64,000 bases of DNA from Isoetes taiwanensis (Eukaryota; Streptophyta; Lycopodiopsida; Isoetales; Isoetaceae): the NCBI GenBank assembly GCA_021234155.1, contig JAJEKV010000020.1, positions 18,901,018 to 18,965,017 on the forward strand. Reading direction: 5' to 3'. The notes under the pieces were generated by a model. That model made no database searches. It worked only from the letters and a program-made list of their open reading frames with translations, and was not told the origin of the DNA. This document shows, piece by piece, positions 1 through 64,000 of the stretch (position 1 is its first letter; the number at the start of each line of letters is the position of its first letter). The translations under genes were made by a program, and so were the position numbers.

Positions 1-2
1 CT

Positions 3-658
3 GAATTGGAGCTATTGATTAAAAGCAAATATGCTATGTTGATAAAAATACAAATGCAATTCTTTAATGGCAATGCCTCTGCTTACTGGCCCTGCAATTC
101 CAATACGGAGCTTATTATGAATATGCCTTCCAAAACTAAATTGTATAGACATCGCTAGATTTCCTTTTGGTTGTCCTTGTTGCTTGTTTTTATCGGCATA
201 GTCCATGTTTCTTTTGTGTATTAACATGGTCTTTAAGATGTGAGCCAACTAAAAAGGCCTAAAAAAAAAATCCTTTTTTCCATTTAACGGTTTTAGGGCT
301 CTATCCAGATTTGTTCATGGATTAGCGCTTTCAAATTTCAAGGATAGATGGAGCATCAATCCAAATCGGTTTTCCTATTCCAGGTGGCCGAATCTGTTCA
401 AAATGAAAGATGGAGGAGCCAGATGCAACTCTTTTTTCGATGACTACTCTGTTGCTCTGAGATCTGTTGCTCTGTTGTCAAGGAACTGACAAGGGCTGAT
501 CTATTTAAGACTAAAAGCTTTGATACTATCTAACGATTTATTTCATCGTCCTCTTGCTGATTTCCCTCTGCTGGGCTCTAGAAAAGTGGAATTCCATAAT
601 GGTTTCTACTTTTAAGCATTCAAATGGCGATGGCACTTCAAATCAGATTAATCTACTT
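3..658. repeat. Dispersed direct repeat R1, copy a
   Basis: This block reappears at 4601-5366 in the same orientation with only scattered substitutions and a few indels. Both copies begin GAATTGGAGCTATTGATTAA and both end near CAGATTAATCTACTT. The two copies bracket the family B LINE at 1905-4264. No protein family is recognisable; a short ORF on the minus strand (12-248) has no known motif. It may be a fragment of an uncharacterised transposon or a segmental duplication. Confidence 0.8.
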
Positions 659-1443
659 TTTGCTTTGTTGTTACTTGTGATTAAAGATTAGAGGAGTATT
701 CTCAGAGATCTTTAAAAGTTTTTTAAAAGAATTGCTCTTGATGAATGCATCTGCATAAATTACCTTTGCCTTATTGCATCAGTTCTTGAAATGCAGAATG
801 ACAAGAACTCTATAAGCATTTTACGGGCTCATATCTAGTGGAGCTAAAATTATTTGCTTAATTACGGATCTGTTACCCCACTAATCCTATATTGAGATAT
901 ATCTCCTGTGTTTTCAGAAGGTTTTGTGTAAAACTAGATAAGCATGCTCTGAAATGTCTTAACTTTGTTATCTTAGAGCAAAAATTATTGCTCATGTGAG
1001 CTTGCCTTTGTGCAATATTTTTCCTTTTCTATTTTATTTCTATAGGCTTTGCCTTCCTTATCAGGCCTTGCCTTTGATTATCTTTATGAATCCACTCCAA
1101 TTTGTTAATAGAAGTTAACGTCTTCTTGATTTTTGTTACAACGCTGACAAAATTTATCATTTGTGTTTGACCATATATTACATTCATAAAATACTTAGAA
1201 GGTTTGACATCGATAACAAGTGGTTCTTTGCTACGACAACTGTAATATGGCTTGCAACTAACTTCGTTTGTTTGCTTGCTATGGATGCAGGTAATAGCAA
1301 AAGCCTTGACCTTTTACATATTTTGACAACAGAAGCTTCCTTCACTGTTTCTGTTTGTCTGAATGTCAGTTCTAATTTACTCTATAGAGATATTTTACGG
1401 TCTCAAATAAGTTTAACTGGGTTTAGCCTTTGCGCTAAGGTGT
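659..1443 (+). repeat. Duplicated gene-like segment R2, copy a
   Basis: The same segment recurs at 14640-15255 plus 19664-19767, and again at 19768-20397. It is AT-rich and intron-like with embedded exon-like pieces. One follows a TTTCTATAG acceptor-like site near 1047. Another, around 1190-1290, can be read as FDIDNKWFFATT followed by WLATNFVCLLAMDAG and ends at GATGCAG/GTAA, which looks like a donor site. I do not recognise the protein. The segment is probably a copied piece of a host gene or a non-autonomous transposon interior. It ends where a SINE-type 3' module is inserted. Confidence 0.65.
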
Positions 1444-1448
1444 TCTAA

Positions 1449-1529
1449 GATGTTGGATGCTGCTTAGTGGCGTGACATTAAAACTACTATCTATCTATCC
1501 ATCCATCCATCCATCCATCCATCTATCTC
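1449..1529 (+). mobile_element. SINE-type 3' end with TCTA/TCCA tail
   Basis: The sequence GTTGGATGCTGCTTAGTGGC leads into GTGACATTAAAACTAC and a (TCTA)n/(TCCA)n microsatellite. A nearly identical 3' end is present at 44505-44565. A small hairpin, TGCT-TAGT-GGCG, lies at 1461-1472 just before the GACATTAAAA box. Only the 3' part of the element is present, so it is 5'-truncated. The module resembles the ends of both LINE families in this window. Confidence 0.6.
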
Positions 1530-1904
1530 TTGTACTTTTTAAGTATCACCACCTATATTCCTTGAATGAAATATTGCCTTGTGAAACTAGATTTTAACTT
1601 TCTAAATTGGAGGCAGTGGATCTTTCCAGATTTATAGCGTTGGTGCTGACGGATGATTTAGGGATTTAATTAAAATTGAATTTGATGATCCTCTTCCTAC
1701 ATCAATCCATGTTATCCAACATTTGATGTCTTGTATGCTGGAGGAAAAATATGTTTTGTTGTGTGCTCTTGAAGCTGGTCTTAAAGCATATGAAGAGTCT
1801 GCCAACTCACAAGATCTGCCTTTGTGTTTGACTGACGTAATGGATTATAAGGATTGGATAGCATATTTGGAATGCTTAAAACAAAGGGTGTTATTGAGTT
1901 TTGA
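1530..1904. other. Unassigned stretch
   Basis: This is AT-rich sequence after the SINE tail. A 61-codon ORF at 1723-1908 (non-ATG start) has a coding-like composition but no recognisable family. Nothing else is seen. Confidence 0.5.
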
Positions 1905-1937
1905 ATGAATGAATGAATATTTTATTATTTTGTCGTC

Positions 1938-1951
1938 AGACCATCAGGTCT
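1938..1951 (-). promoter_or_regulatory. LINE 3'-terminal hairpin (AGACC-TGAT-GGTCT)
   Basis: On the minus strand this is a perfect 5-bp stem with a 4-nt loop. GACGACAAAATAATAAA and the CATT microsatellite follow directly. The position and shape match the hairpins at 21527-21540, 35774-35787, 56713-56726 and 26456-26469. A 3'-end RNA signal recognised by the LINE RT is the likely role, by analogy with known 3'-hairpin-dependent LINEs. Confidence 0.65.
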
Positions 1952-2924
1952 ATATGACAATGACATTTTCATATTAATAACCCCCCATTCACGAGTCGAT
2001 GTCACTCCAAGAGAGCATCATCCAACTCAAACTCCTGGTCTCTCTCATGTTCTTCATATATACCGAGTAAATCCTTGTAGTTCTTAATAGTCACCTCTCT
2101 TGTCTTCATAACTTCAATGAGGTAATTTCCTATAGTAGTGGCTGGAAGTGCAAAAAAGGCACTCAGTATCCCAAATCGCTCTCTATCCAACCGATACGCC
2201 GGACACTGTAGCACTACATGTTCCTCGTCTTCCACCTCATCCTCACCACATACTTTGCATACTCTGTGGTACTTGGGGAACATTCCCCCATCTCCCAACT
2301 TCGACCCCTAAGTGGTGTGAGCTCATCCGCCATCGACATATTAAATGTCTTTTATAGCAGGAAGTATGTCCAGACAGATGTGGTGCTTCTGATAGGTTGC
2401 TATTAATGTGACACTTGTAGAATGCCATTTTCGTGCCCGGGTTGCTCCAGATTTTATGGCGTACATGTGCTCCTACACATGCCATCATCTTATCTTCCTC
2501 ATCCGCCATCCATTTTCTTAACCATCGTCTGATGCTCATATGCCATCCCTTGTCTATGCTTTGCTTCATTGCTAACAAAGGTAATCTATCTTCATCCATC
2601 GCCTGCACGCGCAACAAGTATTTAAGCGTTTGGATAAGTGCTTCTACCTCCAATGCTACCAATCCTGATTCTGCTAGTAGCATATGGTATGGTGTTTGTA
2701 CTTTGACCCCTAGCTCAGCCAGCAAGAATTTTTTCTGAATCTTTTCTACTCTCTTCCACATGTCATCTGATAGTCCCAGCCCCCAAGCTTCACATCCATA
2801 CAAAACCACTGATTTAACAAGTGCTACATACAACCTTTTTATCAATTCCCAATCAATGATGCCTGTCTTTCTACACTGGCGATGCATTGCATAGAGAGCT
2901 TTGATGCCCGCATCCGTACGTGAC

Positions 2925-4264
2925 TCAACCGCTTTATTCCAACTGTAATTGTGGTCAATAACCAGCCCTAAATATTTATATGAGTTCGTAACTTCCGCCT
3001 CTTTCCCATTATAGTAGAAGTGAAACCCGTCTCAAGACCTTGTGCCAAAGATCATGATCTTGGTCTTGGAGAGATTCACCTTCATAGCACATGCCTCACA
3101 AAAGCTTGCTAGTGCATCTAAATGTTTTTGCATGTCTTTTGCATTTCTGGCAAATATTACAATGTCATCTGCATATAGCAGCATCAATATTGTGTATCCC
3201 GCTAGTGGCGTGCCTACCCCTCCATGCACCTGCATCCAGTTCTCTAACTGATCAATATAAATACCAAATAGGGTAGGGGAGAGGGGGCACCCTTGTCAGA
3301 CCCCTATATTACTATCAACAGTTTCTTGGCAGCCTTGGTTGAAGGGGAAAGAGAGTTGTACCACTACCTTCTCATATAAGTTTGCAACCGCATTTCTCAT
3401 TTCTGATGGGACCCCTATCGTCTCCATGTGATCCCACATATTCCCTCTGTTTACTGTGTCAAATGCTTTTGCCAGATCTACAAACAATGCAAATAGTTGC
3501 TCAACCGCTTTATTCCAACTGTAATTGTGGTCAATAACCATCCCTAAATATTTATATGAGTTCGTAACTTCCACCTCTTTCCCATTATAGTAGAAGTGAA
3601 ACCCGTCTCGAGACCTTGTGCCAAAAATCATGATCTTGGTCTTGGAGAGATTCACCTTCATAGCACATGCCTCACAAAAGCTTGCTAGTGCATCTAAATG
3701 TTTTTGCATGTCTTTTGCATTTCTGGCAAATATTACAATGTCATCTGCATATAGCAGCATCAATATTGTGTATCCCGCTAGTGGCGTGCCTACCCCTCCA
3801 TGCACCTGCATCCAGTTCTCTAACTGATCAATATAAATACCAAATAGGGTAGGGGAGAGGGGGCACCCTTGTCGGACCCCTATATTACTATCAACAGTTT
3901 CTTGGCAGCCTTGGTTGAAGGGGAAAGAGAGTCGTACCACTACCTTCTCATATAAGTTTGCAACCGCATTTCTCAATTCTGATGGGACCCCTATCGTCTC
4001 CATGTGATCCCATATATTCCCTCTGTTTACTGTGTCAAATGCTTTTGCCAGGTCTACAAACAATGCAAATAGTTGCTCAACCGCTTTATTCCAACTGTAA
4101 TTGTGGTCAATAACCAGCCCTAAATATTTATATGAGTTCGTAACTTCCACCTCTTTCCCATTATAGTAGAAGTGAAACCCGTCTCGAGACCTTGTGCCAA
4201 AAATCATGATCTTGGTCTTGGAGAGATTCACCTTCATAGCACATGCCTCACAAAAGCTTGAAAG
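2925..4264 (-). repeat. 576-bp tandem amplification inside LINE RT
   Basis: The motif TCAACCGCTTTATTCCAACT occurs at 2925, 3501 and 4077, an exact spacing of 576 bp (192 codons, in frame). The units are 2925-3500, 3501-4076 and a partial third at 4077-4264. Each unit spans RT from FVDLAKAFDT to the thumb motif WNKAVE. The fusion join reads WNKAVEQLFALFVDLAKAFD. The copies differ at only a handful of positions, so the duplication is recent or was homogenised. An assembly artefact remains possible. Confidence 0.85.
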
Positions 4265-4600
4265 GTTCATGAGGAATTGATTGATGTGGTTTAAAATGAA
4301 AGTATGCAATAGAGAAATATGCTGAGATTATGCCTATTTACCTTTACCTTTTTTTCCTCCTTAAAACCAAATTGGCCCCTCTACCTCCTCTTAAAAGTCA
4401 CCCCATCCTTTGCTTTTGGGCTTTTGGTATTCAAAAATAAAAAATAATTTGGAAAGTTTTCTCGCATATTCCTGTAATACAGCAGAGGTTCCCATACATA
4501 ATGGGATATTAAAGCACACAAGTGCAACTTTAGATGGCTCACAAATGCTAGTGGTTGCCTCGTCTTAGACATAGGGCATACTTTAACCACGATCCTTACG
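4265..4600. other. Unassigned stretch
   Basis: Unique AT-rich sequence lies between the LINE 5' break and repeat R1 copy b. No motif is recognised. Confidence 0.5.
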
Positions 4601-5366
4601 GAATTGGAGCTATTGATTAAAAGCAAATATGCTATATTGATAAAAATCCAAATGCAATTCTTTAATGGCAATGCCTCTGCTTACTGGCCCTGCAATTCCA
4701 ATACAGAGCTTATTGTGAATCTGCCATCCAAAACTAAATTTTATGGACATCGCTAGATTTCCTTTTGGTTGTCATTTGTTGCTTGTTTTTCTTGGCGAAG
4801 TTTATAATTAGTGATTTCCATAGTCCATGTTTCTTTTGTGTGTTAACATGGTCTTTAGGATCTTTAGGATGTGAGCCAAATTGGCCTTATTATAATACAA
4901 AATCATTTTTCATAAAAGCCCTAAAAAAATCCTTTTTTCCATTAACGAACTAGGGCTCTATTCGGATTTGTTCATGGATTAGCTCTTTCAGATTTCAGAA
5001 GGACAAATGGAGCATGAATCCAAATCGATTTCCCTATTCCAGGTGCTCAGATCTGTTCAAAATGAAAGATGGAGGAGCGGGATGCAACTCTTTTTCCGAT
5101 GACTATTCTTTTGCTCTGAGATCTGCAAATTCGCCACACCATAGGCAGCATGTAGAAGTACTACATAAAAATTCCTTTCTATAGAGTGAACTGACAAGGG
5201 CTGATCTATTTAAGACTAGAAGCTTGCTCTGATACTACTTAAGGCTTTATTTCATCGTCCTCTTGCTAATTTCCCTATGTGGGCTTTAGAAAAATGCAAT
5301 TCCAAAATGGTTTCTACTTCTAAGCATTCAAATGGTGATGGCACTTCAAATCAGATTAATCTACTT
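4601..5366. repeat. Dispersed direct repeat R1, copy b
   Basis: This is the second copy of the block at 3-658. Small insertions relative to copy a are visible near 4790-4830 and 4850-4920. Confidence 0.8.
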
Positions 5367-7000
5367 GCTTGCTATATCTAGCATTATAATGTGTGGTTTT
5401 TTTTTTGTGATTTTATACGCTTTTTGACATGGTTTTCATATGATTTCATGGGGGCGTATTCACGTGGACGTACTAAATACCATCCTTCTCTTAAAAAAAC
5501 TTGCTCGGCCGAATCCTAGATTAGGGCTCGACAAGGTTGTAGCTATGGCGTCACAACCTGTGGGGCATGTCCGGAGCTCTAGTTCCTGACCCTCGTTTAT
5601 TTTTTGGACGAAAAAAAAGGGCGGGAAGCAAAAGCATAGGCACGCAATGCTCGAGCTCATCCATTTTAGGGCTAGAGCATTTTAGGGTTCGATTGGAGGT
5701 TATCAGATAGTGGAAGGGCGAGCCGGATTTGCTGTATCTGTTAGTTCTGTCGGATTTGCAGTTGCTTGAGGATCTGCTACAACAAGTGACATTTATCTTC
5801 GTTTCATCCATTAGAAGATAAATGAAGTTCTGGAACTACTAAGGTAGTTGCCTAAGTAGTTATTTCTTGTCTTTTCCAAAACACCCTATTTAGTCTTTTC
5901 TTTCTCATCAGCACTCTAACGTGCTCCTTCTCATGGTAGCGTCAAGTTGGGGCTTCAAAGTTTTGCAGAGTCTGCAAGCCGATTTCTTTTAAGTCGGGGC
6001 ATCAAAGTTATGTTTCTTTTGCTGTTATACGTAACTTTTTGACAGTTTCTTGTTTTTTGAGACCCGAAATCGAATGATGAGCCTCTTTGGTTTAAGTTAG
6101 ACCATTCGATCAGGCCTTTGTTTTCTGGAGTTTTGCATTATGGGTTTCATGCGGCAGTAGCAGAGTTTCGCTTAGCCACATACCATTTTGGCCAGACCTT
6201 GGTTCTCCAACAGGTTTATTTCTTAAGTAGTTGCAAGATTTTGCTTTCTGGCGTTGGGTACAGGTTATTTCAAGACGAAACCAAGTTTTGCAAGAATGAC
6301 CTTGGTGAAGAAGCTGGATACACCTAGTTAGGAAATGAACAAATGACTGATTTCAAGTGTATTTTGGGACTCTTGTGACCTTCAATTGTAGCACAATTTG
6401 ACAGTTTGCCTGATCCTACTTATGTTTTTCCTTGCTTTAAACTCCATTTTCGAGGTTTTAGCAATTCTTTTTTGGTCATGTAGTATTTCTTCAGGTTCTA
6501 TCAGGAATGGTTGCTACAGCAGTTCTTGGCCACCAAATCTCATTTTATAAGCTTTCTATTTGCCTTGATTGCGAACATGACTAGCCTGCTGTCTAGTTTG
6601 TTTCTTATTTGTTAGTTACCCTTAAGATTTCCTATTTTATAAGGTCTTCTATCCTAAGATAACTTGTTGCAGCTCTACACTAGAATTGCCGAGAGATACA
6701 ATAAAAGCTTTGACAACATTAGGTTGATTTCCATTCTAACTGGAATTTGATAAGTTCTAGGCTTGTGCACCAGAAGCTTCAATTCCATATTGTATTTATT
6801 GTTTCTCTTTGTATTTATTGTTATTATGCTAGATATAGTTGCTTAGTTCTATTTCCAAATGGGCCATTTTTTTGTCCATGGTTTTTTGAAGTTGGATTTT
6901 TATATTTGATGCGCCCAGAGACCTTGAAGACTTGGGATGTTTCTTCTTTTTTTACAATCAAGCTTGCCTAGTTACAAGTGCATAAAGTGACTGTAAAGTG
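5367..7000. other. Unassigned intergenic stretch
   Basis: Single-copy AT-rich sequence. Short ORFs, such as the minus-strand ones around 5460-5811 and a plus-strand one at 6118-6327, match no family I know and have no supporting splice context. Nothing else is supported. Confidence 0.5.
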
Positions 7001-7140
7001 CCGGGCCCTTTTCTTTTGCACCTTTCCTCGGCTCGGCCGGCCTCCGGCCGGCCTCGCCTCGATCTAGACCCACCCATGCCCTTTTTTTTATGTAGTATTC
7101 CTCGGCTCGACCGGCCTCGCCTCGATTTGGACCCCATCTC
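7001..7140 (+). repeat. GC-rich foldback unit, left outer copy
   Basis: The unit runs from GCCGGGCCCTTTTCTTTTGC through two CCTCGGCTCG(G/A)CCGGCC segments to TTTGGACCCCATCTCTC. The same unit is at 8121-8275 (same strand) and at 11279-11450 (inverted). Confidence 0.8.
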
Positions 7141-8035
7141 TCTCCTCTCTCTCCTCACTTTCTCTCCTCTCTCCCTCTCTCTCTCTCTCCTATCTCTCTA
7201 TTTCTCCCCTCTCTCTCTATCTTCCTCTCTCTTTTCTATTCCTCTCTCTCTCTTCTCCCTCCTCTCTCTTCTCTCTCCTCTCTCTTCCCTCTCTCCTCTC
7301 TCTCTTCTCTCTCCTCTCTCTTCTTCCCCTCTCTCTCTTTCAGCTCTCCTCTTTCTCTTTTTTCTCCTCTCTCTTCTTCCCCCCCTCTCTTCCCCCATAT
7401 CTCTACCCTCTCTCTCTGTCTCTCTCTCTATTCTCTCTCTCTCCCATCCCTCTTCTCTCTCTAGCTTTTCTCTCCTCTCTTATCTCTATCTTCTCTCTCT
7501 CTCTATCTCTCTCTCTCTCCCCCCTTTCTCTCTTCTCTCTCCTCTCTTTCTCCTCTTTCCTCTATTTCCCTTTCTTCTCTCTCTCCTCTCTCTCCTCTCT
7601 CTCTCTCCCCTCTTTTCCTTCTCTTTCTCCTATCTCTCTCCTCTCTCCCCCTTTCCCTCCTCCCTATCTCTCCCTCTCCATGTATCTCTCTTCTCTCTCC
7701 TCTCTCTTCTTTTTCTCTCCTCTCTCCTCTCTCCTCCCTCTCTCCTCTCTCTCCCTCTCTCTCTCTCTCTCTCCCCCCTTTCTCTCCTCTCTCTTTCCCT
7801 TTTTTTCCTTCTCTTCCTCTCTGTCTCTCTCCTCTCTCTCTATTTCTTCCCTCTCTCTCTATCTTTCTCTCTCTTTTCTATTCCTTTTTCTCTCTCTCCT
7901 ATCTCTTCCCTCTCTCCTCTCTCTCTTCTCTCTCCTCTCTCTCCTCTCTCTTCTTCCTCTCTCTCTCTTTCAGCTCTCCTCTTTCTCGTCTCTCTCCTCT
8001 CTCTTCTCCCCCTCTCTCTCCCCCCATGTCTCTTC

Positions 8036-8066
<31 letters not shown>

Positions 8067-8120
8067 ATCCCTCTTCTCTCTCTAGCTTTTCTCTCCTCTC
8101 TTCTTTCTATCCTCTCTCTG
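7141..8120 (+). repeat. About 1-kb polypyrimidine (CT) tract
   Basis: The plus strand is almost pure C and T, mainly CTCTCT and CCTCTCT with TTCC variants. The long ORFs across it are low-complexity Ser/Leu/Phe translations and are not genes. It mirrors the polypurine tract at 10293-11278. Confidence 0.9.
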
Positions 8121-8275
8121 AAAAGGGCCCGGCCTAACGGCCGGGCCCTTTTCTTTTGCACCTTTCCTCGGCTCGGCCGCGCCTCGATCTGGACCCACCC
8201 ATGCCCTTTTTTTTATGTAGTATTCCTCGGCTCGACCGGCCTCGCCTCGATTTGGACCCCATCTCTCTCCTCACA
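8121..8275 (+). repeat. GC-rich foldback unit, left inner copy
   Basis: It opens with a perfect hairpin at 8125-8148, GGGCCCGGCC-TAAC-GGCCGGGCCC, then repeats the unit seen at 7001-7140 with a shorter central GC block. Confidence 0.8.
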
Positions 8276-8850
8276 TTCTAGAAGATTCTAGGACAGTCTA
8301 GAAGGTTCTAGAAGATTCTAGAACATTCTGGAGCCATCTAGAACATCCTTGAATTGTTTACAAAGTTCTACAAAACTTTCTATTTTTAGACATTCTAGAA
8401 GATTCTAGGACATTCCATGACATTCTAGAAGGTTCTAGATCTATCTAGACATTCTAGAAGATTCTATCATTCTGGAGCCATCTAGAACATCCTTGAATTG
8501 TTTACAAAGTTCCACAAAACTTTCTATTTTTACACAAAACTTTCTATTTTTACACTGAGGTACTTGCCCAGGAGCACCCGGAACATTCTAGAACATTCTA
8601 TTATGAGTTCCTACAAATTTTTAGATAACTTTCTATTTTTAGACTATGGTACTTTCTATTTTTACATTGAGGTGCTTATCCGTGAGCATCTGAAATATTC
8701 CAGAACATTCTATTTTGAGCATTTACAAAGTTTCAAAAAACTTCTATTTTTAGACATTCTAGAAGATTCTAGAAGATTCTACGAAATTCTAGAAGGTTCT
8801 AGAGCCATCTAGAACATTCTAGAACATCCTAGACCATCCCTGCATTACCT
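8276..8850. repeat. TTCTAGAA-rich repeat, left side
   Basis: Short degenerate repeats of CATTCTAGAAGATTCTAGAA type alternate with AACTTTCTATTTTTA and GAGCATCTGAAATATTCC segments. It is the inverted counterpart of 9377-10090 and holds roughly two copies of the 110-bp unit found there. Confidence 0.75.
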
Positions 8851-9079
8851 GGCCCTCACCCTTAACTATACGTGAACTTCCATTTTTTTCAAGAAACCAA
8901 TGCTTGGTCTAGTGGTAAGGGTGGGGGGTTTGGGGGGCAATGTCCAGGGTTCAAGTTCGTGCTAAACCAAAAAAATTTTGCCCACCAAACTTGGGAGCTT
9001 TTGAGAGGCCAAGGCCCACGGACGACCCAGATCAAGCCACGTGGCGCAACCTTATCCGTCGATGGGGTGTGAAATACTC
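8851..9079 (+). mobile_element. tRNA-type SINE-like arm, plus orientation
   Basis: This 229-bp arm has pol III promoter-like boxes: an A-box-like TGGTCTAGTGG at 8905-8915 and a B-box-like GGTTCAAGTTC at 8948-8958, spaced as in tRNA-derived SINEs. The rest reads through CCACCAAACTTGGGAGC and GATCAAGCCACGTGG to GGGGTGTGAAATACTC. The identical-length inverted partner is at 9148-9376. The SINE label rests on the two boxes only. Confidence 0.6.
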
Positions 9080-9147
9080 ACTCACTCACAGACAGACTCA
9101 CTCACAGACGGACACTATTTTCTTATTATATAAGGAGGACAAAGAGC

Positions 9148-9376
9148 GAGTATTTCACACCCCATCGACGGATAAGGATGCGCCACGTGGCTTGATCCAG
9201 GTCGTCCATGGGCCCTGGCCTCTCAAAAGCTCCCAAGTTTGGTGGACAAAATTTTTTTGGTTTACCACAGACTTGAACCCTGGACATTGCCCCCCAAACC
9301 CCCCACCCTTACCACTAGACCAAGCATTGGTTTCTTAAAAAAAATACAAGTTCACATATAGTTAAGGGTGAGGGCC
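9148..9376 (-). mobile_element. tRNA-type SINE-like arm, minus orientation
   Basis: This is the reverse complement of 8851-9079 with only a small number of substitutions and the same length (229 bp). On the minus strand it carries the same A-box and B-box motifs. The 68-nt loop between the arms includes CTCACTCACAGACAGACTCA. Confidence 0.6.
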
Positions 9377-10090
9377 AAATAATTCAAGGATGTTCCAGGA
9401 TGTTCTAGAATGTTCTAGGTTGGTGTGGAATCTTCTAGAAACTTCTAGAATGTCATGGAATGTCCTGGAATCTTCTACAATGTCTAAAAATAGAAAGTTT
9501 TGTGAAACTTTGCAAACAATTTAAGGATGCTCTAGGATGTTCTGAATAGCTCTAGAATATTCTATAATCTTCTAGAATGTCCTGGAATGTCCTAGAATCT
9601 TCTAGAATATCCTAGAATGTTCCAGAAATAGAAAGTTTCAATCTAAAAATAGAAGTTTTTTTGAAACTTTGCAAATGCTCAAAATAGAATGTTGTGGAAT
9701 GTTCCAGATGCTCATGGGTAAGCACCTCAGTCTAAAAATAGAAAGTTTCAGTCTAAAAATAGAAAGTTTTTTGAAACTTTGCAAATGCTCAAAATAGAAT
9801 GTGGTGGAATGTTCCAGATGCTCATGGGTAAGCACCTCAGTCTAAAAATAGAAAGTTTCAGTCTAAAAATAGAAAGTTTTTTGAAACTTTGCAAATGCTC
9901 AAAATAGAATGTTCTTGAATGTTCCAGATGCTCAAGGGTAAGCACCTCAGTCTAAAAATAGAAAGTTTCAGTTTAAAAATAGAAAGTTTTCTTAAACTTT
10001 GTAAAAACTCAAACAGAATATTCCAGATGCTATAGGGCAACCACCTATGCTCTAGAAGCACCTCAGTCTAAAAGTAGAAAGTTTCTTGAA
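9377..10090. repeat. TTCTAGAA repeats with a 110-bp tandem array
   Basis: From about 9628 a 110-bp unit recurs in tandem, roughly four times. It holds CAGTCTAAAAATAGAAAGTT, TTGAAACTTTGCAAATGCTC and GGGTAAGCACCT. The first part (9377-9627) is shorter degenerate TTCTAGAA repeats. Unrelated spacer with GATACTTTGGAATTGG-like repeats follows to 10292. Confidence 0.85.
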
Positions 10091-10292
10091 ACCTTGCAAA
10101 TGCTCAAAATAGAATATTATGGAGGTGATACTTTGGAATTGGTAGTAAATGTGATGGGTATGATAGGTGTGTGTAAGCTTCACATGGGTGATACTTTAGA
10201 ATTGACATACTTTAGAATTGGTAGTAGAGGTAGTAGATGTGGCCTCATGGGCATGTGTGAGTATGCTACTCATGAATGATACTTTGTTGGTA

Positions 10293-10895
10293 ATGGAATA
10301 GAGGGAGGGAGGAGAAAGAGAGGGAGGAGAGAGAGAGGAGAGAGAAGAGAGAGAGAAGAGACATGGGGGGAAAGAAGAGAGAGAAGAGAGAGAGGAGAGC
10401 TGAAAGAGAGAGAGGGGAAAGAAGAGACAGGAGAGAGAGAGGGGAAAGAAGAGAGAGGAGAGAGAGGAGGAGGGAGAAGAGAGATGAGAGAGAGACGGAG
10501 GAAATAGAGAGAGGAGAAGAGAGAGGGCAGAAAGAGAGAGGAGAGAGAGAGGAGGAGGAGATAGAGAAGAGAGAGAAGAGAGAATAGAGAGTACAGAGAG
10601 AAGGGGAGAGAGGGAGCAGAGAGAGGAGAGAGATGAGAGAGAGGCAGGAGAGAGAAGAGAGAGAAAAGAGAGAAGGGAGAGGAAAGGGAGGAGAGAGAAG
10701 AGAGAAAGGAGAGAGAAGGGAGAGGAAAGAGAGAGGGAAGAGAGAGAGGAGAGAGAAGAGAGAGGAAAGAGAGAGAGGGAAAGAAGAGAGAGGAGAGAGA
10801 GGAGAGAGGAGAGAGAAGAGAGAAAAGAGAGAGAGGAGAGAGAGGAGAGAGAGGGAGAGAGATGGAGGGGAGAGAGAGAAAGGGGGAGAAGAGGG

Positions 10896-10982
<87 letters not shown>

Positions 10983-11278
10983 GGAAGAAGAAAGAGGACA
11001 GAGAGACGAGAGAGAAGAGAGATGATAGAGAAACGTAGGAGATAGAGAGAGGAGAGAGGAGAGAGGAGAAGAGAGAGGAGAGGAGGGAGAGGGGGGAGAT
11101 AAAAGAGAGAGAGAAGAGAGAGATGAGAGAGAGGGAAGAGATAGAAGAGAGGGGGAGGAGAGAGAAGAGAGACAAGAGAGAGAAAATAGAGAAGAGAGAA
11201 GGAAGGTTGGAGAGAGAGAATAGAGAGTAGAGAGAGAAGGGGAGAGAGAGAGCAGAGAGAGGAGAGAGAGATGCTACA
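10293..11278 (+). repeat. About 1-kb polypurine (GA) tract
   Basis: The plus strand is almost entirely G and A, including an uninterrupted (AG)n run around 10901-10978. It is the inverted counterpart of the tract at 7141-8120. ORFs on either strand are low-complexity and are not genes. Confidence 0.9.
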
Positions 11279-11450
11279 AAAGGGAAATGGGGTCCAAATT
11301 GAGGCGAGGCCGGCCGGAGGCCGGCCGAGCCGAGGAATACTACAAAAAAGAAGGGCATGAGTGGGTCCAGACCGAGGCGAGGCCCCGGAGGGGCCGAGCC
11401 GAGGAATGGTGCAAAAGAAAAGGGCCCGGCCGTCAGGCCGGGCCCTTTTC
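11279..11450 (-). repeat. GC-rich foldback unit, right outer copy
   Basis: This is the inverted copy of the unit at 7001-7140 and 8121-8275. It ends with the hairpin GGGCCCGGCC-GTCA-GGCCGGGCCC at 11422-11445, the same stem as on the left with a different loop. Confidence 0.8.
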
Positions 11451-12729
11451 TAGTTTGATAATAAAAAAATTGTAACATGGGTTACCATTTGTCTATTATG
11501 TCACACTTAATATTAGGACTTCGAATGTAATGGTTTGTTTTTAGCTCTACTACAAGAAATTTATCGCGGCCAAGGCCGCCGCGAACATTTCTCTTTTCCA
11601 AAATTATCATAAAGGATTTTTGTGTTAATTCGAAAATGGTGTAAAGAAGTCTAAAAAAGCACTCCAAAATTCCCTCATATTCTAGGATTCTTTGATTATA
11701 ACGAATGTGGTTTTTGAAAGAGAGTAATTGGCCATATGATGTTTTTCATGCCAAACCTACTTCATATTCTGCCTATTCGGGCCATATTTTGTAAATGATC
11801 TCTAGCAAACAAATGATTTCTGGGGAGTAGAAGGGACACTAACACAATTGTCTTAATTGAGAAGGCCAGCAAGCTTATTGTAGTTGTGTCTTTAAAGCTT
11901 TCAACCTACCAAGGGTGAAGAAACAATAGTTGCACCAGGTGCTCAATCTGTTAGAGATTGATATTCTGAAGTCCACATTTGTTAGGATTAGTTGATTGGT
12001 GTGAGAGATGACATTCCTTACGACTGGTTACTGTTTGTTTCTAACGTAATAACATTCACTCTTGATGATGGCAAAATCTGCATACGAAGAAGAGAAGAGC
12101 AACGTATTTTAGTCCACTATTATGTGGCAGCCTGTAATCAATGCAGTTGTAACTAACCTCCACAAGCCATAATTTATGTGTAGACACCGTAGGATGCAAC
12201 TTATAGGGTGGCAGATGAACTTCTTACAGTCTGCGCACCTCACATCTGGCAGGTTTGTGTTTTTATCGTTGATGGATCTTGTGAGACCGAGGAGAACCCT
12301 CTCCTAGACTTATAAGAGAGACATTCACAAAAAGGTGAAGGGACACTTGGTGATAAGTGTGAGAATCAAGTGCATCTTATCTTTTGGTGCTTATTTATAG
12401 CTAAGAAGAAGGAGATTGGTAGCTGCATGGCATGATGGAATTGAAGGAGATTGGTAGCTGCATGGCATGATGGAATTGTAAGTTAAATACCCGAAATTAA
12501 TTGGCTTGAGATGCAGGCTTACTTTAAGAGAATCCATTCTTTTGTAAAGAGAAGCAAACGTGCATATGAATATTCTGTGGCATACTGGGCGTTTTTACAA
12601 ACATGTGCTGAAACTTCTCGGACAAATGTTAATAGAAATTTTGCATTTCAGAAAAGGAGTCTTGTCGCACAATGGATGTACTACTTGGGTTTTGTTACTT
12701 TTCGTAACTTATTGGTGTTGTGATTACAG
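11451..12729. other. Unassigned stretch with a 35-bp tandem duplication
   Basis: No gene is recognised. A 35-bp unit starting GGAGATTGGTAGCTGCATGG is present twice at 12411-12478. A 70-codon ORF at 12511-12723 matches nothing I know. Confidence 0.5.
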
Positions 12730-12945
12730 ATTCTAATTGCTTCCCCAACTAGCTTAGTGAATCACATTGAGACGACCTCAGGATTCGTGGGTCAGCTTCA
12801 AAGCTTGAAGCTTCTAGTTCTTGATGAAATAAACGAAATGCTTGACATAGGATCTCAAAACAACATTCTTCATATGATGCCTGGTGCACGGCAGAATATT
12901 ATACTTTCCTTGAGTAATTTTGTTACTGCCATGATAGTAAACCCA
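12730..12945 (+). pseudogene. Decayed exon of a DEAD-box RNA helicase (RH25/26/31-like)
   Basis: After an acceptor-like TTGTGATTACAG the frame reads ILIASPTSLVNHIETTSGFV, then LKLLVLDEINEMLDIG and ARQNIILSLSNF. This follows the order of helicase motifs Ib (TPGR), II (DEAD) and III (SAT) in plant mitochondrial/plastid DEAD-box helicases, whose typical text is ATPGRLxDHIENTSGF, then VLVLDEADHLLDMG. Key residues are lost: TPGR has become SPTS, DEAD has become DEIN and SAT has become SLS. No other helicase exons are visible nearby, so this is a copied, non-functional fragment. The family call rests on the HIETTSGF block. Confidence 0.7.
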
Positions 12946-14140
12946 CAGAGCCAAGATCCAGACCCGCTGCCAATCATCCCAGAAATGGTGCGAGAACAAA
13001 GCTATTGCTATGAATAAAGACAGGGCGTTACAAATGAATGGGGAAAATTCAGCTTATAAAATCTAAAAAACCAATGAAGAGCTGCAAAGTCAGGAAACCG
13101 ATGTCAACAGTTCTATACCGTTGTTAGATCCATGGAAGAACTTTTGGTTTTTAAGAAGCAAATCAGAAATGCTCTTCAACGAGCATCAAGAGATGGGTTT
13201 TGGACCATCTTTCTCTTCTTGACAACAAAGGGCAACGCATGCACCCTTTGGTAGAAATTCATAGATAATAATGTCATACCTTTTATGGCATTAGACATTT
13301 TGTTCTGCGGCTAATGCCTCCCTTGGTAGAGATCAACAGGATTGAAAAGCACGTCAAAAGACAATAGGAAGAAAGTAGAAGTATGAAAACATAACCTGCA
13401 GAGGAATTACCTTCAACAGGTTTGAAGTTTCTTCTCCATTGCAGTATTGCACATAGAGCCAAAACAAATAGCCTAGGCTGCGTCTTTTTGCACAAGGAAG
13501 TCTCATCAGGTAGTTTTTTAACTAAGATTAGATATAAGAATTGAAAGCAACAGTGTGCCTTCAACCTAAACTACAGAATCGAAATCATTTTTGGAAAGCT
13601 TGCATCAAAAAATACGGAACTGAAAAGATTTCTGAGATGTCTTCTGTATATGAATAACTTAGCAGAAAGAGGAACCACAAGAACTCGGATTTTGGACATA
13701 CCTTCTGCGCCCTTGAATTCAACCCGGTAGTTAAAGAAAGCTATTTATGCATGTCGTAACCCATTCCGAAGCTGCCAACTATTGCACAGATGTCTCCATC
13801 TGCAAAAATCATCCCTGGCTACAGCGGCAGACCAAAAAACGTGTCGGTCTTTGGATGTCTGCCTTGCGAATTCAACCTTATCCGGTTTAGCCTGTTTGTC
13901 GATTATTCCGTGGTCACGACGAAGAAGCAGGCCCCGGTTTAGCTTGCTTGTCGATTATTTGATGGTCGCGAGGAAGAAGCAGGCCCCCTGCTTTTGCGGG
14001 ACCAAAGATTCCTCCCGCTAATAATTATATATGTTAAGATACTACCATTGTTACATGCATTTATGGATTTCTTAGTGCCCTTCCATCCATCATTAGAGTA
14101 TTAGGTAATGTCTATACCTACACCCCTACACTATTCTTAA
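12946..14140. other. Unassigned stretch with a 52-bp tandem duplication
   Basis: No gene is recognised. A 52-bp unit starting CCGGTTTAGC occurs twice at 13882-13985. Weak ORFs at 13283-13564 (minus) and 13782-14021 (plus) have no known motifs. Confidence 0.5.
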
Positions 14141-14640
14141 GGCCCCGAAGGGGCCAAAATTTTTTTTAGTTAACACAAACCATTAACACACAACTACCAT
14201 GAACATTATTAACACAAACCATTGCATTTGACACATTTAAATTAAAATCCCCCTTAAACCCCCTTTGGTTTGAGTGCATATTCACACGGAGGGTTAAGTA
14301 GGGCAGCGAGAGCCCCAAAAAATTTACAATACATGTACAAAAATAACACCATTAAGTACATTCTCTCAAACCTTATAGTATTTTGCAAATCTTAATATAC
14401 AGTATACAAAAACTTGTACATGCATACCCCACAAACGAGGATCGCCATGTACAGTCCAGATCTTGGAATAAAGGGCAAATATGCCCATCCGACAGCTCTT
14501 GTTGCCCGGAGTAACCCCCCGTGTGAATATGCACCCAAACCAAAAAGGGTTTAAGGGGGATTTTAATTTAAATGTGTCAAATGCAATGGTTTGTGTTAAT
14601 AATGTTCATAGTAGTTTGTGTTAATGGTTTGTGTGTTATT
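14141..14640 (-). mobile_element. TIR element (MITE-like), copy 1, complete
   Basis: Terminal inverted repeats of about 130 bp lie at roughly 14167-14300 and 14510-14640. They share AACACAAACCATT, AAATTAAAATCCCCCTTAAA and CCCCTTTGGTTTG. The interior holds GTACATGCATACCCCACAAA and no ORF. One side carries a palindrome, GGCCCC-GAA-GGGGCC, at 14141-14155 followed by CAAAATTTTTTT. The same pairing is seen at the other copies (30012-30358, 32417-32890, 29795-29868 with 40069-40343), so this palindrome is part of the element or its preferred flank. Superfamily not determined. Confidence 0.8.
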
Positions 14641-15255
14641 TGTGATTAAAGATTAGAGGAGTATTCTCAGAGATCTTTAAAGGTTTTTTTTAAAAATTGC
14701 ATTTGATGAATGCATCTACATAAATTACCTTTGCCTTATCGCATCGTTTCTTGAAATGCAGAATCACAAGAACTATATAAGCATTTTACGGGCTCATATC
14801 TAGTGGAGCTAAAACTATTTGCTTAATTACGGATCTGTTACCCCAGTAATCCTATCTTGAGATATATCTCCTGTATTTTCAGAAGGTTTTGTGTAAAACT
14901 AGATAAGCATGCTCTGAAATGTCTTAACTTTGTTATCTTAGAGCAAAAATTATTGCTCATGTGCGTTTGCCTTTGTGCAATATTTTCCTTTTCTATTTGA
15001 TTTCTACAGGCTTTGCCTTCCTTATCAGGCCTTGCCTTTGATTATCTTTATGAATCTGCTCCAGCTTGTTAATAGACTTTAACATCTTCTTGATTTTTGT
15101 TACAACGCTGACAAAATTTATCATTTCTGTTCGACCGTATATTGCATTCATAAAATACTTAGAAGGTTGACATCGATAACACGTGGTTCTTTGCTACGAC
15201 ACCTGTAATACGACTTGCAACGAACTTCGTTTGTTTGCTTGCTATGGATGTAGGT
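14641..15255 (+). repeat. Segment R2, copy b, first part
   Basis: This matches 659-1283 closely up to GCTATGGATGTAGGT, where a 4.4-kb insertion begins. The copy resumes at 19664-19767. Confidence 0.8.
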
Positions 15256-16299
15256 GTTGAAGGTGTTCCTGGCAAAACCTTCAACCTCAGTGGTTTAGAA
15301 CCTCCAGGTTGCTTAAGGCAACCACTCTGAGTGTAAAAATTCTAGAAATAATGCTCAAGAGATTGTTTGAAACAGCTTTCCCTGAAGGATAAAAAGTCTG
15401 CCTAAGAAGAATGTCTGCCACATGCACACCACTCAAGCTTTGGGCATGATTCTAGTTAACACATATGCTCAACACCTATATTTGTCTGGCTGCAAAAGTC
15501 TGAGTGAATCTGATAGGGGTAGATAGGCCAAATTCTTGTTCCTGACCCAGTCAATTTCTGGTCAATATCCCTGGCAGAGAGCTCACTTTATAATCTCGCT
15601 AATGGCAATAGATTTTTTTGTTTTGTAAGCTTCACCTATTCTGAAAAGGTCTGCATACAAGGGGCCTTGATGTTTTTTGCAAGTAGAACTCTAGATTTTT
15701 TCTTTTTGGATATTTTGGCTGACTGCTATGAAGAGTAGGTAATTGTGAACAAGATTCTTTCTGTGGGAGGAATGCACACTAAACCCAATGTTCCTATGCT
15801 CAATATGCACTAGATGGTAATGCTAATGCCCTAAGCATTTCTATCTCTTATTCTAATGCTCGATGCTAACTTCTGCTACAATAGATCTAGGACTACTGAT
15901 TCAACCTTGCATTGATGAATCAGGGTGACACAAGGATTGTTTTGCACTTGCAGAGAACATATTGAAATGTCACATTGACAATATTTGGCTGCTAGGATAT
16001 GATGTAACAAAAGACTCTGATGGCCACAAACACTTCACAACAAGGGTCGGATTTTCAATTAATTCAAGTACTCAAAAGATAACAATATGAATCCCAAGCT
16101 CTAGGTCTTGGGCGCAGGATCAAATAGGTAAACAATAAGTCAATCCAGACGATTTACTCAATAATCTGAATTGCAAATCAAGTTTGGAGGTCAGAATCAA
16201 GCTCAAATCTATCAAACCGGTCCTTCTTCAAAGCAAGCAATCACTTCTTCGCCTCAAAGCCCTCGAATTTTCCTTCTGTCAAAAAACCCCTTTTGTAGA

Positions 16300-18205
16300 T
16301 GCTCTGTTTTGTTGAGTTCTTGATCAATCCCATTCGATTCTCTGTCTTTGCCAAGTTGCTTGCCGGGATTCTTGAGCGGCGATTGACACTTTGGGCAGAG
16401 GATGGAGAAGTGCGGGCTCGCACGCAGGCAGGCTTCCGCCCCCGGCATTCTACTATTGACCATATCTTCACTCTGCGAACACTCATAGAGGATAGCCGGA
16501 ATCGACGCCAGAATCTGTAATGTTGCTTTGTGGATTTCGCAAAGGCTTTTGACACAAAGGGCCCGGGGATAAGTTGTGGGACGATTGAGACGCCTAGGGA
16601 CCCCCGTCGACTTGCAGTAATGCTATATACGCATTCTATACGAGGCTTGCCCTCGGCCGCCTCACACTTTGTCGGGGAGCCCGTTGTTAGTAGCATTGGG
16701 GTGCGCCAGGGCTGCCCTCTATCCCCGACGCTCTTCTCTTTGTACATTGACCAGCCTAGAAGAATGGCTAGCCGAAAGGTGGGGGGAAGGCGCCGCTTGA
16801 TGCACCACATAACCGCAACTCATATATGCCGATGATGTTGACCTGCTCGCGATATACCGGAAGAGGACATGCAACGCCCTCGGATGCTTTGGACACTTCT
16901 CGCCAATTCACCGACATGAGAGTTAACTTGGCCAAGACAAGGGTGCCTGCTGGTCCCATCATCCCTAAGCACCCACGCCTTCCCTCATTCACTTACCAAA
17001 GGGCAGGTAGTGGAGGTGGCTCGATCTTATAAGTATTTGGGCATTGAGTTTTCTACTACCACGACCGGGATGCATCCATCGTTACGGGGGTCACTAGGCC
17101 GGAAAGCCCCAGATGCAATGCAAAACAACAATCACAAGGCGAGTCAGATGCATGGGGTCACCGGGCACACTTGTTCGTGGCCTTGGTTGAACCGGGTCCT
17201 CCTCTATGGGGGCAGAAGTGTGGGGGCCGGTGATATCCCTCACCGCTTGGAACGATCTAGAGCAGTATGAAGGCTTTCTTGGCCCGCACCGGAGTGAAAT
17301 CCACGGTCCCATATCGATCTTGCTCCAGGAGACGGGCTTCCTTCCATTACAGAGGGTGCTACTGAACGCGTCACATTATTTACTTTTAAGGTGGTGGCTA
17401 TGGATGAAGCCCGGTTGCCCAACCTTGCTTTGGCGATTGGCGATGGGCCCTTGGCGACTCAAAGCCTCGCTGGAAAGACAAGCAAGCCAGTGGTTTCGCT
17501 ATGGAATGTGCAGCACCAATGGATGTGGACCAGTGCATACACCGAAGGAACGAACGCTTTGAAGCAAGATTTGATGCTTGCTTCATGGCCAAGCTTTGGG
17601 ATGCAGAGAGCCCCTCGGCCACATGTCAAGGTGGCAAATTATCGACAGCGAGGTTAATCCCATGCTCACGAGGGGCCCACACCACCACTCCCGCGCACCC
17701 ATCTACCCATGAAAAGCGCCAGGTGATTGCTTCCATTCAAGACAGTGCACACCACCTCCGCATTGAGACAGGGAGATGGATTCGGGAGCCGCGTGAGGAC
17801 AGAGTCCGCTGCCGTCAAGAGGGCGCCATTGAGGATGAAAGTCACGCCCTCCGTGCCTGTCCGGCGCATTTGAGCATATCGGGCCTCGGTATGCTCGGTT
17901 AGTTGTGCCCCATCGTGCCTTGCATGAGCTACCGAAAGCACGCCTCTCAGAGGCTTGTTGGGATCAGACCTCGGGAGGTAATAGATACGCGGACTCGCTT
18001 ATGCCCCCGTCCGACATTAACCTCACCGTACTTGTGATTATGTATATAATCAGTGCGGTATGTCAAAGATCCTTATTGCTACTAAGGTTTTTCCCCCGAA
18101 AACCCTTCGGGGCGGGGGTTTTTTAATCCTGGTAGTAATACGCCTGCTGCTCTCTCTTTGTAGGGACGATAAAATCATATTCTATTCTATTCTATTCTAT
18201 CTTTT
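16300..18205 (+). mobile_element. LINE family A, 5'-truncated ORF2, copy 1
   Basis: The copy starts inside RT: FSVFAKLLAGILERRL, QAGFRPRHSTIDHIFTLRTL, FAKAFDT, GVRQGCPLSPTLFSLYID, YADDVDLLA and YKYLGIEFS. C-terminal text resembling GAHHLRIETGRW appears at 17750-17800 (AHHLRIETGRWIREP). It then reaches a zinc-finger-like region with EDESHALRACP. These pieces fall in several frames with internal stops, so the copy is dead. A 3' UTR hairpin (18074-18140), GGGACGATAAAAT and a (TTCTA)n tail (18178-18201) mark the 3' end. It lies inside the 15256-19663 insertion. Confidence 0.85.
18074..18140 (+). promoter_or_regulatory. LINE-A 3' UTR long hairpin
   Basis: The outer stem pairs TATTGCTAC with GTAGTAATA (one G-T wobble). 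The inner part pairs AAAACCC with GGGTTTT around a TTCGGGGCG loop region. Equivalent structures occur at 26545-26597, 35819-35883, 56617-56685 and 61628-61688. Confidence 0.65.
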
Positions 18206-19663
18206 AGCTTCCAATACGTGTTCTTGGCATTAAACAGGGTGATCCGGCAGGTTTGAGTCATGATTGAGTGGTTAGTTTGGCCGAATCAGACGGATCTTGG
18301 CGCTCTCAGGTTTTAGGGTTCTTGAGAATTCGAACGAAATATCCCACAGGCGTTTTTTGGCTCGGCAGCTCAAGGTATATAACAAGAAGAAAATCCAATA
18401 TTTATAATAATTGCGTGCAATATCCACGTGGGATTCGGTACCTCAACCGCCCCACATGCCCGGATGTTCCACGCGGCATGGGGATTACCGGGGGGGAAAA
18501 AAATAGGCTTGGGGGTAGATAGGAAATTTTTTTTTACTCCAAGAACTAAGGCACGATTCCGTAGGAGGCAAATATAAGGCTCAAAACAAAACCATTTTTC
18601 AATTTTCTTTTTTTCAAAGGGAATCTTTTTTTGCACTCTAGAAGATTCTGGAATCTTTTCTTGCAATAGGGCACTTTTGACTTTGGCTAAAAAATGGCTC
18701 AAGGGGTGCATGATGTGGCATGTGAAAGTGATGACAAGGCTAGGTGAGCATGACATGGCAAATGGTGATGATGACGTGTCAATCAACTTGGGCTTAGAAA
18801 ATTCTTTCTAGTCAAAATTGCAAGTGATGTGGAGATGATGTGTGTGACATGTGGATGGTGATGTGGTGGTGCCAACGATGATGTGGCAAGGTGATATGTC
18901 ATCTTATGGGTGCAAGTTTGATGCCTTGAGATAGATTTAGAGTTTGAACATGGAAATGGAGGCATGACATGGCATGACTAGAATGGTGATGTGTATGGTG
19001 ATTTGGCATATAGAATGAAGTGTATGGTGACTTGGCACATATAATGCACCCTTCATGGGTCAATTTTTTGTAAAATGCAACTTTTTGACATTCCCTAGGA
19101 CACACTTGAGTCTCGAACATTTCCCTTAGGGATTTTGTAACTTTTCCCTTTTCTTTGACCATGTTGCATGAAATGTTGACTTTTTGACCACATGTATGAC
19201 CAAGTCAAGTGAAGTTTTGAACTTTTGGATGGTGTGTGAGAAGTGTGTGGCAAATGGATGGTTCTTGAAGGTGTACTTTGACTAGAAAGAATTTTCAAAG
19301 CTAAGTTTGACTTGGGAAGAAATTGTATGCATGGAATTCAAAGTCTAATGGGTGTTTTATGGTGGTGGAAGGTATGGGGGATGTGGAATAGAAGTCAAAC
19401 TGCACAAAGATGCCAAGAACACAAATGATCACATACCAAGAGATGATCTTCTAGGGGTCTTCTTTTCCTTCTCCTCTTTTCTTTTGCTTGATTCTCCTCT
19501 TGTCTCTTTTGAGTGACCTGAGTTAATTGTCCTCTCCTTGCTCTTCAAGTTTTCAATGTATGCTAGTGAAGCATTCTTCTAGTGCCTTGTAATTCAGATC
19601 AAAGTGTAAGGATTAGTCTAGAAATGTGCTTAGCTCTTCCATGCTGCCATAACATGGCAGCAT

Positions 19664-19767
19664 TAGGTAACAGCAAAGGCCTTGACCTTTGACGTATTTT
19701 GACAGCAGAAGTTGCCTTCATAGAAGGGAGTAATTGTTTCTGTTTGTCTGAACGCCAGTTCTAATTT
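19664..19767 (+). repeat. Segment R2, copy b, second part
   Basis: The segment resumes with AGGTAACAGCAAAGGCCTTG after the insertion and ends at CAGTTCTAATTTACG, where copy c starts in tandem. Confidence 0.75.
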
Positions 19768-20397
19768 ACGTTGCTTAATTACGGATTTGTTACCCCACTA
19801 GTCCTATGTTGAGATATATCTCCCGTGTTTTTGGAAGGTTTTGTGTAAAACTAGATAAGCATGCTCTGGAATGTCTTAACTTTGTTATCTTAGAGCAAAA
19901 ATTATTGCTTATATGAGCTTGCCTTTGTGCAATATTTTCCTTTTCTATTTGATCTCTACAGGCTTTGCCTTCCGTATCAGGTCTTGCCTTTGATTATCTT
20001 TATAAATCCACTCTAGTTTGTTAATAGAAGTTAACGTCTTCTTGATTTTTGTTACAATGGTGACAAAATTTATCATTTGTGTTTGACCGTACATTACATT
20101 CATAAAATACTTAGAAGGTTTGACATCGATAATAAGTGGTTCTTTGCTACGACACCTGTAATATGGCTTGCGACTAACTTTGTTTATTTGCTTGCTATGG
20201 ATGCAGGTAACAACAAAGTCCTTGAACTTTGACGTATTTTTACAGCAGAAGTTGCCTTCATAGAAGGGAGTAATTGTTTGTTTATCTGAATGCCAGTTCT
20301 AATTTACGTTATAGAGATATTTTATGGTCTCAAGTATTACACTATACTCTAATTTGGTTAAAATATGGTTTCACTGGGTTTAGCTTTTGTGCTAAGG
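19768..20397 (+). repeat. Segment R2, copy c
   Basis: This is the third copy of the 659-1443 segment, uninterrupted at the site where copy b carries the 4.4-kb insert. It ends at GCTAAGGTGT, where a family B LINE is joined. Confidence 0.8.
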
Positions 20398-21582
20398 TGT
20401 GTTTCTGTTTGAATCTGGATAAGACCAAGGTTGTGGTATTTGGGGCAAGTAAGACCGATCACATTCAGCTATATTATATGGGTAAACACGTGGAGGTGGT
20501 AGATAACTACAAATATCTGGGGGTAAACGTAGATAAGAGCCCCAACTGGAACCAAGCGGTTGAGCATAGAGTGAATGCGGGCTTAAAGGCACTATATGCT
20601 ATGCAAAAAAAGTGTGTGCACGCCGAGATATGGAATTTTGAGATGAAGCGCATGTTATACAAAGTATTGGTGCAAACTGTTGTGCTATATGGATGTGAAG
20701 TCTGGGGACCGGGCCTTGCTAATGACAGCTGGAAAAAAGTAGAAAAGATACAAAAGAAATTTTTTCATACGGAGCTAGGTACCAAAATGCAAACACCATA
20801 CGATATGATGTTGGTAGAGTGTGGGATGATGCCACTGGAGGCTGAAGCGCTTTGCAGACTCTTACGCTACATGTGTAAGGTTCTATATGAGTTGCCAAGC
20901 AATAGTCTACCACGACTTGCTTTAGAGGAAACAAAAAACAAGGGCTGGTATGCAGACATTGAGAGATGGCTTACAAAATGGGGGATGAGTATTCATGATT
21001 TAGAAGTACATAGGGAAAATATAGAGGGATGGGTCCGGGATAGCTTTCGGCATAAGTCATGGAGTGTGCCGGCTGTGAAGAAAGAGTACTACAGGTTACA
21101 TATGAATCCTACCTTGGGGAGCCCATATCAGTAAAATATAGACAAGCAATTGCCAGGATCCGATTGAGCTCTCATCACCTGGGAGTAGAGATTGGGAGAT
21201 GGGCAAATATTGCACATGACATTAGGCATTGCAGGGTGTGTGATGGAGGGGTGGTAGAGGATGAGACTCATGTCTTGATTTCCTGTCAGGCATATTCGAA
21301 TATCAGACTCAAACATGGGATTTTGGCTACTTCGCTTCGTGATTTCTTCACATATCCAGGATCATGTATTGGGGGGTGTATAGTCGATATTCTTAGATGC
21401 AGAGAGGACCTATTGAAACAACGTGCAGTAGAGGAGATAGAGGTAGAGGAGCCCAGTGTATTATTCTCAGAGGATGCACTGGATGATTTATTTTATGATT
21501 TTGAAGGCAATGTATAAACGTCTCATAGACCTGGCGGTCTCGAAGACGAAATAATAAATTTCATTTCATTTCATTTCTCTCT
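20398..21582 (+). mobile_element. LINE family B, 5'-truncated, C-terminal ORF2
   Basis: This copy starts after the RT active site. It reads LNLDKTKVVVFGA, NYKYLGVNVD, VVLYGCEVWGPGLAND and KVEKIQKKFFHTELGTKMQT. After a frame change near 21110-21130 it continues with LSSHHLGVEIGRW, then CRVCDGGVVEDETHVLISC, a CX2C...HX4C zinc-finger motif. It stops at 21517. The first frame is open for about 240 codons and the second for 152, so decay is limited. The 3' end has hairpin AGACC-TGGC-GGTCT, GACGAAATAATAAA and a (TTTCA)n tail. Confidence 0.88.
21527..21540 (+). promoter_or_regulatory. LINE 3'-terminal hairpin (AGACC-TGGC-GGTCT)
   Basis: Same stem as the hairpin at 1938-1951 with a different loop. 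It is followed by CGAAGACGAAATAATAAA and the microsatellite tail. Confidence 0.65.
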
Positions 21583-21690
21583 CTCCCTCCCTCCCTCCCT
21601 CCCTCCCTCTCTCTCTCCCTCGCACGCACGCACGCACGTGCACACACACACAAAATCTCATTTGTTCTCTCTCTCTCTCTCTGCTATATT
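21555..21690 (+). repeat. Compound microsatellite
   Basis: (TTTCA)n of the LINE tail runs into CTCTCT, (CCCT)n, (GCAC)n, (CA)n and finally (CT)n. It probably grew from the LINE tail. Confidence 0.85.
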
Positions 21691-21899
21691 CCTACTTGGT
21701 CAAAGGCTTCAGTAGTGGCAAAATAGCTTGAAATTATCCTTTAATTCCTATGCTAAGTGGGTGGAGTCTATATTGATGTTTGTTTGGCTGTTATTTCCTT
21801 TTTTTTACCCTGGTATATTTTTATCCCCACCCTTGTGGGCTTCCATATTTTTATGGTTGGTTGGTATCCTTTCTTTGGGCTTTATTTCCTCCATGGTTA

Positions 21900-24290
21900 T
21901 ATGTCCATAACTGTTTTTTTTCCCTTTGCTAAGTGACTGTAATTGTTTGGATGTTTTTTCCTTCCTACCCTTGTATTTTTCCCACCCGTATAGGCTTCCA
22001 TATTTTTAAGGTTGGATGGTACCCTTTCTCGACCTTTTTTCCTCTATGGTTCTTGTCCATAGTTGTCAGCCTTTAGTTGTTAGGATTTTTTAATGTAAGT
22101 TTGTCTTGTTCCTTTAAACCTAGTCGATTATTTCTTTTAGTGATTCTGTGTTTGTTTTTCCAGTTTATCGTGCTTGACCTTTTCTGGCCTTTTCCGCGTG
22201 CCTATACATCCTTATTTCTTGAAACATTGGTGTGCCTCTTCTGTCGTCCATCTCATAAGATTCGGCCCTGTTCCTTTCCTTCGCTGGTCTCTTGCATTCT
22301 CTCTTCTTCATCGTTTCCTTCTCTTTTTCTCGGGCTTTCTTCTAAGGTATTTCATGTAATTCTGTTTTCGTGTTATGCTTGAGTAGTATTTATTGTCTTT
22401 GCTTCTGATTTTGCTCTCCAATTTGTCTATTTGCTTCTGTTTTTCTGTTGTTTGCTTATTGCTTTCTTCTGTACTCATTCATCTTTGGGTTCACTTTAAT
22501 TTGTTGATTTTCTTCCTCCCCTTACCTTTCTTGAGACTTCAGTTAACAATTTGCATATGTTGTGCTTGTTCCTTTGGATGTTATGATGTGCTTACCTTTT
22601 TTTCCCTTGCTATTTTTGACCTTTTTCCTGCCTCTAACTGCTGCAGTAGGCTTCTCCTTTGCATTTTTGTCTATTGGCAATTTGCTTTTTTCAATTTGCC
22701 ATTCTACCTTGCTGTTGCCTTTTAATTTTATGAATTGAGCTTTTTTATCTTTACTTCCTACATTTAGCTACTTTAGTAGGCATCTCCTATGCCTGGTTTT
22801 CTAAAGGATCCTTTCTTCTTTGTTTTGCCCTTCTACCTATTTTAATTTCTTTGATTTAGGTGCATTGACTTTTTCTCCCTTGGTGTTTTTTTTAATTTCT
22901 GTATTTTATCCCTTACTGCTTTTGCTGACCTCACCTAGTATGCTTCTTTCTCCCTTATTGCTTTATGTTTGTAGTTGTTATTGCCTTAATGCTCTTCTAT
23001 TTGTATGTTTTCCTCCAGCCTGTTGCTAATGGTGTAGTATTCCCCTACACCTTTATTTTCCTATGGCTCTTTGCTTCTTCGAATTGATTTATGTTTGTAT
23101 TTTTCAGTGCCTTTTATTTGTTATGGCAGTTTAGAGTTAATTGTCTATTTTTTCTGAGCAGCATCACTCTTATGTTGCTTTCTGCATTTTCTGTCTGCTT
23201 CTGCATTTTCTTTGCATGCTTGTTGCTCTTTTCTATTCTTCTTCCTATGAGGTTTCACTGTGCATGTTAATTTCCCTGCTCCCTTTACATTTCTTGAACC
23301 ATTTGTTAACATTTTACCTTTGTTGTGCTAATTCCTTTACCATTTTTGACGTGTTGGCTGTGACTTCTATTTCCCTTCTTATTTTTTATCTTTATTTCCT
23401 ACCTTTAGCTGCTGTTATAGACTGCTCCTGTGCCTTTATTGTCTTATGGCACACTACTTGTTTGAATTGCCCTTCTGCCTTGTTTTATGCCTTTGTATTT
23501 TATGCTGAGCTTGTTGTGATCTTGCCTCCAGCCTGTTGCTAATAATGTAGGCTTCCCCTACACCTTTATTTTCTTATGACTCTTTGCTTCTTCGATTTGC
23601 TTCATGTTTGTATTTTTCCCTCCTCCCTTTGCCTTTGTTGGGCTAATTGTTAACAACAATTAGCTTTAGTTGTATTTGTTCCTCTGGCAGTTTTGGCTTG
23701 CTGACTTTTGCCTTTACTTCCATTGCTAATTTTGATCTTTATATTCTGCCTTCAGCTGATGTAGTACGCATCTCCTGTGCCTTTATTTTCTAAAGGCATT
23801 TTGCTTCTTTGATTTGCCTTTCTGCCTAGTTTTTGCCATTCTATTTTGTGCATTTCATCTCCTTTACCACTTCTGTCAAAGTTCTGCATTTCGCTGCATC
23901 TTGTTGCCAGGTTTTGCTTTCCTTATGTTCTTTAGGTGTATGTTGTGTTTTTTCTTGCTTCATTGTTTTTGATGGCTCATTCTAGGTTGATCCTTTTAAT
24001 TAATTTATTTCCCTTACACCTTGGCCTTTGCTGGGCGTTTGTTTATAATATTTATTGTAGTTGCATTGTCCTTTGTTGTATTTGCTATGTAATTTATCTC
24101 TTGCTACTGTAGCTGACTTCTTATGGTAAGTTTTTCTCCATAACAGTTTCTTGTTTGTATTTTTCATTGCTTTGCTGCACCTCTTGTGCCTTTATTTTCT
24201 GAAGGCGTTCTTGCTTCTTCGTTTTATGCCCTGCTTATGCCAAATTATTTTCTCAAAATGCGTCTCCTTTGCCACTTCTTTGTATAGCAG
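21900..24290 (+). repeat. Pyrimidine-biased degenerate long-period repeat
   Basis: The plus strand is strongly T+C rich. A recurring module, roughly GTAG(G/C)CTTC(T/C)CC...TGCCTTTATTTTCT followed by GGC(T/A)CTTTGCTTCTTCG, appears near 22645, 22770, 23035, 23415, 23550, 23765 and 24180. The copies at 23019-23103 and 23531-23620 are close to identical. The hydrophobic ORFs across it are compositional artefacts. Origin unknown; a retroelement polypyrimidine region or an old satellite are possibilities. Confidence 0.6.
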
Positions 24291-25008
24291 TTACCTTGTG
24301 GATACACACAAGACTGCTATATATGAATAGAAGCAGTAAGGAATATTCTATGAAGGAATTTACCTTAGTGAGTTGAACCCTACGCTAAGGCTGCTGGTAG
24401 AGATAAAAGTAGTTTAAGAGATTTATTGCTGAAAAGTATGTTTCTTAAAAATATATGATGTTATCATTCTTAAAGTTTCATGCTTTGATCTGTATTTTAG
24501 CTTTGACATGGATAACAACTGGGTGGTGGTTATGACACCTGCAGTTCCCAGGTCTAGTTACTATTATGATACTAACTTAAGCTCCTGGATGGTTTGCAGG
24601 TACCACGCCTCTACCCTTAAGCAAAAATATAGATGCATGCACTGAAATTTTTGGGATGTGGTGAGATCCTTCTTATGAACTTGCTGAAATTTACCATGTT
24701 AGATGTTCTACTATCTTGATTCCAGAAAATCAATTCCTGTTTTCAGACAGCTGGAAAAATCTTGTTTATTGTATCATGTGAATTCGTGAATTTTATGGAT
24801 CCCAATGAGAAATACTTGTTTCATGATCAATTTATGAACTTAAGTGGCTTCTTTGTCATGTGATATGATCTATTTTTACACACACTGTGCGCAGTCACCC
24901 GCCCTGCACTCCTTAGTTGGAGTGCTAAATTCATATTTTGATCAAATACAAGTTGCTTTCATGACACATAAATTATCTTGATCCACCTTGCATGCCGTAA
25001 CTAACTGA
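24291..25008. other. Unassigned stretch
   Basis: AT-rich, single-copy in this window, with no recognised gene. It precedes the ORF at 25009. Confidence 0.5.
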
Positions 25009-25926
25009 ATGATACCCCTGTCTATAAAGCAGATGGCACGAAATGAAGCAGTTCAAACGTGGGCAAATGAACTACTGGAACTTGGCTACCATGAAGAAAT
25101 ATCAGCACCTTCACCTCTGGCTCAAGCCCTGCTCATCCAGATAAAAGACAGGGAGTTTCATGAATTTCTCATAAGGCATGAGCAGTCTGTTCAAAATGAT
25201 GGTGAGTCCATCTTAGCCAACTTTGATATTGCTATGTGGCTAGAAATCTTTGCAAATAAGAACCCTGTGGATAAACTAATGCTCTTCAAAAACCAGCTTG
25301 TGAACATTCTGATAAAAGACTTTGAGCAAATTCAGGAATGCCTAAACACGATAAATAAATTCGTGCTGGCCTTATTACGGGCAAATGTTGAAGGGATTCA
25401 TAACCCCGCCATGGCTATGCCCACCATGCATGTTAAATCCCACCCCTTACTTCAAGGGAAGGAACTATGTGAGGAGGCAACAGTCATTATAAATGTTGAA
25501 CCTGAAACCCAACCAGATGAGATATCTCCAGAAAGTTTCAAAGCTCATATGTATCCCATTATCCCAACTAGGGTAGTGGAAGATTTGGCCGCATTAAATG
25601 GAAACAAGATGTGGACCATGTGGTCACTACAACATGTAGCTCCATTCAGTCTGGACGCTTTAATCACTCTTACAACAATCAATGGAAAAAAGATCATTGA
25701 TGAATTTAAAGCGGAATGTTACAAGGATGCCATCAACAATATGAGCTCTGTGCAAAATGAGGTGATTCTGAAAGACATTAGCATGCAGGTCTTTGATGCT
25801 GGCAGATGCTCTAAGCCAATTAAACTTCATTGCAAAGGGAAAATTCCCCCTTTGATCAAGCGAAGCAAGGACTATCACAAGTTGGTCTGGAAGTACAACA
25901 TACCATTCATAAAATGTACCTGCTAG
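25009..25926 (+). CDS. Unrecognised 305-codon ORF
   Basis: This is the longest non-repetitive open frame in the window outside LINEs. It starts at an ATG. The predicted protein is mixed in composition with no low complexity, no signal peptide and no obvious membrane segment. Distinct stretches are EAVQTWANELLELGYHEE, MWLEIFANKNPVDK, VVEDLAALNGNKMWTMW and HCKGKIPPLIKRSKDYHK. I do not recognise the family. It could be a host gene or exon, or a protein from an uncharacterised mobile or old virus-derived element. A second ORF (25931) follows within a few bases and ends in an Arg/Gly-rich, nucleic-acid-binding-like region, so the two may belong together functionally. Confidence 0.5.
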   Translation: MIPLSIKQMARNEAVQTWANELLELGYHEEISAPSPLAQALLIQIKDREFHEFLIRHEQSVQNDGESILANFDIAMWLEIFANKNPVDKLMLFKNQLVNILIKDFEQIQECLNTINKFVLALLRANVEGIHNPAMAMPTMHVKSHPLLQGKELCEEATVIINVEPETQPDEISPESFKAHMYPIIPTRVVEDLAALNGNKMWTMWSLQHVAPFSLDALITLTTINGKKIIDEFKAECYKDAINNMSSVQNEVILKDISMQVFDAGRCSKPIKLHCKGKIPPLIKRSKDYHKLVWKYNIPFIKCTC

Positions 25927-25930
25927 CAAA

Positions 25931-26372
25931 ATGATTAGTGCCCCAAAAGCAACACATTATGGTTTGACCATGCCTTGTGGTTCTTGGCACTGCTGGATCA
26001 CGTCAGACAAGCTGGAAGTACAGTTCATATCATTTATACAATGGTTGCTTCTTGATTCTACAAAAGAAGCAATCAGAGCATTGGTAGTGTTTATGTACAC
26101 CAGGGAGCTAATGATAATTGGAGCAGAAGAATATGCAGAAAAGAAACCAAGGTTACTTCAGAGTTATGGTGAAAATGAAGGGCCTAGGTATATTGAACAG
26201 TTGTTTCTTCCACAGGAATTTAGCGCAGGTCTGGCCAGAAAAAGAAATGCCCCCACAAAGAGGTTTTCTTTAAACCTAAATGAAGCTGCAAGTGAATCAA
26301 ATTCTGGAATGAGCTTTGCTATCACACCTCAGCTTACAACTAGGGGACGTGGCAGAAATAGAGGTGGTAGAG
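25931..26372 (+). CDS. Unrecognised ORF with RG-rich C-terminus
   Basis: This reads from an ATG through YGLTMPCGSWHCWITSDK, STKEAIRALVVFMYTREL and LPQEFSAGLARKRNAPTKRF to a basic TRGRGRNRGGRGR tail. Such RG-rich tails are common in RNA-binding proteins, but no fold is recognised. The open frame continues artificially (KEGRKEG...) into the GGAA microsatellite, which is the tail of a minus-strand LINE inserted at 26373; the natural C-terminus is therefore displaced. Confidence 0.45.
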
Positions 26373-26815
26373 GAAGGAAGGAAGGAAGGAAGGAAGGAAG
26401 GAAGGAAGGAAGGAAGGAAGGAAGGAAGGAAGGAAGTATATTTTAACGTCCACGGAGGCCAACTGGCCTATGAGACGGTGATACAATGTAGTGGAAAGTT
26501 TCCAAACACAAAAGAAAACAACAGAAACCCTGTACAATGTGTCTCTACCACTGGGATGAAAAAACCCCCCATGTGGGAGGAAAAACCCTTGTAGTAGGCG
26601 TTGAGAGGCCCTATCCGGGCGCCAAATTCCCCGCGTGGTCTTTGTGAGGGACTCACGGCCCGGTGGAGACTTGCGAGAATGTAGGATGCGAGACGTGCCA
26701 CCATTGGCGAAGCCAGCAGTTGATGAATTGCTATCTCAGAGCATCTGAGATCGGCATGAGCTGCTTGGATGTGTGCATATGCTGGGCATTCCTGTAGAGC
26801 ATGGAAGGAAGGCAC
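26373..26815 (-). mobile_element. LINE family A, short 3' fragment, copy 2
   Basis: On the minus strand the fragment begins in the ORF2 C-terminus, SFHALQECPAYAHIQ and MVARLASYILASLHRAV. These align with SHTFQSCPAF and SVRALGSYIQEVLDLRG of the copy at 35736-36475. Next come the long 3' UTR hairpin (26545-26597), the terminal hairpin AGGCC-AGTT-GGCCT (26456-26469), GTGGACGTTAAAATATAC and a (TTCC)n tail at 26373-26436. It is severely 5'-truncated. GGAAGGAAGG also occurs at the 5' junction near 26800, so the flanking target sequence may itself have been GGAA-rich. Confidence 0.82.
26456..26469 (-). promoter_or_regulatory. LINE 3'-terminal hairpin (AGGCC-AGTT-GGCCT)
   Basis: The third stem position differs from the AGACC/GGTCT version on both sides (A-T replaced by G-C), a compensatory change that supports base pairing in RNA. 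Confidence 0.65.
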
Positions 26816-27779
26816 TACAATCCACAATTCTCACGAACTTGTGGATATACTCCAAACTCAGCTTTAAGCTTTGGAAATGGGAGTCGAGTGTGTCAAACAA
26901 CCAAGAAACTCCAACATCTTACGCAACATCATCCATCCAAGTTCTGAAATGACCCCACTTATGACTCCAAAAAAACTGAAATATCAGTGACCAATATGGC
27001 CATGAGTACTCCAGTCTTGGAGCAAAGTTATCTTTGTTTTTAGTCATTTGAGACTCTTGAAATGAAAGTTGCAGAAGTTTTTCAAGTTTTTCAAGTATTT
27101 CATTTATTAATATTAAAGTATCTAAAGTATTCATTCTGCTACATTGATATTAGTGCTTCATGTGCAAGTTTTCCCATTTACATAAAACTTCTTTTGCATG
27201 GTATTCACAAGAATAGTTCAAGGAGGACCAAAACAGAAATTAAGTGAACACAATATATGTGTTCACAAAATTAATGGTACTTTGTGTGTTCACAAAACCA
27301 ATGAGACTAGAAAGTTGACTATATGTGCAACTAAAAAAAATACTCTAGTTTTCAAAGCAAAATCCCAGAAGTAACATGGGTAAATATGATTCAGATCTAA
27401 AACGAAAGAACAAAAGATAATGGAGCATTTCAATTACGAAATATTGTATGATAACAAAGGGACTAAAGAAGACATAATACGTGGCAAGACATTGATCAAG
27501 GAAAATGGGAAGTTTCTGTTAACAAAGGAAGCAAAAGAAACAAGGTGCTGCGCACGGAGGGTTGCTCTACGGTGGCCCGAGAATGTGTTTTCATGTTTCT
27601 TGTTGTCGTTTCGTTTTCATGGTTCTTGTTGGGTCATTTTATGTGTCGGGGCTTATTAATGGTTTGAACGTGGGGTTTTGTTTTGTGTTGTTTTGTTTTG
27701 TTTATGAATTGTACATGGACCAAGAAGAGGCTTGCAAAGCTCAGTACCTAGACCAATTAGGATTGACGTGATTATGATA
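26816..27779. other. Unassigned stretch
   Basis: AT-rich, with no recognised gene. A T- and G-rich segment around 27600-27720 contains TTTTGTTTTG repeats. Confidence 0.5.
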
Positions 27780-29040
27780 TTTGTCTAAAACATCTTAGCC
27801 ATTCATGAAGAATTCGAGGAGGAAGAAATTATTATCCAGGAACTTCATGGACTGAAACGACGAGATCTCCATCCGCTTAAGGTGAGCTTGCAGCCACCCG
27901 CCGACTCTCCTTGTGTCTAACACTCCAGTATAGTACACCAGCACTGTGCATGAGACTAGATTGGAAATAGATTTGAGGTGCTACTGGTGATCTACCTCGA
28001 TTATATTAGCAGGAGGACTAGTGGGGTCAACCTGCAACTCTCTCCAGTTGTGCTGATTCAGATAGGCCAAAGCCTCCTCCATTCTGCAGGTGTCGGCCGG
28101 TGCCACTGTGTGTCGAATTCATTCTGAAAACCGTGGACGTGAGAGCCTGTTCACCGTATCATTCGTTCGCCAGGCAGGCCCTGCCGCATCAACTCCTTGC
28201 CCCTCTACCGCCCGCCTCTCCAGATTCGGGATCTTGCGACCCGATGGCTTATCTAGATGTTGCGGAGCACCACCACATCCCTCGCCCAGAGGCGGATTGC
28301 TCACCGGCTCTGCCACTGCAAAGGGGTCCTCTGGCAAAGTAGGAGTAGGCAAACTCGGACTGCCAAACGGGGTTGCTGTCTCCAGTGGAGGCATGCTGCT
28401 TGGAATTTCAAGTTCCGCTTCCCTGAAGCTTGTGCAACCACTGCTTGAGGGCTCCTTACATGAGCACCGACCTGCAGGCTGTCTACTGCAGGTGTTGCTG
28501 ACAGACCAAGAGAAGGTCCGCCCCCTCCTTCCTACCTACACCGGCCTCCCTAAGCCGCCCCTCCTCACGCCTTCCCAACTCCCCGACCTCCATAAGGCCT
28601 TGTCCAGACCCTAGCTGCTGCCCAGAACCCAGGAGGGGACTTGAGGCGGTCCGCCCCATCCCTTTGCTCCCTAAGACCCTATTCAAATCCGTCAATTGGG
28701 CAACCGGTTGAAGCGGCTCCCTACAACCCCGTTCAGATCCAACGACTGGAGAACTGATTGGACCTGGCTCTATGGAGTGCATAGACACCAGCCCAGCAGG
28801 ACGGAACTGCTGCCCTGAGGCTGCGGGATTCGTCTCCACCCCCTCCATCTCACCTCTACGATGATCCGATAAGGACGGAACAAGCTTCTGAGATGAAGAT
28901 CCAACAGATCGATTCTGCTGGGCCGCCCGAGCTACTTTTGGGATCCGCTTAGGAGGAGCCAGATGATTCGCCTGGGGTTCACTCCTGCCGTTGTTATCAC
29001 CTGCCATGCCGCCCTCCGGAGCCACGATCACCAACTCCGC
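27780..29040 (-). pseudogene. LINE ORF1-like (DUF4283-type) relic
   Basis: The minus strand of this GC-rich block reads MAGDNNGRSEPQANHLAPPK with a basic continuation RIPKVARAAQQNR (28483-29005). A Pro/Ser-rich linker follows. Then, around 27810-27920, comes a DUF4283-like segment, TRRVGGWLQAHLKRMEISSF and QSMKFLDNNFFLLEF. That last part aligns with FRVWLSRLLRR...FQSIKLLAKNFVLIMF of the element at 41192-42765. The pieces are in different frames. DUF4283 proteins are ORF1 products of plant LINEs. The long plus-strand ORF at 28090-28614 is an antisense shadow. Confidence 0.6.
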
Positions 29041-29794
29041 TCAGACCGTCGCCATCCCACATGGACACAATGTTATTGCATGTTGCAAAAGACAACATAT
29101 TAATAGCACAATTTGTTTTATTACATGTATGTATTGGAAAATAGTTCAGGGATGAAAATGTTCAAAGAGAACATTCCTATCTCTACTAATTTTGTTTGGG
29201 TGTTGACTTATTCCCCCTAAAAATGAACAATTGAATGGAGCCAAATGACAAATAACTTTGTCTTTAACATGTACAAATAAAAACATAGAAAGATTTTGTG
29301 TTTTCTGTAGTTATTTATTTAGGCAACACATCAAGAACACATTTTTAGAACAATCTTATGAACAATAGCACATGGAATGCCCATCGAAGGTGAGCAATTT
29401 CTTAGTTGATATTTAGAACACCTTTATCACTCTTTAAGTTTCTTGATATAGAAACCCTTCACGACATAAAACTTTTGTTATTTGTAAAAGTTTGTCGATT
29501 TTTTTAATGACAGGTAGTTTTGTCCCCCAAAAAGAACTATTCTCTTAGGACAACATTAATATAATCCTGTTAAATTGCAAAACCATTATAAATTGCTTCA
29601 ACAATAAGATACTATAAGAATCAAACCATAACAAAAATGAGTTTTCGTGCGTTTTCCTACATGAAGATTAAAAGGAACTTACTATTCACTCTCAAGCTGC
29701 ACTTGCACTGCACATATATATGAGATTCAAATGTATATATATTTGTTGCAAACGATGTGGCTAATACATTTGCAAATTGAATAGCGACACAAAA
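29041..29794. other. Unassigned stretch
   Basis: AT-rich sequence with no recognised feature. Confidence 0.5.
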
Positions 29795-29868
29795 CCAACA
29801 TATAAACCATTATATCCAACACTTTAATATTAAACCCCCTCCCGAAACCCCCTTTGGTTTGGGTGCAT
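29795..29868 (+). mobile_element. TIR element copy 4, left arm (split by CACTA insertion)
   Basis: CCAACACTTTAATATTAAAC through CCCCTTTGGTTTGGGTGCAT is the inverted match of 40242-40310. The two share variants (such as CC(A/G)AAACCCC) not found in the other copies. The CACTA element starts immediately after the CAT at 29866-29868. Confidence 0.8.
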
Positions 29869-30011
29869 CACTACAAGAGAATGATGGTTAGACGTCAGAA
29901 AAAACGTCAGATGATCCAACTGGGTTTGCTCGATGTAGCCATGACAATTTTACTGACTATTTATCTGACGATTATGCTTCTGACGATTATGCTTCTGACG
30001 ATTAACCTGAC
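29869..30011 (+). repeat. CACTA left terminus and subterminal repeats
   Basis: After the terminal CACTACAAGAG come GACGTCAG, ACGTCAGATG and repeated TCTGACGATTATGCT units. These match motifs of the right subterminal array. Confidence 0.8.
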
Positions 30012-30358
30012 GATGGGCATATTCGCCCTTTATTCCAAGATCTGGACCGTACATAGCGATCCTCGTTTGTGGGGTATGCATGTACAAGTTTTTGTATACT
30101 GTATATTAAGGTTTGCAAAATACTATAAGGTTTGAGAGAATGTACTTAATGGTGTTAATTTTGTACATGTATTGTGAATATATTTTAAGGGCTCTCGCTG
30201 CCCTACGTAACCCCCCGTGTGAATATGCACCCAAACCAAAGGGGGTTTAAGGGGGATTTTAATCTAGATGTGTTAAATGCAATGGTTTATGTTAATAAAT
30301 TTAATGGTAGTTATATGTTGATTGTTATATTAAAAAAAAATTTGGGCCCTTCGGGCCC
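30012..30358 (+). mobile_element. TIR element copy 2, left-truncated
   Basis: It begins inside the element interior (GGGCATATTCGCCCTTTATT) and runs through GGGGTATGCATGTACAAG to the right inverted repeat and the palindrome GGGCCC-TTC-GGGCCC (30344-30358). The left arm is missing; CACTA subterminal sequence abuts the break. Confidence 0.75.
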
Positions 30359-30966
30359 TAACTAAAGCAAACATAGGTAAACTTTATGGGCCTAAATATT
30401 AATTACTAAAAAGCACAATAACACGAAGACAAACAAATTATTTCCATGGCAAATGGATTCAATTGATGATTGCATGTATGCATTCTTATATACATGGCAT
30501 TCAAGTATTACCCATTTTTCTCAAAACAGTCAATAAGCCGCTTAGGAATTTCCTAGCCGCTTAAGGAAGCCCTGACGAGATACTGTTGCAATATCACAAA
30601 TGATTTCCTATCCTATATTGGCATTTATGGATTAATCACGAGCCGGAGTATGATCTATGCATAATACAACCATAGGCCAGGTACAAGCTAATCCTAACCA
30701 TAGCCAGGAAGCGTTTGTTTCCTCTAGTGAAGATACGTCTCAAAGTAGCAATGTCAATAATTTCTGGAACTCCTGTGGCAGATAAACACTGCTCAATTCC
30801 TCATCCTTGCCCATAACCATTTCATTGTCACGACCTGCATTGACACACAGCATATCTTAGGTAAATGCCTTTTCCAACTAGAAAGGGGAACAGATAAAGT
30901 TTACCTTGCGGACCTTGTCTTGTATAACATATTGTAAACTGAGGCAATAACAAAAGAAGTAAGGCA
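30359..30966. other. Unassigned stretch within the CACTA element
   Basis: AT-rich sequence with no recognised gene. It may be captured or degraded cargo. Confidence 0.45.
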
Positions 30967-31260
30967 TTAACCATAGATTTCAAGGAAGGCTGCGGTGACG
31001 ATGGCGCCAAACAAGATTTGTAAAGATAGCAATTGCATGGCTAGCTGAACATCATAAGCTCGTGATTCACCAGTTTTCAAATTTTCTATGTTAATTGACG
31101 AGATAAATGACCAACAAGTATCAAATTGTTCATTTCCCGGATTATGCAATCCTTGCCTTCTTTCCATGTGGAATCTCATCCCACCAAGGATGATTCTTTG
31201 CCGATAACCGGTGAGAAGCAACTTTTCAAACAAGGCTTTTCTACGAGTAGCCTTTTGCAT
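30967..31260 (-). CDS. Unrecognised coding-like fragment in CACTA cargo
   Basis: A 97-codon frame reads KALFEKLLLTGYRQRIILGG, MRFHMERRQGLHNPGNEQFD and AMQLLSLQILFGAIVTAAFL. It is not low-complexity, ends with a hydrophobic segment, and is followed on the minus strand by a possible donor (ATCTATG/GTTAAT near 30966). It may be an exon of a captured host gene. No family is recognised. Confidence 0.35.
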   Translation of the reverse strand: MQKATRRKALFEKLLLTGYRQRIILGGMRFHMERRQGLHNPGNEQFDTCWSFISSINIENLKTGESRAYDVQLAMQLLSLQILFGAIVTAAFLEIYG

Positions 31261-32203
31261 TATTATAAACGATCATGATTGGCCATAGGGCATTCATTCA
31301 CTAGGGATGATAGAGCCGATATTCCTATGAAAAAAAGGCACGCGTTTCACGCAAATCAAAACAATAGAATACTTTCCACTTGCCCTTCTAGAAACAAGAA
31401 TCCTAACAATATAAAAACAGCGGACCTCTTGGGTTGAGACGGACGGTGGGCGGCTATGGAGAAGCATACAAAGAGCTAAATTACGGGTCTCGTTCATGGC
31501 CACAATATCAACACATGGCTCTGTTTCTTACGCTTCAACCCAATGGATGATTTCCCAAGCACCTTGAATAGACAATTTGAAATGTGGTTTGTAGGACTTC
31601 TCTTTTTGAGATAACTTCGATTACTTTGTTGCATTTTTCTTCTTCAAGGCCGCAAGAATCCAAAAATCCCTTTACCTTTGGAGTAACCTGGCCCTTGTGT
31701 CCTCTGAAAAACAGATTTCAATGGAGGCCTTTTTACAGACGAGCTATGGCAAAGCCCTGTTTTCATGTTTACTCGGTTCCTTTCTTCCTTAAAGGCCGAA
31801 ATTGCTTCGGGTGTAAGTAATCGCCCGCCACTCCTCTTCACTTTTGGCCCTTTGGAGAATTTTGTTTGTCGCGCCATTGGAAACCCCCGATCATCTTTGG
31901 CCGGGCAACGCAACTATGGCTAGGGTTTCTATTTGTTTCCACAAACCAAACACAAGAATACGAACGAGCTTTACTTACCCGGTTCCTTTCTTTCTCAAGT
32001 TGCGAAATTGCTCCGGTGTAAGCACTGCCCGCCACTCCTCTTAAAAGCTCCAGATACGGCTGAATATATTTCATGTACCCCTGCCAGACCTATAACTCTT
32101 ATAATGTTTCCCCCAGACTGAAGCCAAAGATTGGAGATGCAATCACACACAGACAGATTCAGTATGGCAACAAACAACACAGATCCAAATCTGTTTCCAC
32201 GAG
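31261..32203. other. Unassigned cargo with an internal repeat
   Basis: A module with CGGTTCCTTTCTT, then AAATTGCT(T/C)C and CGCCCGCCACTCCTCTT occurs near 31770-31840 and again near 31980-32045. No gene is recognised. Confidence 0.45.
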
Positions 32204-32416
32204 GCTTGCATGTTCAGCCCCAAATAAAAAGAGGGCTTTTGTTGTGAGCCCTTGATGTTGGACCATTGAAAAAAAAAAGCTAAATCAACGACTAAGAAAT
32301 GGTGCACTCTAGATGTACGCATTAGTACATCCATTCGAATACGCCATGAAATCTTAGGAAAACCTTTGTGAAAAGGGTACAAAAAACACAAAAAAAAACC
32401 CATGTTATTATGCTAC
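32204..32416 (+). repeat. Duplicated cargo module M1, copy a
   Basis: It matches 34546-34760 almost base for base, including AATCAACGACTAAGAAATGG and the shared end TTATTATGCTAC. Copy a abuts TIR element 3 and copy b abuts a CGTCAG array. A more distant relative is near 43310-43440. Confidence 0.8.
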
Positions 32417-32890
32417 ACAACCAATACATAACTACCATTAACATTAATGAACACAACCATTGGGTTTAACATATTTAAATTAAAATCCCCCTTAAACCCC
32501 CTTTGGTTTGGGTGCTTATTCACACGGGGGGTGACTCCGGGCAACGAGAGCTGTTGGATAGGCATATTCACCCCTTATTCCTTAATCTACACCGTACGTA
32601 AAGTTCCTCGTTTGTGGGGTATGCAAGTACACAAATTGGTATACCATATAACAACATATGCAAAATACTATAAGATTTTTAGCAAAATACTATATGGTGT
32701 TGATTTTATACGTGGAAAATATAATCACAAGGGCTCTCGCTGCCCTACGTCACCCCCCGTGTGAATAAGCACCCAAACCAAAGGGGGTTTAAGGGGGATT
32801 TTAATTTAAATATGTTAAACACAATGGTTGTGTTCATTAATGTTAATGGTAGTTATGTATTGGTTGTTATACCAAAATTTTTTTTGGGCC
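32417..32890 (+). mobile_element. TIR element copy 3, complete
   Basis: Inverted repeats of about 130 bp at 32417-32545 and 32745-32867 begin ACAACCAATACATAACTACC and contain AAAATCCCCCTTAAACCCCC. The interior has GTGGGGTATGCAAGTACAC and no ORF. The right flank AAAATTTTTTTTGGGCCCTT is the degraded form of the palindrome seen beside the other copies. Confidence 0.82.
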
Positions 32891-33823
32891 CTTGGAAAAA
32901 AAAAAAAAAACAAACATACGTAAAAACATGTAAAACATGCAAAACATGTAGCAAATATGTGAAATCTAATATTTAACATTATAACAAAAATAAAGGAAAT
33001 CTGTAAAGAAGCCTGAATAAGTATAATATTATAGGATAATGTAATTTAATTGCGCCTCTTCAACCCGATGACATTTTCTTGTGCATGATGATTTTTTTCA
33101 TACGTGATGCCTTCTGCTTGCATGACTCCCGTTCGTGATGTTGAGCCTGGGTCTCGCCTGTTTCGTGCTAATCGTCTCATTGTAAGATGTTGAACTAATA
33201 TCTACAATTTTAAGAAAAAAAAGAATTGTTAATAACCACCTTTAGTAATAACTAGTAATTTGGACAATAAGTAGTAATTAACAACATAACTACCAATGTG
33301 CAAATACGTGACCTCCACTTTCAATGTCCATGCATATGTGCTCCATGTTGGCTAGTGATGCTATATTCGATATTTTGGGGGATTTCAACCCACATACAAA
33401 TCCTTGTAATATAAAATATCAATTTCATTGTGTTGATCATTTCTTTTTGCTTCTTGTAAATATCCAAGTTGGAGCGCCTGTAGTTGTTTAGTGGGTAAAT
33501 GCTGTAACATAAAATAAAATTACCATGAATCAAATAACATAATAGATAACAAACTTGCACAATAGATATGTTTCAAACAAGAACCTAAATGGGCAAAACA
33601 AGGAAAAAAGATTTCTAGGCCTTAAGACTGTAGTGCACACATTGCAGAAACAACTAGTAACTCGCCAAAAAAGGAAAAACAAAGACAAATATCCGAACTC
33701 GGACAAAGAGGTTACGGGATGGCACAAAAGTAAGCCCCCGAATCAGGGCTAATGCAAACAATGCATGCAAGTTATTTAGGTTTGCATGAAGCCGGGCTAA
33801 TGGAGCAATGCATGCAAGAAAGA
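32891..33823. other. Unassigned cargo
   Basis: AT-rich; no recognised feature apart from short ACATGTAAAACATGCAAAAC repeats near 32925. Confidence 0.45.
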
Positions 33824-33976
33824 AGGGAAGAATAATGGCCAAATTCTGGCGGGCAGATTCGAGGTCTTTTGCTCCTTCCTCCACTTTAATCTTTGCGCAG
33901 AAGTCAGAGGGTTGCACCAGAGTCTAATGTCGGAGGAAACTCCACCATATCCGAGGTAGAAAAACAAAATAGGTTT
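33824..33976 (+). repeat. Duplicated cargo module M2, copy a
   Basis: It matches 34256-34413: GAAGAATAATGGCC, CGGGCAGATTCGAGGTCTTT and GAGGTAGAAAAACAAAATAG. The same module in the same order is repeated about 430 bp downstream. Confidence 0.75.
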
Positions 33977-34255
33977 TAATTTAAACGGGGGCATCACATT
34001 TTGAAACCATGTCGCCTTCCATGATTCGGGATATCACCGGAAATTACACTATAGTTTACACAATGAAGATGCATTGCCGCGACAAAAGACATACTTTTAG
34101 ATTCCCAAATATTATCAAATATAAAGCACCAAATGCATTACGTAAAGAAGAAGCATGGATTCCTAGGAATTTACCCCTTCTTTTGATGCTCGATGTGGAT
34201 TTCATTGTTCTGACCCGCTTTCCAAAAATTTGATCTTGAACCGGGTCCCGAAAAA

Positions 34256-34413
34256 AGGGAAGAATAATGGCCAAATTTCGGGCGGGCAGATTCGAGGTCT
34301 TTTGCTCCTTCCTCCACTTTAATCTTTTTGCTTGAGAAGCTAAGAGGGTTGCATCGAGTCTAATTGGGAGGAAGCACCACCCATATCCGAGGTAGAAAAA
34401 CAAAATAGGTTTT
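34256..34413 (+). repeat. Duplicated cargo module M2, copy b
   Basis: Second copy of 33824-33976 with a few small indels. Confidence 0.75.
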
Positions 34414-34545
34414 CCTGGATTTGTCCCAAAATAGTTGTGGCCATGTCCCAAGATTCATCAGCACGGAAACTTTCTGCCACTGGAGGCCGGGAACAAGCAA
34501 AGAGGTGACACAGGGCCACCATAGCTCCACAATGCTATCCATGAG

Positions 34546-34760
34546 CCTTGCATCTTCAGCCCCTAAAATAAAAAGAGGGCTTTTGTTCTGAGCCCTTGGA
34601 TGTTGGACCTTTGAAAAAAAAAAGTTAAATCAACGACTAAGAAATGGTGCACTCTAGATGTACGCATTAGTACACCCATTCGAATACGCCATGAAATCTT
34701 AGGAAAACCTTTGTGAAAAGCGTACAAAAACACAAAGAAAACCCCCTGTTATTATGCTAC
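34546..34760 (+). repeat. Duplicated cargo module M1, copy b
   Basis: Second copy of 32204-32416. It ends at the same TTATTATGCTAC. Confidence 0.8.
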
Positions 34761-34905
34761 ATATTGACGTCAAAACAATCGTCAGACTATTCGTCACAAT
34801 ATTCATCATACAAATTGTCAGACAAATCGTCAGAAGCAGAATTGTCAGAGAAATAGTCAGAGACATAGTCAGAGACATAGTGAGAGAAATAGTCAGAGAC
34901 ATATG
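34761..34905 (+). repeat. Internal CGTCAG/GTCAGA array
   Basis: It contains GACGTC, AATCGTCAGA, ATTGTCAGA and repeated GAGACATAGTCA. These are inverted relatives of the CTGACGAT motifs at the CACTA termini, but no CACTA terminus is adjacent. It may be the subterminal relic of a second, related CACTA. Confidence 0.6.
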
Positions 34906-35731
34906 TTGTAAAGTTTGCCTAGGGTGCTATATGTTTGAATTCTACAATACACATGTTGAAAAAATGAAACATTTTGGAAATGATTATATGATGATTTTTT
35001 ACAAGAGTGAACAATATATGGGAACAATACATATGGTATTGGTGGTGGTAGTGCCACATTTAAACACAAAAAACCATCATACCCATGAATTTCTAGATGG
35101 ATAAAATGGGGTATTTTTGGGGCTATCTGATCTTGGCACTAAGGCCTGGGATAATAAATCCCAATGGCAATGATGTACCATGGGTTTAAGCAAGGGTTAA
35201 AAAATTAACAAACAAAGTTGAAATGAGTATGTTGGTATAAGCAGGATATGAAATATTAGCTTGCAACGATTGAAACATCAATATGAGGTTGGATAATAAT
35301 GGCCTAAGGCATAACACATAGGAATATGTCAATATGAATTAAAGAGCATTGAAAATTTATGCATTGGTTGTCTATAAGACTAATGGCAGAGGAAAATAGT
35401 AAGACATAATGCTTTAGTTCCTACGGCATATATTTACAATATTATTTTAGTGTTGATTTTGGTTGTAGTTGCTCTAGAAGGGATTGATACATGGATATAC
35501 ATTGGAATCTTGTGAAAAGAATGTCATGTATGATGATGCGAATATTGATGAAAATCTGCCTTTGGTGAAATCTTTCTTGTGTATTAGCATTCTAAAGTGT
35601 ATAACCCAATGTCAAATCAAGTTATTAGTATACCCAATTATTATACCCAATTTCAAATTTTCTCTGCCCAAATGGCCGATTCCTAGCTAGCCCCACAAAT
35701 CGATTTTGAGGAGATTGTAGTGCGGGAGATG
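34906..35731. other. Unassigned cargo
   Basis: AT-rich sequence with no recognised gene. Confidence 0.45.
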
Positions 35732-35773
35732 GAGGAAGGAAGGAAGGAAGGAAGTTACTTTTATCGTCCACGG

Positions 35774-35787
35774 AGACCAATCGGTCT
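35774..35787 (-). promoter_or_regulatory. LINE 3'-terminal hairpin (AGACC-GATT-GGTCT)
   Basis: Perfect 5-bp stem with a 4-nt loop, followed by CCGTGGACGATAAAA. Confidence 0.65.
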
Positions 35788-35818
35788 ATGGGACCCAATA
35801 CAAAAACGCAGCAAGCGG

Positions 35819-35883
35819 ATTACTGCCCGGATTAAAAAACCCCTGCCCCGAAGGGTTTTCGAGGGAAAAACCGTGGCAGCAAT
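35819..35883 (-). promoter_or_regulatory. LINE-A 3' UTR long hairpin
   Basis: The outer stem pairs ATTGCTGCC with GGCAGTAAT. The inner part pairs AAAACCC with GGGTTTT across CTTCGGGGCAGG. It is the best preserved copy of this structure in the window. Confidence 0.65.
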
Positions 35884-36475
35884 CAGCCTGCTGACAAACT
35901 GTGCTAATCATATAAAATGCAGAAACATCCCAATATATACAGTCATGCACCACCCCCGTAGTGCCTAGTCAGCGGACAGCCAGGCGGGGGCAAAGGTGAC
36001 CTCGCAGGTCCAGTACCTCCTGGATGTATGACCCCAGGGCACGTACTGACGGTGTGTTCATCAGCAAATGCAAGGGCACGTCCAGCCGTACTAAGGGAGC
36101 GTATCTGGCCCGAATCTGACTGAACGCTGGGCAACTCTGGAAAGTGTGAGACTCATCCTCAACGGCACCCGTTTGACAGCACTGACAGAGCCTGTCCTGG
36201 CGGGGCTCCCCAATCCACCTGCCCGTCTCGATGCGAAGATGGTGGGCACCTGTGCGAATGGAGGCAATGAGCCTGCGCTTTTTCAGGGGCAGCTGGGAAC
36301 GCAGGTAGAGCTGTGGGCCCCGGGCTAACACGGGGTTGATGTGCTCCTTGTAATGGGCCATTTTGACCTGCTCTAGAGCAATGGGATCCCAGAGCTTGCC
36401 AAGGAAACAAGCATCTAGGTACTCCCGCAGGCTGTCACGATCGGCCGCTGCGCCCAGCAGAGTCAAGAGTTCTCT

Positions 36476-38394
36476 AAGGCAAACATTATTTATTTATATT
36501 TGTTTTTTTAAAGGCATTTCTGGAAATCGATCTAAGGGTTACAAACCCTAGTTCAGTACGTGGCATTAGGGCCGAAATATCTGGCACCAAAGTGGCCGCC
36601 AGAATGATCCGGATTACAGGTATGACTTGGTTTTGTTTCTCATGACCATACAGAGCATAATACATGAATTTATCTGGTCGTTATGATCCAAAAATGGATC
36701 CGTTTCATATAAATACAGGAAAGCATTTTATTCGGCTATTGCATTGTATCTCATAGGCAAATACTTGCAACAATGACCAGAATATTTCGGTGGTGATCTA
36801 TACCATGGCCGAAAACAGGATTGGCGATGCCATGTCTACCCCTGTTGGCCGATTTGCTCTGAGTCCATATGCTACTAGGTGAGTAAAAAATCCCCTGGTT
36901 ATTCTTATGATGCTAAAACAAACTGTCAAGAACTGGTAGAACTAGTGATGGCAGTCATTGCAATCCAAAAGAAATGGATCCATTTCATGTTTGCCGGATT
37001 TGCAGGCAAAAAATTTGTAATGCTTTGGTGCTAGCAGCATGTAGGCCGGATATTCGTGGCCTTCTTACAGCTGTGGTAATTTATGCCGTAATAGCTATAT
37101 GCTGGGATGCTTCAGATGTCCGGAGTAACTTCAATTTAGTCCTTTGCTTAAGGATGCCGATCTGTTAACAATGCCGGATTTTTGTGCAGTTATAGAAAGA
37201 TAGAACAAACAGGTATTTTGTACTGTTCTTTTATAAGCTTTGAATACTTTAATTTATTTTATTTTATTTTATTCCTTTAAACTGGATTATACAATAGCCT
37301 TGGAGGCAAGTAGGCCGAAATACTAGGTTTGCTTGTTCATATTGGTATTTTTCGTGCATTCAAAATTGATGCATGTTGTAAGGATTTCAGGTTGCAAACA
37401 AGCATTAAGAAAATGCTCTCTGATGTAACTGGTTTTTGCCTTATTTTTCAGCTTTGTTTCAAGGTAATTACCAGCACAAACAGACTCACCATGTGATTTA
37501 GTACATGGCTGGATGTTATTGAGATAGAATGATCAAAAAACGTTCTAAGAATGCCAACTTGCAGCCGAAAATATGACGACATACTCTAAAGGTTTGAGTC
37601 AATATTTTGGTCTGTCTTGGTTACAAAAATCTTGCATTGGTAACTGAATAACTTTGCCTGTGCGTCATGTACACTCTGTATGCTTGAAAAGCTTATTTGA
37701 AAGCAAATGCTAAACTTAACCTCTTATGTTAATATTTGGGCAAATTTTGCCAAATTCTGAGATTGGGAATGTTCTTTTACCAAACTCTGATTTTGTCTTA
37801 TGACACAGTAATGATTAACTGATTACGTTATAGTGGAATTTGTTATCATAATGATTATCTAGGCAACTTCTTAGATTTGGGATCAAGAAATTGGTTCTCG
37901 TCTAATGATTTGTCTTGATAACAATATGATTGAATAATAATATTTTGACATCAATTCTGGAAGTTTTAATTCTATTCTAATTTCCTTTCTTACTAACGTC
38001 ATCTCAGGGCAAAAGAGTCATCTCTTTTGCCTTAGGTACACACTGTGGTTAGAGTCAAAATTTACAAATTTGTTGTACTGCCTTTTTTATGCATAACAAT
38101 GTGTCGTATTTACATTTGCTGATATTATTTGTTCTTGCAATTCTTGGCTTTCAGATATGTATATGGATATTGCAGCAGCATTTGGTATAAGCATTACAAA
38201 TCAAGATAAGCATCAAGCATTATAATTCAAGAAGACATGATACTACCATATCCACAAGGTGATGCATTCTAATCATTTCCATTATATTGCAGCTTGACAA
38301 ATATGATACTCCATTATTGTTCCTATGAAGGCAAAATATTTCATCACATTTATAATGGTAGTTGGTTGGGCAGCCGTTGCAACCCATATACTGC
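36476..38394. other. Gene-like cargo without recognised exons
   Basis: The sequence looks like introns and exons of plant DNA, with several acceptor-like TTTTTCAG/TTTCAG sites (near 37450 and 38155). No protein is recognised. It is probably part of the captured block that includes the OSCA exon. Confidence 0.4.
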
Positions 38395-38550
38395 GAGTTT
38401 GTGAAAACAGAGGACAGGGAGAAAGCCATGTCTCTTGGTAGCGCATGCTTTTATTATTGCTTTCCTCAGATACAACTTTATTTTCTTCTAGGGCTCATAA
38501 ATGCAGTATTATCTCCCTTTCTATTGCCATTCATTGTTTCTTTCAAGTTT
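38395..38550 (+). pseudogene. OSCA/CSC1 (DUF221) ion-channel exon fragment
   Basis: The frame reads EFVKTEDREKAMSLGSACF, then PQIQLYFLLGL and INAVLSPFLLPFIVSF. Plant OSCA/CSC1 hyperosmolality-gated calcium-permeable channels have the closely similar order FLVKTEKDREEAMDPGS, then PRIQLYFLLGLVYA and TPxLLPFI, in a loop-to-membrane transition of the channel domain. The usual continuation (FFGFAYLVYRHQIINVY) is absent; the frame ends soon after at a stop. No other OSCA exon is recognised nearby, so this is a copied fragment, not a working gene. It lies inside the CACTA element. Confidence 0.7.
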
Positions 38551-39708
38551 AGATTGTAGATTGTACTCTATAATATAATATCAAAGTGTCTTCTATTGGC
38601 ACAGTTTTCATGGCATATACATCTTGGCTTTACTTGGAGCTCCTCTAAAAAACTGTCTCAGGCATTATAGGTAAGCCTATGTATTCCAGTGATTTGTTAA
38701 AAGCATTTGAGTTTTCTTGCAAAATATGTATTGCAATACAATGTCCTCATATTGCCAAAGTTCCTTTGTAGGTAGGATTTGGACCAATTTCTAAAGTTTG
38801 GCATTTGTTGCAGCCTCATTACTCTTCTCCAAAAAGAGTTGAACTAAGGTATGACGCCAATTTGATGGACAGATTTATAAGATAGAACTTGCTATGATCA
38901 TTGCTTTCCCATTCCTCTAGCATAATAAATTGGCAGCTTATAGCCACTGATTTGCTGCTATATGACTACAAGAACAAGTAGGTCAAATTGCTATTGAGTA
39001 ATAAAAGCCCCTACTTGAATTGTTATGACGCACTATACATTTGGTCAGTCCAACATTTCTGTGGACCCTACAGTTATTTCTCCTTTTGTCTTCATGCATT
39101 CTTCAGGGTTTAACGTCTAATCCTTTAGCATTTGTAATGGCAGTTCTATATTCTGTGCAGCAGTTGTTCTCTAAATATATGTTTCAACTAGCAGCATATA
39201 TTGATCATGGTTGTCTTTCTTCCAGTCAGTTGCATACAAGAGGAATGTAAATCGCATAAGTGACATGTGACCTATCATGTGGATTCTATTATTGTGATTT
39301 GATGTCCATCTGTGTCATTGCGATCACATTCACAGATTATTTTGACATTTTATTCTGATGTTCCAGTACTTCTTTCGTTTAGTGTTGTGAGTATCAGAAG
39401 AACTTGAAGTAGAGGACAATGAAATTGCTCCTTGGATTTCTTTCTGGAAGCTATATATTGCTTGGAGGATAACCCCTACTTGCAATTGTTTCTGCTTTCC
39501 ATAGCATTGACCCCTAATTGCAATTGTTTATAAGCTGTTATTGTTATTACAAGCAAGTTGTATTTATGCTAGAATCTTGTGTTGTTAAGATTCTTCAATC
39601 AATTTTGTTGTATAATTTGTACGCTCTAGTTTTATACCAAGCTGGAATATCAGGGTTCAAATCCCTGTTTGGTAAATAAACATCACACATTACTTCTATA
39701 TCTTGGTC
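38551..39708. other. Gene-like cargo, unassigned
   Basis: AT-rich with scattered acceptor-like sites. A 69-codon ORF at 39041-39250 is hydrophobic but matches no family. A T-arm-like CAGGGTTCAAATCCCTG at 39652-39668 lacks a tRNA body. Confidence 0.4.
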
Positions 39709-40068
39709 CAACTACCTGACTACTATCCTGACTAATGTGCTGACCAATATCCTGACTAATGACCTGACCATGGACCTGCTTAATATGCTGACTAATAGGC
39801 TGACTAATATGTTGACTAATAGGCTGACCATGATGCTGACGATTCTCCTGACTAATATTTTCTGACTATTATCATGACGAGCACTCTGACGCATGATCTG
39901 ACGCTTGGCTGACGATTCACCTGACGCATCGTCTGACGAACAATCGTCAGATAATATGAGTCAGGCTAATCCTCAGGTAAACGTCAGCCAGCCAGCCTGG
40001 GAAGTTGTCTGATTTGTGAGGGCTTTCTGACGATTTACCTGACGTCTAGCAGGCATCCTCCTGTAGTG
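39709..40068 (-). repeat. CACTA right terminus and subterminal repeat array
   Basis: About twenty copies of CTGACTAAT, CTGACCAT, CTGACGCAT or CTGACGATT are spaced roughly 12-14 bp apart, mostly in one direction, with inverted CGTCAG motifs near 39950-39990. The array ends in CTCCTGTAGTG, the inverted CACTA terminus. Confidence 0.85.
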
Positions 40069-40343
40069 CATGTTCACACGGGGTGACTCCCGGGTATTCT
40101 TATACACATATTGATATATTGTATAACGACGTTTGCGAAATACTATAAGGTTTGAGGCAATGTACTAAATGGTGTTGATTTTATATGTATTATATGATTT
40201 TAGGGGCTATCGCTGCCTACGTCACCGCGTGTGAATATGCACCCAAACCAAAGGGGGTTTCAGGGAGAATTTAATTTTAAAGTATTGGATGTAATGGTTT
40301 GTATTAATTCAAAAAAAAAAAAAAAAATGGCCCCTTCGGGACC
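40069..40343 (+). mobile_element. TIR element copy 4, main part (split by CACTA insertion)
   Basis: It resumes with CATGTTCACACGGGGTGACT after the CACTA end and runs through the interior to the right inverted repeat (40242-40310), an A-run and the imperfect palindrome GGCCCC-TTC-GGGACC (40329-40343). Its left arm is at 29795-29868. Confidence 0.8.
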
Positions 40344-41177
40344 TAGGAAAAGGTGGTGTACAAATTAGAGAAAAGGGTATAGACAGATATACAAAAATAG
40401 TCATGAAAATACTAGAATAAGCAAGGAAACAATATAACTTATAAAAAAAAACAATGAAATACATGAAATACATGAAAGAAACAATAAGAAAGATATCCCG
40501 AGCAATAAGAAATAGTTTTGCAAGTTTGACATTGAAGTTTCACACGACCCGTATTTTAGGGTTAAATCATAATAGGTCCACACGTGGTTTTCGAATTCAG
40601 AAATATAACATTTGAATATCAATGTCAAAATGTAACATTTAAGAGAACTATTGGCATTAAAAACCACCATAGTTTACAAGCTTGATACAAGAGATATCAT
40701 TGACTGATTAAGCTTCCCATTGCAAAAATCTCCTTTGTATACCAAGCCCTTGCAAACTGCAAGGATGGGAAAGAATACCATGCGTCATGCAGAAGCCAGC
40801 CATTGATTTCCATCAAATAAATTTTATAATTTTAACAAAGCAAACAAACATTTTTAAACCAACAAGCATTATTCAGCACTGCACATGCCAAACCTGATCA
40901 CTTCAGCACTGCACATGCCAAACCTGATCACTCTGAGACATTTGAATGCGACAAGCATCTTAGATGGACTTACAGAATCTGTAGAGATTATAATAAAGGG
41001 GTGAGAATTGAAGGCTACTTCATACATCATGCCGTGGACCTGCATATATTTTATAATCCTTCATTCTTGGTTAGAAACTACAAAGCACTGAGATGTACAC
41101 AAAGCATCTAATAAAATAAATATTGTAATAATACAGTTCGCTACAAACCCATGGAAGCAGGGGCATGAGCAAGAAAA
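40344..41177. other. Unassigned stretch with a 30-bp tandem duplication
   Basis: A 30-bp unit (TTCAGCACTGCACATGCCAA followed by ACCTGATCAC) occurs twice at 40872-40931. No gene is recognised. Confidence 0.5.
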
Positions 41178-41191
41178 TTGAGATGACAATT
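41178..41191 (+). repeat. Target-site duplication, left (TTGAGATGACAATT)
   Basis: This 14-bp sequence is repeated exactly at 42766-42779 and brackets the retroposed unit 41192-42765. Confidence 0.85.
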
Positions 41192-42765
41192 GTTTTAGTT
41201 CGTTGGAAAGCTTGTTCCGAGAGCTCTCCATCAACATCAATTTTGTTAGGGTTTGCTATCAGATTAGGGGCCGGATTTGGGTCTGTTTGATTTCGGCCAC
41301 TCATAGTAGGGATGGGGAAGACAGATATAGTTCCAGCATCCAAGACGGCGTGAGTCTATCACCAATTTGGTGATACGTGATCCTCCAGTTGCTGCACAAA
41401 ATGAGGTGAATACCTCAGTTGAAAGTTCTTTGCCTTCGTTGCTTGCTACTCCAGCGGTTCTTGAAGAAAGGGATTTTCCTCCCTTGCAAGGCGCTGGGAG
41501 TAAGGGAGCGGAAGTTAATGGCAACTTGCATCCACTATGTACAGATTCCAGTCCTAATGTAGTTCCTCAGCCTTTGCCTCAGGCAAATAATAGTGCTTAG
41601 AAATCATCTGATTCGGTTACAAAAGTTTCATATCAAAGATTTAGCGATTGGCTTTGTAAGGATTGAGTATTTTACTGGTGGCTATTTAGATTTTTCACGG
41701 TTCCGTGTTTGGTTGTCTCGGCTTCTGAGACGCCTTCAACTTCCTCCTTTCCAGTCCATCAAGTTGTTGGCAAAAAACTTTGTTCTCATTATGTTTGAAA
41801 GTAGTGATGCAGTGGACTCTTTGGTATCAAAAGGGATTGATCCACTTGGTGGGGAATATATAATGTACCAGTATTATTCTCCTAGCTTTACACCAGATAC
41901 AGTTCGTGCATTAAAGATGCCTTGCTGGTTCTCATTACCTAATCATCCTCCCGATCTAATGGCTCATCAATTTCTACTTGCAATTGCAACGGGACTTGGG
42001 GTTCACATCTCACACTCCATCATGAATGGTCCAAGGAATTGTGTTTCTATGCCCGTGGATTCGCCTTTGCCAGATTGTGTAGTTGTGAAGAGAGGGCCTT
42101 GGTATAAGAAGTTGGATCTTAAGCTTCTGAATGGTCCAGAATTAGCCCGTTCATTTCCTGATAAGGAGGCTTTTGCTAGATTTCGTCGAGGTACTCGTGC
42201 ATCTCAGGCATCTGTTCAACATTCTTCTCAGGTTCAAGCTCCTACTGTTATTTCTTCATCTATTCATGATCAACCTTTGCCAGTTGTCTTGCATAAAGCA
42301 GATGTTCTACACACAGTTCCAATGGTGTCGTCCTTAGCACCGTCAACTGCAGCTATAGTTCCTACCACTCTTCCCGTTGTTGCTTCTGCTTCTCATGTTT
42401 CGGAGGTTATGGCTGATGGTCCTAATCTTCAGTGCACTAAAGAGTCATGGCAACAGGTCAATTGGAAGAAGGCAGCGAGGAAGAAGTCAGTTATGTCATC
42501 TCACGAGGCTATCTTGCCTCGTTCTATTCAGTGGCATGATAACTTGATGTCTGTTGATGATCATCCCGATGTTGCAGAACATGTTGATTGTGATGAGGCC
42601 TTTAAACGCCTCAAGGTGGCACAAGGAGTATGATTATGTACTGTGTTTGGGTGGTTTTGCTTAGTGGACCATCTCGTCCTCTAAGTTTTGAGTCCCATGT
42701 CACAGGTCCCTTGTATGTATCTTGATATTCCTTGATAATAGATTGTCGTCCTTCAAAAAAAAAAT
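41192..42765 (+). mobile_element. ORF1-only retroposed element (half-LINE), copy 1
   Basis: This 1,574-bp unit has exact 14-bp flanking duplications and a terminal A-rich tail (CCTTCAAAAAAAAAAT). It encodes a DUF4283-like LINE ORF1 protein and no endonuclease or RT. The N-terminal part is at 41367-41594 (ERDFPPLQGAGSKGAEVNG). A stop near 41598 and a frame change near 41650 precede the long frame, which is open to 42633. That frame reads FTGGYLDFSRFRVWLSRLLR, FQSIKLLAKNFVLIMF, MAHQFLLAIATGLGVHIS, SIMNGPRNCVSMP and VVVKRGPWYKKLDLKLLNGPE, then a Ser/Thr/Pro/Val-rich tail. There is no CCHC knuckle. It was probably mobilised in trans by a LINE. Confidence 0.78.
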
Positions 42766-42779
42766 TTGAGATGACAATT
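42766..42779 (+). repeat. Target-site duplication, right (TTGAGATGACAATT)
   Basis: Exact partner of 41178-41191, immediately after the A-rich tail. Confidence 0.85.
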
Positions 42780-43440
42780 AGGAGGCAGTGCTGAAGAGGC
42801 CATAGAAGCAGGAAACTGAGAGCAAGATTGCATGTCGGCGGTAGTAACCATGGAGGCCGAAATGCGTGATCCCAATTACAGGACTGAATTACAAAGAAAA
42901 CCACCTGATGCCATACACCATCGAAAAGCTTACTGCAAGGGCTTTCCAAAGCACAAAAAATCACTCAAAATGGACACCCGAGGTGGGCCTGAGATTGAAG
43001 CAACGCCAAAACTGACCGTAACCATGTAGATGATCTCAATTCTGGGACTGAAGTAGAGAGAAAATTATCTGATACCATACACCCTTGAAAAGCTTACTGT
43101 AAAAAAAGCACCAAAAATCGTTCAAAACGGACACCCGAGGAGGGATATATCTGAGATTGAAGCAGTGCCAAAACCCTAGCCTCAGTGAGCTGCGCCATCA
43201 CTAAATCAGCCAAGCCTTTATCTAATATTCATATACAACCACACAATCTCTCTTTTTTAGCCTGTATCTAATATTCACATACAACCACACAATCTCTCTC
43301 TTCTTTTTAAAAATCAACGGCCAAGAAAAGGTGCACTTTAGAGATACTATTTAGTACAGTCAACAAATACATCAACCAAATCATAGTAAAACCATATTGA
43401 AAAGCGTACAAAAAACACCAAGGAAACCCCACGTTATTGT
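42780..43440. repeat. 164-bp tandem duplication and flanking sequence
   Basis: A unit with GATGATCTCAATTCTGGGAC and CCATACACC(A/C)T(C/T)GAAAAGCTT occurs twice, at about 42850-43010 and 43015-43180. A shorter duplication, ATTCA(T/C)ATACAACCACACAA, is at 43222-43300. The stretch 43310-43440 is distantly related to cargo module M1. Confidence 0.7.
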
Positions 43441-43444
43441 GCAA

Positions 43445-44300
43445 TATATTCTAAACGAGGTGCACCCTGGACTACCACAATCGTTGGATTCATCGATCCT
43501 ACGATCCAATCGATGAATCCAACGATCCAGATTATATGTTGGGGCCTGTGGGCACCTCTCGTTTCGCCTAAGGTTTTGAGGTAATATCAAACCTCTACAA
43601 GGCTTTGCCTAAGATTTTAGAATATGAAATACGGGGGCTCGAACCTCTACCAAAATAACCCAATATTCTAATAAGATTACTTTAACCAATACACCTAGTG
43701 AGCTAATGTGATTATTTTTTATCTTGAATCTATGTTTTTTTTTATAACAAATCCATTCAATTGTTTTAGGGATATATGGTCTATGGTTTCAGGAATTGTT
43801 ATTTTTACATCGATATCAAATCCCTATGGAACCCCTGTTATTTTGCTACATATTCTAAACGAGGTGCACCTGGACTACCACAGTCGTCGGATTCATCGAT
43901 CCTACGATCCAGATTGTATATTGGGGCCTGTAGGCACCTCTCGTTTCGCTTATAGTCATTTATGTTTGGAGGCGCCTATGATTTTGAAATATGAAATACG
44001 ATTTCGCTTAAGGTTTTGAGGGAATATCAAACCTCTATACGGCTTTGCCTAAGATTTTAGAATATGAAATACGAGGGCTCGAACCTCTACCAAAATAACT
44101 CAATATTCTAATAAGATTACTTTAATCAATACACCTAGTGAGCTAATTTGATTATTTTTTATCTTGAATCTATGTTTTTTTTTTATAACAAATCTATTCA
44201 ATTGTTTTAGGGATATATGGTCTATGGTTTCAGGAATTGTTATTTTTACATCGATATCAAATCCCTCTGGAACCCCCTGTTATTTTGCTACATATTTTAC
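43445..44300 (-). repeat. About 400-430 bp tandem duplication with tRNA-like boxes
   Basis: Two copies, 43445-43848 and 43850-44300, share CTAAACGAGGTGCACC, GGGCTCGAACCTCTACCAAA and TTTTAGGGATATATGGTCTA. On the minus strand each contains TAGGTGTATTGGTTAAAG followed by GGTTCGAGCCC, which resemble pol III A and B boxes, so a SINE or tRNA relic may be embedded. The first copy also holds a perfect inverted repeat, GGATTCATCGAT and ATCGATGAATCC (43489-43523). Confidence 0.65.
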
Positions 44301-44344
44301 ATCGAAATTTTTGCTACCAAGTGTAACTACAATGGGCAATAAGA

Positions 44345-44566
44345 ATTTGCATTAACACACTAGTTCCTTAGCAATGTGGTCTCGAGTTCGAGACCGCCCA
44401 GAATCGCACTCGGTACTGTTGGGGGTCAAATCCCAACAGACGCAATGTAAGGTGGTTGGGGGCAGGGCCCAACCAAGCAATGTAGTGTGGTGTGTGGTCA
44501 CATGTCCAGTTGGATGCTGCCTAGTGGCGTGACGTTAAAACTACTATCTATCTATCTATCTATTAA
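44345..44566 (+). mobile_element. tRNA-type SINE with TCTA tail
   Basis: A B-box-like palindrome GGTCTCGAGTTCGAGACC lies at 44381-44398. A body with GGGGGTCAAATCCCAACAGA follows. The 3' module is GCTGCCTAGTGGCGTGACGT, then TAAAACTAC and (TATC)n. Hairpin TGCC-TAGT-GGCG sits at 44518-44529. The same 3' module is at 1449-1529. The 5' boundary is uncertain and no target-site duplication was found. Confidence 0.55.
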
Positions 44567-44677
44567 AAGGATTCTAGCTATCAAATGATTGTGTAATTCC
44601 TTGCTCCATAGCTTTTGCAAGCAATTCACGTATCTAATCATATGGAAGAGGTAGAGTCACATTTGGCCAATACAAAC

Positions 44678-44687
44678 ATTTAGCTAC
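44678..44687 (+). repeat. Target-site duplication, left (ATTTAGCTAC)
   Basis: This 10-bp sequence is repeated exactly at 46012-46021, bracketing the unit 44688-46011. Confidence 0.75.
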
Positions 44688-46011
44688 AATGCTTTTACAC
44701 AGGCTGGCCTACCAGTTGCCGAAATTGATCATAATGCCCATTTGCAGTGTGTTCAGAACCTTGTGTCTCACGCAGTTGTTTGCCATTTCACTGGACAGTT
44801 TCTGGATCTCAAGAGATTGGATTCTGGCTAAAACATCACCTTCAGAGACTGGGTCTCCCTCATTACGCGTCTCTAAAAGTTTTGGATAAAGATAATAATT
44901 TCTTCCTGGGTTTGACTCTTCACTTGCAGTTGTCAGGCTTGTGAGACGTGGTGTTGATCCTCTTTGGGGACATTATCTTCTATATTAGGTTTATTCTCTT
45001 GGATTCTTGCCAAGTAAGTCTAGTGCATTGTGCATGCCTTGCTGGCTTGCCTTAGAGGATTTTCCACTAGAATTGCAAGTATCTGATTTTATGATTGCTA
45101 TTGCCAATGGATTGGGTTTGCATCTTGCCCATTCTATTATTAATGGTCCTCGAATTTGTGTATCTCTTCCTACTTGTGTATCTATTCCTCAGTCAATAGT
45201 GGTCAAAAGTGGCCCCCTTTTTTTCAAGCGCAAACTACGTCTGCTTAATTAACGGACATGAGCTTGCCAAGATGTTTCCCAATATTGAGGCTTTCGCTAC
45301 TTACGGGTCTAGGCATACTTTTGTCTCTACCTCCCCAACTGCTCCTATCCCATGTCACTTAGCATCTACTTCATTTAAATGTCGTGTTGTATTATCTTCT
45401 TCCTCATCTTTCTCTGCACTAGTTAATCCGCCAGTATTACCAGCCCTTGTGCCTTCTTCTCAAGCTATTTCTGCACCATCGCCTTCTTCTAATGTATCTC
45501 CATCTCAGTCTATATCAGTAGACCCTCTTAATGAGGATCAACACTCGTGTCTTCAGGACATCGCTCACAAGCAAGAATTATTGGAAAAAGGATGGTCTAC
45601 TCCATGCCTGAAGAAGCTTGCCCGTCGCAAAAATAGCGCGGCTCCTCAATCTGCATTAGTTCACTCTGTAGTTCCAATATCTGCTACAATTGTTACAGTG
45701 GATGTCTCTGATTCAGTGGCATTGAGACACAAGGGAGCAGATCAAGTTGCTGTTAATGATTATATGGATGTGGAAGTTCGACCTGGTTAAAGTAACTTTT
45801 CTGAAAGTATGATTATATATTATTCCTCTCTTTGTAGGAGAGGAAAATCGTATAAATTGCATTATATTGTCATGCTTAGATGGGTGGCCCTGCTCAGTTG
45901 GATCTAATTATCCACTGGGTTTTTTTATTCCGGTCTTTGCATTGTACTATGTATTATGATGGAGTGTTATTAATAAAGTCTGATGTCCTTAAAAAATAAA
46001 TAAATAAATAA
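44688..46011 (+). mobile_element. ORF1-only retroposed element (half-LINE), copy 2
   Basis: This 1,324-bp unit is flanked by ATTTAGCTAC on both sides and ends AAAGTCTGATGTCCTTAAAA and (TAAA)n. It encodes the same type of ORF1 protein as 41192-42765: HFTGQFLDLKRL near 44785, then in the next open frame MPCWLALEDFPLELQVSDFM, IAIANGLGLHLAHSIINGP and RICVSLP. After a frame change near 45230 it reads NGHELAKMFPNIEAF and a Ser/Pro-rich tail to 45790. It lacks the 5' part present in copy 1, as expected for 5'-truncated LINE-type retroposition. Copy 1 and copy 2 differ strongly in the 3' UTR, so they are different subfamilies. Confidence 0.75.
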
Positions 46012-46021
46012 ATTTAGCTAC
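46012..46021 (+). repeat. Target-site duplication, right (ATTTAGCTAC)
   Basis: Partner of 44678-44687, directly after the (TAAA)n tail. Confidence 0.75.
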
Positions 46022-48029
46022 TACTTTGATGATTCGAAGTAATAGTGGTTTTAGAGATAAAAACAATAGAAACATCATGAAGGTGGGTCTAAAAGCAAGT
46101 GGAAGTTAAATTATATCATTTAGCTAATTTAAACATGGCCAGTAATTAGCTTATTTAAAGTTGTCAAGTAATTAAAGGAGGAAGTCTTTCAATCCCGAAT
46201 TAGATGAGCTTGGTTGACAAAACTAATTAAGGTTGATCATGCACGAGGTCATGATCATTTATTTGAAACATGTAAATTTTCGTTGAGTATGTCACTAGAC
46301 CATGCCTTTCAAGACCTTAAATTGCCACACCTGAGGTCAACGGTTCAAATATAGCCAACATTAGTCTAGTAATGGGGACCTTAAAAATTCATTGCCCCGA
46401 CGGATTCAAGTATGACCAACTGGTCCTATGGTAGAGACCTTAAACCTGCCATGTAAACTAGATAATCAAATGCAAAACAGCTCTTCGCATATTATCCTAT
46501 AATCGCTCTATCCTATAATCGCTCTATCCTATCCATCCAACCAAGGCATATTCCCAAGGATATCCAAAACCCAGAAACCATGACCGTCCATCAAAAAATA
46601 AGATGGGGTCAAACTCCATTTTCCATGTCATCATATGATTATGAGCCAAAGGTGCCCAAGTCAATGATGCAGTCAATCAAAAATGATTGTGGCTTACGTT
46701 ACCGACTGAATTTAACATCACAGAGAAATAGCACAGAAACAGAAACTTAATAACAAGCAAGAAGAGGAGCATGGAGATTTAAACCATGGGCTGCTGCAGC
46801 ATAGGAGGAAGCATGGGGATCTGAACCCCCTGCCCAAAAGGCAGTTCCGGAAAACCTCAAAATGAAACACCACCTGTGCCAAACCAGACAACACCTCTTG
46901 AAGCGAAATACAAGCACAAGAAGAAAGAGGGCTTAAAAAAAAGGACTAATCAGGGCAAGGAAATCGGATTGAAGAGGTCATTATGCCAGGAACTCTCACT
47001 GCCACACAAAGAAAACAAAACGAAATCATATTTCTTGCCTATGGCGGAAATCGAAGATGCTTTTGGCTATGGCAGAAGGAAAAATCCAAAATCTCCCGTT
47101 GACAATAAGAAAAACCGCAGATGCCAGAGCCTGGCTCCAGATTCTCCATCTGTGCCCTGTGGGATTCTGCATCTGTGCCCTCTGTGCCCTGAACCCTCCC
47201 AGATTAACTCCATATTTACTGCTGCCATATTACCAGCTCTAAGAATCGATTTCAAGACGTCGGTTGCCTCTGAACCCTGCCAGAATAACTCCCATGGCGA
47301 AGCAGCCGCCCACAAAAGACCTCCGCCATGCCCTGCCCTAACGCCCAAATTCGACACGAACCCCACTTTCCTAATACAGAAAGAAAAATAAATGGCACAC
47401 CTTACAAAACGCATACCACATTTACTGACATCAGCATAATACTATTTTGGCATACAAATACACCCTTAAACCATGCACAATCATATGTAATACCACACCC
47501 AAACAACATTTTGGGAACTTAATGCCTAGGTAGTGTACAAGATAATCAAATGCAAAATAGCTCCTAGCGTATTATTAGGTAGTGAATTAGCTTCCATAGA
47601 ATACAACTCCTAGCATATTGCGTCTAGGTAGTGAATTATCCTCCATAGAATACAGCTTCGTGCACCTAGGTAGTGAATTAGCTTCCATATATGATACTAT
47701 ATGATACGTAGAATACACTCGCAATGTGACGACGAACAAAATCACGTCCTTCAATTAGTGCTTTGGGCTAGTTTAATAACCCCCGTGATTCAACGCTTTT
47801 ATTTGATTTAAGGTAATCTTAGGATTTTATTTTATTAGACAAACAAAAAATCAAAATAAACAAATGACCTGGCCGGCGAGCTGCGCTTTGTTTATTTCAG
47901 GCATCGCTCAGCATAAAGAAACTCGATTCTGTTGAGAGATGACTTCTACAAGTTAAGGGCGTTGGCGAATTCCGGTGTGTCTTACCTCATGTTTATCATA
48001 AAGGATCGCATTTGCTCGCCAGGTAACTC
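46022..48029. other. Intergenic, upstream of the PAT10-like gene
   Basis: Short tandem repeats are present: CCTATAATCGCTCTAT units at 46493-46535 and a roughly 55-bp unit with TAGGTAGTGAATTAGCTTCC at about 47570-47690. A basic ORF at 46876-47391 has no known domain. The last part should hold the promoter and 5' UTR of the downstream gene; no clear TATA box was assigned. Confidence 0.5.
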
Positions 48030-51000
48030 ATGAATTTGTTGCCAACAATGTGTAGAATTGTGTTGGTCTTATTTTGCTCTCTCACTTCGAATGGCGCAGC
48101 AGCTGGGCAAGGAGCAGGTCGTGCAAAGTTATGCTGGATTTTGGTTCATGCCCTCTGCGTAGGATTTTTCCTGGTTTCGAACATGAAGTTTAGACAAGAG
48201 GCGCTGTCTTGGACATGGTAATGGGCTTGACCATGACAGCATCTACTCCTTATTCATTACCTGTTTGCCTTTACTCGTGATTCAGGGACACTACACTATA
48301 CTTCCTACTGCTCTTTGCTACAGTTGTGCAATATTTATGTACAGCCGGTTCTTCCCCAGGGTACTACAATTCAGCCTTCACAGAGTATATATAACATATC
48401 ACTCTGCTTATTTATTTTTCTTGGATGCAGATATGTTGTTGATGTGGAGGCAAGCGATGCAATTGAAGCCAATGTGAAGGCAACACCAAATGCAAGTACT
48501 GGGTATGTTCACACAAGACTTCTGTTCTTCTAAATTAGTAATGCAGTTGACTTTGAGGAAAGGACTTCATTTATTCATAAGAAATTCAACAATTTTTTCT
48601 GATTCTAAGAGCAATACTGATGATAATAATTCTAGCAATAACAATTGTAGAGAAATACTATAAATGCAGCAGAAACAATAGGTATTATCTGAAAACTATT
48701 TCTATTACAGAAAGATCTGTAATGCAATGCATGGTTATGGTAAATTTGTGAAACTGGATATGTCAGAGAGAAGATATTTTCTAGCAATTTAATATATACC
48801 TAGAGTTTTGCTCCATCTTGTGTTCTATATTTTAGCCTCTGCATTTTTAGTGTTCATTGTGGAGTTAGTTGTTTATTATATATTCTTTTGCAGACTTGGG
48901 TCTTCTGGCTGATTTTGAACATGGACTTGCATTTGTTCAGTCACAGCAACTGGCGTTGTCCCTATTGTCGAGTCTGGCAGGTATACTACGGCACACTTTT
49001 TTGTATTGGAGGCGAGTTAGTTATAAAATGAACTTCAAAGAAAGACGTCTGTAGAAAATTCTCAGCGAATATTTTCATAATAATATAAAATGTATAGGAC
49101 TATAACAAGTCCATCCCATCAGTAAAGCTGATCAGAAGATTTTCGGGAAAAAACATGGAACAGAGTAATTTGTCATTCTATATATGTAACTGAAAGCACA
49201 AGAAAGAGAAGTACTACAACAAAAATCTTTACTATCTTATGCCTTTATTGATGGCAGTCGCAAGGTTAAATTTATGTATTAACTGAAAATAGAAAAATAA
49301 TGTGTATATAATTATCTTATTTTGTTTGTTCTTTTGCAGCCTCTGAGAGCCAAGCACTGTCATGATTGTGACAAGTGTGTCTTGCGTTTCGATCACCATT
49401 GTATCTGGCTGGGGACATGTGTCGGTCAGTTCAATCATTGTAAATTTTGGTATGTTAAACATTGTACGTGTGCTTGTAAACTATTTGCATGGCTGAGCAT
49501 GTTGATTATAAACGAACTCTTATATTTTTTAGTTTGGTTGCAAGAGGGCCAATAATCACTAGTGTAACATATGGAACTCAAACATCACATGTTAGGGATG
49601 TGCTAAAAAAATCTTAGCGATGACATTGTTTTTTTTATCGCAGAAAAGCCTCCTATACATAAATAGTGACTTGCATGGGCTTTGGATCAAATAACTTTTC
49701 CATCCAGACTTTTGAATTACAGAATACCAGAAACCTATCATTAGAGAGAATATAATATATCGGCCAAAAGTAGATTCGTATGAGCAATCAATTTCTGACT
49801 CTTGAAGTACAAAGATCCTTTTGGGAAGTTGCCATTATCAGAACTGTTTGAACTTCCTTACTATATGGCACGAGTTGTATCTTCAGTTTTGAGGATTGAA
49901 AAAGGGCAGTATTTGCTTGTAGTGCTTCACCTACTTAATATGGTCATCTTATCTCACTCATATGTTGCCCACCTCCACTTTTCAAGAGGCCTGCTCTGTC
50001 GTTGCACTGTGGCTATTTACTTTGCTTCGAGGCAAACATGTGGTGCTAGGGGCAGGTCACAGGTAATGAAAAGGATTAGCTATGGTAGATTATTTAAATG
50101 GCAAGGCAAGAATGAGAGTAAAAGTAATGAGGTAAAGATGTATAATGCGGAAACCATATTTGTCTTGTATAGAAAAAATATATTTATCTTTGTGAGGTTG
50201 CCAATATCTTCCTGTCTTGATGAATTACTGGAAATTTACTAACTGCGGTATGCATGCCAAAGTTCGAATAAGAATTGCCAAGCGTTTGGTCATATATGAC
50301 AGAGAATTGGTGTTGTCCATTACTAAAAGTGTTTCTAATCTAGTGTCTTCCTGGCATGCAGGTGGTATGTTCTCTTTGAAACAAGCCTTTGTCTTTGGAC
50401 TACGGTCTTGTACTTCATGACGTTTGCTGATGAGACATCTAGATATTGGTACAGTTCCCTCCAACAGTCATTAGATGATTCTTTTTCAACTTTACAGTCT
50501 CTTTTTGGGTGTTGATTTGCAGGTTGCATCGAGCATTCTTACTGCTGATATTTATTGCCCTATTTTGCTGTTCGGGTTTTCTTGTGATTCTTCTTTTCTT
50601 TCACAGGTTTATACTGCTGTACTTGCTTATTATTTTGGAGATTTAATAGTGTGTATTATATGAAACTTACAAGCTGCTTATATTCCAGTTACCTGGTTAT
50701 TACAAATCAAACGACGTATGAGAAAACAAGGCGGCGCCGCATATCATATCTTAGGTAATTCTTGCAGGTTTTACAATGATGACGTTATGGAGACTAGGAA
50801 AATGGACTCGAATTTATGTATCGTGCTTGTGCTATTGACCAAGCATAGGTTGTCTGTTGATAAAGAGGGAGATTTAATTGTTTGTCTTATATGTGAGACC
50901 GTCTATGCTCTCTTTGGACATTTCAACATTTGGTGAGAATGAACGTAATTTCAGATTGATAACCAGCATCTGCTCATATTTGTGCAGGACTTTTCCTGCG

Positions 51001-51147
51001 GATCTCTACCCTTTTAGCATTGGCTTCCGGTTAAACATCTATGAGTTTTGCTGCGGTAAATTTGATCGCATTTATCACCTTCCCTCTCCTGAAGAAATAG
51101 ATGCACGCAGAAGATGGCATTTCTTTCCACGTGCTTCTTGCTCGTGA
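48030..51147 (+). CDS. PAT10: DHHC protein S-acyltransferase, PAT10-like (9 exons)
   Basis: This gene encodes a palmitoyltransferase that attaches fatty acyl groups to cysteines of membrane-associated proteins; plant PAT10 acts at Golgi and vacuolar membranes. The exons I read are 48030-48217, 48286-48360, 48431-48502, 48941-48980, 49340-49449, 50362-50448, 50523-50606, 50689-50754 and 50988-51147. All join in frame at GT-AG sites to 293 residues. The cysteine-rich domain spans about 115-162: [20 protein letters not shown], then [12 protein letters not shown] with DHHC at 143-146. Four membrane segments lie near 34-50, 66-83, 165-183 and 196-222. The TTxE motif (TTYE) is at 227-230, and a PAT10-type C-terminus ([19 protein letters not shown]) follows. 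It appears intact but is shorter than Arabidopsis PAT10 (about 340 aa), mainly at the N-terminus and before the cysteine-rich domain. The ATG at 48030 is the least certain point. Confidence 0.88.
49760..50130 (+). pseudogene. Coding-like fragment inside PAT10 intron 5
   Basis: Within the 912-bp intron, a frame reads [20 protein letters not shown], then [20 protein letters not shown] and on to 50242. It is coding-like in composition but not a DHHC exon; exons 5 and 6 join properly without it. I do not recognise the family. It may be a fragment of another gene carried into the intron. Confidence 0.35.
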
Positions 51148-51743
51148 TAAGAGCAGAGCATGCAAGATGGATTGCAAGATGATTGTAGCAGAATATATTC
51201 ATCCAGACATGGTATATTCGAATTTTTATGTCTACTTTGTCCTTGTATAGCTATATTAAATTGAATTTTTTTATTGCTGCTGCTTGACATTGCAAGCTTG
51301 GTTGATTGTATGCATTAAGGAGGCTAATTTGTTCTATGATGATCATATTCTTCTATATCCTATGATGATCATATTTTAGATGACATGAGCATCTTGGCCA
51401 GATTCTTTGGCCTCGTGAAGCCCAAGGGCTGCTTTAGCTACATAACCTACCTTTCATGTAAGCACTCTGAATGTGATAAAGGCCAGCAGCAATAGTACCA
51501 GAAATTATTTTATACATAGGGAAATGGGCCTATAATCGAGAAGGAAATAGACTCCTCAACGTTAGTAATAAAACTTATATTGATCCCATTATCCAAACAT
51601 TTGAGAAGCACGATCTTAGCAATAATAAGCTCTTTTGTAAAACTCAATGAGGAGTCCATCATTCAAGGGCTTGGAAAGAGACAAGTTCTGGTCAATGACG
51701 GTAAGTGGTATCCAAAGTTGTACAATAATTCTGTAGTGACAAC
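51148..51743. other. 3' region of the PAT10-like gene, no further gene seen
   Basis: It presumably includes the 3' UTR. AATAAA-like polyadenylation signals cannot be assigned with confidence. Confidence 0.45.
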
Positions 51744-51971
51744 TTGCTCATCTCATTATCACTGGAGACTTGAATCCCATCCATATTAGTACTATAGAAC
51801 TGATTTTCCATCCATATTATTGCTCATCTCATTATCATTGGAGACTTGAATCACATCCATATTAGTACAATAGATCTGATTTCCTATCCATAGTATTGCT
51901 CATCTCGTTATCGTTGGAGACTTAAATCACATCCATATTAGTACTATAGATCTGATTCCTCTTTAACTTTG
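51744..51971 (+). repeat. 76-bp tandem repeat, three copies
   Basis: Units start at 51744, 51820 and 51896, exactly 76 bp apart, with TTGCTCATCTC(A/G)TTATC, then GGAGACTT(G/A)AATC and CATCCATATTAGTAC. In one frame each unit contains IITGDLN or IIGDLN, reminiscent of the GDFN motif of LINE endonucleases, but the surrounding sequence gives no endonuclease domain. Confidence 0.85.
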
Positions 51972-52894
51972 GCTTTAGCTTTGATGGAAAAAGTATTTGG
52001 AGTTCCATCTTTCATAATCTTTGGACTCCTTTATTACTGCGTTATCATGCTGATTAGTTGGAGCAAAGAGCAGCCTCTACTTAAGCTCCTCAAGATGTTA
52101 CCTCTCTTCCACGAAAATCTGTTTGCCCTACACTTTCAACCGATCTTTATGTTTCTTGTGGGTTTTAACCATCTATCCATGCTGTCCTAGAGACCTAGGG
52201 TTCTCGAGAAAAGACACAATATGAACGTAATTGGGATTATCTCTAACTAGGAAAATGGATAAGAGATGGTGTAGTTAACTCTACTATTATAAATCCACAA
52301 ATTCTCACAAGGATAAAACCCTATGGTGAAGACAACATATAGGGTTATCCTTATGATAAAGGAGTGGCAAAGTGAGATAATGGAAGGAGATAAGGTTGGT
52401 CTAGGCATTATGCTCTCATTAATATAAGGGATCCAAAATTACTGCTTCTCGTATAAATCTAAGAGTTAGCATATTGAAGCCACCTGCAAGAATACACTCA
52501 TCAAAGAGAATGGTCCCAAGTAAATTATAAGCATAAATATTGGCAAAAGCAAATGTAATTGAGCCAATGTGGCTTCATAAGAATATGCCATTTTCTATTA
52601 TTAGCATGCATCATCTAAATGCTAACAAGCTGATGAACCCAAAATGAGTGAAGAGGGGAACAAAATGATAAACCCCAAATGAGTAAAACAACAAATACAG
52701 GGTTCAACCACCCGATAAATAAGATAATTGTGTACAATGATTTCAGGCCCCCACATAGAACATTCAGAAAGTCGCTATACTATAGTGCTCTCGAACTGCA
52801 ACAACTGTAATAGTCAGGTCGCGCCACCCATCCAAGCAGTGACTCAAATCCGTTCAGCTAAGATACTGCTCCATGTGTCCCTCTTGGCCGCTCA
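51972..52894. other. Unassigned stretch
   Basis: No recognised gene. An ORF at 51969-52190 is hydrophobic without family motifs. Confidence 0.5.
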
Positions 52895-53345
52895 TATAAA
52901 AAGCAACCTTATGCACATCAGAGAGCTCCAAACTGCAAGAACAAACAACATGTGATTGTCAACTGTGTTAGGAGCCATCTACAGGCCAAGAGTCAGCAAG
53001 CTATAAAGTTGGACTAGAAATACAAGAGCACAATATCAAAATGGAAAAGAAGATCCATGAGGATCCTCGAAAACCATAGAGCTACGCCGAGATAGGAAAA
53101 TATAGGCTCGACCCAGAGGCGTATAAAAAGCAGCCCCATGCACATCAGTGAGCTCCAAACTGCAAGATCTAACCATATGTGACTGTCAAGTGTGTTAGGA
53201 GCTTTCTCCACGGGCCAAGAGTTAGCAAGCTATAAAGTTGGACTAGAAATATAAGAGCACAATATTGAAAATTGAAGAGATGATCCATGAGGATCCTCGG
53301 AAGCCATGGGGCTACGCCAAGATAGAAAAATATAGGCTCGACCTA
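52895..53345 (+). repeat. 227-bp tandem duplication
   Basis: Units start at 52895 and 53122 with TATAAAAAGCA. Both contain GAGCTCCAAACTGCAAGA, GCTATAAAGTTGGACTAGAA and GATCCATGAGGATCCTCG. No coding content is recognised. Confidence 0.85.
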
Positions 53346-55529
53346 GGGGGGCTTCCCCTCGGTGCCCTCCAGAATCACCACGTGCTATGCTGGGAAAAAT
53401 GCAGAAGCCCATTCGCTAACATTGAACGAAAAGTAAAACCCATATAGCAGAGTAAGAGGTGGGAGGGGAGGAACTCCGTATAACAGGCTTGTGCCAAAGA
53501 AAGCTTGGGTCCAAAAAGAGAGCTTGCGCTAAAACTGGCGTCCCTATCCCATTCTAGGGATAGGTCCTTTATGCACAAATATCATCATCCGACACAAAGA
53601 GGAACCTCCCTCAAATCCCATCATAGATTGAGACCATGAAAGACTGTAAGACGCAACTCGATGCCAGGAAAAAATATAACAATCATGAGATGAGCAGGAT
53701 GTCAATGCAATAACAATCATGAGACGAGCAGGATGCCAATGCTATTTCTCGACCCGACCCAACCCCTTCTCTTCAAATCCGCTGCCTTGGCTTGATATAG
53801 ATAGATGGTGACCTTGCATGAAAGATTATCTCTTTATAAAGTGCCCCTTTGCATAATGATTTAGATAACCCCTTTTTGCTTGGATAATTTTTTAATGGTT
53901 TGGAAATTTTTTTTTTTTTTTAAAGCAGGATTTTTATGTTATTTGAAAAGAGGTCTAAGACCTTATTACAGTAAAATGGCTCCACAATAGACCTGATAAT
54001 ACATATAAGAGCTCTTGGTCACCAGATAGGCAGATTAGGCTCCACCTTCCAGCACAATGCCAAGGCTTAACTGCTAAACACCAACCAGCAGAAAGTAATG
54101 AAGGCGCTCGATCTTCTTCCGTTGTTTGCAGTACTATGGCCGCAGCAAACTACTTCCAGAGGATTAGACCACACCCTTAAGCCCAATAATAAAGATTTCA
54201 GCGGAGGAACCTGTGTTGTACTAAAGAAAGCTACCTGCTTCTTTTCACAAACTCGGTACTATAGAGAGCCACCTTACATGTTTCTGGGGGAAGGTGGTTC
54301 TCAGAACCCTTGGGCAAGTGCTGGATACAAACCCCTACCTAAAATTGATTGTCACTGCCTGCTCCACCCACCTAGCTACTTCGAGATCCACCTTACAAAC
54401 CAAATGCAACACCAAAACAGCTGAAGCTCCTCCCTAAAGCACTCTGGACCAGCAAAAAGGATATTTGCTGATCCAAAGCATAGCATCTGGTGTACACCTT
54501 GCTTAAGTCGGGCCTTCTTGGTCTCCCGCCCTAGAAAGCCCTGTGCAGAATCTCTGGCAACCACACAAGCTTCACCACAGCAGCTCAATCATTTCAGGTA
54601 TTCCCTAGCTAGGATAGGGATGGGCGAACAACAAGAACACCTTAACCAAGAACATTCCTAAGTACGGAACAACAGCACTTGCAGCCTAAGACAAAACCCA
54701 ACAGTCCAATGTTCCAGGCCCACTGAATCCACCTCTAGCTCTGACACTGTCTTCCCATACATTAAGCTGCACAAGGCTAAGGTATCTCAGTTCTAACAGA
54801 TTTTAAACAGAACAAGAGCGAGCAACCCATAAGCTCCAATATTCCATGATATAATGGTATACCCTGATCCTGCAGCTGCAGTAAGTGCAGCTCTGAACCG
54901 CAGGGAGTGCGGCCTTCTACTGCAATGAGTGCAGCTTGAAACCAAAGTCTGCCATCATATGCTTAATGGATAATAACTGGAACTGAAAAATCAGGCTCAA
55001 ATGCTGTTCAAAATCTGCCTAGCATTGGCCCAACAAAGGAGAAGCAGACTAGCCTAAAGCAACAGCCTGAGGATACCCACTTTTCCAATGCTTTGCTCAA
55101 ATACTAGGTATACTATCCAGCCCCAAAAAACACGACAGAGATAGAAAACCATTCTTACCCAATCTGGTTTTGGCCTTCCAGAGAAAGATCCAAGAACAAC
55201 GGCCATGTTCTGAGTGCAAACTCCTTGCTGCCAAATCCGATAATGACAGAGCAAAAACGGGGCCCTATACCTCCGACCAGCTTCTGGGGTGACAGCAGCA
55301 GCCGATAAGCTGCTCTTCCAGCCAGGTGCCTGCACCAACGAAGAACTCCTGAGCTCGGGCGGCGGCTGCCGCCGCCCTAGTTAGCGCCTAGGTTTTCCAT
55401 TCGCCTAGACATTCATCTTCTATAGGGTTTGGAATATATTTTCTTAAGTCCCTTTTAATTGTACTTTTGGGAACGAGTAGGAGCTAGCATTTACATGTCA
55501 CGTCAGCCGAGGATCCCCACCTTCAGTTA
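53346..55529. other. Unassigned intergenic stretch
   Basis: No gene is recognised. A GC-rich inverted repeat, GGGCGGCGGC-TGCC-GCCGCCC, is at about 55357-55377. ORFs at 54098-54424 (plus) and 55054-55338 (minus) have no known motifs. Confidence 0.5.
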
Positions 55530-56616
55530 TTGAGGGCAGAATGTGGAAGTGGCATCCACATACAAATATTTGGGAGTGGAGTTTCCTTCTACTATGCACT
55601 GGGACACGTCCATACGGCTACGAGTGACGGCGGGCTGGAAGGCACTATATACAATGCAAAACAATAGCCATAGAGCGGAGTTGTATGATTGGGCCCATCA
55701 GTCACACCTGTTCAAAGTCTTAGTGGAGCCTGTCCTTTTATACGGGGTTGAAGTATGGGGCCCAGTAGTATCCCTCGCTACTTGGAATGACTTGGAGCAA
55801 GTGCAGAAAGCCTTCCTGGTACGAGCACTAGGGGTGAAGTCCACAGTCCCATATCAAATTCTACTGCAGGAGACAGGATTCTTGCTTCTTCAGAGGGCGG
55901 CCCTTGATCGCCATATTGTCTATTTTCAGAAGGTGGTCAATATGGACGATGCTCATCTCCCTAACCTAGCTTATATCATGGCAATGGGGCCACAATGCCT
56001 CAAGGCCTGCTGGAGGGAAAAGAGAGCTCAATGGTTGGCTAGATAGAATGTGCAGAAGCACAATTGCATACATGTGCAAACAGAGGCAGATCGCCATAGC
56101 TTGAGGCAATATCTTGACGCTTGCTTCCTCAGCAAGCTTTGGGATGCCAGTGCCCTTGAACAGGTCAAGACAGCACACTACGAGCGCCACATAAATTCCA
56201 CATTGGAACGAGGCCCGCAATGCTACCTGCGTACCCACTTGCCCATGAAAAGGCGCAGACTCATTGCCTCCATTCGCACAGGAGCACACCATCTTCGAAT
56301 TGAGACGGGCAGATGGATTGGTGAGCCACGCCAGGACAGGCTCTGTAAATGTTGCCAAATGGGAGTCATTGAGGATGAATCTCATACCCTTCAAAGTTGC
56401 CTAGCATATGATCAAATCTGGATGCGTTATGCTGAGTTGGTCAGGCCTGGCCAGCCACTACATGTGACATTGAGCACGGCTTCCATACGGGTGCTGGGAT
56501 CATACCTTCAGGAGGTTATGGACATGCGAGATCAGCTATGTCCTCGGGCACACACTTGACATGTATATATACATTTATTTCATGATGATGTATACTTGTA
56601 CAGTTTGACAACATTC

Positions 56617-56685
56617 TTATTACTGCCACGGTTTTTCCCTCGAAAACCCTTTAGCGCGGGGCTTTTTTAACCCGGACAGTAATAA
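56617..56685 (+). promoter_or_regulatory. LINE-A 3' UTR long hairpin
   Basis: The outer stem pairs TTATTACTG with CAGTAATAA; the inner arms are GTTTTTCCC, CGAAAACCC and GGGGCTTTTTTAACCC. Confidence 0.65.
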
Positions 56686-56712
56686 GTTTGCTGCACTCCT
56701 TCTGGGTCCCAT

Positions 56713-56726
56713 AGGCCGATTGGTCT
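56713..56726 (+). promoter_or_regulatory. LINE 3'-terminal hairpin (AGGCC-GATT-GGTCT)
   Basis: The stem is kept through one G-T wobble. CAGTGGACGATAAAA follows. Confidence 0.6.
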
Positions 56727-56809
56727 CAGTGGACGATAAAAATCATTCATTCTTTCTTTCTTTCTTATTTTACTGACCCTTTGATGTGGACCACTCCTCC
56801 TTGCTTGCT

Positions 56810-57800
56810 CCATATCAGTTTTCCACGATTTTGGAATATTGAAACCAAGACACTTGTCGCTCTCGCCTAATCAGTAAGGAAGAAAGTAATCATTCAAAAT
56901 CATTCTCATAAATGAAATAAGACACATGTCAATACAAACCTATCATAATCTACACCAAATAAACCATGTGTCAATTAAATATTTTAAATCCATGATGATT
57001 TGTACATTCTCAAATGATGAATTACGGCACATGTCGATTTGTACATTACATAATTAATGGTGGATATGCCATATTCATATATACCCAAGGCCGGATCTGC
57101 CACGTATCCATCGCAAGGCTTAAGTTTTATATAATGTCTACATCACTTAGATTTTCCACGATTTTGGAATCTTGAAACCAGTACATGTGTCGCTCTCGGC
57201 TGATTAATAAGGAGCCATAAATGCATCATAAATGCAGCCTTTACGTACCACGTTGGATGAATTAGTAAGGAAGAAAAAAATTTGAGAATAGAAAACCCAA
57301 AAGGTTTATATGGGCCGCCATAAATGCATCATAAATGCAGCCTTTAATTTTGAAGACCTGTATCATGCTGAAAGAATTAGTAACGATTCGTACATTCTCA
57401 AATGATAAAGTACAACACATGTCGATTTGTACATTATATAATTAATGGTGGATATGCCATGTGCATATATACCCAAGGCCGGATTTGCCACGTATCAATT
57501 GCAAGGCTTAGGTTTTGTGTAATGTCTACATCACCTAGGTTTTCCATGATTTTGGATTATTGAAACCAAAACACGTGTCGCTCTCACCTAATTAGTAAGG
57601 AGCCATAAATGCAGCCTTTAATTTCAAAGACATGTGTCACATTGGACAAATTAGTAAAAAAAAATTGAGAACAAAAAACCCAAAAGATTTATATAGACCG
57701 CCATAAATGCAGCCTTTAATTTTGAAGACACATGCCATGCTAAAAGAATTAGTAAGGAAGAAAATAGATGAGAAGAGAAAAGGAAACTACTTTATATAGA
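56810..57800 (+). repeat. Degenerate 330-390 bp tandem array, about three copies
   Basis: The start TTTTCCA(C/T)GATTTTGGA recurs near 56819, 57152 and 57538. Units share GTCGCTCTC, CATAAATGCAGCCTTTA, TTAATGGTGGATATGCCAT and CATATATACCCAAGGCCGGA. No coding content. A minisatellite or satellite-like array is likely. Confidence 0.75.
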
Positions 57801-57879
57801 AGGGATAAAACTTAGCCAATCTGCCACGCGGACACATTCCATTGGAGCCACATGGTGTGAATGTCACTAAGGGCCAAAC

Positions 57880-58510
57880 CCTTAGACCTAGGCCATTTTT
57901 CTGCCTCCAACAATTATTGATCTCAGCTCGCGTTCATAACTCCGTTTCGAGGATCGTTTGTTGCAGTACAACCTAGTAGAACAACCTTAGGAGCATGTGT
58001 GCGCATTAGGAGAAGTGGAATCTACTCCAAAACATCTGCAGGGTGATGGAGACACCAAGAGCTAGGGGGAGTTCCTCTGGAGTAGGTACTTTGAGTAGAT
58101 TCCTTAACAAATCATCTAGAAGTAGTATTCTAGATGAGTTAACATCTTGTATCTCTAGTAGAGCCATTCTAGAACCATGAACTCGGTCTGCAATGAACTC
58201 CAGAGACCCAAGCCATCAGTCTACCCCTATGAGTTCGAGCCTTGGTAGGATTTCCCCTTGTGGTTGTCGTTATTGTATATATCTTGATCTTGTATTGAGA
58301 TGGTGATCCCACCCTTCAAGGTGGTTATGCGAGATGAATGACATGTTTATTCTTCCCACATCAGATTTTTGCTCTATGAAGAGCTTGATGTCAGATAGAC
58401 AGTCTCATGTTGGCGAGTTGTGCTGACAGGAGGGAATTTCCTTTTGATATATGGTCGAGGCATCATATATAAGCAGCGGACATCACAATGGTGTCAGATC
58501 CATGACTCAA
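57880..58510. mobile_element. Possible LTR end and primer-binding-site relic
   Basis: The sequence ends in GCGGACATCACAATGGTGTCAGATCC. TGGTGTCAGATCC resembles the initiator-Met primer-binding site that follows the 5' LTR in many plant LTR retrotransposons. No coding domain follows that I can recognise. It is treated as an old, broken element; family undetermined. Confidence 0.25.
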
Positions 58511-59920
58511 ATGCCTATCTCTAAACGTGAAAACTAAGCAATTAACTAGTTAAATTTGAACTGCGTAGAGCCGACTTACCACATCACATCATAAAAACTC
58601 AAATAGACGTAAACACAAGGGATGGTTGAACAAAAACAATTCCAACAAATAAAATTGTTCACTAGAAGTCCAACTCATAAATTTATTCAAGACTAAACTA
58701 GTTTGAAAAGTTCTATCCACCACCAACCATGACCAAAGATTCAAATCAAGAATCAAATCCGTTCTTAGAGACTCAATAATACAATTCAAAAAGATATTGC
58801 AACACCAATTTAAGAACAAGAAGATCCCAAAAATCTTCGGAAACTTATTAGCAATATAAGCTAATTAACTTATTATAGTAAGAAAATAAGGCAGCAGATA
58901 GCTTATCTGGAATAGCATAGCCAGCCATCACATCTCATGCCCATTGAAGTCCCTTACACAGAATGGTGAGCAGCATCCTAATATTGACACGGCCTATTGT
59001 CTTCAACAAGTTCTTAAGCAACAATATTTCTCAAAATCTTCAGAGGACAATTTTGTCAAGAGAAATCTGAGCCCTAAACTTGGAACCCCTAAACTCAGAA
59101 CGATTAATGCAAGCTTCGTTTGTGAAAGAAGCTTTACTAAGAATGATGTGTTCGGATACTCAGGCTTCAGCTAGGATTAAAATCCTATTCACATGAATGA
59201 GATTATTGCCAAAAATGTCGATTTTTCAGCTGTGTCATCCATGGTATGCTTACAACATGTCTTTTTCCTGCTACAATCGACAACAATTTTGTAAGTACGA
59301 ATTACACCCTTGTAAAATAGAACACCAAATTTGGGCCTAATTATCACTTCATGCTACCTGCTCGATAGATGTACTAGCACAACATTTTACCTATTCTATG
59401 ATATAGTAACTATACTTCCTCAATGGACGAAAGAATAAGGGAAAGTATTAAGGATCAGGGGAAGTATTCTGCTTATCACGATACTAGACTAATAAAGAAA
59501 AAAGCAAAAAATGCATTGAAACCAGAAATAGACGTATTGGAATATTTGCCAACTCAAGAAGACTCATAACACTGCCTGAGTTGGCACTATGAACTGGAAG
59601 AAACATGGAAATGATTCAATGTGACTGATCCAAGCCGTGAAAGAAACTTGTTTGTTAATTGTCTTGATCACTTGTTGAAGGCATTGTTGTATTTTTTAGC
59701 ATCTGAAACTGCGAGCTGCGCTTTGGGAAGTATTTAGTGTCACAACTTTACTTACTCTTGTCTCTGACGATTCTAGCCAGGAGCTATATATGTTTCACAG
59801 CCATTAAAATTTCATGTACCACTGCTTGTTGACGAAGATCTTTTTGCAGTATTGTTAAGAATATTCGTAATTTAATCACAAACTCAAAGACCACTCTGAA
59901 GTCCTGGAAGCGTTTAATCA
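58511..59920. other. Unassigned stretch
   Basis: AT-rich, with no recognised gene or repeat. Confidence 0.5.
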
Positions 59921-60215
59921 CAGTGTCAAAGACCACCCTCGAAATGCCATGTGTGTTGAGATGAAAGCTATTCAGAGTGCTAAACAGTGTCAAAGACCAC
60001 CCTCGAAATGCCATGTGTGTTTAGATGAAAGCTATTCGGAGTGTCAAAAGCACTCTCTAAATCCCAGATGTATTCAGATATAAAGTGGGACCAGTAGATC
60101 AACAATGGGATATCAGCACTGGTGCACATTAAAACAAAAACGTAAACTCACAGACCAGTAGATAAACAATGGTGTATCAGCAATCGTGCATATACAAAAG
60201 CATAAACTCAAAATA
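59921..60215 (+). repeat. Two short tandem duplications
   Basis: A 64-bp unit (CAGTGTCAAAGACCACCCTC, then GAAATGCCATGTGTGTT) occurs at 59921 and 59985. A unit of about 65 bp with GACCAGTAGAT(C/A)AACAATGG occurs near 60087 and 60154. Confidence 0.8.
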
Positions 60216-61295
60216 CATAATAGAAGGGAAATTCTTAAGCATATTCTTAAGAAGGAGAAATTCTTAAGCATATTCTAACAAAATGAAAGTATGAAAAGAT
60301 GCTTATCTGGAGAAGGACGATGCGCATTAGAGTTTGCTACGGAGAGTTAAGAACTGCCTCAAATACACTCCATCTACTAAGATCAGGTTTCTGATGAAAA
60401 AGAATTGCTGCATCGGCCAGAAAAGCTTCAAAATGTTCACCATTGCAACGAGTTCATCCTTTGTCAATAATTTGTGGCAACTATAGCGTCAGATGCTCCT
60501 CGATTTTTGCTCTCAATATCTGTGGCAAACCAAATTAAATCTTGCAGAAGGAAGAAATTCCCTGATGGAAAAGAAAAACGTTTGAAGCAGAGGTTGGTCT
60601 GCACTTCTCAGTGGGAATCCGCAGGACAAAAGCCGACACACAAATAAAGGATTGCCCAAACGAAAATAGGTTCTTCAAATCTCAAACTCTGATGCATAAA
60701 GCCGGTCTGCACGTCTCTCAGGGAAATCCAAAACAAAAGCCCAAGCCCAAAAAAAGGCCAGAGTCTATCCGTCTACTGGAAACCACAAAAGAATGCAACT
60801 GTTCCCTTGGAAAACACAGGCCCGATAAGCAAGAGCATAAAATCTGGAGACTGTCTCTGGTGGCCAAATCTGCAGTGGCACAAAAACTCTAGAACCATCA
60901 CCGTGCAGCCGATTTTATGACAACTGAAACTGTAAAGCCAGAAAATCGTCTCTGTGCGGCCGATTTTGGGGTAGCCCCAAAAGAAGTAACCCTAACAGAA
61001 AACGAAATGCAAAGAAACTATTGCACTAACGTCACCAAAAACTGTAGAAGAGATGGTAAAGATGGTCTACAGCAAATTGCAAATTGAAGGAAATGAAGGA
61101 AATGGAAGTAAGCTCGGAAAAAATTGAAGTAAGCTCGGAAAAAATTTCAGACTGCGTTGATGTGTAGTAAGGTACAAATAGGATGAGAGCTAGGCAGTTG
61201 CTAACTGCTAGGGACACTTGTCCTCTAGCTCTAGAAGTTCATTTACCATCTACACGTTGAAAATAAAGGTAAATGTGACTTCTATACAAAGCATC
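60216..61295. other. Unassigned stretch
   Basis: No recognised gene. GCCGATTTT motifs recur near 60908 and 60960. Confidence 0.45.
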
Positions 61296-61700
61296 AGCCT
61301 CAATAGAATAGAATAGGATAGAATAGAATATACATTAATGTCCCTTGTGCCGCGAGGAATACGGACTTTGTGTAGCATGGGCGAAGCTCCCAAAAAAAGG
61401 CTACTAGCACATCTTATTTGTTATGATGTAGCCTTTTTCTCGAAGGTGACTTTTTTCTATTATTACCAGGCATCCCGCTTTTGCGCCGGCCGTGGGCCGT
61501 GCGATGATCGTCGTTATCAATCAGCTTTTAACTGAACAATTTGTGTGGGGTTTATGAGCCGCTTTTGTGCAGTTCATATTACAAACCCTCTTTCCTGTCT
61601 ATGACCTGGGCTACATTAGTGACGCCGATTACTATCGGGGATTAAAAAACCCGCCAGAAGGTTTTCGAGGAAAAACCTTAATAGTAATGGGCTCAGCGAT
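61296..61700 (-). mobile_element. LINE-A-type 3' end relic
   Basis: On the minus strand the region holds the long hairpin (61628-61688: ATTACTAT pairing with ATAGTAAT, with inner AAAAACC and GGTTTTT) and ends at GGACATTAATGTATATTC and a (TTCTA)n-like tail (61296-61330). No ORF2 sequence is recognised. A second inverted repeat, AAAAAGGCTAC and GTAGCCTTTTT, is at about 61394-61432. Confidence 0.55.
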
Positions 61701-62440
61701 GCATGATATTATCGGATCCGTTTTCCAGTCATTCGGATTTTGGATTTTTCCCACGCCATTATTGTTAGGGTGCAAAAACCCTAAACTAAACCGATTAGTA
61801 TCTTGATTAGAGCTCAATCGGAGCTATGAATATGCGATAATTCTTGTCAACATAACATCACATGTCCAAAGGTAAAGTGTTTATAAACCATCTTGAAATA
61901 TTCTAACTACCATTGTGTTAACACAATCCCCAACTTATGTAGTCCGCCTAATAGTCAGATTTATATTAGTGTAAAGCGTCTAAAGAAACTTCCTAATTTC
62001 ATACATAGCATGCATATACTATGTTGATAGAACCCGATGCATTGTGCAAAGAAACCGGCCCAATTCCATAGCTTACAATGACCAATCTATATTTATACCT
62101 AATGATGATAAAAGAATGAAAAGATCAATCATCCGGGTTATGCGAGATAGTGGTATCACCCTTCCCTGTTTTTGTGTGTTACTAGCTATTCAATTCAAAT
62201 GAAAAAACTGATTAGATGAATGTCCTCATCTTGAGTTTTTGAAGGTATGCGACATAATTGATTGTGCTATTCCCCTGTTCCACTTTGTTGGACATTCTGC
62301 AGGTTGGCAAAACTTCTTGTAGAGTCCCAAACATGGTTTTGATTATTCTATGGATGTCTTCACATAATCTGCAACACATCCTCAAGCACTTGATGTAAGA
62401 GCACTTGTAAGCTATTATTTATTAAAGCCTTTAGGCTCTC
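61701..62440. other. Unassigned stretch
   Basis: AT-rich, with no recognised feature. Confidence 0.45.
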
Positions 62441-62720
62441 CTTGATCATTTTGGTGATCCAGGGGAACCGGTTGGAGGGTCGTGCCCTCGCTATCACGGC
62501 CTACTGGCGGGGGTTAGACCCCTCGGTCCAGAAGCGTATCCCCGATCTCCTTTTTGACTACAAATACCACACTTATATACATATGCATTGTGTCTTTTCA
62601 TGTTGGTTTGTTATTCTATGGCGGGGAGTTTATAGTGGTGGGATTACCGGTTGGTGGGTCCGGCCCTCGCTATCACGGTGTACTGCGGAGGCTGAGCCTC
62701 TACGTCCGTAACTTATTCGT
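62441..62720 (+). mobile_element. Possible retrotransposon gag-like fragment
   Basis: A frame reads GRALAITAYWRGLDPSVQKR, in the style of the YxxGLxPxVQxR segment of plant Ty3/gypsy gag. A duplicated GGTGGGTCCGGCCCTCGCTA-type segment follows at about 62650-62680. Very short; treated as an old, broken element. Confidence 0.3.
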
Positions 62721-63399
62721 CCACCTTTTACTCAAATGCATTTGCCTTGCCTATGCAGCCCCTAGCCTCTCTTTGTATTCCCTAATTTGTTCTTTGAATA
62801 TAAACTAGAAATATTTGATCTCTTTTATAAACTTAAGAGCTAAAGAAATCTCAAAGCCAGAGAAAAGTAGAGAGCAAATTAGAGTGACTAACATGCCAGA
62901 AAATGTCTTTACTAAATGCAATGTCTGGAAATCAAAATATATACTACCCCAAGCTAACAGAATTGGTCATTGCCTTGATTCAAAAAATGAAAGAAAACTT
63001 ATCACAGGAAGGATTCGATTCGTGTGCAAAGTTTCAGAGGCCGAAGTTTCAGAGCTGAACCGTCGCCAATCTCTGAAAAACTTAAGCACCATTGGATGGA
63101 GTGCTCAAAGAGCTTTCCAAAAGCCCAAACACACCCAAAGCTGCCACCAGATACAGAAGTTATGGCCAAAAGAATACTGCAGCCAAACCCTAGCACCGCC
63201 AAAAGAGGGCCGGGACTGTCAGGTGGATTCTATCGACTAAAACAGAGGAAACACCATACAAATCATACACCAACGGAAAGCTCGTTCGATAAGCTTTCCA
63301 ACGAGCCCAAGAACACCTGAATCTGACACCGGAATCCCGAGTTATGAGCAAAAGGGCAGGGCTGAAACCCTAAGCACCCTCCATGAGCGCCCTCCATGA
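62721..63399. other. Unassigned, possibly retrotransposon-flanking sequence
   Basis: It contains paired motifs such as GAAAGCTCGTTCGATAAGCT and TTTCCAACGAGCCC with GAGTTATGAGCAAAA, a style common beside plant LTR retrotransposons. The unit CATGAGCGCCCTC is duplicated near 63382-63410. No coding sequence is recognised. Confidence 0.35.
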
Positions 63400-64000
63400 G
63401 CGCCCTCCATATTTGCCTCATGAAATATATTGAGTTCTCTTGGCACATGGTGCACCTCCCAAGTCTTGAAGCTTGATAATTCTTCCAAAACCTTGTTTCT
63501 TAGCAAGACCTTGTTCTGATATTGGAGTTGGGGCAGCTCATACTCACCACAAGGACTTGGAATCAAGAGATCTTCTTCAATGAAGTTAAAAGCTTCAAAT
63601 TCTTCAACCTTGTTATTGAGAGTCATCTTTTTTCTTCCATCATCCATTGTAGATAGCCATTTTCTTCCTAAAAGCAAGTCATAGATATTTGATTTTTCAT
63701 CACAAATGCCACCACAACAAAGTTAGCAGCCACTATGATATCCTCAATGTCAATTAGAAAATTACATACAATGCCTATAGGTTTGATTTTAGTATTTGAG
63801 AAAGATTTTAGCACCGTTGGAGCTTTCTTGTCAATCTTTAAACCACACAACCTCATAATGTGATGGGGCATCACATTAAGTGGTGATCCCCCATCAAGCA
63901 ACACTTTGGTCAAGACTTTCTTACCTCTGGCCTGCACGCATGGTCGCGTCTGGATGAAGCGGGGCGGCTCTGATCCGAGTAGCAGTCGAATTGCCCACAG
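63400..64000 (-). mobile_element. Ty3/gypsy retrotransposon protease-region fragment
   Basis: The minus strand encodes a retropepsin-like region with KVLLDGGSPLNVMPHHIM and LRLCGLKIDKKAP-type text (63668-63937), typical of plant Ty3/gypsy pol. A further coding-like piece lies at 63402-63677. Only a fragment is in the window and the element continues past the right edge. It is a broken fossil. Confidence 0.65.

Follow-up and report, generated by a model that had tools for sequence, protein, structure and literature searches.

Do the LINE retrotransposons of Isoetes taiwanensis end in a common RNA structure that is under selection, and if so, what could it serve? The question arose from the window (the whole stretch of 64,000 nucleotides analysed here), in which an earlier note had described five short stem-loops at LINE 3' ends and suggested that the reverse transcriptase (RT) recognises them.

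Stem-loops and LINE bodies in the window

Checked against the window sequence, all five stem-loops were as described in every letter, coordinate and strand. In the copy at 21527, GACGAAATAA comes next and not the GACGAYAAAA-type box said to follow the hairpins. That first description missed a second, outer helix. Its 3' strand is formed by the "GACG box", and this strand covaries with one further upstream. The complete element is about 30 nt long: the outer helix (4-6 bp) and the inner helix (4-5 bp) are separated by a short internal loop, and the inner helix closes a loop of 3-4 nt; downstream lie an A-rich stretch and then a short tandem-repeat tail. The features are collected in Table 1. 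The CM match of copy A1 covered 1924-1961 (37.9 bits), A1 itself being a row of the model, and Rfam gave no match on the whole window.

Table 1 Features of the 64-kb window, in window positions
Feature	Position	Strand	Basis
Copy A1, 3' element TGTC-ATAT-AGACC-TGAT-GGTCT-..-GAC(GAC), both helices	1931..1959	-	sequence, fold
Copy A1, inner hairpin AGACC-TGAT-GGTCT	1938..1951	-	sequence
Copy A2, 3' element CGTCT-CAT-AGACC-TGGC-GGTCT-CGA-AGACG	21519..21548	+	sequence, fold; CM 42.4 bits (A2 is a model row)
Copy D1 (third LINE family), 3' element CGTCT-CAT-AGGCC-AGTT-GGCCT-CCGT-GGACG	26447..26477	-	sequence, fold; CM 53.5 bits (D1 is a model row)
Copy B2, 3' element GGTCC-CAT-AGACC-GATT-GGTCT-CCGT-GGACG	35765..35795	-	sequence, fold; CM 58.9 bits (B2 is a model row)
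Copy B3, 3' element GGTCC-CAT-AGGCC-GATT-GGTCT-CAGT-GGACG	56705..56735	+	sequence, fold; CM 59.3 bits (B3 is a model row)
Copy B1, box and (TATTC)n tail retained, hairpin deleted	18165..18174	+	~29 nt missing relative to L003/L008 (by eye)
Copy A1, ORF2 remains, RT and C-terminal CCHC-like motif	2005..4327	-	PF00078 125.6 bits
Copy A2, ORF2 3' part	20274..21514	+	sequence comparison
Copy B1, ORF2 remains	16452..18123	+	sequence comparison
Copy B2, ORF2 C-terminal part	35972..36532	-	sequence comparison
Copy B3, ORF2 C-terminal part	55534..56556	+	sequence comparison
Reading frame upstream of D1 hairpin, C-terminal stretch family B-like	26471..26830	-	by eye; no Pfam match
SINE, (CTAT)n tail, 5' part resembling a tRNA by eye	44334..44563	+	start approximate, 44334-44354
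SINE 3' structure, outer GTCAC/GTGAC, hairpins GTCC-AGTT-GGAT and GCC-TAGT-GGC	44497..44533	+	folds
3' end of the same SINE, 5'-truncated, (CTAT/ATCC)n tail	1430..1500	+	1452-1506 92.7% identical to 44509-44563

Eight microsatellite-tailed 3' ends with a GACG-type box are present in the window, one of them being GACATTAAAA. Five carry the hairpin, a deletion has removed it from a family B copy (at 18165), and the remaining two belong to a SINE. The exact 21-mer across the deletion junction of the family B copy occurs once genome-wide. The window contains eight occurrences of the motif GACGNNAAAA, where 1.37 would be expected by chance (0/100 shuffles), and LINE ends make up part of these eight only.

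The hairpins had been assigned to two LINE families; the window holds at least three (A, B and D, the last being the copy at 26456), plus the SINE. The RT of copy A1 contains an internal tandem duplication (2924-3684/3500-4260). That these are APE-type LINEs was seen in one open frame of copy L090, which matched PF03372 upstream of the RT (E 6.3e-12, 46.1 bits) and, on the first part of the RT, scored 29.5 bits with PF00078 (cut-off 29.6). Pfam found no additional domain on one C-terminal stretch of the LINE. Among solved reverse transcriptases, compared by sequence, R2 was the nearest and scored above human L1, both when parts of two copies were combined into the query (83.7 versus 51.8 bits) and when a single copy served as query (59.8 versus 45.7). 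The RT motif RQGCPLSPTLF is reminiscent of the RandI/Dualen LINEs. A search of viral contigs for the RT gave no match, and ORF1, a 422-aa open frame that appears coiled-coil-like by eye, had no Pfam match and no convincing solved relative. No target-site duplications of at least 11 bases were found with a filter so strict that this is weakly informative.

Distribution in the genome and covariation of the stems

In the window's own assembly, CCATN{12,24}GTGGACGNNAAAA occurs 16,147 times against 30 for the reversed control, and GGTCTN{0,6}GACGATAAAA occurs 8,673 times genome-wide against 43 for its reversed control. Copies were also sampled through their proteins. When 40 family A copies were picked by their reverse transcriptase, ignoring the hairpin, 39 carried it at the 3' end, downstream of ORF2 and ahead of the terminal repeats, and in 39/39 the longest frame running into this stretch ended ahead of the element. 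Family A copies outside the profile had the hairpin in 19 of 20 cases. For family B, 20 copies were anchored on the ORF2 C-terminal protein and the hairpin was in place in 17; a hairpin of their own is thus absent from 3/20 family B and 1/40 family A copies. The 3' termini of the copies are short repeats, of a kind typical for each subfamily, and not poly(A). An origin of these tail repeats from the target site was considered and dropped, because the tail unit largely tracks subfamily.

The loop, which the earlier note had described as varying freely, proved instead to be family-specific. The 39 RT-anchored family A copies have TGAT (34), TGGT (3), TGGC (1) or CGAT (1), and the family B places obtained by genome pattern search have mostly GATT, AGTT or AATT. 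Overall, TGAT, GATT, AGTT, TATT and others occur, with UCU in one subfamily, and most rows of the alignment have CCGTGGACG or CATAGACG as their 3' flank. Mean identity among 25 non-redundant copies was 0.92 in the inner hairpin, 0.72 in the 34-nt element, 0.54 in the coding sequence and 0.33 in the preceding 60 nt, the 3' UTR being hard to align. Minimum-energy folds of 80 nt contained the inner helix in 38/39 copies and the outer helix in 38/39.

Covariation was analysed in an alignment of 68 rows, kept from 75 hits at E up to 0.05. Rows identical or near-identical to a kept row were left out (L005, L008, L034, L055, L057), as were L040, which differs little from L001, and L030, with its chimeric 5' part; hits above E 0.05 were unused, including the hairpin-less window copy at 18165, L081 and L072, and L079, among the 20 fetched places, had no listed hit. 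Of the 68 rows, 40 (23 + 17) were collected with search patterns in which some of the 3' letters are fixed. Pairing reached 90.0% in the true structure against 21-56% in slid structures, and RNAalifold, with no structure supplied, recovered 8/10 pairs, in the same two helices. Two-sided compensatory changes were seen in seven of the ten pairs (o1, o2, o3 and o5 of the outer helix; i1, i2 and i3 of the inner helix), in 38 cells compared with 10.9 after shuffling (0/500). The outermost pair is unpaired in 36/68 rows, including most of family B; it is also unpaired in the L054 clade and L066.

Within family A (39 copies), 379/390 cells are paired. For the five pairs with a variable 3' side, 186/195 cells were paired against 161.7 expected (sd 7.1, 0/1000) under a null simulated on the coding tree of the 39 copies. 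Most of the covariation within this family sits in the outer helix; on its own, inner-helix covariation in family A did not reach significance (pair i3, 497/1000 simulations). Sign tests of independent pairs on the tree all pointed in the compensatory direction and none in the opposite one, with changes too few for significance at any pair. That the arms are conserved as primary sequence alone, their pairing being incidental, would fit several stem positions (o4, i1, i2, i4 and i5) that barely vary in family A. Against it, positions that do vary mostly change jointly in the 68 rows, and on the family A tree they do so more than under a model of independent columns; we judge this explanation highly improbable. 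The claim that the stem is kept by compensatory change is therefore borne out in many copies, by both tree-aware and shuffle tests and with part of the sample chosen by RT, and covariation in both helices of the genome sample supports an RNA structure under selection. Neither independent variation of the stem positions nor restriction to a few related copies, the two outcomes named beforehand as counting against the hairpin, occurred in the genome sample.

Template switching could also have carried the 3' end from one LINE family to another; part of the sharing would then be recent exchange and not long conservation, with the element still functional. Families A and B do share their 3' end despite an RT identity of 31% (B1 versus A1, over 206 aligned positions), and the D1 and B2 3' ends, with the tail, match at 85% identity along 62 nt, beyond which no upstream match was reported at that setting. 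Such spread nevertheless appears unlikely, since element variants in family A largely track supported clades of the ORF tree and the loops differ consistently between families.

The SINE and a proposed role in template recognition

The 3' end of the SINE resembles the LINE ends in having a comparable outer helix, an AGTT-loop hairpin, GACGTTAAAA and a repeat tail. Its match to the LINE model is marginal (CM 14.5 bits, E 0.36), and the DNA taken as 44490-44545 folds differently. The start of the SINE is approximate because over the first 20 bases it departs from the sequence of full copies. ARAGORN on the whole window and Rfam on the SINE region (E up to 10) found no tRNA. A 24-mer from the SINE 3' end has 1,458 exact matches in the genome (725+733) against 0 for the control. 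The SINE body was present in 18/20 sampled SINE places, the remaining two appearing 5'-truncated, and no LINE with exactly the 3' end of the SINE was found among 20 sampled of the 1,458 places.

The element is common to many LINE families of this genome and, in a related form, to the SINE. Judged from these sequences, it is likely to be a 3' recognition element of the stringent type that serves target-primed reverse transcription, one that the ORF2 protein would bind and retrotransposition would require, and the reverse transcriptase probably uses the hairpin to pick its RNA. The ORF2 protein would bind the 3' structure on the LINE RNA and so choose the template; the stems would provide the general shape and the loop the family specificity, and the repeat tail may be the site where cDNA synthesis begins and slips. 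The SINE would mimic the LINE 3' structure and thereby borrow the LINE machinery.

Alternatively, the structure might act in forming the RNA 3' end, in RNA stability or in export, for example as a stem-loop adjacent to a poly(A) signal. In keeping with this, AATAAA lies at most 38 nt past the inner hairpin in 24/39 family A copies, and family B has GATAAAA. However, 15/39 hairpin-bearing copies are without AATAAA (variants such as TATAAA uncounted), and the copies end in their subfamily-typical repeats, not in poly(A). A comparable 3' structure is moreover found on the SINE, which is tRNA-type by eye; tRNA-type SINEs are Pol III transcripts, and its end therefore argues for recognition by the reverse transcriptase over mRNA processing. 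A role in 3'-end formation, stability or export thus seems quite improbable, and it is this comparable SINE end that makes recognition by the reverse transcriptase likelier than its rivals.

Relation to known LINE 3' ends

The general kind of structure is already known, as a plant L1 3' hairpin has been described before, in passages of a 2013 review of stringent and relaxed recognition (PMC3747384). There, the last ~45 nt of monocot L1 (monocot 1a/ME1) are conserved against a diverged body and form a hairpin with compensatory changes that is common to ZmSINE2 and ZmSINE3; it has a conserved UCU loop, CGAG past the stem and variable stem letters. This hallmark, a UCU loop together with CGAG past the stem, is not the pattern of the Isoetes LINE element, with its family-specific loops. 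The tails differ as well, being TTTCA, CTTC, TATTC or similar repeats here and T or A tracts in the maize and sorghum SINEs treated in those passages (PMC3747384). Tables of the same review give short 3' repeats such as (ATT)n, (CTATTT)n and (CTTT)n for Chlamydomonas RandI/Dualen LINEs and SINEX SINEs, another case from the green lineage in which LINEs and SINEs both end in short repeats; the passages state no common 3' hairpin for RandI/Dualen and SINEX (PMC3747384).

Outside plants, the element is like the L2-clade LINEs UnaL2, ZfL2-1 and ZfL2-2 in its 3'-tail stem-loop. UnaL2, from eel, terminates in TGTAA repeats (passages of PMC3747384). In zebrafish ZfL2, according to passages of PMC4176376, the stem-loop is essential, stems are exchangeable and loops are family-specific and specific to the cognate protein, and SINE partners are known for such LINEs; the loop variation seen here resembles these family-specific loops. 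Unlike UnaL2 and ZfL2, the element described here stacks two helices, has its 3'-terminal box within the outer one, and comes from a lycophyte and not a fish. In the open-licence literature searched, no 3' hairpin in lycophyte or fern LINEs was recognisable by title or abstract, and Selaginella, Physcomitrella, moss and lycophyte have 0 occurrences in the 2013 review (PMC3747384).

The Isoetes element is a further plant case of a structured LINE 3' end, from a lineage unnamed in that review. With thousands of copies, a code of loop and stem would therefore be readable in natural variation and testable by swaps, and we predict that the LINE mobilising the SINE is one with an AGTT-type loop. As a tentative proposal, a single two-helix 3' element may serve most APE-type LINEs, in at least two deeply split groups, together with the SINE, the stems acting as a general handle and the loop as a family address. 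Stringent recognition might then be the rule in this genome. Its loss has been proposed for most flowering-plant LINEs; if it does hold in Isoetes, stringent recognition may be the older state, perhaps ancestral in land plants.

The two-helix element at LINE 3' ends

The whole window contains eight 3' ends that combine a microsatellite tail with a GACG..AAAA-like box, belonging to LINE families A, B and D and to a SINE (see table). The five LINE hairpins described in the earlier note all lie exactly where it had placed them; the GACGAYAAAA-type box that it also gave to the copy at 21527 is replaced there by GACGAAATAA. Folding revealed an outer helix, in which an XGTCY strand eight bases ahead of the inner stem pairs with RGACX. 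The box is therefore the 3' strand of this outer helix (pairs o1-o5), which together with the inner hairpin (i1-i5) makes up the element.

The family B copy at 18165 carries no hairpin. About 29 nt are gone with the flanks unchanged, as judged against the genomic copies L003 and L008, and the exact 21-mer across the deletion junction was found once in the whole genome. Similarly, the family A copy L105 has kept its 3' end and is missing some 15 nt, which take in one arm together with the loop (by eye against L108). The hairpin has been lost through short internal deletions with intact flanks in these two copies from different LINE groups, possibly by the reverse transcriptase (RT) skipping the stem.

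Positions of LINE, SINE and other repeat features in the window
Feature	Position	Strand	Remark
Family A 3' end	1937	minus	
Family A 3' end	21527	plus	
Family B 3' end	18165		
Family B 3' end	35768	minus	
Family B 3' end	56732		
Family D (third family) 3' end	26450	minus	
SINE 3' end	near 1480		with GACATTAAAA
SINE 3' end	44531		
SINE	start ~44334-44354, end 44563		
Hairpin-like stretch ending GGGG(G/C)TTTTTT	18113-18130; 56657		conserved; also in B2 and D1 3' UTRs
Repeat within RT of copy A1	2924-4260		761 bases, 98.7%
305-aa open frame, then another frame	25009-26443		D1 LINE tail (AGGA repeat) runs into the latter
Open frame with DUF4283	41593-42633		33 bits
Large imperfect inverted repeat	7000-11430		TC-rich arms 7000-8119 / 10339-11430 (76.6%) flank TTCTAGAA-rich tandem arrays
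Part of this inverted repeat	8501-9785		matches own reverse complement
Foldback repeat family	32417-32867		78% match with own reverse complement; further copies elsewhere in window
Foldback repeat family	14140-14616		
Foldback repeat family	30012-30359		

Sampling by coding sequence, conservation and covariation

Family A copies were sampled with 191 aa of the A1 RT as query, ignoring the hairpin. This query gave 33,022 first-look genome candidates, of which 150 were scored (58-100% identity), and sequence at least 0.6 kb downstream of the RT was fetched for 40 of the scored places. The hairpin was present in 39 of these 40 copies, and in 19 of the 20 that had no part in the profile. In 39/39 copies the longest frame running into the fetched sequence has its stop upstream of the element. 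In seven (L064, L065, L067, L068, L109, L110 and L111) this stop finishes one base short of the outer helix, and the coding sequence thus reaches right to the element. For family B, sampled with an ORF2 C-terminal protein query (20 of 150 scored places fetched), a covariance model with family B among its rows found the copy's own hairpin in place in 17 of 20; the match in L143 is on the other strand, and similarity in L137 and L151 ends after a GGGGTTTTT tract. Upstream of the outer helix, at about 35 nt in family B (reckoned from the box) and about 80 nt in D1, is the hairpin-like stretch ending GGGG(G/C)TTTTTT; LINE similarity is lost directly after this stretch in 2/20 family B copies (L137, L151).

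Mean pairwise identity among 25 non-redundant family A copies was 0.92 in the inner hairpin and 0.72 over the 34-nt element, compared with 0.33 in the preceding 60 nt, 0.54 in the 30 nt past it (A-rich stretch and tail) and 0.54 over about 300 nt, mainly coding. The loop is TGAT in 34/39 copies. Outer strands differ by clade (TGTCT/AGACA, CGTCT/AGACG, CATCT/AGATG, GGTCC/GGACA, TGTCA/TGACA, TGCCA/AGGCA), and 379 of 390 cells are paired in the 39 copies. Minimum-energy folds of 80 nt contained at least four of the five inner pairs in 38/39, and equally paired the outer 5' strand to the 3' side in 38/39.

In an alignment by sequence of 68 rows and 10 pairs, 90.0% of cells were paired. At 7/10 pairs both sides had changed, affecting 38 cells, where shuffling gave 10.9 (sd 3.2; 0/500 shuffles); seven two-sided pairs were reached by 1/500. 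The covariation score was 0.238 versus 0.164 shuffled (0/500), sliding the partner by 1-3 columns lowered pairing to 21-56%, and RNAalifold unaided recovered 8/10 pairs. Since relatedness can inflate such counts, each 3' column was evolved independently on the coding-sequence tree of the 39 family A copies. Paired cells numbered 186/195 as against 161.7 (sd 7.1) simulated, with 0/1000 simulations reaching the observed value. For single pairs, the observed pairing was equalled in 19 (o1), 6 (o2), 33 (o3), 3 (o5) and 497 (i3) of the 1000 simulations; the remaining five do not vary on their 3' side in these copies. Within family A it is therefore the outer helix that supplies the covariation support; the inner one hardly varies there, and its variation lies between families. 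Independent-pair sign tests in the 39 copies gave none against compensation, with too few pairs for significance. The 3' element exists and is under selection.

LINE bodies and genome-wide abundance

The copy L090 has an open ORF2 with an APE endonuclease (PF03372, 46.1 bits) continuing into the RT, and a 422-aa ORF1 in which Pfam gave no match. Containing RIAGLPE..RNIIVRF motifs and a stretch that looks like a coiled coil, this ORF1 brings animal L1-type ORF1 to mind and is perhaps unusual for a plant LINE. A CCHC-like motif was seen by eye at the C-terminus of the LINE ORF2. The RTs of families A and B are 31% identical in the matched part and, among solved RTs, R2 is closer than human L1 in sequence comparison. 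Owing to the repeat within its RT, copy A1 carries more than a single RT core. DUF4283 occurs in plant L1-type ORF1, and the frame carrying it is perhaps a different LINE class nearby.

Patterns were counted in the assembly (1,658,258,908 bases, 1,110 contigs) with the reversed pattern as control. GGTCTN{0,6}GACGATAAAA gave 4,365 + 4,308 matches (control 26 + 17), GTCTCATAGN{10,16}GACGNNAAA gave 380 + 380 (control 0 + 1), with the loop mostly TCT among the matches listed, and CCATN{12,24}GTGGACGNNAAAA, which leaves the inner stem unspecified, gave 8,047 + 8,100 (control 21 + 9). Among about 100 of these last 16,147 matches, the inner stems were AGACC/GGTCT, AGGCC/GGTCT, AGGCC/GGCCT, GACC/GGTC and AACCC/GGGTT, the last with two adjacent pairs altered on both sides, and some copies were decayed.

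The SINE and a possible role for the element

The 3' 24-mer of the SINE occurs 725 + 733 times in the genome (control 0), with the SINE body at 18/20 sampled places. Its 5' part contains TCTAGTGGTAA (8/20 sampled copies) and GAGTTCGAGAC, read by eye as tRNA-like against the tRNA box consensus; ARAGORN and Rfam called no tRNA at the SINE. At the 3' end, GTCAC/GTGAC closes two small hairpins, although a slightly different window folds otherwise; the structure is followed by GACGTTAAAA and (CTAT)n. One hairpin has the loop AGTT, common to the SINE, D1 and part of family B. The SINE 3' end gives a borderline score with the LINE covariance model (14.5 bits, E 0.36), and we therefore term it a probable functional mimic of the LINE element rather than a proven partner.

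Were the element to serve RNA processing or export, the main rival reading, a comparable SINE 3' structure would be unexpected, and 15/39 family A copies are without AATAAA. A monocot L1 lineage is described as having a conserved 3' end with a hairpin and compensatory changes, an end that it shares with SINEs of maize and sorghum (PMC3747384); the hairpin here differs in loop, flank and tail. No lycophyte description of such a LINE 3' hairpin was found in the open-licence literature searched. According to a zebrafish study, the LINE 3' stem-loop is essential, stems are exchangeable and the cognate protein recognises the loop (PMC4176376), a scheme fitted by the variation here, with shape conserved and loop family-specific. 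In Isoetes, the ORF2 protein would bind the 3' element of the LINE RNA, with priming on the repeat tail, and the SINE may borrow the LINE machinery through its 3' structure.
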